DNA of 64,000 bases from Sabellastarte sp. h YS-2021 (lineage: Eukaryota; Annelida; Polychaeta; Sabellida; Sabellidae), in contig OZ024933.1 in the NCBI GenBank assembly GCA_964017235.1, forward strand, positions 5,955,962 to 6,019,961, given 5' to 3'. A program made the translations under genes and the position numbers. Below, in pieces: positions 1 to 64,000 of this stretch (its first letter is position 1; each line of letters opens with the position of its first letter). The notes beneath the pieces are model-generated. The model made no database searches and was not told the origin of the DNA. It saw nothing but the letters and a program-made list of their open reading frames with translations.

Positions 1-1557
1 CTATGGGTCTGAAACTTCACCATGTGAAAGCTCTCCCAAAAGTAGGTGAATGATTAATTTGACAAAAATTGGCTATCTGCAATACTTTATGAGATAATTC
101 GCATTTACTCATTTTGAGTAGACGAGTAATTAGCTATGGGTCTGAAACTTCACCAAGTGAAAGCTCTCCCAAAAGTAGGTGAATGAGTTATTTGAGAAAA
201 ATTGGCTATCTGCAATACTTTTAGAGATAATTCGCATTTACTCATTTTGAGTAGGTGAGTAATTAGCTATGGGTCTGAAACTTCACCAAGTGAAAGCTCT
301 CCCAAAAGTAGGTGAATGAGTTATTTGAGAAAAATTGGCTATCTGCAATACTTTTACAGATAATTCGCATTTACTCATTTTGAGTAGGTGAGTAATTAGC
401 TATGGGTCTGAAACTTCACAGAGTGAAAGCTCTCCCAAAAGTAGGTGAATGAGTTATTTGAGAAAAATTGGCTATCTGCAATACTTTTAGAGATAATTCG
501 CATTTACTCATTTTGAGTAGGTGAGTAATTAGCTATGGGTCTGAAACTTCACCAAGTGAAAGCTCTCCCAAAAGTAGGTGAATGATTAATTTGACAAAAA
601 TTGGCTATCTGCAATACTTTATGAGATAATTCGCATTTACTCATTTTGAGTAGGTGAGTAATTAGCTATGGGTCTGAAACTTCACCAAGTGAAAGCTCTC
701 CCAAAAGTAGGTGAATGAGTTATTTGAGAAAAATTGGCTATCTGCAATACTTTTAGAGATAATTCGCATTTACTCATTTTGAGTAGACGAGTAATTAGCT
801 ATGGGTCTGAAACTTCAAGTGAAAGCTCTCCCAAAAGTAGGTGAATGAGTTATTTGAGAAAAATTGGCTATCTGCAATACTTTTAGAGATAATTCGCATT
901 TACTCATTTTGAGTAGGTGAGTAATTAGCTATGGGTCTGAAACTTCACGAAGTGAAAGCTCTCCCAAAAGTAGGTGAATGAGTTATTTGAGAAAAATTGG
1001 CTATCTGCAATACTTTTACAGATAATTCGCATTTACTCATTTTGAGTAGGTGAGTAATTAGCTATGGGTCTGAAACTTCACAGAGTGAAAGCTCTCCCAA
1101 AAGTAGGTGAATGAGTTATTTGAGAAAAATTGGCTATCTGCAATACTTTTAGAGATAATTCGCATTTACTCATTTTGAGTAGGTGAGTAATTAGCTATGG
1201 GTCTGAAACTTCACCAAGTGAAAGCTCTCCCAAAAGTAGGTGAATGATTAATTTGACAAAAATTGGCTATCTGCAATACTTTATGAGATAATTCGCATTT
1301 ACTCATTTTGAGTAGGTGAGTAATTAGCTATGGGTCTGAAACTTCACCAAGTGAAAGCTCTCCCAAAAGTAGGTGAATGAGTTATTTGAGAAAAATTGGC
1401 TATCTGCAATACTTTTAGAGATAATTCGCATTTACTCATTTTGAGTAGGTGAGTAATTAGATATGGGTCTGAAACTTCACCAGGTGAAAGCTCTCCCACA
1501 AGTAGATGAATGAGTTATTTGATAAAAATTGGGTATCCGCAATACTTTTACAGATAA
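1..1557. repeat. 133-bp satellite, left block
   Basis: About 11.7 copies of a unit starting CTATGGGTCTGAAACTTCAC, with unit starts at 1, 134, 267, 400, 533, 666, 799, 929, 1062, 1195, 1328 and 1461. Diagnostic variants (CTTTTACAG, CACAGAGTG, GAATGATTAATTTG) recur five units apart, so there is a higher-order period near 662 bp. The array is cut by the family A element at 1558. Confidence 0.95.
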
Positions 1558-4500
1558 CTAGATTGTGCCAACTCGGCGCCAACATATCCCCAGACAGGTC
1601 ATCACTCACGCCACAGGTTTTGATCGGGAATTTTTTAAAACATAATTACCCATTATTATATGAACTTCAGCACATCAATCTACTCTGTTTATATCTCCCC
1701 AAGGAAGATGGTGTATCCCCAGACGCCGAATACATACCTCAAATTATATTTTCAATCTTCCTGCAATGATAACTCTAAACCTATTTTCAAAGTATTTAAA
1801 TGATTGATGATTGAATGTCCATTCTAAAATAATAATCCCAAAAGAGCATATCTGTTTCTATATTTGTTGACAAATAAAATATTATTTTTAACTCAACTCA
1901 TCATATTTTTCAATCTTCCTTCAAAGTATTTAAATGATTGATGATTCAATGTCCATTCTAAAATTCATAATCCCAAAAGCGCATATCTGTTTCTATATTT
2001 GTTCAGAAATAAAATATTATTTAAAAAAAAATTATTTATATTATTATTTTATTATATTATTTTTAGAATTTGCAAATTGTTTTCAGTTATTCATTTCCTC
2101 TATACCTATATATGTGGTCCATATATATGCAACCTAAATATGTGACACAATCTCAGTTCTGACTCCCCTTTGTGTTATATGTAATGAAGCCCACCACCTC
2201 CCACCCCCACCCCTCTCCCCTTCTCCACACCTCTCTCACTATTACACAAGATCTGCAACCCCATTGAGTTCTTTGTTTCTCATCTGATATCACTAAATAC
2301 CTTTGTTTATTTAGTGTCACTCAATATAGCTGGAGGTCCCAGAGGTGGGTGGGGGGAATCCGGGTGGGGGATGTGGGTTGAGCATAAATGGTAAACAAAC
2401 AATCTATATAAAAGGGGTACTCAAATACAAAAAGAATTGAGAATTTTAAGTATGTGATTATCAACTGAAATGAGTTCATAACTGTAGGAGCTGTGCCAAA
2501 ATTAACTGAGGCAAGTTGAATAAAACTGGGCTAGTTGAGGGTTAAAAATCCCCTAGTTTTACTACATAAGGATATAATTTCATTAATATTGGGACTTAAA
2601 GCTCACTTAAAGTGTCCATTTTGTCTACTTGAATATGTTTAACCAGTTTCATTTTAAAAAGTGAAAAACTCAGCAAGCAGAGGTATAACACACAAAAATA
2701 AGTTCTTAAAAGACTAAGATAGCCATAACATTATTAATATTCAAAATTTAAATAGACAGGCATTTCCTTTTAAAAATTCAAAGATTTCAGCTCTATAACC
2801 CACATAGTTTGACAGTTACTGGGCTTTAAAGTGGCATAATATCCATAAATTGGGTTTCTGTGGGCATTTTACAATTGTTAAAGAGACCTTAGCAATTAAA
2901 CTACAGATCTGAAACTTTTTGGGGGACATACATAACAAACAAAAATTATATATAATACAGTTTAAGACTTGTCACACTAAGCATTTCCAAATAACAGGGC
3001 AAAATACGGAAAAAATGTCAAAAAAGGCACTTGGGCGAGTGTCTATGGCCCTCATACACAGGTTAAATGTCTACTAAAAACCTTGATTTTCGGCATATGT
3101 AAAAAGGACATAATAATGCATTCCCAGATGGGATTTCAGCTCCATCAATCACATAGTTTAACAGTTACAGGGCTTAAAGGTGGTAAAAAGTCCAAATATT
3201 GGGTCATTGTGGGCCTTTTAGAGATCTCGATGTGGCTTTCAAATTAAAGCTTCAGACTTAAAATTTGTTACATACTAAGATTACACATAGAATATGTATC
3301 TAATAAAGTTTGAAACTTCTCAGACTTACCATTTCCAAGTTACAGAGCAAAATATGTGAAAAATGTCTTAAAAGGGTCACTCAGGTGGGTGTTTAAGGTC
3401 CTCATACACAGGTTAAATGTCTACTTGAAGCCTTGATTTTTGGCACATGTAAAAAAAACATAATAATGTATTCCCAGATGAGATTTCAGCTCTATCAGTC
3501 ACATAGTTTAACACCTTAAAATTGGCAAAAAGTCCAAATACTGGGTCTTTATGGGGCCTTCTAGAGACCTAAATGTGGCCTTCAAATTAAAGCTTCAGAC
3601 TTAAAATTTGTCACATACTAAGATTACACATAGAATATGCATCTAATACAGTTTGAAACTTCTTAGACTTACCATTTCCAAGTTACAGGGAAAAATATGT
3701 GAAAAATGTCTAAAAATGGTCACTCGGGTGGGGATTTATGGTCCTCATACACAGGTTAAATGTCTTCTTAAAGCCTTAATTTTTGGCACATATAAAAATA
3801 ACATACTAATATCTTCTCAGATAGGATTTGAGCTCTATCAGTCACATAGTTTGACAGTCACAGGGCTTAAAAGTAGCAAAAAGTCCAAATATTGGGTCTT
3901 TGGGAGCCTTTTAGAGACCTCAATTTGACCTTCAAAATTAAAGCTTCAGACTTAAAATCTGTTACATACTAAGATTACACACAGAATATATATCTAATAC
4001 AGTTTGAAACTTCTCAGACTTACCATTTCCAAGTTACAGGGAAAAAGATGTGAAAATGTCTTATAAGGGTCACTCGGGTGGGTGTTTATGGTCCTGATAC
4101 ACAGGTTAACTGTCTATTAAAGGCCTAAATGTTGGGGCACATATAAGAAAACACATAGATATATTCCCAGATGATATTTAACTTAGATGAGAGACATAGT
4201 TTGAAAGCTACAGTGCTTGAAAGTGGCAAAAAGTGCATAAATTGGGTCTCTGTGGGCACTTTTGAGACCTTAAGTCGACCCCTTTGGGTAAACCTACAGC
4301 CCTAAAATTTTCTACAGACAAGGATTACATATCAAAGTTATACCTAGCGCAGTTTGAGACTCATCAGAATTATCACTTCCAAATTATAGGGCAAAATATG
4401 TGTAAAGTATAGCAAAAAATCCCTAAGTGGGGGTATTTATGGGCCTCAAACACAATTTTCTCCTCAACTTAAAGTCATGATTTTCGGCACATGTACTAAG

Positions 4501-4806
4501 AACATATTAATGTGTTGTCAGGTAAAATTTCAGCCAGCTGAGCATCATAGTTTGTGACCTACAGGGCGCTAAGTGGCCAAAAGTGCAATTTCTGACCTTA
4601 AGGTGGCCATAAGTTCTTTTTTACTGGGAGTTTAAGGTCACCTTAAAATAGGGATCTTCCTTTGGGCACCCTTAACATGTGTACCAAGTTTGAAAAAAAA
4701 ATATTAATTTGTTTTTGAGTTATCGCGTCCACAAGGAAATTTCTACGGCGGCGGCGGCGCGACGGACCTGAATCCAATATATCCCCGACTTTCGTCTGGG
4801 GATATA
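1558..4806 (-). mobile_element. Helentron-like non-autonomous element, family A, copy 1
   Basis: It is read on the minus strand. The 5' end is TATATCCCCAGACGAAAG with an imperfect palindrome around TATCCCC...GGGGATA, then a GGTCCGTCGCGCCGCCGCC patch. Central units of about 310-350 bp carry the TCAGACTTACCATTTCC motif (as read on plus), repeated between about 2750 and 4400. The 3' side has GTCTGGGGATAT (the 12-bp inverted copy of the 5' end), a hairpin and CTAG. It sits in a satellite unit, so the target is readable as T|T on the element strand. No ORF of note. Confidence 0.85.
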
Positions 4807-5145
4807 ATTAGCATTTACTCATTTTGAGTAGGTAAATAATTAGCTATGGGTCTGAAACTTCACCATGTGAAAGCTCTCCCAAAAGTAGGTGAATGAGTTA
4901 TTTGAGAAAAATTGGCTATCTGCAATACTTTTAGAAATAATTCGCATTTACTCATTTTGAGTAGGTGAATAATTGGCTATGGGTCTGAAACTTCACCAAG
5001 TGAAAGCTCTTCCAAAAGTAGGTGAATGAGTTATTTGAGAAAAATTGGCCATCTGCAATACTTTTAGAGGTAATTCGCATTTACTCTTTTTGAGTAGGTG
5101 AGCAATTAGCTATGGGTATGAAACTTCACTAAGTGAAAGCTCTTT
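4807..5145. repeat. 133-bp satellite, right block
   Basis: About 2.5 more units resume after the family A element, beginning ATTAGCATTTACTCATTTTG. They end where AGTGAAAGCTCTTTGGGATAG departs from the consensus and the 167-bp array starts. Confidence 0.93.
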
Positions 5146-6437
5146 GGGATAGCTGCTCTGCAGAGATACCCTGAAGATAAAAAATTTCGTCGAAATCGCT
5201 CTATGTAGCACGGTTTTCGAAATATAAGCATTTTTGTGTTTTGCAATTTTTGCGCAAAAATTTGAAAATTCAAAATGGCCGCCATTTTTGGCAAGATAAA
5301 ATTTTTTTGAAAATTGGCATGGCTACTCTGCAGAGATACCCTGTGGATCAAAAATTTCGTCGAAATCGCTCTATCTAGCACGGTTTTCGAGATATAAGCA
5401 TTTTTGTGTTTTGCAATTTTGCGAAAAATTTGAAAATTCAAAATGGCCGCCATTTTTTGCGAGAAATTTTTTGTTTGAAAATTGGCATGGCTACTCTGCA
5501 GAGATACCCTGCGGGTCAAAAATTTCGTCGAAATCGCTCTATCTAGCAGGGTTTTTGAGATATAAGCATTTTTATGTCTTGCAATTTTTGCGAAAAATTC
5601 GAAAATTCAAAATGGCCGCCATTTTTGGCGAGAAATTTTTTGTTTGAAAATTGGCATGGCTACTCTGCAGAGATACCCTGCGGGTCAAAAATTTCGTCGA
5701 AATCGCTCTATCTAGCAGGGTTTTCGAGATATAAGCATTTTTATGTTTTGCAATTTTTGCGAAAAATTCGAAAATTCAAAATGGCCGCCATTTTTGGCGA
5801 GACAAAATTTTTTTTGAAAATTGGCATGGCTACTCTGCAGATATACCCTGTGGGTCAAAAATTTTGTCGAAATCGCTCTATCTAGCAGGGTTTTCGAGAT
5901 ATAACCATTTTTATGTTTTGCAATTTTTGCGAAAAATTCGAAAATTCAAAATGGCCGCCATTTTTGGCGAGATAAAAATTTTTTCAAAATTGGGATAACT
6001 ACTCTGCAGAGATACCCTGAGGGTCAAAAATTTCGTCGAAATCGCTCTATCTAGCACAGTTTTCGAGATATAAGCATTTTTGTGTTTTGCAATTTTTGCG
6101 AAAATTCCAAAAATTCAAAATGGCCGCCATTTTTGGCGAGACAAAAATTTTTTGAAAATTGGGAAAAGTATTCCGCAGAGATATCCTGCGGGTCAAAAAT
6201 TTTGTCGAAATTGCTCTATCTAGCACGGTTTTTGAGATATAAGCATTTTTGTGTTTTGCAATTTTTGCGAAAATTTCGAAAATTCAAAATGGCCGCCATT
6301 TTGGGCGAGACAAAAACTTTTTGAAAATTGGGAAAACTACTCCGCAGAGATACCCTGCGGGTCAAAAATTTGGTCAAAATCGCTCTATCTAGCACGGTTT
6401 TCGAGATATAAGCATTTTTGTGTTTTCCTTATTTGGA
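5146..6437. repeat. About 167-bp tandem array containing AATGGCCGCCATTTT
   Basis: About eight units each carry CTCTGCAGAGATACCCTG, AAATTTCGTCGAAATCGC, AGATATAAGCATTTTT and TTCAAAATGGCCGCCATT. ORF-like stretches here are by-products of the repeat. The unit is homologous to the array at 25550-26960. Confidence 0.95.
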
Positions 6438-6813
6438 AAATTCGTAATGATTAATTAATCATTAATTACTCGGCCATTTCTTGACCAATCAATGCCAAAA
6501 TCTAATGATTTCCAGATTTTAATAGAATGAATGTATTTGCCAAGTTTCAGGTGAATTGATAAAATTCCTTTCAAGTTATCATCCGGACAAGCTTCCCCAT
6601 CAAAAAAAGACATTTTTGGTCATGTGACCTCTCTGATTGGTTGAAATGTCACTGCAGCATATTCAAAAAAATTCCCCAGGGCTACTGCCTAAACCTGCCA
6701 AATTTGAAAAGAATCCGCCTAACGGTTACAGAGTTATAAGGAAAACAAAATGCGGAGCCGGCGGAGCCAGAAGCTCTCCCATACACAAACAAGCGTCCCT
6801 TGCGGGACGCTTA
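6438..6813 (-). mobile_element. 5' end region of a Helentron-like element, family D type
   Basis: Read on minus, it starts T|TAAGCGTCCC and has the palindrome AAGCGTCCC-GCAA-GGGACGCTT (6791-6812). A CCGCCGGCTCCGC patch and TTCAAATTTGGCAGG follow, and the 167-bp array comes next. The 3' end (TAAGCGTCCC copy and CTAG on plus) is not seen in 1-6437, so it is off the window or lost. The first base of the element lies about 50 bp from MDH2 exon 6861-6986. Confidence 0.65.
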
Positions 6814-6860
6814 ATGATATCACAACAGGGAATGGCATCATCTCTCGCCAATATACTCAC

Positions 6861-6986
6861 CTTTGCCTCAGCCAGAAAGGTGTTGGCTCGGACTATGTCC
6901 AAGGTGGTCACTCCGAATATCTTTTTGGGGTTGTAGACACCTCTTCTCTTGAATACTTCGCTGGCTATGGGTACAGTTGAGTTGAC
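6861..6986 (-). CDS. MDH2: Mitochondrial malate dehydrogenase, fourth exon found (gene continues off the left edge)
   Basis: This exon has exactly 42 codons, from [16 protein letters not shown] to [16 protein letters not shown]. The Asp and Arg of LDIVR are the aspartate of the catalytic Asp-His pair and the third substrate-binding arginine of the family. Acceptor is ...GAATTCAG|GTCAAC and donor is ...GCAAAG|GTGAGTATA. The next exon should carry the catalytic His in a GGHAGVT-type motif; nothing like it is seen in 1-6860, so the gene continues beyond the window. The 5' end of a Helentron-like element (palindrome 6791-6812) lies only about 50 bp past this exon's donor. Confidence 0.95.
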
Positions 6987-7617
6987 CTGAATTCAAAGCA
7001 CAATGTTGCTACATTTAGCAGAAGCGAAGGAAGAAATGGTCCATCTAATGTTTTGGTCAGTAACTATTTGAAGAGATCCAATATCTATCTGTTAGCCCCC
7101 ATCTCACTAGAAATTCAGTTTCACTTCTACCTGCAATGGATATCTTAGGCTCAATGTTTTAGGGGAAACCTGGTACCCCCCAAAAAATAATATTTATGAA
7201 GAAAGAAAAGTTTCCCTTGCAAAAACAATTTTTTTTAGACATGATTATATATACCAAACAATTGTTGTTGACAAATAACCCTGAAAAATACCAACTGCAA
7301 AGGAAGGGCATTGGCAGCAATGTGGATGCAGAACAGTTATACATCACAGGATTGCATACTGAACTTGCAATTTGTACAGATTTTTTTATCTATATTATTC
7401 AAATTTTCTAAACATTAAAATACACAAAGACAAAACACCTACAATTTATGACAACTCAGTCAAGTCTGCTTTTTTTTTTTTTTTTTGTCAGTCATTTGAT
7501 TATTCACAGGATTGGTTACGGTACAAAGGAGTAGAAAGAATACATCATGACATTACTGACACAGTCGATTATAAGTACAAAGTAATTGTAACTTTAACAC
7601 ATCATAGGCTTACTCAC

Positions 7618-7727
7618 AGGGTTGGCTATGACACAGATGAAAGCATCAGGGCAGCTTTTTGCGGCGGCATCTGACAGATCCCTCACAATGGATGCATTTG
7701 TGTTGAACAGGTCGTCTCTGGTCATAC
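7618..7727 (-). CDS. MDH2: Mitochondrial malate dehydrogenase, third exon found
   Basis: The 110-bp exon finishes a Gly codon and encodes 36 residues beginning [14 protein letters not shown] and ending [15 protein letters not shown] holds the second substrate-binding arginine, and NTNASIV is a family signature. Acceptor is ...AATACAG|GTATGACC and donor is ...AACCCT|GTGAGTAAG, so it leaves in phase 0. A repeat-like 0.5-kb hAT-type element (7805-8300) and a SINE (8419-8610) occupy the upstream intron. Confidence 0.95.
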
Positions 7728-7804
7728 CTGTATTGATTGGAATTTCATTTTGTGTACTCCCATTGGACTAGTCAGGTGATCATAGATTGATATTTCAATG
7801 TTGA

Positions 7805-8300
7805 TAGTGGGGATAGGTTGGTAGGACCGGTATCTCGGTATCAAGACCATTTTACTGAAATACCGTGCAAATTTTACAAACACCGTTTTGTTTATCAACA
7901 CACAGAATGGCAGTGAGGCTTAAAATATTAGACACATATCCAAAACCTGAAGAAATTATAAGCTTTTATCCCCAATTTTCAGGCATTTGCAGACTTTATA
8001 CTGTATTAGTGATTACGTTGAATAGAACTGCCATGTTTTGGTTACGACTCTTTATAACCTCATTTTGTTTGTCAGCTGATATAACTGATGGAAAACTTAA
8101 AATATTGGGAATAAACGAGAAGTCTGAAGAAATTATAAGCTTTCTAATATTTTGTGCATCTGGCCACTTTTATTGTCATGTCGTGAAGAAGAAATGTCCA
8201 TGTTGTTTGGGGTGTACTAAAACATGGGAGTCCTAGAATCTGTACGGTTTTGCAATGTCAACTTCCCGATGTATACAGTTTTGGTACCGACCCATCCCTA
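7805..8300. mobile_element. Probable hAT-type MITE
   Basis: The left end TAGTGGGGATAGGTTGGT and the right end ACCGACCCATCCCTA are imperfect inverted repeats. A matching 8-bp target duplication is not clear. Part of the same family recurs at 18361-18538. A 123-aa open frame inside is not recognisable as a protein. Confidence 0.45.
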
Positions 8301-8418
8301 ACTGATACTGCTTTCTGAATTTCAATACTGATATGAAAAGTATCAATTTCAATAGTTTTCAGTGACACATTGAGAAAAGTATAGAATTGTTGTAGCTCAT
8401 GTTATATCAACTCATGCT

Positions 8419-8610
8419 GCGGCACCACAGTGGCGCGGTGGTAACACATTCACCTCCCACCACTGAGGTCGGCGGTTCAAACCTCAGACCATATGTGGGA
8501 AAGTTGGGATTGACCAACTGGTTTCCTCTGTCCACAAAACCACCTGTCGTGATATGACCTATGTACAGTGTTTAAAGCAACTTAAAACCGCAAATAGATA
8601 AATAACTCGT
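8419..8610 (+). repeat. tRNA-derived SINE
   Basis: CCACAGTGGCGCGGTGGTAA is followed by a B-box-like GGTTCAAACCTC, GTGGGAAAGTTG, ATATGACCTATG and an ATAGATAAATAA tail. It lies in an MDH2 intron. Confidence 0.8.
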
Positions 8611-8943
8611 GTTGTAGCTTATCAGTTTCTTATATTTCACTTATCAATATTGATACATTAAAGACATGTCACAGATAATTTATCAAAATTAAATACTTTT
8701 ACAATCAGCTATGTACTAAGGTAAATACAGTGAGTTCGGACTATAGTGTAATGTGTTCTGTTCCAATATTGACTGATATACATATCAATATTGAAATGGA
8801 ATTTCAGTCACTGCACAAAAATACTAACTATAAGTCAAGACAACTCTACCTTGTGCCAAAAAGCCATCTTCTGCATTTCACAATATGCTTTTATGGAGAT
8901 TAAGTTTATCAAAGTCTGATTAGATCAGAATTCAGAGATTCAC

Positions 8944-9027
8944 CTGGTTTCCTGGGCACTCCTGCTGGGATGACAACAATGTCACTTCCTTTCAAACAAT
9001 CGGCAAGTTCCTCTGGGCCAGTGTGAC
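8944..9027 (-). CDS. MDH2: Mitochondrial malate dehydrogenase, second exon found
   Basis: This 84-bp exon completes the split Gly codon and adds 27 codons ending [18 protein letters not shown]. It carries the first substrate-binding arginine, in the VPRKP loop, which in the family closes over oxaloacetate. The minus-strand acceptor is ...TTTATTCAG|GTCACAC and the donor is ...AAACCAG|GTGAAT. The exon again ends after one base of a Gly codon, which matches the start of the next exon. The intron to the preceding exon contains a full 3.28-kb family A Helentron-like element (9971-13254) and a hAT MITE (13409-13842). Confidence 0.95.
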
Positions 9028-9080
9028 CTGAATAAACAAAATAACAGTCAATAAGTGGCATGCCGGTATTACTTAGAGTT

Positions 9081-9458
9081 TAACATGGGACGGCCCGACG
9101 GGTGCTAAAATCAGCCCCGAGTACCCACACTCTGACAACTGACCCAAATTCAAGTACCGGTAATTGCGAGATTTAGTAGCTATCATTAGAAGTCTTCTGT
9201 AAAAACTTTTGGAGAAAGATGTCTTCTGTTTAACCATGTATTATAGAATATTGAGTAAATGACATATTTTTAAGGCAAAATCACAACTTCAATTGATATT
9301 ATGTAACAAAAATGTAGAAATATAACATATTTTTTGTTTCGCGGGCAATAATACAATGTGCTGTGAATACAGTAATCGAGTAATTAAAATGGACTCAAGT
9401 CCTAGCAAAGACCGACTCGTCTATCGAGGCTCGAGTAACTGTTCATAGCCCTAACATG
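9081..9458. mobile_element. hAT-type MITE, TAGGGCTG family, diverged copy
   Basis: It has the family landmarks GGGTGCTAAAATCAGC, ATTAGAAGTCTTCTGTAA, ATGGACTCAAGTCCTAGCAA and TTCATAGCCCTA. TAACATG occurs at both edges (9081-9087 and 9452-9458) as a probable target duplication. The left TIR is damaged. Confidence 0.6.
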
Positions 9459-9970
9459 AATCACAAAAATCTTAGGAATCTGAGTCAAGATCTGGATTCA
9501 TTAGTCAAGATCTGGATCCATCACAGCTCTCTGAAGGTCCCATGACTTTGTAAATTTAAGTGACTAGATTCACATCACTTGAATACCCAGCTGGTTTTCA
9601 TTCTCATATAAATGGACGCCAAATTTTGCAAACATCGAGTCATATCACACACGGGTGTTTCAAGAGTGGATACGGTAGATTCACAGAGCATTTTTTTACC
9701 AGTGTAACATTGGTTCTTGATTCGCCAAAGTTGTTTCCTTGCATATGTTGCATAAAAAGAGAAAATAGTTATTAAGATTACAAATACAGGGTTTTCGTGA
9801 GATATAGCGGTGTGAACACCTGAACGGTAAACTGTTAACCTGAACCGGAACCAGTTATTGGCAGATACTTCACAAAACAATAAAAAACATGCATACTTGT
9901 TGAATTTTGTTACATTTTCACTTATACTGTGTAAAAATAATGTCTCACGAAAGCCATTCCCATTAGTAAA

Positions 9971-12900
9971 CTAGATTGGGCCAACTCGGCGCCAACATAT
10001 CCCCAGACAGGTCATCACTCACGAAACAGGTTTTGATCGGGAATTTTTTAAAACATAATTACCCATTATTATATGAACTTCAGCACATCAATCTACTCTG
10101 TTTATATCTTCCCAAGGAAGATGGTGTATCCCCAGACGCCGAATACATAACTCAAATTATATTTTCAATCTTCCTGCAATGATAACTCTAAACCTATTTT
10201 CAAAGTATTTAAATGATTGATGATTGAATGTCCATTCTAAAATAATAATCCCAAAAGAGCATATCTGTTTCTATATTTGTTGACAAATAAAATATTATTT
10301 TTAACTCAACTCATCATACTTTTCAATCTTCCTTCAAAGTATTTAAATGATTGATGATTCAATGTCCATTCTAAAATTCATAATCCCAAAATCGCATATC
10401 TGTTTCTATATTTGTTCACAAATAAAATATTATTTAAAAAAAAATTATTTATATTATTATTTTATTATATTATTTTTAGAATTTGCAAATTGTTTTCAGT
10501 TATTCATTTCCTCTATACCTATATATGTGGTCCATATATATGCAACCTAAATATGTGACACAATCTCAGTTCTGACTCCCCTTTGTGTTATATGTAATGA
10601 AGCCCACCACCTCCCACCCCCACCCCTCTCCCCTTCTCCACACCTCTCTAACTATTACACAAGATCTGCAACCCCATTGAGTTCTTTGTTTCATATCTGA
10701 TATCATTAAATACCTTTGTTTATTTAGTGTCACTCAATATAGTTGGAGGTCCCAGAGGTGGGTGGGGGGAATCCGGGTGGGGGATGTGGGTTGGGACTAC
10801 AAAGAGATGGAGTGCTACAGCATAAATGGTAAACAAACAATCTATATAAAAGGGGTACTCAAATACAAAAAGAATTGAGAATTTTAAGTATGTGATTATC
10901 AACTGAAATGAGTTCATAACTGTAGGAGCTGTGCCAAAATTAACTGAGGCAAGTTGAATAAAACTGGGCTAGTTGAGGGTTAAAAATCCCCTAGTTTTAC
11001 TACATAAGGATATAATTTCATTAATATTGGGACTTCAAGCTCACTTAAAGTGTCCATTTTGTGTACTTGAATATGTTTAACCAGTTTCATTTTAAAAAGT
11101 TAAAAACTCAGCAAGCAGAGGTATAACACACAAAAATAAGTTCTTAAAAGACTAAGATAGCCATAACATTATTAATATTCAAAATTTAAATAGACAGGCA
11201 TTTCCTTTTAAAAATTCAAAGATTTCAGCTCTATAACCCACATAGTTTGACAGTTACTGGGCTTTAAAGTGGCATAATGTCCATAAATTGGGTTTCTGTG
11301 GGCATTTTACAATTGTTAAAGAGACCTTAGCAATTAAACTACAGATCTGAAACTTTTTGGGGGACATACATAACATAACAAACAAAAATTATATATAATA
11401 CAGTTTAAGACTTGTCACACTAAGCATTTCCAAATAACAGGGCAAAATACAGAAAAAATGTCAAAACAGGCACTTGGGCGAGTGTCTATGGCCCTCATAC
11501 ACAGGTTAAATGTCTACTAAAAACCTTGATTTTCGGCATATGTAAAAAGGACATAATAATGCATTCCCAGATGGGATTTCAGCTCCATCAATCACATAGT
11601 TTAACAGTCACAGGGCTTAAAGGTGGTAAAAAGTCCAAATATTGGGTCTCTGTGGGCCTTTTAGAGATCTCGGATGTGGCTCTCAAATTAAAGCTTCAGA
11701 CTTAAAATTTGTTACATACTAAGATTACACATAGAATATGTATCTAATAAAGTTTGAAACTTCTCAGACTTACCATTTCCAAGTTACAGAGCAAAATATG
11801 TGAAAAATGTCTTAAAAGGGTCACTCAGGTGGGTGTTTAAGGTCCTCATGCACAGGTTAAATGTCTACTTGAAGCCTTGATTTTTGGCACATGTAAAAAG
11901 AACATAATAATGTATTCCCAGATGAGATTTCAGCTCTATCAGTCACATAGTTTAACAGTCACAGGCCTTAAAATTGGCAAAAAGTCCAAATACTGGGTCT
12001 TTATGGGGCCTTCTAGAGACCTAAATGTGGCCTTCAAATTAAAGCTTCAGACCTATAATTTGTCACATACTAAGATTACACATAGAATATGCATCTAATA
12101 CAGTTTGAAACTTCTTAGACTTACCATTTCCAAGTTACAGGGAAAAATATGTAAAAAATGTCTAAAAATGGTCACTCGGGTGGGGATTTATGGTCCTCAT
12201 ACACAGGTTAAATGTCTTCTTAAAGCCTTAATTTTTGGCACATATAAAAATAACATACTAATATCTTCTCAGATAGGATTTGAGCTCTATCAGTCACATA
12301 GTTTGACAGTCACAGGGCTTAAAAGTAGCAAAAAGTCCAAATATTGGGTCTTTGGGAGCCTTTTAGAGACCTCAATTTGACCTTCAAAATTAAAGCTTCA
12401 GACTTAAAATCTGTTACATACTAAGATTACACACAGAATATATATCTAATACAGTTTGAAACTTGTCAGACTTACCATTTCCAAGTTACAGGGAAAAAGA
12501 TGTGAAAAATGTCTTATAAGGGTCACTCGGGTGGGTGTTTATGGTCCTGATACACAGGTTAACTGTCTATTAAAGGCCTAAATGTTGGGGCACATATAAG
12601 AAAACACAGATATATTCCCAGATGATATTTAACTTAGATGAGAGACATAGTTTGAAAGCTACAGTGCTTGAAAGTGGCAAAAAGTGCATAAATTGGGTCT
12701 CTGTGGGCACTTTTGAGACCTTAAGTCGACCCCTTTGGGTAAACCTACAGCCCCAAAATTTTCTACAGACAAGGATTACATATCAAAGTTATACCTAGCG
12801 CAGTTTGAGACTCATCAGAATTATCACTTCCAAATTATAGGGCAAAATATGTGAAAAGTATAGCAAAAAATCCCTAAGTGGGGGTATTTATGGGCCTCAA

Positions 12901-13254
12901 ACACAATTTTCTCCTCAACTTAAAGTCATGATTTTCGGCACATGTACTAAGAACATATTAATGTGTTGTCAGGTAAAATTTCAGCCAGCTGAGCATCATA
13001 GTTTGTGACCTACAGGGCTCTAAGTGGCCAAAAGTCCAATTTCTGACCTTAAGGTGGCCATAAGTTCTTTTTTACTGGGAGTTTAAGGTCACCTTAAAAT
13101 AGGGATCTTCCTTTGGGCACCCTTAACATGTGTACCAAGTTTGAAAAAAAAATATTAATTTGTTTTTGAGTTATCGCGTCCACAAGGAAATTTCTACGGC
13201 GGCGGCGCGACGGACCTGAATCCAATATATCCCCGACTTTCGTCTGGGGATATA
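9971..13254 (-). mobile_element. Helentron-like non-autonomous element, family A, copy 2
   Basis: It is near-identical to 1558-4806 from CTAG to GGGGATATA. Visible differences include a 26-bp segment near 10794 (GGGACTACAAAGAGATGGAG...) absent from copy 1. The flanks are unrelated, so this is transposition rather than segmental duplication. In this copy the 3' hairpin is good: TTGGGCC, loop AACTC, GGCGCCAA (9976-9995, one bulge), right next to CTAG. It lies in an MDH2 intron. Confidence 0.88.
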
Positions 13255-13408
13255 ATTATGGCTCATGTATGCTCGTGGTTAATTTTCACCATATCCATGA
13301 CAATCACAGGAAATAACGGATTTTGTTCATTTTAAAGCCATTTTTTAAATTTTTAATCTGGAGCTCTAGCAAGGCTCGTCCCTCTAGAGATCTTTTTTAT
13401 GCCACCAG

Positions 13409-13842
13409 TAGAGCTGAAACGATTATTCCTACCAATCCACTAGTAGGTTATCAAAGCACTAGTCGACGCCAATATTATGAAATCGGTTAACTGTTTTCTT
13501 GTGTATATCACCACATAGTGGATTATACGCGATCGTTGGAACTATGATGTATCTCGAGTTAAGACCTTAAAAGTAAAAAACGTATCAAATTAAAGCATTT
13601 TATATGCATTTTTTTTTTAAATATATCAAAATATTACATTATTGGCCAATTTACCCAATAATCTGGTGAATTCTTTGCTTATCAGGATCTCGCGATCCGC
13701 CATTTTGTTTGTTTACATCCGGAACACACACATTTTCGGTATTTCTCATACACGCTAAACGTCAGAAACAATTAATCGGTTAGTTGACAGTTCGTGCAAG
13801 CGACTACCCGGCTACCAAATTTTGCTAATCATTTCAGCTCTA
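13409..13842. mobile_element. hAT-type MITE, TAGAGCTGAAA ends
   Basis: 434 bp from TAGAGCTGAAACGATTA to TAATCATTTCAGCTCTA, a long terminal inverted repeat. The flanks are GCCACCAG (13401-13408) and GTCACCAG (13843-13850). It contains CCGCCATTTTGTTTGTTTAC, a stretch shared by several MITEs in this window. Confidence 0.85.
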
Positions 13843-13874
13843 GTCACCAGACTTTCATGAGAATTGTGTAGTTT

Positions 13875-13970
13875 GAGGAGTACCTATCATTTCACTGAAG
13901 TTAAGCAACAATGGGCTATGTAAGTTGGTGGGTGACCATCTGAGTTCTAGACCAGCTATGTGATGTGCCC
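13875..13970 (+). repeat. 5S rRNA-like SINE fragment
   Basis: CTGAAGTTAAGCAACAATGG and TGGTGGGTGACCATCTGAG follow the order of the 5S rRNA internal promoter region (GGAAG.TAAGCA... then TGGATGGG.GACC..CTG). It resembles 39755-39900. It is too diverged to be a 5S gene. Confidence 0.45.
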
Positions 13971-14388
13971 GAGTCAGAATTTGTTTTTTTTTGTTGCCAG
14001 ACTTTTATAAGTTCTTGTTGTAAATGATCCCACAACTAGCGAGATATTGTGAAGAGAGTAAACATCATTTTTACCTAGTACAAAGTAAAAATGTGACATA
14101 TTTCATCAAATGTGTACATGTTTCATTGTTTGATGACTCATCAGCCAATAAAATAAGAACATTTTGAAAAACCAAAAATAACAAAATTATATAGCGGAAT
14201 ACCGTTGACATCACTAAACATCAACAATTTAACAAACCATAATGGTATGTTATTTCAGTTAAGAGATCACTTTTACCACAAACATCAATCAATACGGGGG
14301 ATGCAAACTGTACATTAATATTGACAAAGAAATTTCAACTCAATATCATCACTACTTCTGCCCTCCAAAGTGACTTCTATAACATTAC

Positions 14389-14557
14389 CTGTGACCTTTG
14401 CACTGGTGGATATATGGCTCAGATCTGCTGCCACGCCAGGCGTGTGCACAATGTCATAGAGTGAGAGGTGGGAAATACGTGGGTTCATCTTAAGAAGCAA
14501 AGACATGGGCTGCCCAATCCCACCACTGGCCCCAAGAACTGCCACCTTGTGATGATT
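14389..14557 (-). CDS. MDH2: Mitochondrial malate dehydrogenase, NAD-binding exon (first exon found)
   Basis: This exon encodes the N-terminal Rossmann fold of mitochondrial malate dehydrogenase, which interconverts malate and oxaloacetate with NAD in the TCA cycle and the malate-aspartate shuttle. The 56 codons read [20 protein letters not shown] and onward; the GASGGIGQ dinucleotide-binding loop and the acidic residue in LYDIV are typical of the family. On the minus strand the acceptor is ...TTTTGTAG before AATCATCAC, and the donor is ...AAGGTCACAG|GTAATG, so the exon is 169 bp, entering in phase 0 and leaving after one base of a Gly codon. The next exon supplies the missing GT. The exon with the start codon and transit peptide should lie at higher coordinates; I could not identify it. 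Family assignment is certain, and the mitochondrial form is preferred over the cytosolic one from the [17 protein letters not shown] wording. Confidence 0.95.
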
Positions 14558-15240
14558 CTACAAAATAATCAATTTGTGCTGGTCTGTGTTATAGTGTTAT
14601 GAATAATGGACAAACATCCACTCTGGTAAAACGTTTACACAACAGAATATCTATAAACTTCTATAACCATAAAAGAACGTTTTAACTACTGTGTTCATTT
14701 ATTTACAATAAAAAGCATAACAAAATTAACCTTATTTACAGTTCTGCATTACTGTTATAATTATTTGTTCTATCTGTTTCAACACCCAAAATTGTTTGTC
14801 TCCGATAGTTTTTGAGGCTGTGATGAACCTGGGTAGTTGAGCAATAACTTGCTAAAAAGGTACTTTTGAAGATTTGCCTGAAACTCATGGCCATGAAGAC
14901 TTGTTACTGTTAACTTTTCCAAATGAATGAATCTTAATATCAAATACATGTACACACCCAACTCATTAACATTAAAATATGAACATTTTATTTATTATTG
15001 GTGGTAATTGGTACCTAAAGATCAACAAAAGGCTTTGAAGATATCTGACCACTATTATGAAGACTGGAAATGCGGAGTGAACAAAAAACTCGCCACTGCG
15101 CATTGTTGCTAGCATACATTACAATGCGATGGATCTGATAGTAAAACTAGTTACACAGACTGGATATCAGGAAAGATATAGTTCCTACAACTACTACAGT
15201 CGTTTTTGTGTTAAAATCATACCGGTCTTTACAATAGCAA

Positions 15241-15865
15241 CTAGACCTACCCATCGAAGAGCCGATGCAAATTTGTATCCACCGGAAAGACAACTAACTA
15301 AAGTCAGTGAACCATCGTTTGACCTTGAAGGAGGGGCCAAAGGTCAAATCTAACATCACAAGATTCCAAGCCCAAGATTTCATATGAGTTGGTTTCGCAT
15401 TGTAAACCTCTAGGATCAATAATAAGCGAGTTATAAGCACTTTTAACTTTGGCTATCCTCATTTGACCTTCCCAAGGTCAAATCCGACCACACCAAAAGA
15501 TTTCCAGCAGATGATTTCCAATATGTTGGTTTACCATCCCAAACCTCTAGGACCAATAATAAGCGAGTTATAAGCACTTTTAGGTTTGGCTATCCTCGTT
15601 TGACCTTGAAGGAGGGATCCAAGGTCAAATCTGACCACATCAAAAGATTCCCAGCCCATGATTTCCTATAGGTTGGTTTACCATACCAAACCTCTAGTAC
15701 CAATAATAAGGGAGATATAAGAACTTTTCATGACTGACAAGGAAATGCCTATGGCGGCCATCTTGTTTTTCAAAATGAGGCCAAAAATATTCCCAGGCAA
15801 TATTTTATGGTAATGAATATACCGGGTATCTTGCAAATTGAGAAGGCTAGCTATAATATATATAT
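15241..15865 (-). mobile_element. Helentron-like element, family F, 5'-truncated copy
   Basis: The 3' end on minus is CCGGTGGATAC, hairpin CATCG-GCTCTT-CGATG, GGTAGGT, CTAG. Three to four central units carry AATAATAAGCGAGTTATAAG and CCAAGGTCAAATC. It loses similarity to 28679-28900 near 15863, before the 5' palindrome. Confidence 0.75.
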
Positions 15866-15948
15866 GCAGCAAAAGGTACCATTTTGAATCATTTTAGCAG
15901 GCCTAAGGTGACCTTGAAAACAATAGCCAGGGTCAACAAACTAGATGC

Positions 15949-16027
15949 TGGTACTCAACATCCAAAGCCATTTTCAATAGTTTTCATGGAATACAGTCAG
16001 CACTAAGTGTGAAAATATCTCCAAAAT
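15949..16027 (-). repeat. Fragment of a family C central repeat
   Basis: On minus it reads GGAGATATTTTCACACTTAG, then AACTATTGAAAATGGCTTTG and GAGTACCAGCATC, matching the 175-bp units at 49970-50400. It is broken at 16028 by a family B element. Confidence 0.7.
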
Positions 16028-17457
16028 TAGCATCAGAGATGCCCGTACCCCACAGCCTGGGGAAATAGTATTCAATAGTGTAGGGATTGGTGCTCGATCT
16101 TTCAATATCGATCGATCATCTCACAGAACTGCCGATATCGACACATACTACTGGCATTTCAATATCGAAACCACATATAAGAAACAGACAAAAAAAAAAA
16201 TAAACAGAGTCAATTTACTGTTTAATTGAAGATTTATTATATAAACGCCTTAAAAAAGCACATTTACAACCGAAATAAACTGGTTCAAGCCTGGCGCCAT
16301 CTTTGTTTACATTTTCAGTGACAACTTCCGGTTTCACGGAAGAGAAACAAAACCTGACAGCTAGTATACAGGAAAGCATGAAAACTCTCATTTGATTGGA
16401 TTTTTGTTCATTTTATTTTATTTTATATCGCAGAAATATATTTTTGGTGCAAAAATAATATGCTATGATAATTTTGTGATTTAATATATGCATGTTTTCA
16501 AAGAACCTGTATTATCGCCCACGGCTTACATTAACGGTCCCGATATTGAAATATCGATCGATCTGCCACCCTAAATTTTCATTTGATATCGATCCTCAAC
16601 ATGGCAGTCGATCCCTATACTAGTATTCAACACCATGAGATATAGAAGCAGTGAAACAGTACAAAGATCGGGATACTTTCAGAGCAGTGTCAGTTATATT
16701 AAGGTCTAAATGATGTTTAAGTAGACAAAATAACATCTAAGAGAAACAAAATGTATGCAAAGAAAACAATTTAATAGCAAGATGACAGCATTAATCAGTA
16801 AACTAAAACCTATGATGCACACCTACAACCCCAAAGCAATGTACCAACTATCAACTTCCTACACTTCACAGTTTCAGAGATATTGCCGGGACAAAACTTT
16901 AAAGGTCAAGATCACTAAGGCATGGTCAAATGTCAAATCAAGGTCACACAATGACACTGCACAGTGCACACCTACAACCCCCAACCAATGTGCCTACCAA
17001 GTATCAACTTCCTACACCTTACAGTTTCTGAGACATAGCCCAGACAAGATTTTATAGGTCAAGGTCATTACGGCAAGGTCAAAGGTGAAATCAAGGTCAC
17101 ACCATGATGTTACACTCCTACACCCCTTAACCAATGTCCCTGCAAAGTATCAGCTTCCTACACCTTATGGTTGCCAAGATATAGCCCGGACAAGTTTTTC
17201 AAACTCAAGGTCATTGTGGCAAGGTCTAATCAAGTTCTCACCATGACGTTGCACACCTACACCCCTTAACCAATGTCCCTACCCAGTATGAACTTCCTAC
17301 ACTTTATGGTTTCTGAGATACAGCCCGGACAAACTTTTCCCGCTGCCAGCCCAACCGCCCACCAGACCAACCACCAACCCGCCCAAACGCCCATCCGGAC
17401 CGGCGGACACCATGGGTAAAAACAATAGCCTGACAGCCCTTAAGGGCTGTGGGGTAA
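16028..17457 (-). mobile_element. Helentron-like element, family B, copy 1 (interrupted by a hAT MITE)
   Basis: The 5' end on minus is TTTTTACCCCACAGCCC with the perfect 18-bp palindrome ACAGCCCTTAAGGGCTGT (17433-17450), then a CGGACCGGCGG-type GC patch. Central units of about 150 bp (TATCAACTTCCTACAC, AAGGTCAAGGTCA as read on plus) follow. The 3' side has GGCTGTGGGGTA (inverted copy of the 5' end), then hairpin GCATC-TCT-GATGC and CTA. It is interrupted at 16076-16622. Confidence 0.82.
16076..16622. mobile_element. hAT-type MITE nested in family B element
   Basis: 547 bp with TIRs TAGTGTAGGGATTGG and ATCCCTATACTA. A perfect 8-bp duplication GTATTCAA lies at 16068-16075 and 16623-16630. Copy 2 of family B (58760-58810) shows the uninterrupted site, GGTGTTGAAAATATTTCCC. 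Confidence 0.9.
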
Positions 17458-17667
17458 AAAGTAATGTGTCAGTGAATCTGATTAGCTTAAAGGCACAAAT
17501 TCTTGCAGGAGAAGACATTGTGACAAACAACTTAAATGTCACTTTGCTGTTTACAAAAAAAACACTGAAAAAATACCCACAATGTTTATACAACTGTACA
17601 GAGTTAGAATTCTTTTACATATAAATATTAAAAGACACACACATTGTTTTCGTAAGTATTTTTAGAG

Positions 17668-17892
17668 GGGCTCAATGGTGTAGCAATTAGAGTGCTTGCT
17701 ATTAACCACTGAGGACGCCAGTTCTAATCTCAGCCCAGGCACTTCATATTGGAAAGTTGGTAGTTACTTGCCAATGCCTGGTGTTTTACAGTGCATAATC
17801 TTGACCAACACGCATGCACTGGTTCCTACACCCTTAAACTACTCGTTGCAATATGACCCTGACTGCTGAACACAATATAAAACAAAAATAAC
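17668..17892 (+). repeat. Diverged tRNA-derived SINE copy
   Basis: GGGGCTCAATGGTGTAGCAA, GTTCTAATCTC, GGAAAGTTGGTAGTTACTTG and ATATGACCCTGAC keep the order of the family at lower identity, ending in an ACAAAAATAA tail. Confidence 0.65.
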
Positions 17893-18360
17893 TCTAAATC
17901 ATAACTACTTTCATAGACTATGTATTATCGGATATATATTTTATGTAACATATAAACATTGGAAAAAAAAAACATTGTTTTGACAACTACTTTACAGACT
18001 TCAACTTCATACTTCAATGTATGTTTTCCACTACACAAAACCCTGTCATGCTGTCCTTCATTGAGTTTAGTTAATAAAATTGGTTTATGCCATCAAAAGT
18101 AAACAAAAGTGAGCTGTTGGTTTGACAAACACAAACTGTAATGAGCAACTCATGTCATAACAATTCCTTGTGTCAAGGTCAGTAAACAAAGTATATCTCT
18201 GGGGAAAAAAGAAACAACTTCAAATATTTATATGTTCAATATCAGTTACTACTAACAGACCTTATTGACCTATAGCGTAGTGCAGTTAATTATCTTTTTA
18301 TCAAAAATATATTTTTGAGTATTGTTATATACTTCTAATTATAAAGTAATATAAATAGTA

Positions 18361-18535
18361 GGGAAGGCTTGGTACCAAAAATATGTATATCGGGAGGTCA
18401 CCAATGCAAAACCCTACCACTTTCAGGACTGTGCGTTTTAGTACACCCCAAGCAAACACGGATGTTTCCTCTTGACATTGCACTAAAAGTCCCCAAATGC
18501 ACAAAATATGATCTCAAAATGTACAATGTCTTCAG

Positions 18536-18538
<3 letters not shown>
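18361..18538. mobile_element. Fragment of the 7805-8300 hAT-type family
   Basis: GGTACCAAAAATATGTATAT, TTTTAGTACACCCCAAGCAA and ATGCACAAAATATG match the reverse complement of 8140-8300. It ends at the poly-T run. Confidence 0.55.

Positions 18539-18578
<40 letters not shown>
18539..18578. repeat. Poly-T tract (about 40 nt)
   Basis: An uninterrupted run of T. On the minus strand it yields a spurious poly-lysine frame. Confidence 0.95.
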
Positions 18579-18580
<2 letters not shown>

Positions 18581-19565
18581 AATATTTTAAGTTCTTCCAT
18601 TTTATGTGCTGGCAAGCAAGATGGGGTTTGAAAAAATAAACAGCAAAATGACATTTAACATGTCCGTGGCAGTGCCCTCTTGTACAACAATTGTAATGTA
18701 AGTTGTGGTTGAATGCGAATTTTAGAACCGGTTTCCAAAAGTGTAAATTCGGTGAAAAACTAGGTGCGTCTGATTTATTAACACAAAGACATAAGTTTTC
18801 AAATGCGTACATGAGCTATAACTTGAATATAACAACCATGATGGGCTTTTTGAAGACTTTTGAGAACAAAATGCGTGATATATATTGATAGAACATTATA
18901 AAATACTTGACACATGTGGTTGCAGGTGAATATTTTGAAAAATTTAAGATAAAATAATGAATATGTGACAAAAACGGTTTTGGTCAAAAGAAAACGAAAT
19001 GTTGCCGGGTCAGTATCTTACGGTCGGCAAATAGGTTTCCCGTTTACACCACTAAATAATTGTAACTTATTTATCAAAACATGGCATGAGAGCTTGATGA
19101 AACTGATATATTTATTTTATTCATTTATTATAGTGACTTGCACGCACAATGCCCAGCCAAATATGGGTTTATATGTCACTTTTTGTACGAAGACATACAT
19201 GCGACACATGTGATTGTTTCCCAATACAAAACTATAGAAATATGTACTAGTTTATAAACGTTCAATACTTTTTATTACAATGAAGTATTATACAAAGAAA
19301 TTGAAAGAATCTCTGAATAAGAAAAGACCAAATTGATTTTATTTATCATATAACAATGACACTTTCTTAAAAAAAATATGGATGTAAGAACAATAACAAC
19401 TTAGCATAAACCATTCATGGATGATTAATTGTTTCCGGTGTTTTTTCCTTGTTTTGTTGAGCTCATTATTTTTTGATAATTTATTGACAAATATTCCATG
19501 AATCAGAAAGATAAACAATTAGAGGGTTTTCAATCTTATAAAATATCAAAGACAATTGTTCCTCA
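18579..19565. other. No recognisable gene
   Basis: AT-rich, with short open frames only. TTTTAGAACCGGTTTCCAAA here recurs at 54380, so it is at least partly repeat-derived. Confidence 0.5.
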
Positions 19566-19990
19566 TTAGATAATGTTTAAGAAATCTTTGTAAACTTGTG
19601 TTATTTGAGTAAACAATGATTTTCTTTGTTCTTTATACATGGGACAATGACATAAAAGGTGAATTTCCTCTTCTAGAGAACTCGTATTACAAACCGGACA
19701 TGTTCGTTCTTGTACATTGAGTTTTCTATCAGTTTTTGATTTAGGATCCTTGGTTGAGTGCCAACAACCGGATTCTATGCACAAAGGCAATACACCAGTC
19801 CTAAATTGTGCAAAGAGTGATCTTTTAAGCATTTAGGCATAAAACTTTGAAGATAATTGGCTCACTGTAGATAAGTTTTAAAATTTAAATATCTCATAAT
19901 TTCTAAGTTTTGGCTTTAATTTCACATCTATTCTCTCTTTGCTACATTTGAACAATTTTGATTTTACTTTTTTGAGATTAACTATATTCT
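19566..19990 (-). pseudogene. LINE-type reverse transcriptase C-terminal remnant
   Basis: On minus, an in-frame stretch reads ...LFAQFRTGVLPL..E.G.W... and CPVCNTSSLEEEIHLLCHCP, the RT C-terminal zinc-binding segment of non-LTR retrotransposons. Upstream (to 19990) the frame continues as KCSKERIDVKLKPKLRNYEI but is broken by stop codons. It is a decayed 3' fragment, and no catalytic RT motif remains. Confidence 0.75.
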
Positions 19991-20869
19991 GTTGCATAAA
20001 GTCTTCTATTTTGTCCAAAATAAATGAAAATGTTTTCAACACTTTCTGACCAGTTTAAAAATGTTAAGATCCCATAAGAAAACTAGTTTAGTTAAAGCGT
20101 CTCTTACATCCCATCACACGTGCTCGTAGTATGACTGGGTTACAGAGAAAAATCAATTGATTTGCAAGACACACTAAAGCTACACCTGCGATTTTATAAC
20201 AGAATATAAAGGTCGCATAGACCCCGTAATGAAAATTGGTATGCACATTATTCTCTGCATGCACGCAGTATGGCTACAAAGGCATCCATAGCTCCAGGGA
20301 AATTTACGAGAGGCTTGGGCACATGCCAATTTCCTTGCTCATGTTGTAAGTGCTCTCCATTACTTCAAGAGTCTTGGGATGTTTTCTTACAGGGTTTGTG
20401 TGTGCCGTATGATACACTTGCCTGTATATAAACCCACTATACGGTTTGTACTCTGTAGCCAGTTGAAGTCTGTTCTTGGATATTCAAGAAGTGACACTGT
20501 TGTTGGGAGAATACACTTTGTTTGCACACGTGTGCAAATCTCTACTACCCCACTACCAGGCTATGTTCATATTTTTCAACGATATTTGTAGCACACTCAC
20601 GTGTGTATACACGCATGATGGGAGAAGCTTAACCAGCAGTTATCCATTTTTTGAAGTCTATTCCAAAATCTGACTACACATACATATTTCCTAAACTTAC
20701 AAGGTTTACAACCAGCCAACCCATCTTCCCATTTAGAGCAGGAATGGGTGTGAACCCATACAGTCCAATGGACTTCTATTCTGTACTTTTACGGCACTTA
20801 ATCTCTGCCAGGCAGACTCTAAAAGTCTAAGGCAAAACACCAAAATCCTGTTTAAAACACCATCTACCT

Positions 20870-21060
20870 ATAGCCATTGCCAAGTCCAGCATCACGGAGA
20901 CGCCTGATAGAGTGTATGATAGTTGGGAATGCCTTTTTGAAGAGATACAATTTTAACCTTTTTCTAAAACAGAATAGATTTGGGGGGAGAACAATGGGGG
21001 ACCTCACCAGGCAAATCATTCTAAACCGTGGGAGCATCAAAAGCAAAGCTGTGAGCCTGT
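20870..21060 (-). pseudogene. LINE (CR1/L2-like) ORF2 C-terminus remnant
   Basis: On minus one frame reads SFAFDAPTV then a stop, NDLPGEVP, and another frame continues NLFCFRKRLKLYLFKKAF. This is the typical end of CR1/L2-type ORF2 (FA..AP..WN.LP... F...LK.YLF..AF). The frameshift and stop show it is dead. Confidence 0.65.
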
Positions 21061-21065
21061 TACTA

Positions 21066-21475
21066 GTGGTGTCATCACGAGTGGCGATATCGCAGACTAA
21101 CCGGTGATGATAAAAATGCACAATCATCGCGGATTAATGATCATCCGCGATGCATCTCATAAACATGTTCAACCATTAACTTTAGCTTATTTTCGAAGGG
21201 TTTAAATAAAAATATGGTGAATTATTCATCTAATTTGTACTTTTATGCGGTTTTGTTTTGATTTCTGATGTAACTATGGTGATGACCCTTTCCACTTCCT
21301 ACAGGAAGTGAAAAAACATAAGTTTTGTTTACTTTTTATTGCTTCAAATATCCACCATTTTAACAACTGACAGCACAAATGAAACATAAAATCTATTTTT
21401 TACTTCAGTATTAGTTGTCAATGCACATTATTTAAAGAACAAAGTTAGGTTTAATTTGTGAAATGATGACACCAC
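21066..21475. mobile_element. TIR element with GGTGTCATCA ends
   Basis: GGTGTCATCA at 21066 and TGATGACACC at about 21466 are inverted, with a second pair GCGATATCG/CGATATCGC nearby. A perfect inverted pair CATCGCGGAT/ATCCGCGATG (21125-21152) lies inside. Exact ends are unresolved. Confidence 0.4.
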
Positions 21476-21844
21476 GATATCGCTCAAAACACAAGATCCA
21501 AATAGTTTTCCATACTGTGAAACAGGAATTCTAACAGATATATCCTTGATCCTGATTGGCTAAATGACGAAATATATGGTTTCTATGAATGACCACTCAT
21601 TATGGCTGTTGTTTAACAGTAAAACACAAATAAAAGTGGATTATGACATTTATTTTACATGTAAGGTTACTAAAGTTGCTTTACATTGAAGTGTAAGCGG
21701 AAAACCGGTAGCTGAACTTTATGACGGTTTGCAATAATTTATTTACAGTATCGACGATACCAGTACTACCCTAACACCCCTAAATATTACCAACTTGATC
21801 AATCTGAACACACTGCATGGAATCAAGAAATTACTGGCAAGTTG

Positions 21845-22177
21845 CAACCAAAACACCTCACACTCAACAACTCGCACCCAAAAAACATATACAAATATTT
21901 AACATGTAATGCACACATCTACTTGTTAGGGTTCCCTGCAATATTTGATAATTAAATACATAAATATGTAATATGAGATCATGGACTCACGTGCAGTTTC
22001 CTGACATTATTTTAATAAAAATGCTATTTGATGAGCAAATACTTAAAAATCCCTAACGGAACTCATTAATATTCATAGAAAGTATATGAGGTCATGGAAT
22101 CCTGTGGGGTTTCCTCCACAATATTTAAAATGAATTCTGTGTGCGAGTTATTGGTTGTTACCTGTTTTGGTCTAGAC
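21845..22177. repeat. Imperfect inverted-repeat element
   Basis: CAACCAAAACACCTCACACT...AACTCGCACC at the left and GCGAGTTATTGGTTG...CTGTTTTGGT at the right are inverted, imperfect copies. Confidence 0.35.
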
Positions 22178-22192
22178 TTGCACACACACCTG

Positions 22193-22891
22193 GGGCCCGT
22201 ATTTACGAACAATACTTAGGTCACTCCTGACTTAGATTTTAAGTATTACTTAGATTTCAAGTAAGAAATTACAAAACCTTATTCACGAAAGTTCCTAACT
22301 CTAAGATGACCTTTAAATACTTAGATTTTAAGTTAAGTTGAAAGCTACCTTAGGACAGGATGTTGATATTACATGATTTAGTTTGTAAATATTGGGCAAT
22401 AAAAGTGTTGTTTTTTTTGGGGGGGATGGGGAGGTTTATTTATCCACGTGATTAGTGTATAAGTCAAAATTTTAGTAAGAATAAATTTTAACTAATTCTT
22501 CAGAAATAATTTTCACTAATGGCTAGATTCTACTTTAAAGGAACAGATTAAAAATTTTCACAAGGAATTAATTTTACTCTCCAAGTTCATCAAGTTCAGT
22601 TAAAAATCTCACTAAAATAAGCTGGGATTAATATTCTTTGCAGAGGGTCATTGTCATAAACAATCAAATGTATGGACCAAACTTTTCCATCGCTCTTGGC
22701 CAATCAGAATCACTGACATAACCGTAACTAAAGAGTTAGGAATGTTTTTTTCCTTACTTAAAATCTAAGGTGACCTTATCTAAGTACTGTTTTGTGAATA
22801 CCAATTCTAAGAAAAACTTAGTGAAGTGAAAAGCCTTCCCTTACTTAGATCTAAGGTCACCTTATCTAAGTATTGTTTGTGAATTCAGCCC
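22193..22891. mobile_element. Foldback-type MITE, GGGCCCGTATTTACG ends
   Basis: The left end CGTATTTACGAACAATACTTAG and the right end CTAAGTATTGTTTGTGAATTC are long inverted repeats, continued inward by repeated CTTAGATTTTAAGT-type motifs. It directly abuts the next element. Confidence 0.65.
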
Positions 22892-22892
22892 A

Positions 22893-23473
22893 GGGCTGGT
22901 ATTCACGGTCTTAGACTTAGCCAGGTCTTAGGCTTAAATCCACTCTTAAAGTTAAGACTTTTGTCTCAGCTAAGTTTTGTCTTCAATCCGTATTCACAAA
23001 GGGTGACTTAACTACGTCCAAGAGTATCGAATAACCACAGTGGTTTTCTGTGTCATGTGATCTTTCTTTCTATTCAAACTATACTATTGTTGACATATAT
23101 CCTTCATTTAATGCATTTTATCTAAGAAAACGTGCTGTTTTGAAATGGAAAACCTTGTTACCACATGTAAACTTCCAAAGACTGCTTTAGTAAGGTGTTC
23201 TGTATAATTATACTTTATTTACAGGAATTTCAAATTTTGAAATGGAGAAAAGTTTATGGCAGCCATATTTAAGTCCTCTTTACAAAATTTAAGCCCACTA
23301 CCAACCAGTCTTAAAGTTGAGCCTTTGGCTAAGCCTAAGACCGGTTTTAAATTCTTTGTGAATACCACTAAGCCTAAGACAAAAGTCTTAGCAGTTTTTG
23401 GGCAGAAACTTGAGACAAAAGTCTCAACTTTAAGTTTTAGCCCTGGCTAAGACCTTTTTGTTGAATATGGGCC
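22893..23473. mobile_element. Foldback-type MITE, GGGCTGGTATTCACG ends
   Basis: The left end GGGCTGGTATTCACGGTCTT and the right end AAGACCTTTTTGTTGAATAT-GGGCCC are inverted. It belongs to the same superfamily as 54540-55243 and the fragment near 45470-45840. Confidence 0.65.
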
Positions 23474-23862
23474 CAGATTCACAAGGATTTATCAATATGT
23501 TTAGAATACTTCATGATTTTTGGCCATTATAAATGATTTAAAAACATTTTTATTTCTGTGGACACAACAGAAGTACACAATCGTGTGCAATACACCAAAC
23601 TTGTATATGTGTCAAAATGAAGCGAACGGCAAGTGACCGGTCGTTTATTTATGTTGTTTATCGTCCGTTTCGTAAATCTATTGTTTGTATTATAAATATT
23701 TGTGTGGAGTAAAGAACTATAAACCATTTACCTTTCTATGTCTTTTGTAGTTCTTTGATCAATATTGTTTAGTAAATGATTACATTGTTCACGTTGGTTT
23801 TGGCAATAATGTAGCACAGGAAGTTTTCTCTGTGAAAGTGTGTCAGCAACTGAAGCTGACAG

Positions 23863-24252
23863 TAGGGCTGGGATAGGTGCTGAAAAACGGCATTGAGTAC
23901 TCGCCCTCTGACAACCAGCCCGAATTCGAGTAATCGCCAGATTTAGTGCCTACCATTAGAAGTCTTCTGTAAACAAATAGTCGGTTCCGGAAACGAAACT
24001 TTTGAAGAAAAACGTCTTCTATTTGACCAGATATTATAAAATATGGAGTAAATAATCTGTTTTCAAGCGAAAATAACAAGTTTCATTGATATTATGTGAC
24101 GGAAGTGCTGAAATGTAGCATTTTTTACACAAGCGGTTCATTACGTGGGCGATAATACAATATGTCGCGAGTGACTGAGTATTTAAAATGGACTAGAGTA
24201 CTAGCAAAGATCGACTCATCTATCAAGGCTCGAGTACTTGTTCGCAGCCCTA
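23863..24252. mobile_element. hAT-type MITE, TAGGGCTG family
   Basis: 390 bp from TAGGGCTGGGATAGGTG to GTTCGCAGCCCTA. The flanks GCTGACAG (23855-23862) and GTTGACAG (24253-24260) are an 8-bp target duplication with one mismatch, the hAT hallmark. Confidence 0.85.
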
Positions 24253-24260
24253 GTTGACAG

Positions 24261-25193
24261 CCAATCATTAGACTGGTACCCTGAGTAATTCTGGTCTGTC
24301 TGGGATTTGTGTATATAAGGGGGAAGCAACCTCTTAGTTGTGGATTGATTTTTACAGAGCCAGGTGCTGCACCAGAAGGAAGATGGCAAGGTATTAGTGA
24401 TTTCAGGGTAAAACCTGATATTTAAATGGTGATTTTACTTTGGGGTAAAACCCAAAGTCTAGTTTTAGAATTTGAAGTTTACTGATGTGATTTAGGTTTG
24501 AAGGAGTTGGGGTCAAACCCAAACTTTAGACGCCATAAGTAATTGGAAGTTTCTTTTGTGATTTAGGTTTGGAGGAGTTGGGGACAAGATGCTGTATAAA
24601 TTTTAATGCTGAAAGATAGAACTTACATTTAATAATGCATAGTTTTTTTTTTATTTAAGGGTCAAACCTGAAAACTTGGGAGAGTTCAAATGAATTAATA
24701 TTGAAAGTTTCTTAATTTCAGGGTGAAACCTAAAGTTGTGATTTCATAATACTATGTTCATTAATATTTAATTTACTTTGAGGTTATTGATTTAGAATAA
24801 CCTGCTTGTGTTTCATTAATATTTAATTTACTTTGGGGTTGTTGATTTAGAATAACATGCTGTGTTTCACTAGTATGTAATTCACTTTGAGGTTTTTGGT
24901 TTGGAATATCATGCTCATGCTTTTGTTATTGAAATGACATAGATTTGTAGTTAGAGATGTCAGAATCAGCCTAGCCATTTGGCAGTGCATGTTTCGATAT
25001 CCAAGCCTTGTGTGAAGGACAAAGCTGTAAGGTTGATTATAGGCTTTTGATATCTCAGATTTACTATTTCTATGCTAGAGTATTATGGTTAGATTTTTAG
25101 GGATTTTGATGAGTTGATTGCACATTTGTATAATTTGTAAGTGGACTCCCTCAACTCAACCCCAGCCTAGGCTGGTGTTTTTGTATTATAAGA
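24261..25193. other. Unassigned region with a TATA-like site and GGGTAAAACC motifs
   Basis: GTATATAAGGGGG at 24311 is followed by ATGGCAAG|GTATTAG at 24383. Degenerate repeats of GGGTAAAACC/GGGTCAAACC and ATTTACTTTG.GGTT follow to about 24950. It could be a decayed LTR or a 5' exon with an intron; neither is proven. Confidence 0.3.
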
Positions 25194-25410
25194 ATTGCTT
25201 TTAAGGCTGTTACTTCGTTGGAAAAACGACACCGGTTATTTGCCTTGAAAGAATCTATCCGAATTCGGATAACCGTCTTTTAGTTGTCACCCAGTGGAAG
25301 TGGCAGAGAGGCAAACATGGCGGATGATGTAAACAAAACCTTACGAAAAATAATGTTAACTAGAAATAGGACGCCCTGTTGATAGTAGATGCGAATAGAA
25401 ACAGGATAGC

Positions 25411-27398
25411 ATAGAAGAACACACATTATCATGTGTAATGTCCACCCAATGAACCTTGCCCAAATTGTACAGTAGTCTTACAAGACCCTGTTTCATTTGT
25501 AAAATATATCAATGATGCTTAAATATTTATTAGTGTAGATGTAAATTATTTCAGCTTCATGCCTTTTTGCATTGGTTGGGTTGAAAATTTTGACGAAATC
25601 ACTCTATCTTGCATGGTTAAGAAGATAGAAGCAAATTCCTGTTTTTCTATTTTTTGGCAAAAATTTGAAAATTCAAAATGGCCGCCATTTTTGGGAAAAG
25701 GAAATTTTTTTGAAAATTGCCAAGAGTACATTTCTTAGATACCCTATGGGTCGAAAATTTCAACGAAATAACTCTATTTTGCACGGTTAAGGCCAGTTTG
25801 TGTTTTTCCATTTTGGGCAAAAATTCGAAAATTCAAAATGGCCGCCATTTTTGGGGAGGGGAAAATTTTTTGAAAATTGCAAAGAGTACACTCCTTAGAT
25901 ACCCCTTGGGTCGAAAATTTCGACGAAATCGCTCTATCTCGCACGGTTAAGGAGATAGAAGCAAATTAGTGTTTTGCCATTTTTGGCAAAAATTCGAAAA
26001 TTCAAAATGGCCGCCATTTTTGGGGAGGGGAAAATTTTTTTGAAAATTGCAAAGAGTACACTCCTTAGATACCCTGTGGGTTGAAAATTTCGACGAAATC
26101 GCTCTATCTCACACAGATAAGGAGATTGAAGCAAATTTGTGTTTTGCCATTTTTGGCAAAAATTCTAAAATTCAAAATGGCCGCCATTTTTGGGGAGGGG
26201 AAAATTTTTTAAAAATTGGCAAGAGTACAATTCTGAGATACCTTGTGGGTCGAAAATTTTGCCGAAATCGCTCTATCTTGCACGGTTAAGGAGATAGAAG
26301 CAAATTAGTGTTTTGCCATTTTTGGCAAAAATTCGAAAATTCAAAATGGCCGCCATTTTTGGGGAGGGGAAATTTTTTTAAAAATTACCAAGAGTACAAT
26401 GCTCAGATACCCTGTGGGTCGAAAATTTCGACGAAATCGCTCTATCTCGCACGGTTAAGGAGATATAAGCATATTAGTGTTTTGCCATTTTTGGCAAAAA
26501 TTCGAAAATTCAAAATGGCCGCCATTTGTGGGGAGGGGAAAATTTTTGGAAAATTGCAAAGATTGCATTCCTTAGATACCCTATGGGTCGAAAATTTGGA
26601 CGAAATCGCTCTATCTCGCACGGTTAAGGAGATAGAAGCAAATTTGTGTTTTGCCATTTTTGGCAAAAATTCGAAAATTCAAAATGGCCGCCATTTTTGG
26701 GGAGGGGAAAATTTTTGGAAAATTGCAAAGATTGCATTCCTTAGATACCCTGTGGGTCGAAAATTTCGACGAAATCGCTCTATCTCGCACGGTTAAGGAG
26801 ATAGAAGCAAATTAGTGTTTTGCCATTTTTGGCAAAAATTCGAAAATTCAAAATGGCCGCCATTTTTGGGGAGGGGAAAATTTTTGGAAAATTGCATAGA
26901 TTGCATTCCTTAGATACCCTGTGGGTCAAAAATTCTGTCGAAATCGCTCTATCTCTTACGGTTTCTGAGATATTAGCAAATTACTCAAAAGTAGTACTGA
27001 AAATACACAATGAAGTACCTAAATGGCTATTACTCATGTACTGACAAAGCTATCAGTCCCAAATGCAATACCAAGCGAGCTATGGACATAACAATCTTGT
27101 ATTCAAAATTGTAGTAAAATATCTTTAATTATTTTGGCCTAAATGCACGGAAACCAATGGGTACTGAAAATAGCTGTACTTAAGTATTACTCAGTAAGCA
27201 AAAGAGGTACTACAGCCAAAAGCAATCCCAAGCAAGCTACTGACCCAATAAGCCTGCATACCAAATTTGGTGACAATAGCTCTAATACTTTTCCTTTAAA
27301 TGAGCGGAAACCATGCGTGACGCCGGACATCGGACACCGGACATCGGACGGCGGAAAAAGCAAAAATAATATATCCACCCCCCAGGGGGGTGGACATA
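25411..27398 (-). mobile_element. Helentron-like element, family E
   Basis: The 5' end on minus is TATGTCCACCCCCC-T-GGGGGGTGGATATA, an almost perfect palindrome (27372-27398). A CCGCCGTCCGATGTCCGG patch and CACCAAATTTGGTATGC follow. Central units of about 178 bp come next, then GGGTGGACAT (inverted copy of the 5' end), hairpin ACACAT-GATA-ATGTGT, and GTTCTTCTAT in place of the usual CTAG. The 3' end is therefore less certain. Confidence 0.75.
25550..26965. repeat. About 178-bp tandem array of family E (AATGGCCGCCATTTT)
   Basis: About eight to nine units carry TTCAAAATGGCCGCCATT, GGGGAGGGGAAAATTTTT, TTAGATACCCTGTGGGTCGA and CTATCTCGCACGGTTAAGG. It is homologous to the array at 5146-6437. Confidence 0.95.
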
Positions 27399-27766
27399 AA
27401 TATCTGTATAAATAAGGAAAGTTACGTGAAAAACTAACATTACTTAACGAAATCTGACACAATACTAAGGTTTAGTCGAGTATTTCATTGATTTACGTTG
27501 TACTTGATATTTTTTCGGTTACCCGCTTTGCCAGTTTGTACTCGGTTTCCTAAAAAATTCGGACTGGTTTCAGGTAACCGGGTAACCTATCACAGCCTTA
27601 ATTGCTTTAGAACTTGTTTTATATGAATAAAGTTCATGTTTTGATACGATAAATGTTTTGCTTATACTTGTACTGAGGCAGATCCAAATCCCAAACTTAA
27701 GAGCCCACCACCATTTGAGAATCTTTAGGTAACACCACCTCGCCATGCTACAAAAGTTATAGAAAA

Positions 27767-28902
27767 CTAGACCTATCGCATCGGAGAACCGATGCAAATT
27801 GTATCCACCAGAAAGAAGACTCACCAAAGCCATTCTAACATTGCTTAACCTTGAAGGAGAAGCCCAAGGTGAAATCTGACCATATCAAAAGATTCTTAGC
27901 CCATGATTTCCTATAGGTTGGTGTGACACTGCAAACCTCTAGGAATACGAATAAGCAAGATATAAACACTGTTAATTTTGGCAATCCTCATTTGACCAAG
28001 GTCAAATCCGACCACAGCAATAGATTCCCAGCCCATGATTTTCTATAGGTTGGTTGACCATCCTAAACCTCTAGGATCAATAATAAGCGAGTTATAAGCA
28101 CTTTTAAGTTTGGCTATCCTCGTTTGACCTTGAAGGAGGGGTCCAAGGTCATATCTGACTACACCAAAAGATTCCCAGGCCATGATTTCCTATATGTTAG
28201 TTTACCATCCCAAACCTCTAAGACCAATAATAAGCGAGTTATAAGCACTTTTAAGTTGGGCTCTCCTCGATTGACCTTGAAGGAGGGGTCCAAGGTCAAA
28301 TCTGACCACAGCAATAGATTCCCAGCCCATGATTTCCTATAGTTTGGTTTACCATCCCAAATCTCTAGGACCGATAATAAGCGAGTTATAAGCACTTTTA
28401 AGTTTGGCCATCCTCGTTTGACCTCGAAGGAGGGGTCCATTAGGTCAAATCCTACCACACCAAAAGATTCCCAGCCCATGATTTCCTATAGGTTGTTTTA
28501 CCATCCCAAACCTCTAGGACCAATAATAAGCAAGTTATAAGCACTTTTAAGTTTGGCTATCCTCATTTGACCTTGAAGGAGGGGTCCAAGGTCAAATCTG
28601 ACCACACCAAAAGATTCCCAGGCCATGATTTCCTATAGGTTGGTTTCCCATCCCAAACCTCTAGGACCAATAATATGCAAAGAAACGCCTGTGGCGGCCA
28701 TCTTGTTTTTCAAAATGAGGCCAAAAATATTCCCAGGCAAAATTTTATGGTTATGAATATATCCTGCAAATTTGAGAAGGCTAGGTATAACATTTTTTTA
28801 GTTAGAGCGGTAACGATGAAATCTCTCTACACACTGCGGCGGCGGCGTAGGCGTAACAAAGTCAAATCCATAGTATCCACCGGATGTTATCCGGTGGATA
28901 CA
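27767..28902 (-). mobile_element. Helentron-like element, family F, full-length copy
   Basis: The 5' end on minus is TTGTATCCACCGGAT, with arms GTATCCACCGGAT and ATCCGGTGGATAC around a 3-nt loop (28873-28901), followed by a CGCCGCCGCCGCAG patch. About six 147-bp central units follow. The 3' side has GGTGGATAC, the perfect hairpin GCATCGG-TTCT-CCGATGC (27778-27795), GATAGGT and CTAG, followed by T. Both ends are visible, so this is the type copy of the family. Confidence 0.88.
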
Positions 28903-29942
28903 ATGAGATATAAGGCAAAAAGTCAAAATCTGCTATTTTATGGCCTCAGTTTGACCCATAATGGGTCAGGGGGTAAATGTGACCGGCTAGACATTCGCTT
29001 ACTAGTCTACCTTAAAAAACACTGAAACCTACAAATATTGATGAAACTAGTTGGGGTGGGTAATTCTGCAATTTAGCCTAAGGCAGTAACATCATTAGTG
29101 ATGGTGGATCAATTCACGCCTGTGTACCAATTCATGCCCACCCCAGAATTTATCCAAAAGAATCACAGTTGATGTGGTAAACATCTTCTTTATGAAAAAT
29201 TATAAATCTTCCAGAAACTTGGGGATGGGCCTGAATTGGTACCCGGGCGTGAATTGGTCCATCACCAAATATAAAAATAAAAGTGCAAGATTTCTGATCC
29301 ATTTCTAATGCAAAGCGCAGTCACTTTCGGTATACACCGGGGAGCCACAATTCGGCCAGGAGCCACGATTTGGCCACCTGGTGAGATTTATCACATGATC
29401 GTGACATCAATCTTCATAAGCCTATGTCGTGACTCATGATTATTCATGAGTAAAGTGTCACAATAAGGATCATAATTATCATGTTTTGCGGTCCCTGTGC
29501 ATATTATTGTTTTATCTTAGATCATTTGTTTTAAACAGTTTTTTTTTCAAACAGGCAGCAGGCTGTGACAAGCATTTGGTTGATAAATGTACAATTTACA
29601 AAGATCTTGCCCATCAAATGTACCATCAAACATGCTTTCAGGTCTATCAAGTGAAACGTTGGAAAAAAATAACTCAAAACACATTATTTTTAATTGTACC
29701 TTAATTTTGATATAGGAGGCCAAAAGTTGGATCCCTTAGTTTGAAAATTCAGAGTGTCTTCGGAACCGACCAGGACGGTTCAGAATTCTTTTCATTTCAG
29801 AACCGTCTCGTTCATATTATAACTATGTGATGTGTGGCTGTTGAATTAAAGCATGCTGTCGATGAAAATAGATACAGCTAGGAAACCAAGATAATTAATA
29901 GGAGGACCCCTGAGTGCTGTAGGGTACGGATTATAGCCAGAG

Positions 29943-30497
29943 TCACACAAATTGGTTAATGCCAATAGGGTGTAGAGAGTGCAGTTTGAAGATCCAGCTC
30001 AACTCAATTCGCCTTCGTTTGGATGTGGAGGATGCTTCAAACTTAGGTGTGCACCACTCTAACACAGAGAACTGCATATGTCTGTGGTTATGTCCTTCAC
30101 TTTTGAAGTGTCTGGAAACTGGTGTGATTTGTCCATCTTTTTGTACTGAAGCTTTATGCTAATACATTCTTTTTCTAAGTGCTCTACATGTTTCACCAAC
30201 ATATTGTTTTTGGCACTTAGTGCAGGTAATCAGGTATATGACATTGGTAAGTTCACATGTGACTTGTTTTGGTAAGTCTATAGTTTTGTGCGACTTTTTA
30301 GTGAAGTTACATTTAACAGTTGCGATTTTCTTCATTAGTGGGAAATAGGTGCATTTTCCCAATCGAGTGCATATGGGAATATGAGGGATAGTAGGTATGA
30401 CCTTTGATGGGGGGTATGTGGTGGTGGCATTTGTAAGCATGTCCCTTAGGTTTGGGAGTCTCCTAAAGCCAACTTTTTTGTGGGAAAAGTGGTCCAC
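29943..30497 (-). pseudogene. Penelope-like element C-terminal fragment with GIY-YIG domain
   Basis: On minus it reads ...VTCELTNVIYLITCTKCQKQ then YVGETCRALRKRMY, the GIY-YIG endonuclease of Penelope-like retroelements. A frame shift near 30150 leads into TPVSRHFKSEGHNHRHMQFS, then ...RRRIELSWIFKLHSLHPIGI to a stop at 29943. No reverse transcriptase motifs remain. It is a dead 3' fragment nested in the hAT-like insert. Confidence 0.8.
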
Positions 30498-30527
30498 AAT
30501 CAGGACTACAGCTAGGAAACCAGTCTA

Positions 30528-30662
30528 CTTTTCATCTGCAAACGTGATTAATTTCATTAACCAATGAAATAATTTGTTACTGAAACCTCACTCGAGACTT
30601 TTTGTCTGCAAACGTGATTAATTTCATTAACCAATGAAATAATTTGTTACTGAAATCTCATT
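30528..30662. repeat. Tandem duplication of about 70 bp
   Basis: TCTGCAAACGTGATTAATTT...GTTACTGAAA.CTCA occurs twice in a row, with CTCGAGAC/TTTGAGAC after it. Confidence 0.85.
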
Positions 30663-31184
30663 TGAGACCAAGTATAACAAAGTTTGTATATTTTTCTACA
30701 AAATAGCTTCAAAACTAAAGATATTCTAAAATGTCATGTTAGAACAGAAATTTTGCGGTTCCGATTTTATGAAAACATTTATAAAATATATCAAGGGTAA
30801 AGACATTTTTCTTTAAAACGGGTCTTAAAGCAAATAATTTGTGAGCCATTTCCATTGGCGGTTCTGAAAGGGATTGTTTTCCGATCCGTCAGTGACTGTT
30901 CTGAAGCCACAGTGTTGAAAATTTTACTCTTCAGGTGACATAATAATTGACCCCATTAAATATAAATAAAACAATTTTTGAACGAAAACATTTCTAAAAT
31001 AAAAGTTAGTTGTTTGTATTACCCGGTATATTATGACCTTACAGTAACGCAAAAAAGGAGCATAATTGTAGTTCATGCAAGTATTTATATCATTTGACGG
31101 CCGAATTGTGGCTCCTGGGTGTAAATACGTCAAAATTACATTAATTGCACCATAAAGAATAGGTCCCATGCTACCGCCATGGTC

Positions 31185-31412
31185 ATTCTTCTGTCCGGTA
31201 ACGCGTCAAAAGTGATCTACTTCATAGGTCAAATTTTTAAAGTAAAACAAAACAAAATAATTTATTCCAAATATTTACAACAATAATTCTTTTTAATATA
31301 TATGTGTTAATACATAGCACTGGCATAAATTAATTTTCGTAATTTGTCTGTTGAAGAAATGGTTTGTTTTCCCTTACTTGCGAAAGGTCCCGGATTTGCC
31401 GGACAGAAGAAT
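31185..31412. mobile_element. Small TIR element, ATTCTTCTGTCCGG ends
   Basis: ATTCTTCTGTCCGG (31185-31198) and CCGGACAGAAGAAT (31399-31412) are perfect 14-bp inverted repeats around 200 bp of AT-rich DNA. The target duplication is not clear. Confidence 0.55.
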
Positions 31413-31685
31413 ACTGGCATACAGTACCAGTAGACCCTCGATCAGTTTTGCACTTGTGGAAGCCTCGACGTCGTCAAGATTGACTCCTGCAAGAGTACTG
31501 AATGACAATAAATACCTGAGCGGATCTTGAAAATGCTCTGAATATAATACATGATTTTTGCAATGTTTTGGGAGATGCTATTCTGGAAAACATCTTGAAT
31601 TATATTGTTTTTGACTTGTCACTGACAGAGCCGGCGAGGTCAAAGAAAAGAAGGACGAATTGGGTTAATGCTAAAAATATAACAA

Positions 31686-31780
31686 ATTCGAATTCAAAAT
31701 CGTTCACGTTTGAGCCTACATAATCAAATTATGATTAATTTGATTATGTAGGCTCAAAAGTGAACGATTTGGAATTCGAG
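31686..31780. repeat. Long near-perfect palindrome
   Basis: Two arms of about 45 bp, carrying AATCGTTCACGTTTGAGCC and its inverse GGCTCAAAAGTGAACGATT, meet at TTATGATTAA with almost no loop. Transcribed, it would fold into one long hairpin. Confidence 0.85.
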
Positions 31781-31859
31781 TCAGTCTCTAACACATTAAA
31801 TACGCAATTTTCAAAAATATAAAAAACAAACTTAACTATCCAGTGCAGATCTAATTTAT

Positions 31860-32860
31860 AATATGAACTTTATTTACAGTAAAAATATTGCATATTGGTG
31901 GATATTGGTATAATTAAAATTATTAGTTTATCATGGATACATATGTATATATACAACCTATCTGAAGCAATCATTGTTACAAGACAGCAATCATTGTTAC
32001 AAGACAAGTTAACATTAACAGAAGAATATCAATTGCCCAAAACAGCTTGAGTATAAGCTCTTTAGTTGTATAATTTTCCCCTGAGTGCACAATAGCTCAA
32101 TTTCATGACTTTATGTTATCAGTACCCCTTCCAGTACATGTGGTTCTGTGACTAAAACTAATAACTAACAGGATCAGACAATGGGCATTGTTTAATTATA
32201 TGGGCTTTATGTGGACACCATTTGCTCCTGCTCTCATGCACATAGATCATTGATGTCTGTGATAATTGCCCACGATGGGCACTAGCCTCTCCCTGGGGTT
32301 GACAAAGACATGCCTTACTTTTCATTGGAGATGAAGCCTTTCAGCTCCTGGGGTTTACCAAAGACACTTTAACTACAGACTTTCCCCATAGAAATCGTAT
32401 AAAAGGCTTTTTCATATGATTTCTAGAACTGTACCATAGAAATTCAGAATAATAAATTAGCATATGTTCGTCACTACTACACAGGTCACTAGCAGTGTGT
32501 TATTGGCCTTATACTGTTATGTTTATCTATACACAACTGTATTTCGACAATCAAGTGAGTTGTCTCATCAGAGGCTGGATAATCTACCAAGTCCCATCCC
32601 TGAAGTACCTTTTGGTAATGTGCAATTGCACCAGTTGCAACCAAAATATGCATGGTGTGTTTTGTGAACTATATTGAGGTTTTGATGGGGATAAGTTCAT
32701 TTTTATATCATAATGTGTTATGATTACTAGTGGGATGTATAAGAGAGGATTTCCGATGTAACACTGGACCAACTTAACAATGCCAGTGCCAGGTTCCACC
32801 TAAACAGCAAGTTATACCTAAACACTGCGCGAGATTAGGGAAATGCACTTACTGCCCACT
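31860..32860. other. No recognisable gene
   Basis: AT-rich. It contains an AGACAGCAATCATTGTTACA duplication at 31967-32002 and CCCATAGAAATCGTATAAAA at 32386, which recurs as part of the palindrome at 33321. Confidence 0.5.
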
Positions 32861-33200
32861 CATACATAAAGATGCATCACTAAAGTGCAGAAAGCATAAA
32901 AGACCCACAATCTCACCAAATTACCAAATCACTTAAGTTGTAAATTAAGTGGCATAAGTATACCTAATCACTTACAAAAAGTGTGAAAAATACTATGTTG
33001 GTGAACTGGGCGTACATTTAGATCAAGGATGTATGAACATATACTCTCAGTGAAAAAACCAAAGGACACCAGGGCAACCCTACTGTCAAAACATTTCACT
33101 GACAAGCTTAAGGGGCACTATGTCAAAGATCTGCACTTCACAGTTCTGGAATAGTGTTCTCTATAATACAACACTCCTAAACCACAGAATAAGTTGTGAG
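32860..33200 (+). pseudogene. Second Penelope-like GIY-YIG remnant
   Basis: A plus-strand frame reads VYLITYKKCEKYYVGEL, parallel to VIYLITCTKCQKQYVGE of the fragment at 29943-30497. Stops and frameshifts break it soon after, with CMNIYSQ...KN.RTPGQP as a decayed continuation. Confidence 0.6.
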
Positions 33201-33320
33201 AGGTGGTGGATGTGGAATATTTGAGCAATTCATCCAGAAGGAATAAACTACTTTATTTACTGGCTCCCATTTTTAACATTCCTCCACACTCAATTTGCTA
33301 GTTTCTCTTGTTCTTTGTCC

Positions 33321-33364
33321 CATAGAAATTGTATAAAAAAGCTTTTTATATACGATTTCTATGG
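33321..33364. repeat. 44-bp palindrome
   Basis: CCATAGAAATTGTATAAAAA joins GCTTTTTATATACGATTTCTATGG-type sequence as an inverted partner, centred on AAGCTT. Confidence 0.7.
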
Positions 33365-33490
33365 AGTGTCCCCTACCAGGAGGTATTTAAAAATGACTTT
33401 TGGACAATGTCCAAGAGATTATGATGTCTTGTAAGAGCTATGACACAGGACCCAAAGAATGTCATGCAAATGTGCAATTATGGCCTGTCT

Positions 33491-33543
33491 GAGGGGTTCA
33501 CAGTGGCAAAGTGGTAACACACTCCCCTCTCACCACTGAGCTC
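33491..33543 (+). repeat. tRNA-derived SINE, left half (A box), split by the LTR element
   Basis: GAGGGGTTCACAGTGGCAAA and following bases match the head of the SINE at 44186, including the A-box-like TGGCAAAGTGG. It stops at CACTGAGCTC, where the retrotransposon begins. Confidence 0.8.
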
Positions 33544-34555
33544 TGTTACATATATTGGACACTATATTGGTGCATTGTATATTACATATATTGGGCGCTA
33601 TATTAGTGCATTGTTTAATTTATGCTTTATGTTTATACATTGTCATAAAAGATAATTGTGTTGTTGGTTCTTTTTGTGTGTTAACATTTAAAGTAAGGGA
33701 GTTATTGATTTTTGTGTTTTAGTGTTTATTGATTTGTTCACAGACTGGGGGAAATCCCCCCCTCAGTGGTTATGATAGATTTGGGGAAACCCAATTGCCA
33801 GTAGTTTCTAGAACTTCCTCCTTTGGCCTAGATGGCTCAAGCATTTTTGAGTTGGTTCTGTACAATTCCAGAGAAATCTGTGAATGTATATAAGGAATGT
33901 ACATCTGACCACAAGTGAACTTTGTATTCGTTAGCTATAAGGAGAGCTATTGTGTTTTGGAATATAATATAACTTGTGTTGCTGTGAACTTTTACTGGAG
34001 TGAACTAGATACATTGTCTGGACAGATTTATTGTACTTTGGATATTTTGGATATTGTACATTCATATAACAGAGAGTGAATTTACTGCATTTTGGACATT
34101 GTCCACATCTTGGAGCAGACAGTACAGTTGTGTTAACTCTCTAAATATCTCCAGACAGACATTCTGTGTGACTGGATATACAAAGAATAGCAGGACAAGA
34201 ACCTTTTGTGTTGTTGAGTGTGAGACAGGTCACAAGATATAGATATCTGTGTGTGAGTGAACATTGGACAGATCACAGGACAGACCACAGGACATTGGAC
34301 AGACCACAGAATATACTACAGGACGGATTACGGAACAGATTGCCGGATACGGCGGATAAATTTAACTCATAATCTCTGTGGTCAGGTCAGCTAGATCTTA
34401 TTATTGTATTAGTGTGTTTGGTTAAGAGCACACCAGTTGACTGTAATCATTATTGTTGACTATTAAATAAATTTGTTAAGTTTAACTTTTTGCTTTTTCT
34501 GTTACAACTTAAAGACAACCGGTAATTGCTACCGCGCTTGCCCGTGACCGTAACA
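33544..34555 (+). repeat. Left LTR (1012 bp)
   Basis: It begins TGTTACATA and ends CCGTAACA. A TATA box (TATATAAG, 33887-33894) and a polyadenylation signal AATAAA (34466-34471) give plausible U3/R/U5 order. It matches the right LTR over its full length. Confidence 0.93.
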
Positions 34556-34562
34556 GGAAAAT

Positions 34563-34580
34563 TGGGGGCTCGTCCGGGAT
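34563..34580 (+). other. Primer-binding site, tRNA-Pro type
   Basis: TGGGGGCTCGTCCGGGAT lies 7 bases past the left LTR and is the 18-nt complement of the tRNA-Pro acceptor end including CCA. The same site primes murine leukaemia virus, so the identification follows from known primer use. Confidence 0.9.
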
Positions 34581-34675
34581 CCAACCATATGATTACAACT
34601 ATTTGATCAACCGTTCAATTAACATTTTGAAAATCCATTTGATTTAGTAATTGGTTACAGTCAACAGTGCTCAAA

Positions 34676-37600
34676 ATGGCTAGTGCTAAAGAGTTTGTAC
34701 AGTCACCATCTATGGAAGTTCTAGAAACTTTTAAAAAAGATATGTTAATGCAGATAGCACAAGAGTTACAGTTAGAGGTGAAAAGGTCAACACGTAAACA
34801 TGAACTTAAAAGGCTTATTGTTGAACAGTTAGTTGATGAAGATGTTTTACCTGATAGTTGTTTAGAAGTGTATAAGCCTCTACCAATGGAACCTTCTGGG
34901 CAATACGAGATCAGGCGATTAGAAATTGAGAGAGAGCTAAAACTCAGAGAATTTGAGGCTAGAGAAAGAGAGCTTGAAGCTCGACAAAGAAAAGAAGAGC
35001 TTGAGGCTCGAAAAGAAGAGCTTGAAGCTCAAGCTCAAAAGGAAGAGCGAGCGCTTAAACATGAAAGAGAAATGAGGGCTTTAGAACTCAATGCCCGTAG
35101 AATTGCCCATGAAGAGTCCATTGCTACCAAATTTGATTTGGGTAAAAATGTGCGACTGGTACCACCTTTTAATGAGTTGGAGGTCGATAAGTACTTTCAA
35201 CACTTTGAAAGAGTAGCTCAAAATTTGAAATGGCCTATAGACCAGTGGCCTTTATTGCTGCAAAGTGTTTTGAGGGGAAAGGCCCAGGAGGCATACACGG
35301 CTTTGCCAATTTCTGAATGTGTGGACTATAACTCTGTCAAAAATGCTATTTTGAAAGCATATGAGTTGGTACCAGAAGCATATCGTCAAAAATTCAGAAA
35401 TTATCGTAAACAAGAAAGTCAAACTCATGTTGAATTTGCCCATGAGAAGGAAGTGTACTTTGACAGATGGTGTAATTCTAGGGAAGTAGGTACAGACTTT
35501 GAAAAACTTAGGCAAGTTATTTTGATTGAAGAGTTCAAAAGGTGTGTTCGTGATGACATTAAAACCTATCTAGATGAACAGAAAGTTGAAAATTTGGCAA
35601 AAGCAGCAGCTTATGCTGATGACTATGCGCTAACTCACAAGTCCACTTTCAACAAGAATAAGTCCTTTGGTCCTGCTAAAAAGTCTTATCCAGAAATAGG
35701 AAAGAAATCTGAAAATGTAGCTCCAGAAAAGAGTTCAGATAAGGGTCAAACCTCAAATCAGACTATGAGTAAGGATAGGAAGCCCAGATCCTTTGCTCCT
35801 GTGTGCCATTATTGTAAGAAACCTGGGCATGTTATGTCTGACTGTTGGCTCTTAAGGAAGAGAAGAGAAAAGGAGGCAACGCCCAACGCCTTTGTGTCTA
35901 GCAAGTCTAACTGGCGTTCAAATCCCAATAGAGCAGAGTCTAGTATTGGTTTAGACAAGTCTGAGATTATTAGGGAAGAGTTCAAACCTTTTGTGTCTGA
36001 GGGTTTTGTATCCTTGGAAAGTAGTTCCAGTCAGGTCCCCATTAAGATATTAAGAGACACTGGAGCTACTCAGTCCTTACTTTTAGAAGGTGTATTGCCA
36101 TTGAGTGTAAGCACATCTACTGGTGAGAGTGTCATTGCTCAAGGTATTGAAGGAGGCTGTGTGAACGTTCCCTTGCATAAGGTCAACTTAGTATCAGACT
36201 TAGTTACTGGTTCTGTTGTTGTGGGTATCAGGCCCACTTTACCCATTAAAGGGGTATCTTTGTTATTGGGAAATGATCTGGCAGGTGGAAAGGTAGTTGC
36301 TGATCCTAAGGTTACTTCTAAGCCGATCACTTTGGTTAGCACTGAGAAATTAGAAGAGGTTATTCCTGGTATTTTTCCCTCCTGTGCTGTGACTCGAGCT
36401 ATGGCCAAAAAGGCCCAAGAAGAACCAAAAGATTGTAAACAATCTACAGATGTCTTAGTTGATTTGTCAGATACATTCTTAAACAACTATGACCATGATG
36501 TGCAGAATTCTAGTGATACAAATCCCAAGGCCAGGGTAGATTCTGAAAAACAAGACTCAATTGACTGTCAAGATGTATCACTTTCAAAATCAAAATTGAT
36601 TTCAGAGCAGGAAGATGATCCTGAATTAGCTCCTTTATTCAAGTTGGTCTTGCCACCAGTAGAGCTAGATAAGGTCCCTGTAGGCTATTATGTCAGAAAT
36701 GGTGTACTTATGCGAAAGTGGAGGCCACCAAATGTCCCTGCATCTGAAGAATGGTTAGTAGTACACCAGATTGTTGTGCCAAAAGTGTACCAAAGTGAGA
36801 TATTAAAATTGGCTCATGAATCTCCAATGGGTGGCCATTTAGGCATCAACAAAACTTACAACAAGATAACCAAACATTTCTATTGGCCTCAAATTCGGCA
36901 CTGTGTGGCAGAATTTTGCAAGACTTGTCACATTTGTCAAATGGTAGGAAAGCCAAACCAAAAAATTCCTGTAGCTCCTCTCAAACCCATTCCAGCATTT
37001 GAGGAACCATTTAACAAAGTGATAATTGACTGTGTAGGTCCCTTACCAAAAACTAAATCCAGAAACCAATATCTTTTGACCATTATGTGCGCCTCAACCA
37101 GATTTCCCGAATCCATACCATTGACCAACATAACAGCTCCCAAAATCTCAAAAGCTCTGGTTAATTTCTTTACTCTAGTTGGCTTATCAAAAGAAATCCA
37201 GTCAGATCAAGGGTCAAACTTCATGTCAGGACTATTTCAACAGGTTGTATTTCAGTTAGGTGCCAAACAGATCAAATCTAGTGCTTATCACCCAGAATCC
37301 CAAGGTGCACTTGAAAGGTTCCATTCCACTTTGAAGAATATGATTAGGACATATTGTTTAGACAATGAAAAAGATTGGGATGAAGGCATCAGCTTATTAT
37401 TGTTTGCAGTTAGAGAATCTGTTCAAGAGTCTTTAGGCTTTAGTCCCTTTGAGTTGGTCTTTGGCCATTCAGTCCGTGGTCCTCTCAAGCTGTTGAAGGA
37501 AAATCGGTTATCTGAGAACACCGAGAGCCTAAATCTGTTAGACTATGTTTCAAAGTTCAGAGATAAGTTGAAGAAGGCTTGTGACCTGGCGCAACAAAGT

Positions 37601-37858
37601 TTGAAAGCTTCTCAGTCGGAAATGAAGATGCTTTATGATAGGAAGTTGCAAAATCGTATCTTCAGTCCTGGAGGCAAGGCTTCAGTGTCATCACCTGGCC
37701 AAATGAATAAACTACAGGCCAGAGATCTAGGGTCATACCCAGTAGCAAGGAGAGTAGAAACTCTCCAAAATACCATTAAAAACTGTGATAACAGACATTC
37801 AAACCAAATGTGGGAAATAACTATGGTAAAGCCATACTTCGAAAGAGGTATAACATAG
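34676..37858 (+). CDS. Gag-protease-integrase polyprotein of the LTR retrotransposon
   Basis: The ORF is intact, 1060 aa from the ATG at 34676; an upstream in-frame GTG is not a likely start. Numbering from that ATG: a charged coiled coil at about 75-150; a capsid region at about 150-330 whose ...AYRQKFRNYRK... and ...YLDEQKVENLAKAAAYADDY wording resembles the SCAN-related capsid of Gmr1-like elements; a CCHC zinc knuckle (C377, C380, H385, C390); and the aspartic protease DTGA at D461. The integrase follows, with an HHCC zinc finger (H714, H721, C751, C754) and a catalytic triad D785, D844, E880 with the classic 35-residue D-E spacing. A GPY/F-like tail ends KPYFER. Integrase follows protease directly, with no RT or RNase H between. 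This fits Gmr1-like elements, where integrase precedes RT, after loss of the downstream RT/RNase H. That placement is inference. Confidence 0.9.
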   Translation: MASAKEFVQSPSMEVLETFKKDMLMQIAQELQLEVKRSTRKHELKRLIVEQLVDEDVLPDSCLEVYKPLPMEPSGQYEIRRLEIERELKLREFEARERELEARQRKEELEARKEELEAQAQKEERALKHEREMRALELNARRIAHEESIATKFDLGKNVRLVPPFNELEVDKYFQHFERVAQNLKWPIDQWPLLLQSVLRGKAQEAYTALPISECVDYNSVKNAILKAYELVPEAYRQKFRNYRKQESQTHVEFAHEKEVYFDRWCNSREVGTDFEKLRQVILIEEFKRCVRDDIKTYLDEQKVENLAKAAAYADDYALTHKSTFNKNKSFGPAKKSYPEIGKKSENVAPEKSSDKGQTSNQTMSKDRKPRSFAPVCHYCKKPGHVMSDCWLLRKRREKEATPNAFVSSKSNWRSNPNRAESSIGLDKSEIIREEFKPFVSEGFVSLESSSSQVPIKILRDTGATQSLLLEGVLPLSVSTSTGESVIAQGIEGGCVNVPLHKVNLVSDLVTGSVVVGIRPTLPIKGVSLLLGNDLAGGKVVADPKVTSKPITLVSTEKLEEVIPGIFPSCAVTRAMAKKAQEEPKDCKQSTDVLVDLSDTFLNNYDHDVQNSSDTNPKARVDSEKQDSIDCQDVSLSKSKLISEQEDDPELAPLFKLVLPPVELDKVPVGYYVRNGVLMRKWRPPNVPASEEWLVVHQIVVPKVYQSEILKLAHESPMGGHLGINKTYNKITKHFYWPQIRHCVAEFCKTCHICQMVGKPNQKIPVAPLKPIPAFEEPFNKVIIDCVGPLPKTKSRNQYLLTIMCASTRFPESIPLTNITAPKISKALVNFFTLVGLSKEIQSDQGSNFMSGLFQQVVFQLGAKQIKSSAYHPESQGALERFHSTLKNMIRTYCLDNEKDWDEGISLLLFAVRESVQESLGFSPFELVFGHSVRGPLKLLKENRLSENTESLNLLDYVSKFRDKLKKACDLAQQSLKASQSEMKMLYDRKLQNRIFSPGGKASVSSPGQMNKLQARDLGSYPVARRVETLQNTIKNCDNRHSNQMWEITMVKPYFERGIT

Positions 37859-38147
37859 CTTATGATGGCTATTAATAAAAACACTCTTAAAGATGGGAAT
37901 TCAGTGTATAAACAGGACTTTGAAAAAGTAAAATATGGTGTCCGCACGGATACGCCCTGTCCAGAAGCTGTATTTAAATTGTAATTTATATACCTGTAAT
38001 TAGCAAGTTTATAAAGGTTATACATGGTACTAATTTTACTTTTGTATTTAGATAAATATGTTTTGTAAAAAGTTATTACCTGTGTATGTATACATGGTAA
38101 AAATCTCTTGTAAAATTTTGTAACCCCTTGGCTTCCAAAATTTTTCT

Positions 38148-38162
38148 TTAAGGGGGGGGAGG
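38148..38162 (+). other. Polypurine tract
   Basis: TAAGGGGGGGGAGG sits immediately before the TGTTAC of the right LTR, the expected place for the plus-strand primer. Confidence 0.75.
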
Positions 38163-39174
38163 TGTTACATATATTGGACACTATATTGGTGCATTGTATA
38201 TTACATATATTGGGCGCTATATTAGTGCATTGTTTAATTTAAGCTTTATGTTTATACATTGTCATAAAAGATAATTGTGTTGTTGGTTCTTTTTGTGTGT
38301 TAACATTTAAAGTAAGGGAGTTATTGATTTTTGTGTTTTAGTGTTTATTGATTTGTTCACAGACTGGGGGAAATCCCCCCCTCAGTGGTTATGATAGATT
38401 TGGGGAAACCCAATTGCCAGTAGTTTCTAGAACTTCCTCCTTTGGCCTAGATGGCTCAAGCATTTTTGAGTTGGTTCTGTACAATTCCAGAGAAATCTGT
38501 GAATGTATATAAGGAATGTACATCTGACCACAAGTGAACTTTGTATTCGTTAGCTATAAGGAGAGCTATTGTGTTTTGGAATATAATATAACTTGTGTTG
38601 CTGTGAACTTTTACTGGAGTGAACTAGATACATTGTCTGGACAGATTTATTGTACTTTGGATATTTTGGATATTGTACATTCATATAACAGAGAGTGAAT
38701 TTACTGCATTTTGGACATTGTCCACATCTTGGAGCAGACAGTACAGTTGTGTTAACTCTCTAAATATCTCCAGACAGACATTCTGTGTGACTGGATATAC
38801 AAAGAATAGCAGGACAAGAACCTTTTGTGTTGTTGAGTGTGAGACAGGTCACAAGATATAGATATCTGTGTGTGAGTGAACATTGGACAGATCACAGGAC
38901 AGATCACAGGACATTGGACAGACCACAGAATATACTACAGGACGGATTATGGAACAGATTGCCGGATACGGCGGATAAATTTAACTCATAATCTCTGTGG
39001 TCAGGTCAGCTAGATCTTATTATTGTATTAGTGTGTTTGGTTAAGAGCACACCAGTTGACTGTAATCATTATTGTTGACTATTAAATAAATTTGTTAAGT
39101 TTAACTTTTTGCTTTTTCTGTTACAACTTAAAGACAACCGGTAATTGCTACCGCGCTTGCCCGTGACCGTAACA
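38163..39174 (+). repeat. Right LTR (1012 bp)
   Basis: It is nearly identical to the left LTR. Differences seen by eye are TTTATG/TTTAAG near base 70 and two C/T differences in the GGACAGA..CACAGG and GGATTA.GG stretches. Confidence 0.93.
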
Positions 39175-39358
39175 GCTCTTTGGTTCAAACCCCAGACACT
39201 ATGTGGGAAAGTTGCTACTATCTTGCCCATGGTCGTCAGTTTACTGTACAGAATCTTGACCAATTGTATGTACTTGTATCCTCTGCCCATAAAACTTACC
39301 ATCAAGATATGACCTACACAGTCTTGAAAGCAACGTTAAAACCCATATAAATAAACAA
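39175..39358 (+). repeat. tRNA-derived SINE, right half (B box and body)
   Basis: It resumes with GCTCTTTGGTTCAAACCCC (B-box-like GGTTCAAACCC) and continues with the family's GTGGGAAAGTTG, CCTCTGCCCATAAAAC, ATATGACCTACACAG and AAATAAACAAC tail. With 33491-33543 it makes one full SINE. Confidence 0.82.
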
Positions 39359-39754
39359 CTACACAACTTGATGAAACCAAACAAATCCATGTGTACATAG
39401 ATCTGCCAAGAAAAGTGACCAATACAGACTAGTACCTGAATAATACAGAGTAACTCAGACCAAATGTCACATAACAACCTGGCGAATGGTCCTCAATGCC
39501 CATATCATAATTATTTATTCTTACATCACAATTTTATCTCTAAATTAAGGGAAATGTATTTCTATCTTGCAAACGCATGACCCAATATAAATACATGTAA
39601 CTTTGAACAACATGCATATAGTATACAAAATAATGCCCGATAAAAATGAACGTATTCTTGACCGACATACATGTAGTATTTGAAATAATGCACATGTGAA
39701 AAGTGGATATATATTCCCAGGTTTTGCATTTCCGATTCCACTATCTGTCTATGG

Positions 39755-39900
39755 GGTGTAGCCTGAATGGTTCCCATTTTGGTCACAGAAGTTAAACAGT
39801 GCTGGTCTTGGACAGTATTAGATGGGTCACTGTCTGAGTTCTGGGTCAAGTATGGGCAGATACACTGTGACCCAGATTATCACTTCAATGGTGGTCCTGT
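39755..39900 (+). repeat. 5S rRNA-like SINE fragment
   Basis: TCACAGAAGTTAAACAGTGC, TAGATGGGTCACTGTCTGAG and GTTCTGGGTC match the 5S-derived pattern, with a TATGGGCAGATACACTG tail like that at 13950. No poly(A) or target duplication was resolved. Confidence 0.45.
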
Positions 39901-41263
39901 GGCAATATAAATGAAAAAAGGTACTAGGCCCAGGGGCGATGTTTAATCATTCAATCAATTTAGATTCCACTATATGAGCTTAAGTGAAAATATCAGTGAC
40001 GAGAATTTATGCATTTCAGGTTACTTCAAGCTAAATATAAGATTGCATGCAGAAGAGGAAAGACATATTGGTCAACCGCTTATACAGTGTATATTGTTAC
40101 CTCTTTATGCTAACTTTATAGTCAGGGAAATATAAGGAAATACAAGAAATATAAGGGAAAAAATAAAAAGTTCCACTGCAAAAACTTTTTGGGGCAATGA
40201 GTAGTACTGCATAATAAAATTACTACCTTATCTTCCAATGTCCAGGTATTAAAGTGGCAAATACAATAAAATGACCAAATTGCATAAAGGGTCCATACAA
40301 AGTATTGGTCATATTGCATTAAAGTGTCCACATATTGAAATACCAGACAAAATGTATTGTTATAGTGGGCACATCACAATTTTTATAAACACCTTATTTT
40401 CATTGTCTGTCAAATAAAATTTCTAATCAGCCAATGAAATGAACAGATAAAATATTATTCTCACTCTTCTCTGCAATAGAATACGGTAATTCAGGGATGC
40501 TTATTCTCTTAACAAAACCCCACACATAAACAGACTGGGTAATCCAATACATTGCTCTTTAACAAATTAGCTGGACACTGAAAGTTTTTTGGATTATTTT
40601 CAGTTACCTTTCAAAAGAAATCCCTGTATAGCAAAAGTTATTTATGTATTACTTTTTATTCTTCTTAAATATTAAAAACCGGTGTATGTATAGTAAATTG
40701 TGTTTATAATAAAAAAGTATCCTGTGGTCATTTTATGAAGTTACAATATTACCAGTTCCTGAAATAGATGATGAGTTAAGTAGTATTGCTTTGGTTCTAT
40801 TTCCTTCGCAACAGCCAGGAGCTTGCTCCAATTTTCTTACCAACAAATACGAAAGTGACTTCAACACTCTTTGCAACCAGGCATGCCACTTACTGCCTTA
40901 GCAAATAGCCTCTCCATATTTGGTCAAACCCAGTCCATATTTAGGACATGAATCAGTCCCATTGCAATCACTGCAAATACCCACCATTCCCTGGTGAACT
41001 AGATAAGGACAGTTAGAAAGCCTGTGAGAAATTAACAGGAAGTTGTTTGGGAATGTGAGGAATGGCAGCTCATCACCTAAGTCTATAAAAGAAGGAACAA
41101 GTGAGCCTCTCCAGCTCACTTGACAGGAATACTAAAAGGTGTAGAAAGAAATTGCAAGAGTTAAATACATAATTGGAAAATGCTTTAAAAGTTCATGTGG
41201 AATTATACTTCTATATGTGTGGAAACAGTAAAGTAACATCTATTAGTTTTAAATGAAAACATT
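39901..41263. other. No recognisable gene
   Basis: AT-rich intergenic DNA with only short random open frames. I saw no repeats beyond short A/T runs. Confidence 0.5.
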
Positions 41264-41271
41264 GTCAGGAA

Positions 41272-42687
41272 CAGACTTGTAATCTATTACAGCCAATCTA
41301 TTACTATTACTATTACATTTGAAAATATTCAATCTATTCCTATTACTATTACATTCCAAAATTTTAAATCTATTACTATTACTATTACATTGGCATCTAT
41401 TACTTCTATTACTTTCTATTACATTCTATTACAATTTGGCGCAAACTTGAGAGGTAATTTTAACACAGAAATAAAACTGACAGGATACTTTATACATCTA
41501 ATTTTATTGAAAATGCTTCAGATTATGCCATACAAGGATAAAATATCACAAATATATCACTTGGTATATTTACAATTAAATAAATAGATCCCGTATTTAT
41601 TCTTTTTAAGAATGACTTGACTACTTGGAGAATTTATGAGAATTCTATACAAAGCCACTTAAGTGCTGTAAATTTTGCAATGAGAGGTATATTTCTGGCA
41701 AATTCCGTGCAAAGCTTTTTAAATGCTGAATAATATGTTATTATCAGTAAATATTATCGGGGGAAATACACTGTTGTAAAACAATTCTCATATTTATTCA
41801 CTTTATGATGAGTTGTTAGATTTGAAAAACTCTTATTATTATGAGAAATACTTGATGAGCAGTATTTACAAAAGAAAACACTGCATTCAAAGAACCCCTT
41901 TCTTTCAAATTCTTTGCATGCAGAGCCCACCTCAAAATGATTCAAGAGTGACATTTATGTTTGAAAATAATAACTCCGGTAATTTTATGTAAATCAGTGA
42001 AACAGCTAACACAAGCCACAATGCTGCCCTTATTATACACAATAGTGACCTGTGTGATTGCCTTTCATGTGTTACAGTTTCTCCTTACTCAGGAACATTT
42101 AGTTAATCCTTCCAAAGGTTAAATTGGCCTCTATAAGCCTTTAATAATACCACCTCAAAGACAGTTGTTTTAGAACATTCAATCAAAGAGGGACAATTAA
42201 AGGTCCCTTGATATTTCAAAGTTATTTATTTTAACATTTGTGCGTTATATTTAGTATTCTTTGATGACAAGTAGATTATTTGAAAAGTGTATGAATGAAA
42301 GTTTAAAATGAATTTGACTTATGAGTGCTACAAAATCAATTCATTATTGTTTTGAAGTTTATTTAAAGTGATGATTTTATGACAATAATTCATTATTGTA
42401 TCAAAGTCCATTTAAAGTATTAATTTATATGAAAACTAATTCATTACAGAATTAAAGTCCATATTAAGTGATCATTTTTCTACAACCTCCTTCTGAAAAA
42501 TAGCAAAGGGTAAATTGTAATAGAAAAATAATAGAAAGTAATAGATGTAATAATGTAGATAGAATTTCAATCTATTACTATTACTATTGCATTTGAAAAA
42601 TTTCAATCTGTTACTATTACTATTACATCGAAGTTGACTCCAATCTATTACTTTTCTATTACTTCTATTACTTTGTTTACAAGTCTG
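41272..42687. mobile_element. hAT-type element, 1.4 kb, with TATTAC subterminal arrays
   Basis: The ends CAGACTTGTAA and TTACAAGTCTG are 11-bp perfect inverted repeats. GTCAGGAA is duplicated perfectly (41264-41271 and 42688-42695). Both subterminal regions are packed with CTATTACTATTACTATTAC-type motifs, and the inner blocks are inverted to each other. No transposase frame, so it is non-autonomous. Confidence 0.92.
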
Positions 42688-42699
42688 GTCAGGAATGAA

Positions 42700-43150
42700 T
42701 GTATGAATAAAAGACCCATGCAGGATCTAAATTAAAGTTGTTTTAATTCAAAGAAACCATCATCCGGTTCCTGACAATATGTTAAAATATAATAAAATGT
42801 CTTAAGTAATAGAAATGTATTCAAGCTATATGTCACATATATTACAAAGAATGTGCAGTTGCCCTCATGGTGGCTGTGTCATGTTCAACACTGTATTCTC
42901 CTATGATCTTCATATAGGGGTGGTCACTAGGGAAAGACCAGGCAAGGAACCCTAAAGAAAATCCTGAAATGTTCATGTCACTGCAGCATCTTCTCCTTAT
43001 GGCTGCATGTCCTCAGCATAATCCTGGAGCACCAAATTGTGTGACTTTCGCTGCTGATGGAGCTGTTGCTGCTGTTACATCTGCCACTGCTTTTATTCTA
43101 ACTACTGCTGTTGCATCTCCTGGTGCTGTCACCTAGTCCCTCCTTGTCCA
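42700..43150. other. No recognisable gene
   Basis: Includes a GCTGCTGATGGAGCTGTTGC-type low-complexity stretch near 43050; otherwise unremarkable. Confidence 0.45.
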
Positions 43151-43154
43151 GCTT

Positions 43155-43382
43155 GGAGAGGCCACAGTGGATAAATAGTAACATACTCACCTCCTGACTG
43201 AGGTAACTAGTCAAAACCCTGGACGTCATGTGGGAAAGTTGGTAATTGCTTAACAATGGTCGGCAGTTCACTGTACAGAACCTTGAACGACTGTATGTAC
43301 TGGTTTCCTCTGCCCATAAAACTACCCATTGGGATATGACCTATACAGTGTTGAAAGTGACATTAAAACCCAAATAAATGAA
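43155..43382 (+). repeat. tRNA-derived SINE copy
   Basis: GAGGCCACAGTGGATAAATA is followed by TCATGTGGGAAAGTTGGTAA, TACTGGTTTCCTCTGCCCAT and ACCCAAATAAATG. The A and B boxes are partly decayed. Confidence 0.75.
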
Positions 43383-44170
43383 TTGTCCATCTTGTACAGT
43401 ATTGCAGTCTGATTCATCACAAAGGCCAAAGCTTGTGTTGAAACTTGACACAGACCTCTGGATGCATGTTTAACCTGTCATGATTAAAAGTTTACCAGTT
43501 ACATTCACATACCAAATTTTTTTGAATCTGTAAAGCCTTTTTTAAGCTATCGTCCACAAAGCCAAAGGTTATTTAACATAATTGTGTTATTAGTGGGATC
43601 ATCTTAGAATTTTACACATACTGATGACCAGCAACATTTACATGCCAAATTTGAATTTCATCCTAGAAGTAATTTTTGAGATACTTTCAAGAAACAAATT
43701 GTGATGAAGATGCTGGTCATATACGTGATCCATCACAGCTGCTAGTGATAAAAACTGTTACAACCTTAAACACAAAGTTTGAAAAAATATCAGCAATTTA
43801 CTGAAACCTTGTTAAGGAGACGTTTTTCTTTTGTCTAGATATGTGTACATGCTAAATATCAATGAAAAAAGCTCAGTTACCACATCAAATATCTTCAAAA
43901 CACCCCAGAAATGTCTCAACCTTAAACTCAATGTTACTTTGCAACTTTGAAGGAGTTCAAGCTAACCTTTTCAGGTAGATTTTGTTCAAGGTTTGTTATA
44001 TTCACTACTTAAACATGCCTAGATTTGCACCGTATCTGAAATGCTGTTCAGAAATTGCCAAACTTAAAGCAAACATAATTCTGTTATGACTGAGAGTTTA
44101 AGGTCACCGTAAAGTATGGCACTTATCTTTGACTAATGACATAAACATATAAAAATTTGAATAAAATATC
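43383..44170. repeat. Probable old dispersed repeat
   Basis: Phrases such as ACATACCAAATTTTTTTGAA, TATCAGCAATTTACTG and GAGTTTAAGGTCACCGTAAA resemble wording in the Helentron-like elements (compare GAGTTTAAGGTCACCTTAAA at 4630). No ends were found. Confidence 0.4.
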
Positions 44171-44185
44171 TCGAACTGTTTCTAG

Positions 44186-44419
44186 GGGCCACGGTGGCAG
44201 AGTGGTAACACTCTCGCCTCCCACCTCTGAGGCCGGGGTTCGATCCCTGTCACGGCCGGAAGTGGGAAAGCTGGTAGTTGCTTGCCGTTGGTTGGCAGTT
44301 TACAGTACAGAACCCTAACGAACTGTATGTACTGGTTTCCTCTGCCCTTCCAACTACCCGTCATGATATGACCTCTACAGTGTTGAAAGCGACGTAAAAC
44401 CCCAAATAAACAAATAAAA
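44186..44419 (+). repeat. tRNA-derived SINE, full length with 15-bp target duplication
   Basis: The best copy of the SINE family. It has an A box TGGCAGAGTGG (44195-44205) and a B box GGTTCGATCCC (44237-44247), a unique body and an AAATAAACAAATAAAA tail. Both flanks carry TCGAACTGTTTCTAG (44171-44185 and 44420-44434), a perfect 15-bp duplication of the kind left by LINE machinery. Confidence 0.9.
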
Positions 44420-44476
44420 TCGAACTGTTTCTAGTATATTGTAGAAATAAGCCATGAGCACGAGTGGATTATTTCT

Positions 44477-44835
44477 ATTCTAACATGACATTTAAGCTTA
44501 TTTTTTAGGCTTTTTAAATTTTTTTAAAAATTTTTACAAGGAATAAATTGTTTCACGTAGATTTGTTTACATTCTGGTGACCTTAGCAACCGGCTGTTCC
44601 ATCCATTGTAGCTTTAATTTGATATGAAATATGTACAAAAATATATAAATCACCATAAAATATCACTATAAAATAAAACATAATAAAATTTGACACTACT
44701 TCACACTATAAAATTTGACATTATAAAATTAGTAAAAAATATGAACGCAGGATGGAAGGGCAGTGTGATTGTTGTCAGATAATGTGTGCGCAGAGAACTG
44801 AAAACTCGTTTCTGCACAACTCGTCATGTTAGAAT
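44477..44835. mobile_element. Small TIR element, ATTCTAACATGAC ends
   Basis: ATTCTAACATGAC (44477-44489) and GTCATGTTAGAAT (44823-44835) are perfect 13-bp inverted repeats 359 bp apart. ATTCTAACATGACACGG at 56920 looks like another copy's edge. The target duplication is unresolved. Confidence 0.55.
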
Positions 44836-44879
44836 CTAAAGTAACATAAGAAACACTTAAACTCAACATAATACCTTTA

Positions 44880-45880
44880 TACATTTAGGTTTAAGGACAC
44901 CTTAAAAAAGGGCACACCCTGAGAATCAGTTACAACCATATGCCAAATTTAAATTGAATCCGTCAACCATTTTTCGTATATTGTCCAGAAATAAAGTGTG
45001 CCAATGGTACTGATAACAGAAAACGATACCAAGGCCACTGTGAGACGACAAAACAATCCCAAGATGCCACCCTGCTTTGACACTGGTGACACCATCAAAA
45101 TCCTTGTTTTTTCAGTACTATGGACATTATAAAACACATCTCACTAAGAACAAAATTTTTTCTTGGTCTCCTGGATCTTCTGAATGCCCTATGATTTAGT
45201 GACATGTGACTAGCTCAGCCTTTTTTTACTCTTTACATTATACTGCCCTTCTGCTAAGCATGTTTTTGCGCCTTTTCAAAAATTAAATTTTTATTGAAAC
45301 AATTGAAATATGTATAAGGAGTATTTCTTTCCTTGATGTTGTAGAGAATGAATGATTGTTCCATAACATTGCATTGTTCGACGGGTAGTGTAAGGGTGTA
45401 AGGCTAAGCTTTTATTGTTACCAGCAGTCATGACTAAAAATCGCTGAGGTGTGACCTGGGTTTGGTTATATGAAAAGTCTTAGCCTGGCCTCAGGCTCAA
45501 AGTTAAGACATTTGTCTCAAATTTTTGGAACACTGTAGTTACTCCAATGGACTCAGACTGATGAGTTTCACCAATAGTCTCAGTCACAGCTTTGGATGAG
45601 ACAGAAAGGTAGGGGGCTTAAGTTATCAGAAGAAAAGCTCAAATGTGACTCTCATTATTTTTTCTCTGTTTCAAAACTTGAAATGGATTTACAACTGATA
45701 AAATATGTCAAACAGAGGATTTACAGCAGCAACAGAATATTTTGACTAAAAATAAAAGGTCATGTGACACAGAAAGCCACTAATTGGTTATTTCCTAAGC
45801 TTGATTTTAGCTGAGACCTCTTCTCTGGAGTTTCTAGTAATATTTTGCAAATATTTTTTTTTGTACCGAAAAGCATGCCC
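44880..45880. other. No recognisable gene; contains a foldback-MITE fragment
   Basis: About 45470-45840 carries AAGTCTTAGCCTGGCCTCAG, AAAGTTAAGACATTTGTCTC and TTAGCTGAGACC, recalling the element at 22893-23473. The rest is unassigned. Confidence 0.45.
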
Positions 45881-45971
45881 ACTACCCCTCAAAACGCACT
45901 GACCTCCGGAGCTCCGAGTTTTATAAGGCACAAGGTTTCAGGGAAACCGCCAAACAATTTTCTCATTTAAA
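45880..45971 (+). promoter_or_regulatory. Probable RFC5 5' flank
   Basis: These about 90 bases run up to the RFC5 start codon. There is a TTTATAAGG about 50 bp upstream of ATG and a locally GC-rich CCTCCGGAGCTCCGAG segment. Placement as promoter or 5' UTR is inferred from position only. Confidence 0.35.
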
Positions 45972-46009
45972 ATGACAGAAGAAAAGAAAGAAACACCTAA
46001 TTTACCTTG
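45972..46009 (+). CDS. RFC5: Replication factor C subunit 5, exon 1 (start codon)
   Basis: Exon 1 reads MTEEKKETPNLP and then TG, followed by the donor GTGAGC. The missing G of the Trp codon is the first base of the exon at 52791, so the joined protein reads ...NLPWVEKYRP, the standard N-terminus of small RFC subunits. The RFC1-5 complex loads the PCNA clamp onto primer-template DNA using ATP, in replication, repair and checkpoint signalling. The start is supported by the AAAATG context and by the close match in length to other RFC5 N-termini. A weak TATA-like TTTATAAGG lies about 50 bp upstream. The exon is tiny and about 6.8 kb from exon 2, so automated gene callers could easily miss it. 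Confidence 0.88.
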
Positions 46010-46104
46010 GTGAGCATTGACAGTTTATAATCTTTTGCTACCGTAGTATTTCCGTATTTCAGTGACACTTTAAATATTTCTCATTTCTATAATTCTTCTA
46101 ATAT

Positions 46105-46124
46105 CGCCCCCCCCCCCCCCCCAA
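46105..46124. repeat. Poly-C tract in RFC5 intron 1
   Basis: A run of about 16 C residues, GCCCCCCCC...CAATATCC. Confidence 0.9.
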
Positions 46125-46167
46125 TATCCTCGAACTACCGGTTACCGTGCGCCCAACAGAAAATGTA

Positions 46168-47009
46168 CACCCGTGAGCCACAATTCGGCCGTCAAATGAT
46201 ATAAACACTTGCATGAACTACAATTATGCTGCTTTTCTGTGTTACTGTAAGGTCATGATATAATACAAACAACTAACTGTTATTTTCGAAATGTTTTTTA
46301 ATTCAAAAATTAGTTTTATTTATATTTAATGGGATCAATTATTATGTCACCTGAAGAGTATAAATTTTCAAACTAAGGGATCCAACTTTTGGCCTCCTAT
46401 ATCAAAATAAAGGTACAATTAAAAATAATGTGTTTTGAGTTATTTTTTTCCAACGTTTCACTTAATAGACCTGAAAGCATGTTTGATGGTACACGGGTGG
46501 TCACTGAGATAAACGGTCATAGAGATAAATTGTCTTCAGAAATTCTCACATAAAATGGTGAAAAGGTTAAAACAGCAATGTAAGACAAACCAAATGTCAT
46601 GGAAAGTATTGTTTATGTCTATTTTGTTATTTAGTTTGTGCGATTTTGCTATTTACAATTATTTAAATTTTAAAACTTTGAAGACCGTTTATCTCTGTGA
46701 CCGTTTATCTTAATGACCACCTGTGTACATTTGATGCGCAAGATCTTTGTAAATTGTACATTTATCAACCAAATGCTTGTCACAGCCTGCTGCCTGTTTG
46801 AAAAATCAGTTTAAAACAAATGATGTAAGATAAAACAAATAATAATATGCACAGGGACCGCAAACATGATAATATTATGATCCTAATTGTGATACTTTAT
46901 TCATGAATAATCACGACATAGGCTTATGAAGATTGATGGTCATGATCATGTGATAAATCTCACTAGGTGGCCAAATTGTGGCTCCCAGCCAAATTGTGGC
47001 TCCCCTGTG
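46168..47009. mobile_element. TA-flanked TIR element with GAGCCACAATT ends, short copy in RFC5 intron 1
   Basis: It runs from CACCCGTGAGCCACAATTC to GGCTCCCCTGTG between TA dinucleotides and lies in inverted orientation to 29335-31121. Its GGTGACATAATAATTGATCC-side sequence (46333-46375 on plus, inverted) shows the empty site of the insert in the long copy. A GGTCACTGAGATAAACGG segment near 46500 is absent from the long copy. Confidence 0.8.
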
Positions 47010-47625
47010 TAATATTGAGTAAAGAATTGACCCCACATGCTTCAGTTTACTTCAGTATCACAAACTGTCAATGAATATTTTAAAGTCCTTATGAAGTTTG
47101 TTTTTTAGCATCTTTAGTTTGTTTTTCCATTGTTTTTTAGCATCTTCAAAATTGGCCATATCTGTATTCACTAGTGAGGACACTTCCTATTACCATGCAC
47201 CTGAAGATTTTTATTCTCGTATTAATTTATGGTAACCTTAAGGTCCAATTTCAAAGCAAACAATAAATAAGTAGGTCTAATATTTTTTTTGGATTAATTC
47301 AAAATATAACAAATCAGGAGTGAAAAACTTTGATTTTGGAGGTTAAGATCTACATAGCCTAAATATTACGAGATTTTGGTCAATTTCATAAAATACCTGT
47401 TTCTATCCCATTTCTCAGCACAAACCAGAAAAAAATAACATGATTTATGCTTGGCACGTGAACCGTATAGATTGTGACAAAAATTGGTCCATTAACACAC
47501 GGTAAAGAAAGACTAGACTGGTGTGACGATACTACAGTGGCGATAGGGCTAATAACCGCAAGGAGACCGAAAGGAGATTAAAAATACTGCAAGGAAATTT
47601 CAAAACAACTCATTTTTATTTAAAA

Positions 47626-47803
47626 TACCGTATTTTTCCAAAATATGGCCGGGGCGCTAATTATTTTCTAATGGCATCAGACCAGGCGTTAAATTGAACT
47701 AGGCATTCTTTTGAAATACAAAAACAGTGTTATGAATTATAAACAGTGTGCTTGGTATCAGGCATTAATTTGAACCTGGGCATTATTTTGGAAATTTACG
47801 GTA
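47626..47803. mobile_element. 178-bp MITE with TACCGTATTTTTCC ends
   Basis: TACCGTATTTTTCCAAAATA and its inverse TATTTTGGAAATTTACGGTA bound it. The interior repeats GGCGTTAA/GGCATTAATTTGAAC in inverted order, so most of it is foldback. Confidence 0.65.
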
Positions 47804-48060
47804 TACAGTTTGCTGCCTAACACTACCCAATATTAGCTGATATACACTTCTGAACAGAAATAGTTATTATGCTTACCCTTTGATATCAATTAATGCACTC
47901 ACATTTTTATCCCCATTGTCAATGTTGATGTTTTTTCAATGTATGTCCAAAGGACACCACATTGATAAGAGTGATTTAAGTTTCTTCATGATAAAATCCC
48001 AAACATAAGCCTAAATAAGTAGTTTAACTTCAGGTATCTTCATTTCTTACATTTTCTTAT

Positions 48061-51000
48061 TGTATCCCCGGACGAAAGTCGGGGATACTTAGGATTCAGT
48101 ACGGTCACCCGCCCCCGCCGCAGAGATTTCCTTTTGGATGCGATAACTTAAAATATATTTTAGTTAGAACTTTCACATTTGGTATGTGGGTATATATGGG
48201 CAATGCCACTAACGCTATTGTTTTGTGACCTTGACCTTCAATCTCAAGGTCACTGGTGGCCTCTTAAAGGTCAGATTTTGGCCATTTTTTCACTTTTTGG
48301 CCCAGTTCTCCTATACAGAATGTCAGATCATCCTATGGCTGGTATATATAATACATATATATGTCCTCTGTAAGCAGGCAGAAATTTGACCTTGAAGCTC
48401 TTCATTGAAGGTCATCCACTGACCGCCAAAGTACCTGACCGAGGGTCATTTTTGGCGATATTTTCACACTTAATCAGGGTTCGAAACTAGCGCCGGTCCG
48501 TCAGTCCGAGACCGACAAAAATGTTACTGGGTCGAAAAGATTTAAAACCTTCCAGTCCGTGTGTCCTACTAATATTTCTTTTCATCTACGATTCCGCCAT
48601 TTTGTAAACAAAGCACCCTCACGGTATTTCTATTAAGCTATCTGATTAGTTTAAAAGTGAGGCGTATCGCGGCGGCCAATAAAAAGCTTACATGCATCTA
48701 GAGCAAGAGGGATCGAAGGCATTTCTTTTCTGTCTTTTCATTGGTTGTACCGCGCATTGAAGATCTTTCTATTCAGCTATCTGATTGGTTTAAAAATCAA
48801 TGTGTGTGCTTGCGTGGGATCAAAAGGTCGAGAGGTGAAGAGTACACGAGGTCACGCATGCGCATTCGTGTTATACAAAGGACTCAAGATCCATCTTAAA
48901 CGACCAGTGTTACAATGTACCCTTACAAATCTTATTCGAAACGTTACATATCGAAAGAAAAGGTGATCTTTGGAAGGACACAATTGGAAACAATGTCTCC
49001 GAACGATGACAAATACCTTGTGCAGTGGGAGACACGTTCTACTAACTCTCGGAAATACTTGAATTTTTAACCCAGGAAACCTCCCGAAAAATATTACCTC
49101 TGAAATTCGAAAATATTCACAGGGATTGTAGCAAAAACATTGTAACTAATTTGTCTTTCGAACATTATAGATATCATATTTATAGTGTAAATAAAATATT
49201 TGTTTAGAAACTATCTACATATACAAAATGTCATTGAAAATTGAGTAGTGCTTCTGTTCATTTTTGATACCTTAAAAATCTTCCAAAAATAAGAGGAAAA
49301 ATGTGAGGTATATTTTTTGACTGTTTTCTTTACTCTTGATGTACACAGGCATACATCAGATATTTTATGAATGTACAACCATGTACAATGTACTATAATT
49401 TACTGTCAAAGTGATAAATAAATTTAAATCTAATTTATTGCTTTTGAGTAACTGGGTGTATCTAAACACTGTTTATTGAGGAAAATATCGAAGAATATTA
49501 CTTGTATCCCATTTTCGATGCCCCATATAAGAGCTATTTATTTCACTTTTAAAAAATTGTAATTCCTTTTTTAAATTTTTGTCCCCTTTCTACGTAAATA
49601 GATCATGCATGTACATATCTTTCATCCACGATTTTCTGTATTTTTATTTACATCCCCCTCCCCCAACATTGATTCTCCCCATATTCATTCCACTAACATC
49701 TACCCATAAATAAAAAATAATAAAATTATTGAAACTTCAATATGTACACAACTATTTTCAAGTAATTAACACAATAGCTGGTGTTCTCAACAATTTTCCA
49801 AATTTATTATATAATGCTTTACTAATTTAAATATCGGACTGATAAACTTTCTGACGGACCAGCAACTTTGCCAAGTTGTCAGTCCTGTGGTCCTGAAACT
49901 ATCTTGGCTTAGTTTCGAACCCTGCACTTAATGCTGACTATATTGCATGGAAACTATTGAAAATCACTTTGGAGGTTGAGTACATGATGGACTTCTACCA
50001 TCCAGGCTTACTGGTTACAGATCTTCATTTAAGGTCATCTACTGACCGCCAAAGTACCTGACCAAGGGTCATTTTTGGCAAATTTGGAGATATTTTCACA
50101 CTTAATGCTAACTACATTGCATGGAAACTATTGAAAATGGCTTAGGAGGTTGAGTACATGATGGAGTACCAGCATCCAGGCTTACCGGTTACAGATCTTC
50201 ATTTAAGGTCATCCACTGACCTCCAAAGTACTGATCAAGGGTCATTTTTGGCATATTTGGAGATATTTTCACACTTAATGCTGACTACATTGCATGGAAA
50301 CTATTGAAAATGGCTTTGGAGGTTGAGTACATGATGGAGTACCAGCATCCAGGCTTACCGGTTACAGATCTTCATTTAAGGTCATCCACTGACCTCCAAA
50401 GTACCTGAGCGAGGGTCATTTTTGGCCCTCTATTTGTTTGTTTGTTTGTGAACAAGATAACTCAAAAACTGACAGATGGATTTTGATAAAATTTTCAGGA
50501 TATGTCCAAAATGGTAAAAGGAAGATATGATTAAATTTTGGGAGTGATCTGGATCTTCTGGATCCATGAAATTTAATTTTTAAAGACAGATAACTCAAAA
50601 ACTTATGGGTGCATTTTGATGAAATTTTCAGGAAATATCCTTAATGGGACGAGGAACAAGAGATTAGATTTTGGGAGTGATCTGGATCACTGTCTGGATC
50701 ATCCGGATCCAGGCTGCCAGATGTGTTTGTGTACAATATAGCTCACAAACTTATTGATGGATTTTGATAAAGTTTTCAGGATATGTCTGAAAAGGTAAAA
50801 GGATGAAATGGTTCAACTTTGGAAGTGATCTGGATCACTATATGGATCTTCTGGATCCATGAAATGTAATTTTTAAAGACAGATACCTCAAAAAGTTATG
50901 GATGGATTGTGATGACATTTTCAGCAAATGACCTAAATGGTACAAGGAACAAGTGATTACATTTTTGGACGATCTGGATCATCTGGATCCAGGCTGCAAC

Positions 51001-51587
51001 ATAATTATAGGATGAATTTTGATGATATTTTTAGGATATGTTACAAATGGTAAAAGGAAGAAGTGGTAAAAGGAAGAAATGGTTCAATTTTGCGAGTGAT
51101 CTGGACCACTATCTGGATCTTCTGGATCCATGAAATATAATTTTTAAAGACAAATAGCTCAAAAAGTCATGGGTGGATTTTGATGAAATTTTCAGGAAAT
51201 GTCCTAAATGGGACAAGGATTAGATTTTGGGAGTGATCTGGATCATTTGGATCCAGGCTGCTAGATGTGTTTGTGTACAAGATAAATCAAAAACTTATGG
51301 ACGGATTTTCATGAAATTTTTAGAATATGTCTGAAAAGGTAAAAGGATGAAATGATTGAATTTTGGAGGTGATCCGGATCACTATATGGATCTTCTGGAT
51401 CCATGAAATGTAATTTTTAAAGACAGATATAAGTGAAAGAACTAGTGATTAGTTTTTGGGAGTAATCTGGTACTATGGAGAATCCTGACCTGGTGCGCCA
51501 GGAAACAGGCTCAAGACCGACATATTCACGCCTTAACTATGTCCTGTCCGGGGATACACAGTGAGTGCGTCGAGACGCAATCTCTAG
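48061..51587 (+). mobile_element. Helentron-like non-autonomous element, family C, in RFC5 intron 1
   Basis: The 5' end is TGTATCCCCGGACGAAAG with palindrome arms GTATCCCC (48062-48069) and GGGGATAC (48081-48088). A CCCGCCCCCGCCGCAGAG patch follows, then CACATTTGGTATGTGG. Two central repeat types come next: about 175-bp units with AAGGTCATCCACTGACC, and longer units with GATCTGGATCATCTGGATCC. The 3' side has TGTCCGGGGATAC (51545-51557, inverse of the 5' end), hairpin GCGTC-GA-GACGC (51567-51578), AATCT and CTAG (51584-51587), then TT. The element is complete but contains a nested hAT. Confidence 0.9.
48475..49924. mobile_element. hAT-type element nested in the family C element
   Basis: 1450 bp with 15-bp TIRs CAGGGTTCGAAACTA and TAGTTTCGAACCCTG. 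CACTTAAT is duplicated perfectly (48467-48474 and 49925-49932). It splits one central repeat unit, whose intact neighbours read TTTTCACACTTAATGCTGAC. No transposase frame was found. Confidence 0.92.
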
Positions 51588-51589
51588 TT

Positions 51590-52790
51590 ATAATATTTAG
51601 TTAAATGTTAAAAATATTGACAGGATGTGTAGAATTAGTTTTGTTGATAATTTGTAGAAATAGCCAACTGATTGTATCAAACTAGAGAAATAAAAATTAA
51701 TTTATTTATTTATTTCCTTATTTATTTATTTGACAGTTTTTTTGTTTGTTTTTTTTTCATTTCAAATGTCACTGAGCCTGGGGAAATAACATTATAACTT
51801 GTTGACATAACCATAAAACCCAAATGTAATCAAAGATGTGTTCTGGTGTCACTAAGGTAAACCCAAGAAACTCCTATCTAGTGTTCTATTCGTGTTTATT
51901 GCTTTTCTTGCAAAATTATACAGTTTTTTGGCGTTATAGTTTTATTGTGTTGGTGATATTTAGTTGCTAGCTAGGATGTTAGTGATTTTCAGTCTTTATG
52001 TAGCCTTAAAATTTGTATAAATAAAATAAAGAGAAGTTGCAAGAGAAGTATTTTTAAATTAATAGAAGCTAAATAGATAAATTTCTGCATAAAAACACAC
52101 TGTAAAACCTTATATTCTAACTTTATAAATCTCCTTGTGGTAAATAGCCTGACCCCACTGGCGGCCACAAAGATAAACCTTCACAAAGATAACGATGTTC
52201 ATATTTTTTCAAATAGGAACAAAGGAATTAACTTCCCACCACTTTTCCAGGTATTCCTCCAACCTGCCCCAGCCAAAGTTGAGTTTCAGTTTGAGTTTAA
52301 ACTCAAATTGGAGGTTTATATTTGAGGTTGAGATTTTTTTATGAATTATACTATTTCAGGTATTTATTTAAAATACATGAACTATGCTAAAACAAGTAAA
52401 AAAGTAATAAAGGTAATTTTCAGTATTGTTCATTATTTTGATAATACACTGCAATCTATATTAACCAACTGAAAATTCTTGTGGGAGCACTATCTACAAT
52501 CTTTAAATCATTCATGAGGTTGTGATTAGATAATAGAAGAGAAATAAAAATTAAAATAAATATTTTAGTATAAAACAGTGGTAAAATAAAGATTCAGGCT
52601 AGTAGAAATAAGGCTGTAAAATCCAAAATTTGGATAATGGAGGCTTTACTATAATTCCAGAAGTTCAGTTTAGGGAAATGTTTTTGATGTATTTCACAGA
52701 AAAGAATTTAAAGTTTGACAAAGTCATAAAGTGTATGATTGGTGACCAAAATATTTGGATTTTTAAAAATCCTTTTGTTTTTGTGTTTAG
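51590..52790. other. RFC5 intron 1, distal part
   Basis: AT-rich with a (TTTA)n stretch near 51700. I see nothing else. Confidence 0.6.
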
Positions 52791-52855
52791 GGTTGAAAAG
52801 TACCGACCTAAGACCTTAGATGATCTGATATCACACAAAGACATTATAAGCACAA
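52791..52855 (+). CDS. RFC5: Replication factor C subunit 5, exon 2
   Basis: After ...TTGTGTTTAG, this 65-bp exon gives the last base of Trp, 21 codons (VEKYRPKTLDDLISHKDIIS plus T) and one base of the next Ile; the donor is GTAAGT. VEKYRP is the RFC box II signature. Intron 1 before it holds the TA-flanked TIR element 46168-47009, the 3.5-kb family C Helentron-like element 48061-51587 and a hAT nested inside that element. Confidence 0.95.
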
Positions 52856-53254
52856 GTAAGTTCAACTTTTTTTCACATATTTGTTAGGTGGGCAGGTAAA
52901 CAAGTCGGCATGTAGATACGTCGGTGGGTAGACAGACATGTCTCAAATAAGGTCTATGTGTGTATATTTAGTACAGTTTAAACTTTTCCTTGTGAATGAA
53001 AACCTTATCTGGCAAGTTGCAGACCTGTTTACCTGCCTATCTGTCCACATGACTGTATATACTTAAAATAATTGTCATAATTGTATGTAGGCGGAACTGT
53101 TTTCACCTATTTCTGGGAAGAGAAATCTTGACCGGAAAGGTTAAAACTAAGTTTGAAAAAGGTCGATATTTACAAATTTTTGTGTTGCAAAGTCAAGATC
53201 TCTCAAGCTAATTCCTGATATTTGGAAAAATAAAGTTTACTTTTGTTTTACCAG

Positions 53255-53391
53255 TCAGCAGGTTTGTGAAGGAGGACCGTTTGCCACATTTGTTATTATA
53301 TGGCCCTCCAGGAACTGGGAAGACCAGCACTATCCTCGCAGTGGCCAAGCAAATATACTCGCCCAAAGAATTCAACTCCATGGTATTGGAG
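53255..53391 (+). CDS. RFC5: Replication factor C subunit 5, exon 3 (Walker A)
   Basis: The exon starts after ...TTTTACCAG with TCAGCAGG, completing ATC (Ile), and runs through [20 protein letters not shown] to SMVLE before [16 protein letters not shown] is the Walker A ATP-binding loop of the AAA+ fold, and [15 protein letters not shown] is highly conserved in RFC2-RFC5. It is 137 bp: two bases plus 45 codons, leaving in phase 0. Confidence 0.96.
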
Positions 53392-53988
53392 GTATGCATG
53401 TACAGGATAATTATAGAATTGAATCATTTTAACAAAGAGATATCCTTTCACTTTTTTCAAATGTTAGCTTGTAAGTAAAACCATAATTTGACAAACTGTA
53501 CACTACTGTAGGGATCGACATTAAATTTATCAACAAAGTAAATACAATAGTAAAACTTCCAGAATGGCGTATATAGAAAAAAATAAATCACGAAGGAAGA
53601 TAACAATATTATATTAGTGCATAGCACAAGTATTATGTTGTTAATCTTCATGAGTGATATATTTGTTCTGTATATGTCTAATGACTAATAACGGATGTTT
53701 TACTTTTATTATCCATCATTTTATAGGATTTTTGAGTTGAATTAATCAATATCAAAGGGGAGAATGTGAAAAGACTTTCATATATATAGGGGCATCAGTG
53801 AGTATAAAAAAACTCAATATTTAACTTCTCAGCCCTTTTTGCGTGGATTTTTTATACAATGAAGCCAGCAGAATCACTATAAAAAATGACCTTTTCAATG
53901 ATGTATGATACATTTTTGTAGGTTGCTCAGTTTCTGAGATATTGTTGAAAACTGACGCTTGATGACGGTTTATGTGTTTGTTTTGCAG

Positions 53989-54068
53989 TTAAATGCTTCA
54001 GATGACAGGGGAATCGGTATTGTGCGAGGACAGGTGTTAAATTTTGCAAGCACTAGAACAATTTTTAA
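53989..54068 (+). CDS. RFC5: Replication factor C subunit 5, exon 4
   Basis: After ...GTTTTGCAG the exon reads LNASDDRGIGIVRGQVLNFA and ends STRTIF plus AA before GTAAGT. LNASD.RGI.VR is RFC box IV. The wording FASTRTIFK points to the RFC5 paralogue rather than RFC2 or RFC4. It is 80 bp: 26 codons plus two bases. Confidence 0.95.
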
Positions 54069-54539
54069 GTAAGTAATTGATTTTTTTTCTCTTAAGTGAC
54101 CTTACCCATTGATTCTGGGTGAGGATTTTAGAGTGCAGAATGGTTGTAACATATTTATGTTGTAGCGTCTAGCTACCCCAGATTAAAAGATTTCCATTTC
54201 AGGAAATCTTTAATGTACAATCATTCGAAATAACTAACATTTCAGGATACTTCTTTGGGCGAGTTGCATGTAACCAACCCACCTATTAGATTGATGTGTC
54301 CGACGTCCACCCATCAACATTTTGGGTCCTGAACTGTGACTTGAAGACACTTCTGCCTAGTGTTATGGTTGATTGTGAATTTTAGAACCGGTTTCCCAAA
54401 GTGGAAATTTGTCAAAAAAAAAAAACGGGTGCATTTACTTTACATGCAGATCTCTGTGATTTTTCCTGTCGATGTTTGAATTGGAATAATCTGAACAAAG
54501 ATCAAACATTGCCTATCATGGAGTCAGAAGTGTGAACCA

Positions 54540-55243
54540 GGGCCGGGATTCACAAAAGGTCTTAAGCAAAAAATTGTCATAACTTTAGGAGAAAAGTCTT
54601 AACTCTGCAAGAATTTTGTCATAAAGTTAAGACTTTTTTTTGCTTAGACAAAATGGGATTCACAAAAGGTCTTAGACAAAAATTTGTCTTAGATTTTGTC
54701 ATAACTTTAAGACTACTGCAGGGCAGACTTAAGACAATTTTAAAATATTCCATTGCATGGATTTACATTTTACCCTTTGTTATGCCAACAAAATATATAC
54801 TGTGGGGATCTATACTTCCTATAAAAGTAATCTCTGTTGATTGTAATAGAAATTTGCACCATTTAATTACCTGTAAATTTCCACATTTTACCTTCTTGTG
54901 GTACAAATAATGTCATAAAAATGGCTGACTCACAATAAAACACAAATACTACTATTTTTACATAATTTTACCAAAAAAAAGTAACAAATCTGTTTTATAA
55001 TTTTAAAGAGCATGTTTGGTGTATTTATTGATGAAAAATATTTTTGTTTTCCTAAGATTAGTTAATTTGAATTCAAAATAGTTAAGACTTTTTGCACAAA
55101 TTTTGTCTCAGCTAAGATTTTGCTAAGCACTCTTTGTGAATCCCAATTTAAGAGAAATCTTAGCTAAGACAAAAGTCATAACTTTAAGATTTATCTAAGC
55201 AAAAAAATTGCCTAAACTTGAGACCTTTTGTGAATCCCAGCCC
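54540..55243. mobile_element. Foldback-type MITE in RFC5 intron 4
   Basis: GGGCCGGGATTCACAAAAGG and CCTTTTGTGAATCCCAGCCC are inverted ends. The inverted similarity extends inward for about 100 bp through TTAAGCAAAAA and AACTTTAAGAC motifs, and the left end carries a partial internal duplication (GGGATTCACAAAAGGTCTTA at 54654). Confidence 0.75.
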
Positions 55244-55686
55244 AGACCCCCAAAAAAATCAAATATTAATAAAAACAACAAAAATAGATATAAATTATCA
55301 GAAATATAACCTAAAAAAGTTTTTTACAAACGTCTTTCTCAATCCATGCCATGCTCTATGTATCCTCGCTTGTGGCTGGCTCATTTTATAATCACCTTGA
55401 CAACAGTGGGAAAACCCCAAAGGGTTTTCTGTTTACTTTATATTTTTGCATTTACGGCTAGATTTGTGATTTTAACTGGTAAATGTACAAAATTTTTACC
55501 AAATATGATTTTTAATATGACGAAAAGGCTACAAAGAATTGAAACAAATGAGTTTAGCAAACATCGGTTTTATTTATAGTTTACCGATCATTGCTCGACA
55601 ATGAGCCAACGAGCGATAATACCGAAGTTTGCAAACATCGTCCCAGCACTACTGTTAACAGTTGTATTTCAATTCCCACACTTCAG

Positions 55687-55760
55687 ATCAGGATTCAAGA
55701 TTGTGATTCTGGATGAAGCGGATGCAATGACAAGAGATGCACAGAATGCACTAAGGAGAA
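55687..55760 (+). CDS. RFC5: Replication factor C subunit 5, exon 5 (Walker B)
   Basis: After ...CACTTCAG the exon completes Lys and reads SGFKIVILDEADAMTRDAQN then ALRR plus one base; the donor is GTAAGT. ILDEADAMT is the Walker B/DEAD-type motif that coordinates Mg-ATP. It is 74 bp (1 + 24 codons + 1). The preceding intron contains the 704-bp foldback element 54540-55243. Confidence 0.96.
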
Positions 55761-56278
55761 GTAAGTTGTTTGTTTGTCCACTCGTCTGTCTTTATATTTC
55801 TTTTGTCTGATGTTACTCTTTGTCATTCTTAATAAGCTTAGAATATATTTCTATTTCTCTGTCCGAAGCACCTTAAAGTCTTTTGATGTAGATTAAGCGC
55901 TATAAAAAGTGTAATTAAGACTACTATTGGAATATCGGCCTTAAATGTCCCTCTGTGAAGTATTCTAGAAAAATATGTTGCTAAATTAGAATTTCAACAT
56001 GATCAGTGTATACTTATTTGGGCCAACATAATGGATTATTTTCTGTTTGAAAAGTATTGTGACTTAGTAAAATTGAAACATTTTCTAAGGGACACCCACT
56101 GTAATGTGTAAGATGTTATAAAAGTTCCTTGTTTTATAGTGAAATTGTACATTGTGATTGTGATATCTTTGTGGATAGAAATTTAAAAAAAAAACAAATT
56201 CCAGAAAAATCTGAATAATCTTATTTTCACCCACAGTGCAGTTGTCTATTGTGTAATATGTGTTTACTTTTTGTTCAG

Positions 56279-56438
56279 TTATTGAGAAGTTCACAGAAAA
56301 CACGCGTTTCTGTATCATTTGTAACTACCTGTCTAAGATCATCCCCGCCCTGCAGTCTCGATGCACTCGCTTCAGGTTTGGACCCTTGAACACGGAGCAG
56401 ATGTTACCGCGGCTGGAGCATATCGTCACTGAAGAGAG
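56279..56438 (+). CDS. RFC5: Replication factor C subunit 5, exon 6 (sensor 1, SRC motif; gene continues off the right edge)
   Basis: After ...TTTTTGTTCAG the exon reads IEKFTENTRFCIICNYLSKI and continues through IPALQSRCTRFRFGPL to HIVTEE, ending AG before GTGAGG. It carries sensor 1 (CNYLSKI) and the SRC arginine-finger motif that triggers ATP hydrolysis in the neighbouring subunit. It is 160 bp: two bases, 52 codons, two bases. No further RFC5 exon (collar domain, GDMRRALN-type motif) is seen up to 64000, so this intron exceeds 7.5 kb. It is filled with Helentron-like elements. Confidence 0.96.
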
Positions 56439-56649
56439 GTGAGGTCAGAACCTGTAAAGAAATACTAGCTCGAGAAGATAAAATATTTGAAATAATATTT
56501 GGTTTTTTATTCATTCATTAATTCTAACTTTCAGATGTGTGGAATTTACAATGTGTTCAAATTATATACAGTATAAAATACATAAAGGGTAGAGGGTAAA
56601 TCATGCATATTGATATTGAATGTAAAAATATTTCAATGTCGGCCAATAT

Positions 56650-56680
56650 TGGGGGGGGGGTGGGGGGGGGGGGGGGGTGA
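56650..56680. repeat. Poly-G tract
   Basis: About 30 nearly uninterrupted G residues in RFC5 intron 6. Confidence 0.9.
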
Positions 56681-57401
56681 TGTTGTTTACCAAGTAGTAC
56701 GAATCTGGGATACCCAAACCATTTTATTCTAGCATGCATGGAAAAGTGCAAAAAACTGAGACAAAGTGTACAATTTCGTCAGATTTAGGCTTTATTTTGG
56801 ATATTTGAAGTGTAAGTAAACGGTTTTACTTAAAATGGAGATATTGATGTATATCTTTAGACATGGATATCGGCAAACCCTGTGCCAAAACAATAAATAT
56901 TGTCAATATTGATAAACATTCTAACATGACACGGATGTGTCATCGATTCTGATTGGCTAAACGACAAAATACTTCACCGGTAAAATACAGCGTAACCCTG
57001 TGACTTCCTATTATCACTCATTATGGCTGTCGTAACAATGAACGTTTTACAGGCAATAAACCATGGTAAAATTCTGCGTATACCGTGGTTTGGTCAGGGG
57101 TTATTCCTATAATGTAACCACTACTGAAGCGTCTATATTGTGACATTGTTGGTAACAATGTTGTTTTGGTATTGAGATAATTAAGCGTCCCTGAAAAGGG
57201 CGCTTCTTTGGTTTCGCGTCAGTTTCCTCGCCGCCGCCGCATTATGGCCTCCCTTGAATATCTCCCTTATTATTGCAAGGTATTGGGAAACCTTATGTGA
57301 AGAGATTAGATAGCTGGTCAGATTTACCCCTGGGTCAAAACTGGGGTGATAAAATAGCCGATTTTGTGTTTTGGCCGTGTTTTGTCCAGTTTTGGCCTTT
57401 T

Positions 57402-58838
57402 TACCCCACAGCCCTTAAGGGCTGTCGGGATATTGTTTCACCCATGGTGTCCGGATGAGCGGGCGGGCATCCTGTTGGGTGGGCGGGCGGCTGGAAAAAG
57501 TTTGTCCGGGCTGTATCTCAGAAACCGTAAGGTGTAGGAAGTTGATACTTGGTAGGGACATTGGTTAGGGGGTGTAGTTGTGCAACGTCATGGTCTGACC
57601 TTGATTTGACCTTTGACCTTGCCGTAGTGACCTTGAGTTTGAAAAATCTTGTCCGGGCTATATCTCGGAAACCGTAAGGTGTAGGAAGTTGATACTTGGT
57701 AGGGACATTGGTTAGGGGGTGTAGTTGTGCAATGTCATGGTGTGACCTTGATTTGACCTTTGACTTTTCCGTAGTGACCTTGACCTATAAAATCTTGTCC
57801 GGGCTATATCTCGGAAACTGTAAGGTGTAGGAAGTTGATACTTGGTAGGGATATTGGTTAGGGGGTGTAGGGGTGCAGCGTCATGGAATGACCTTGATTT
57901 GACCTTTGACCTTGCTGTAGTGACCTTGACCTATAAAATCTTGTCCGGGCTATATCTCAGAAACTGTAAGATGTAGGAAGTTGATATTTGGTAGGGACAT
58001 TGGTTAGGGGGTGTAGTTGTGCAACGTCATGGTCTGACCTTGATTTGACCTTTGACCTTGCCATAGTGACCTTGACCGATAAAATCTTGTCCAGGCTATA
58101 TCTCGGAAACTGTAAGGTGTAGGAAGTTGATATTTGGCAGGGATATTGGTTAGGGGGTGTAGTTGTGCAACGTCATGGTCTGATCAGGATTTGACCTTTG
58201 ACCTATAAAATCTTGTCCAGGCTATATCTCAGAAACCGTAAGGTGTAGGAAGTTGATACTTAGTAGAGACATTGGTTAGGGGGTGTAGTTGTGTAACGCC
58301 GTGGTGTGACCTTGATTTGACCTTGCCGTAGTGACCTTGACCTTTAAAATGTTGTGACACCTTTGGGTCTGTCTTTTGATGCAGATTAAGCACTGTTAAT
58401 ACATATTAGAATTTATTAAGAATTTTACTTTCATAACTTCCCATTGTAAGAGATAGAATTTCATCAAGTGAGCCACAGATTTTGCTCCAACACCACACAT
58501 AAGCGTTCATTAAATGTATTACCACTTCTGTATGCATGGTAATATTCAAAACATCTAAACCATAATTCGGCCATGCAGATGTAGATAAAGAATGTTGAAT
58601 TTTAGTTTACTGATTAATGCTGTCATCTTGTTATTGAATTGACTTGTTTTAATACTTATCTTTTCATGCATTATCTTTATTTTAAACATTATTTTCTGCA
58701 TTCAAACTTTTTTTGGAACTTTATATAACTGACAGTGCTCTGAAAGTATCCTGAACTTTGTACTGGTACAGTGCTTCTGTATCTCATGGTGTTGAAAATA
58801 TTTCCCTAGGCTGTGGGGTACGGGCATCTCTGATGCTA
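57402..58838 (+). mobile_element. Helentron-like element, family B, copy 2, nested in family D
   Basis: The 5' end is TACCCCACAGCCC with the perfect palindrome ACAGCCCTTAAGGGCTGT (57408-57425), then a GCGGGCGGGC GC patch. About six units of about 150 bp carry TATATCTCGGAAACCGTAAG and TTGATACTTGGTAGGGACAT. The 3' side has GGCTGTGGGGTA (58809-58820), hairpin GCATC-TCT-GATGC (58824-58836) and CTA before a T run. Neighbouring family D units give the empty site CCTTTTATCTCC. Confidence 0.88.
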
Positions 58839-58864
58839 TTTTATCTCCTTTATTCTTGCTTTTA

Positions 58865-59582
58865 GAGTTTAGAATGTATTAAGAGGTATTGGGAAACCTT
58901 ATGTGAAGAGTCTAGATAGCTGGTCAGATTTACCCCCCCCCCCCCCCCCCCCCCACCCCATGCGTTAAACTGGGGGTCATAAAATAGCCGATTTGGTGTT
59001 TCTACCTCTTATCTCCTTTATTCTTGCTTTTAGAGTTTTAGAATGTATTAAGAGGTATTGGAAACCTTATGTGATGAGTCTAGATAGCTGGTCAGAATTA
59101 CCCCCGGATCACCCCTTATGGGTCAAACTGGGGTCATAAAATAGCCGATTTTGTGTTTTTGCCTTTTATCTCCTTTGTTCTTGCATTTAGAGCTTTAGAG
59201 TGTATTAAGAGGTGGTGGGAAACCTTACGTGAAGAGCCTAGATAGCCGGTCACATTTACCCCCTGCCACCCCCCACCCCCCTTATGGATCAAACTGGGGT
59301 CATGAAATAGCCAATTTTGTGTTTTTGCCTTATATCTAGTTTATTCTTGCTTTCAGAGATTTACAATGTATTAAGAGGTATTGGGAAACCTTATGTGATG
59401 AGTAGATAGCTGGTCAGATTTGTGTTTTTGCCTTACATCTACTTTAGTCTTGCTTCTACAGCTTTAGAATGTATTAAGAGGTATTGGGAAACCTTATGTG
59501 AAGAATCTAGATAGCTGGTCAGATTTACCCCCTGACCCTCCCTTATGGGTCAAACTGGGGTCATAAAATAGCCGATTTTCAA
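58865..59582. repeat. Family D central tandem array
   Basis: Four to five units of about 155 bp carry TAGAATGTATTAAGAGGTAT, GGTCAGATTTACCCC and AAACTGGGGTCATAAAATAG. One unit holds a poly-C run at about 58937-58954. Confidence 0.9.
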
Positions 59583-60083
59583 TTACATCAAAATAGAAAT
59601 GAGCATTATTCATAAGATATAAATAGGCTTGTGGGAACATTGACCTTTTATTTACTCATTGGGATAGATGTGGTCACAGCATTGTGTCATAAACTTCTTG
59701 CCTTTCCAAAGGCTCAAATTTTACTATGCCTTTTTCTAAAATGTAAATAGGTATATGGCATTTATAAAGCACTGTTACTCTTTAATTAAGTAGTTTTATG
59801 GTGTAATTTTCAACCTATTATAAGTATTGATGCTTTATGCTTTCTGAGCCAGAGCATTTATTCAATTAACTTTTCACAATTTATAACCATAGAAAACAAA
59901 AAAAGCTTAAATTTTTCTTTATGTTAATGCATGAACTTCCACACTGTCTGCTTAACTTTCACTTCTTCTCTCAGCACTGCATGCTTTTATTTTCAAAAAC
60001 CCTTTTCTACTGTATATTTTATTGCAGTGAACCTTTTTGGGACGCTTAGTTTTTGTTAGCAAAAACATTCTTCTAGTTTTAAG

Positions 60084-60473
60084 TAGGGCTGGGACGGGTG
60101 CTGAAAAACGGCACCGAGTACTCGCCCTCTGATAACCGGCCCGAATTCGAGTAACCACGAGATTTAGTATCTACCATTAGAAGTCTTCTGTAAACAAATA
60201 GTCGGTTCCGGAAACAAAACTTTTGAAGTAAAACGTCTTCTATTTGACCAGATATTATAGAATATGGAGTAAATTATATGTTTTTAAGCGAAAATAACAA
60301 GTTTCATTGATATTATGTGACGGGAATGCTGAAATGTAGCATTTTTTACACAAGCGGTTCATTACGTGGGTGATAATACAATACCTCGCGAGTAACCGAG
60401 TATTTAAAATGGACTCGAGTACTAGCAAAGATTGTCTCGTCTATCGAGGCTCGAGTACCCGTTCACAGCCCTA
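60084..60473. mobile_element. hAT-type MITE, TAGGGCTG family
   Basis: 390 bp from TAGGGCTGGGACGGGTG to GTTCACAGCCCTA, very close to 23863-24252. The flanks GTTTTAAG (60076-60083) and ATTTTAAG (60474-60481) match at 7 of 8 bases. It sits right against the 3' CTAG of the family D element. Confidence 0.85.
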
Positions 60474-61389
60474 ATTTTAAGCGTCCGTGGTTTGCTAGCT
60501 TTTGATCTGGTTGTTAACATACACAGTCCTCGTGGTTTGTTATTACTTTTACATAAATAAATAGACTCATTGCCTCCTACCAAGGAGATATTATTTTCAT
60601 GACAGTTTGTCTGTTAGCTTGTTTGTTAACAGGATTACTACGGGTTAGATCTTCCTGAAAGTAAAATTTAAAAATATTAAGAAGATGGGTCTTGGTCCAA
60701 CTTAGATCCCATTAGATTTTGAAAGTAATCTGGATCACAGTCCGGATTCAAAAAGAGTAATCTATATTTTCCCATTTATTGATTATTATTACGTAGTGTT
60801 GTTAATGGTTTACCGGTATGCGGAATATCATTTCGTTTTGGTAGAAAAAACGAAGTCCGCAAAGAATATTTGGGAACTGGTTTTTGAAGACGTTATTATT
60901 TTAGGCTTTCTAATGGCTGATACTTCATCAAAACGACAAAAAATATACATATTTTGTAAAATATGTCACATTTTTATGTCAGCTGACTTGTCAGTCAGCT
61001 GACATTATGTCATCACTCTGCGGCGTGGGCGTCCGCGTCCGCGTGAACAACTTCTTCTCCAAAACTACAAGGCCTAGAGACATGCTGTTTTTTTTAAAAG
61101 ATATCTTATCTGTCGAGGATGAAAAATTGTTCAAGGCATGCAAATCTGTCTGTTCGTCTGTTTGCTAGAGACATTACAAGGGGGGTACCCCCACCAAAAG
61201 TGTGAAAATTTCAACTTTTTATCACAATTTTCTCAGTGACTATTGCAGGGATTTCTCTCATATCTTGCATATATGTACTAGGCCAGAGGTAGATTCTCTT
61301 GTGTGAGTATGAGACCTGGATCTGTCTTACTTTTTTTTTAATAAATTTTTTTAATAATTTTTAATGCATTAAAATTCATGAAATCATGC

Positions 61390-62970
61390 ACTAAATCACT
61401 TATAACTTCAAAAGTGTTGCATTTACAGCATTTTGTGAAAATATGTTGTTCAGCTACTTTTTTCATAGCTACAATATGGTGAGTAAGTTGGGTGTCTGTC
61501 TCAATAGCTAAGTGAGTAATAGCTACTTTTGGGCTTTTCAGTAACTTCCATTATGAGTAAAATCACTTGTAACTTAAAAACTATTGCATTTAGAGAATTT
61601 CGTATAAATATGTTATTCAGCCACTTTTGGGCCAGCTATAACATAGTGAAATTTCAGACCTGTAGCTCATGGCATAGCCGAGTAATAGCTACTTTTAGGT
61701 TATCACTGTTGAGTAAATCGCTTATAACTTGAAAACTATTGCATTTAGAGAATTTCGTATAACTATGTTATTCAGCTACTTTTGGGTCAGCTATAACATA
61801 GTAAAATTTCAGACCTGTAGCTCATGGCATAGCTGAATAATAGCTACTTTTAGGTTATCACTGTTGAGTAAATCACTTATAACTTGAAAAGTGTTGCATT
61901 TAGAGCATTTTGTTAAAATATGTTGTTCAGCTACTTTTTTCATAGCTACAATATGGTGAGTAAGTTGGGTGTCTGTCTCAATAGCTAAGTGAGTAATAGC
62001 TACTTTTGGGCTTTTCAGTAACTTCCATCATGAGTAAAATCTCTTGTAACTTAAAAACTATTGCATTTAGAGAATTTCGTATAAATATGTTATTCAGCTA
62101 CTTTTGGGCCAGCTATAACATAGTAAAATTTCAGACCTGTAGCTCATGGCATAGCTGAGTAATAGCTACTTTTAGGTTATCACTGTTGAGTAAATCACTT
62201 ATAACTTGAAAACTATTGCATTTAGAGTATTTTGTTTCATATGTTATTCACCTATTTTGGGGTCAGCTATAACATAGTGAAGTTTCAGACCTGTGGCTCA
62301 TTTCATAGCTGAGTAATAGCTACTTTGAAGTTCTCACTGTTGAGTAAATCAGTTATAATTGGAAAACTATTGCATTTACAGAAATTTGTGCAAATATGTT
62401 ATTCAGCTACTTTTGGGTCAGCTATAACATAGTGAAATTATAGACCTATAGCTCATGGCACAACTGAGCAATAGCTATTCTCAGGTACTGACTGTTGAGT
62501 AAATCAGCTATAACTTGAAAAAGATTGTATTTGGAGTATTTTGTTAAAATATATTGTTCACCTACTTTTGGGTCAGCTATAACATAGTGAAATTACAGAC
62601 CTATAGCTCATGGCATAGTGGAGCAATAGCTATTTTCAGGTTCTCACTATTGAGTAAATCAGTTGTAGCTTGAAAACTATTGCATTTACAGTAGTTTGCT
62701 TAAATATGTTGTTCACCTACTTTTGGGTTAGCTATAACATAGTAAAATTTCAGACATGTAGCTCATTGCATAGATGAGTAATAGTTCCTTTGAGGTTCTC
62801 ACTGTTGAGTAAATCAGTTGTAACTTGAAAACTATTACATTTAGAGTAATTTGTTAAATATGTTATTCACAGAATTTTTGGTCAGCTATAACATAGTGAA
62901 ATTGCAGACCTCTATGTCATGGCATAGCTGAGCAATAGCTACTTTCAGGTTCTCACTGTTGAGTAAATCA
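61390..62970. repeat. Family G central tandem array, homologous to the 133-bp satellite
   Basis: About ten units carry GAGTAATAGCTACTTTTAGG, AACTTGAAAACTATTGCATT, TTATTCAGCTACTTTTGGG and TTTCAGACCTGTAGCTCATG. The reverse complement of the 1-1557 satellite has TTTCAGACCCATAGCT, GAGTAAAT, TATTGCA and TCATTCACCTACTTTTGGG in the same order. Confidence 0.88.
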
Positions 62971-62971
62971 T

Positions 62972-63720
62972 TGTATCCACTGGATAGCCGCAGTGTGTAG
63001 AGAGAGATTTCACCATTACTGCTTTGATGAAAAAAAATATTATAGCTAGCTTTCTTAAGTTTGCAGTATATATTAATAACCATAAAATGTTGTCTGGGAA
63101 TATTTTTGGCCTCATTTTGAGAAACAAGATGGCCGCCACAGGTGTTTTTTGTCAGTCATGAAAAGTGCTTATATCTCCCTTATTATTGATCCTAGAGGTT
63201 TGGGATGATAAACCAACCTGTAGGAAATCATGTGGTGGGAATCTTTTGGTGTGGTCAGATTTGACCTTCAATGACCCTTCAAGGTCAAACAAGGATAGCC
63301 AAACTTAAAAGTGCTTATAACTCGCTTATTATTGGTCCCAGAGGTTTGGGATGGTAAAAAGACAGGAAATCATGGGCTGTGAATCTGTTGATATGGTCCG
63401 ATTTGACCTTGGAACCCTCCTTCAAGGTCAAATGAGGATAGCGAAAATTGAAAGTGCCTACAACTCGCTTATTATTGGTGACAGAGATTTGGGATGGCAT
63501 AGGAAATCATTGGCTCGGAATCTTTTGGTGTGGTCAGATTTGACCTTTGGACCCCTCCTTCAAGGTCAAATGAGGACAGCCAAGCTTAAAAGTGCTTATA
63601 ACTCATTTATAATTGGTCCTAGAGGTTTGGAATGGTAAACCATAGGAAATCATGGGCTGGGAATGTATTTGTGTTGTTAGATTGGACCTTGGACCCCTTC
63701 TTCAAGGTCGAACGAGGATA
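62972..63720 (+). mobile_element. Helentron-like element, family F, damaged copy inside family G
   Basis: It starts TTGTATCCACTGGATAGCC with the second palindrome arm deleted. AAGATGGCCGCCACAGG and about three 147-bp units (CTCGCTTATTATTGGTCC, TTTGACCTT) follow. It stops at GAACGAGGATA without reaching hairpin or CTAG; family G sequence (TTGCATTTGTAGTATTTC) resumes directly. Confidence 0.78.
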
Positions 63721-63835
63721 TTGCATTTGTAGTATTTCTTTAAATATGTTTTAACCTATTTTTTACACTTAAACAATTACCTTGTTATTTTCCTTCATAA
63801 TACCATTTACAGGGCACAACTTTTTTATCCTTTTT

Positions 63836-64000
63836 ATGTCAGCTGACTTGTCAGTCAGCTGGCATTATGTCGTCACTCTGCGGCGTGGGCGTACGCGTAC
63901 GCGTCCGCGTGAACAACTTCTCCTCCAAAACTACAAGGCCTAGAGACGTGCTGTTTTTTTTAAAAGATACCTTATCTATCGAGGATGAAAAATTGTTCAA
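63836..64000 (+). mobile_element. Helentron-like element, family G, copy 2 (5' end, runs off the window)
   Basis: It repeats the palindrome arms of copy 1 (one change, CTGGCAT) and the GC patch, expanded to GTACGCGTACGCGTCCGCG. The next 100 bp match 61055-61140 almost exactly. Confidence 0.85.

Follow-up and report, generated by a model that had tools for sequence, protein, structure and literature searches.

Elements in a 64-kb window very probably representing non-autonomous Helentrons of six end types with satellite-like central arrays

Non-autonomous elements carrying satellite-like arrays between matching ends are a largely ordinary, known kind, with earlier reports from oysters, mites and flies. 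The closest descriptions, as far as the published portions drawn on here extend, agree with the present locus in most respects. The HINE-Mo elements of the mite Metaseiulus occidentalis have palindromic subTIRs of 12-15 bp, a 3' palindrome and, in some copies, tandem repeats; they occur as seven unlike families in one genome, and insert into T-rich targets that supply TT or more on either side, with no target modification (PMC4067079). The Cg_HINEs of the oyster Crassostrea gigas comprise 11 elements with element-specific ends, a left IR complementary to the subTIR, a microsatellite in the left flank, TT targets, and central repeats of mostly 140-180 bp in fixed orientation, which in some elements form two consecutive arrays; 10 autonomous oyster elements could not be related to them (PMC7492417). 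DINE-1 of Drosophila also shares with our elements the subTIR and 5' inverted repeat, the 3' stem-loop and the TT target, even though its own subTIRs lack a palindromic structure and a conserved core block is part of the element (PMC4067079). Central repeats of about 160 bp are likewise found in the Pearl elements and the BIV160/Cg170 satellites of bivalves, and the monomers of BIV160 and Cg170 have two conserved motifs in common despite their divergence (PMC5139131).

In the window, by which we mean the whole 64-kb stretch of DNA analysed, 13 element copies or remnants were mapped, between them showing six 5' palindrome types (Table 1), and one further array of 133-bp units, related to the array of family F, whose ends lie outside the window. 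HINE copies and related array together occupy about one third of the window, with about 37% as the upper bound. We consider it very probable that these are non-autonomous Helentrons (HINEs) of six end types. The layout that the earlier note had read from the DNA, consisting of a palindrome, a GC patch, a central tandem array and an inverted copy of the 5' end, is indeed present. Both ends were found in eight copies (A1, A2, A3, B1, B2, C2, D1 and E1); the 3' end was not found for C1, E2, F1 and F2, the last of which is cut by the window edge, and E3 has lost its 5' end. Unlike in HINE-Mo (PMC4067079), it is the general condition here that a GC-rich patch follows the 5' palindrome and that satellite-like arrays are present, and contrary to the Cg_HINEs, described with one flank pair per repeat cluster (PMC7492417), one 169-bp array type is common to C1 and D1 behind unlike 5' ends, both comparisons being made by description and not by sequence. 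D1 probably lies inside a hAT-type MITE.

Table 1. Mapped elements, arrays and fragments in the 64-kb window.
Feature	Position	Strand	Basis or remark
A1, family A copy 1, both ends, 3248 bp	1558..4805	-	alignment with A2; empty site; subTIR 12/12
A2, family A copy 2, both ends, 3283 bp	9971..13253	-	alignment with A1; flanks unrelated
A3, family A-related, both ends	48062..51587	+	de novo scan, end reading, subTIR test
hAT-like insert within A3	48475-49924		8-bp duplication CACTTAAT; empty site
B1, family B copy 1, nested in C2	57402..58838	+	ends; spanning matches in C2 array
B2, family B copy 2	16028..17456	-	boundaries common to B1; another repeat interrupts near 3' end
C1, family C copy 1, no 3' end	5144..6812	-	5' end at 6812, spacer, 169-bp array
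C2, family C copy 2, both ends, B1 inside	57183..60076	+	ends, subTIR test
D1, family D copy, 169-bp array related to C1 array, ends different	25411..27397	-	
E1, family E copy 1, both ends, 1135 bp	27767..28901	-	de novo scan, ends, subTIR test
E2, family E copy 2, 3'-truncated, inserted in F array	62973..63720	+	
E3, family E copy 3, 5'-truncated, 3' CTAG present	15241..15873	-	
F1, family F copy 1, 5' end and 155-bp array, 3' end not found	60976..62972	+	
F2, family F copy 2, 5' end, cut by window end	63836..64000	+	
133-bp array, interrupted by A1 (1-1557 and 4806-5143)	1..5143	-	strand inferred from F-array similarity
A3-type tandem unit fragment adjoining B2	15951..16025	-	92% to 50256-50330
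C2-type unit fragment, E1 flank	28902..28989	-	83.5% to 59085-59175

All six 5' palindromes quoted in the earlier note occur in the window. A scan for palindromic stems of at least 10 bp, allowing a single mismatch, a loop of no more than 9 and a stem GC of 0.4 or above, returned nine, as opposed to 0-2 per sequence in 10 Markov-resampled controls, and five of the nine are element 5' ends. The others, at 21125, 21289 and 25158, were rejected as HINE ends because neither a GC patch nor a matching 3' end was seen on reading, and the one at 48225 was rejected as a separate end because of its position inside A3. Near the 3' end, the first 12 bp of the 5' end recur in inverted form in all eight two-ended copies, with 12/12 bases in A1, A2, A3, B1 and B2, 11/12 in E1, and 10/12 in C2 and D1 (p 0.0002-0.0012, base shuffling). 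Positions 1 and 9 of this subTIR differ between A1/A2 and A3, and the 5' and 3' ends change in concert, as would be expected if one protein reads both ends. The GC-rich patch (a 30-bp window of GC 0.70-0.80 starting at +30 to +88) was found in 11/11 5' ends tested, E2 being left out since it is without that part; along the window, 88 of 1727 stretches reach 0.66. When the whole plan was searched for de novo under strict criteria, two of the eight complete copies were recovered (A3, and E1 reported twice), with one false match in an E array and two matches in total in 20 Markov-resampled sequences.

The 3' termini read CTAG in A1, A2, A3, C2, E1 and E3, CTA in B1 and B2, and CTA or CTAT in D1. 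The 3' hairpin, which the earlier note gave for families with a 3' end present, is seen in A3, B, C2, D1 and E, five of the six copy groups with a 3' end, but not in A1/A2. The stem-loops of A3, B1, B2, C2, D1 and E1 have stems of 5-7 (p 0.010-0.049), and on folding that of E1 is clear (z = -3.7), those of B and C2 are good (z = -2.8 and -2.7) and those of A3 and D1 modest (z = -1.3 and -1.7). The A1/A2 hairpin, with a 3-bp stem, is at chance level (p = 0.86; z = -0.2; 78/200 shuffles as good), although family A moved recently.

Regarding the insertion sites, TT precedes all 12 mapped 5' ends (chance about 6e-12 by base composition, with ends treated as independent; the start of B within its T run was the analyst's choice). 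TT also follows the 3' end directly in seven of nine cases, the exceptions being B2 and D1, the 3' terminus of the latter being uncertain by a few bases (25413 was used in some tests, including those of subTIR/stem and junction). A1 and A2 are independent insertions with unrelated flanks that differ by 33 substitutions in 3243 aligned bases (1.0%), and their homology extends from TAATT before the palindrome through CTAGTT. The bases at these edges belong to the target, since AATT is present in unoccupied copies of the A1 target. A1 sits in the 133-bp tandem array, where 13 matches span the empty site; filled and empty copies differ by two T only, and at this one clean empty site there is no target duplication beyond TT. 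Within the window, junction-spanning matches were obtained for three of the nine HINE copies tested (A1, B1 and E2) and no empty site for the other six; the B1 site is altered by 26 extra bases beside the 5' junction, and E2 is without its 3' end and 16 bases of target. The first bases of B1 and B2 are alike in 14/14 positions inside and 8/20 outside, and those of F1 and F2 in 14/14 inside and 11/20 outside, where a T run is shared. Ungapped end comparison was poor for C1/C2 (17 of the first 30 bases) and for E1/E3 (12 of the last 30), the latter two being separated by small indels. Copies end at palindrome and CTAG, and the TIR-type elements of the window are separate insertions with target duplications of 8 bp, or 7/8; neither of the two findings that the earlier note had named against its reading was encountered. 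The window itself shows the ends and how they match in inverted form, the boundaries of the insertions, the T-T targets and one intact empty site. Its HINE families are well bounded and, with two recent insertions and one clean empty site among them, add to the published record.

Copies of one family hold the same central array in the same orientation with the same ends (A1/A2, B1/B2, E1/E2/E3), and the F1 array sequence continues beyond E2, from 63721. The 169-bp array type that C1 and D1 have in common is 79% alike behind unlike 5' ends, the 133-bp and F arrays are 60-65% alike, and A1 and A3 have related ends with different arrays. A coding reading of the open frames in the 169-bp arrays was rejected, as the 169-bp unit shifts the frame with each copy.

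A loose two-part core, about CTTATAACTCGAAAAC, 11-25 bases and about TTTTCACCAAATTTGG, recurs in fixed orientation in several central repeats or spacers, in families with unrelated ends. In a de novo search of 14 chosen modules, with real and Markov-resampled sets searched equally deep, the real set scored 37.8-39.5 at width 12 against 27.3 ± 2.2 in resampled sets (maximum 34.8 of 60), 56.3-57.4 against 40.8 ± 2.6 (maximum 46.3) at width 16, and 70.4-71.6 against 52.4 ± 2.7 (maximum 58.8) at width 20; 1/48 random strand assignments reached the real score. In a first leave-one-out attempt on the 14 modules, values below 0.05 were reached by three on the element strand (A_sp, C1_sp, CD_169) and by three on the opposite strand (A3_160, D_sp, X_133); for 3/14 the search converged on the motif's second half. 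With start patterns from the full set, which is partly circular, Fisher p was 4e-11 over 12 groups (opposite strand 0.70), and C2_166, E_147, F_sp and X_133 were not significant. With start patterns from the training set only, p was 1.7e-4 (opposite strand 0.22), and three of 12 groups fell below 0.05 alone (A_sp, C1_sp, F_155), C1_sp also on the opposite strand. Scanning the window with the motif, which was trained on these arrays, gave 48 positions inside elements, 47 of them on the element strand, and nine outside, compared with 3-5 per resampled window; there was no match in B2 or C2. The core motif is therefore supported over the whole set, not in each family. It may correspond to the two motifs reported for BIV160 and Cg170 (PMC5139131), a candidate match by description and not by letters; a literature word search for TATAACTC with satellite/mollus* found no paper. 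Related arrays behind unlike ends, together with a recurring core, bear on how satellites are picked up and spread by HINEs. It is conceivable, if doubtful, that the central repeats are not passive and that the core is a putative cis element, bound by a protein of the host or of transposition and retained as families exchange their ends and the remaining array.

The Helentron/HINE reading is partly supported: it fits the inverted subTIRs, T-T insertion, TT-only targets, shared boundaries and most 3' stem-loops. According to this reading, a Rep/helicase encoded elsewhere in the genome would move each HINE as a rolling-circle element, recognising the subterminal repeat, whose 5' copy is a palindrome, replicating one strand towards the 3' end, stopping at the stem-loop and CTA(G), and joining the product into a T-T site. 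We infer the enzyme, a single-strand intermediate and an own autonomous partner for each end type, the ends presumably being recognised by matching Rep/helicases. No match to Rep, Pif1-type helicase or Helentron endonuclease was found in 135 ORFs of at least 62 aa (Pfam, E <= 0.01), each lying under half in arrays, with mostly-array ORFs and smaller ORFs of the retroelement region left out; the 23 Pfam families matched by this set include no Helitron or Pif1 model, and the retroelement ORF of the window gave no Rep/helicase match. AAA-type matches trace to one RFC-like exon, and one of the 135 ORFs weakly matches an RPA-interacting family (E = 0.0093). Rfam and tRNA scans of the window were empty, and pattern scans for external relatives gave no match, which says little since the collections scanned were viral contigs and prokaryote genomes.

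Other classes agree less well with these ends. Canonical Helitrons (5' TC, 3' CTRR, insertion between A and T) were rejected, the targets here being T-T and the 5' ends beginning GTAT, ATAT, TACC, AAGC or ATGT, not TC. CTAG taken alone does fit the canonical CTRR. Assignment to the sister type Helitron2 or to other Helitron-like elements, in place of Helentrons proper, appears very improbable, even though ends alone may not separate these types. Published elements of the same layout, in the portions available, are filed as HINEs (PMC4067079, PMC7492417), and the mite HINEs have T-T insertion and palindromic subTIRs in common with the elements described here.

TIR (DDE) MITEs are also disfavoured, given the asymmetric ends and only TT at the clean A1 site. 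MITEs of cut-and-paste or foldback transposons with Helentron-like terminal palindromes could account for the strong palindromes at the 5' ends, and the bivalve Pearl elements were first named MITEs and later re-categorised (PMC7492417). However, on the 3' side the inverted copy lies subterminally, mostly with a further stem-loop and CTA(G), and the TT-only targets contrast with the duplications of the TIR-type elements, which makes such an origin extremely improbable. We find it highly improbable, too, that the arrays are ordinary satellites and that end structures came to adjoin them fortuitously or through later insertions. In favour of this, the 133-bp and F arrays are without complete ends in the window, and A1 and A3, with related ends, differ in their arrays; the constancy of array, orientation and ends between A1/A2, B1/B2 and E1/E2/E3, and the bias of the array-trained core motif towards the element strand, speak against it.

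With respect to the number of families, the coexistence of many with unlike ends is already published: a single mite genome has seven, with 21 subfamilies (PMC4067079), and eleven Cg_HINE elements occur together in an oyster (PMC7492417). The earlier note counted seven here; coexistence stands with six end types, and the count, which depends on the rule, is neither shown nor excluded. By the rule of at least 11 bp of identical subTIR (PMC4067079) there would be about eight, because A1/A2 separate from A3 (two of the first 12 subTIR bases differ between A1 and A3) and C1 from C2 (first nine bases identical, 11/14). The Helentron assignment of that note fits the structural tests, whereas its wording of unrelated ends was overstated: it holds for five lineages, since types A and E share related 5' ends. 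A3 GTATCCCCGGAC and E1 GTATCCACCGGAT are one inserted base and one substitution apart, and their first 120-135 bp align at 64% (E = 1.5e-5).

Motif search, self-comparison and reading of the sequence located 13 copies or remnants of Helentron-associated interspersed elements (HINEs, non-autonomous Helentrons), with six end types, in the single 64-kb stretch to which all results apply; the letter of each copy denotes its type of 5' palindrome. By our own intervals, about 23.5 kb of the 64 kb derive from these elements (36.7%), an upper figure because the repeat interrupting B2 is counted in. The window is eukaryotic DNA, with exon-like RFC5 stretches, an LTR retroelement and hAT-like elements present. 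In our judgement it resembles bivalve DNA, given the likeness of its repeats to those published for oysters. A1 is nested in a 133-bp array, B1 in C2 and E2 in the F array; A3 carries a hAT-like element as an insert, and D1 probably sits inside a hAT-type MITE, judging from a weak alignment and a 7/8 duplication.

Elements, arrays and genes of the window (the label hAT-like is given from ends and duplication length)
Feature	Position	Strand	Remarks
End type A			A1, A2, A3
End type B			B1, B2
End type C			C1, C2
End type D			D1
End type E			E1, E2, E3
End type F			F1, F2
133-bp array	1-1557, 4806-5143		additional; without element ends in window
3' region with second 3'-like end (subTIR, hairpin, GTAG), A1	1558-1725
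3' region with second 3'-like end (subTIR, hairpin, GTAG), A2	9971-10138
Lactate/malate dehydrogenase family gene	14318-14557	-	exon-like stretch
hAT-like element	23861-24255		92% copy of 60082-60476
hAT-like element	25203-27603		duplication 7/8; split by D1
LTR retroelement	33544-39175
hAT-like element	48475-49924		8-bp duplication
RFC5-like gene (replication factor C subunit 5)	52612-53475	+	exon-like stretches
hAT-like element	60082-60476		92% copy of 23861-24255

Ends, boundaries and targets of HINEs can be read directly here. A1 and A2 have unrelated flanks and share sequence from the TAATT before ATATCCCC through the TT after CTAG; 33 of 3243 positions are substituted between them, and there are 7 gap events. 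The tandem array that A1 interrupts provides its empty site: at 13 spanning matches, the 133-bp array reads AA-TTATC, versus AATT and TTATC in the filled site, so that AATT is part of the target and the gain is limited to two T. Arrays are likewise interrupted by B1, whose junction is altered by 26 extra bases, and by E2, where a deletion took the 3' end together with 16 target bases. No empty site was found within the window for the remaining six tested copies.

The common plan proposed in the earlier note holds in that the inverted first 12 bases recur in all eight two-ended copies (A1, A2, A3, B1, B2, C2, D1, E1), terminating 18-34 bases from the 3' terminus. The 3' stem-loop is less uniform, with stems of 5-7 in A3, B1, B2, C2, D1 and E1 versus only 3 in A1/A2. 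In folding of a single 5' sequence from each end type, five of the six were more stable than every one of 200 shuffles, and D1 was matched by 3/200. A1 and A2 have a second subterminal inverted repeat (subTIR), 129 bases inward of the true end; in A2 this repeat leads into a perfect 7-bp stem and then GTAG (equal folding in 16/200 shuffles). Read-through with gain of a new 3' terminus is a step proposed for Helitrons; most simply, the inner subTIR suggests an older 3' end, read through upon capture of a new terminus.

The same note counted seven families with unrelated ends. The window has six 5' palindromes, and over the first 120-135 bases A3 and E1 align at 64% identity (E = 1.5e-5), A1 and A3 being 68% alike; ends A and E are therefore related, leaving five unrelated lineages. 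C1 and C2 have AAGCGTCCC in common, and comparison of their 5' spacers gave no match. Under the published family rule of 11 identical subTIR bases (PMC4067079), A1/A2 would separate from A3, and C1 from C2, giving about eight families.

Arrays are freely combined with ends. The C1 and D1 arrays are 79% alike over 1.25 kb in shared orientation, with unlike ends and spacers, and A1 and A3 have different arrays although their ends are related. Over ~120 bases, units of C2 match those of E at 63-65%; the F and 133-bp arrays match at 60-65%. According to a review, one type of array occurs in different Helitron elements (PMC12628747). In the oyster study, each repeat cluster is tied to one flank pair (PMC7492417), whereas here related arrays lie behind the unlike ends of C1 and D1.

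The best reading is that these are non-autonomous rolling-circle elements moved by Rep/helicase proteins encoded elsewhere, such proteins being expected from the family (PMC4067079). Each Rep/helicase would mobilise its elements by reading its own subterminal repeat at both ends, through a single-stranded intermediate likewise presumed from the family (PMC4067079), and the product would be joined into T-T. Two positions differ in concert at both ends between A1/A2 and A3, in agreement with one protein reading both. The earlier note was careful and mostly correct; the kind of element was already known, its plan, number of coexisting families and satellite arrays being published (PMC4067079, PMC7492417, PMC8268682, PMC11136912).

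Several arrays and spacers repeat a loose two-part motif in fixed orientation. At three widths, its de novo score was higher than in any of 60 controls searched to the same depth, and strict leave-one-out gave p = 1.7e-4 overall (3/12 groups significant alone). It may correspond to the two conserved motifs that the bivalve satellites BIV160 and Cg170 reportedly have in common (PMC5139131).

The 5' ends of F1 and F2 lie head to tail, 2.86 kb apart (60976-64000), and reading found no 3' end between them in that interval, as in tandem rolling-circle products or nested insertion. TGACCTT, which we take to be a nuclear-receptor-like half site, occurs 77 times versus 11 expected (0/100 shuffles with as many), mainly in A, A3, B and E elements, a count inflated by tandem copying. 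The LTR retroelement, whose LTRs are identical at 1010/1013 positions, has one 1063-aa ORF with matches to SCAN, zinc-knuckle, H2C2 and integrase models; at E <= 0.01, reverse transcriptase models gave none.
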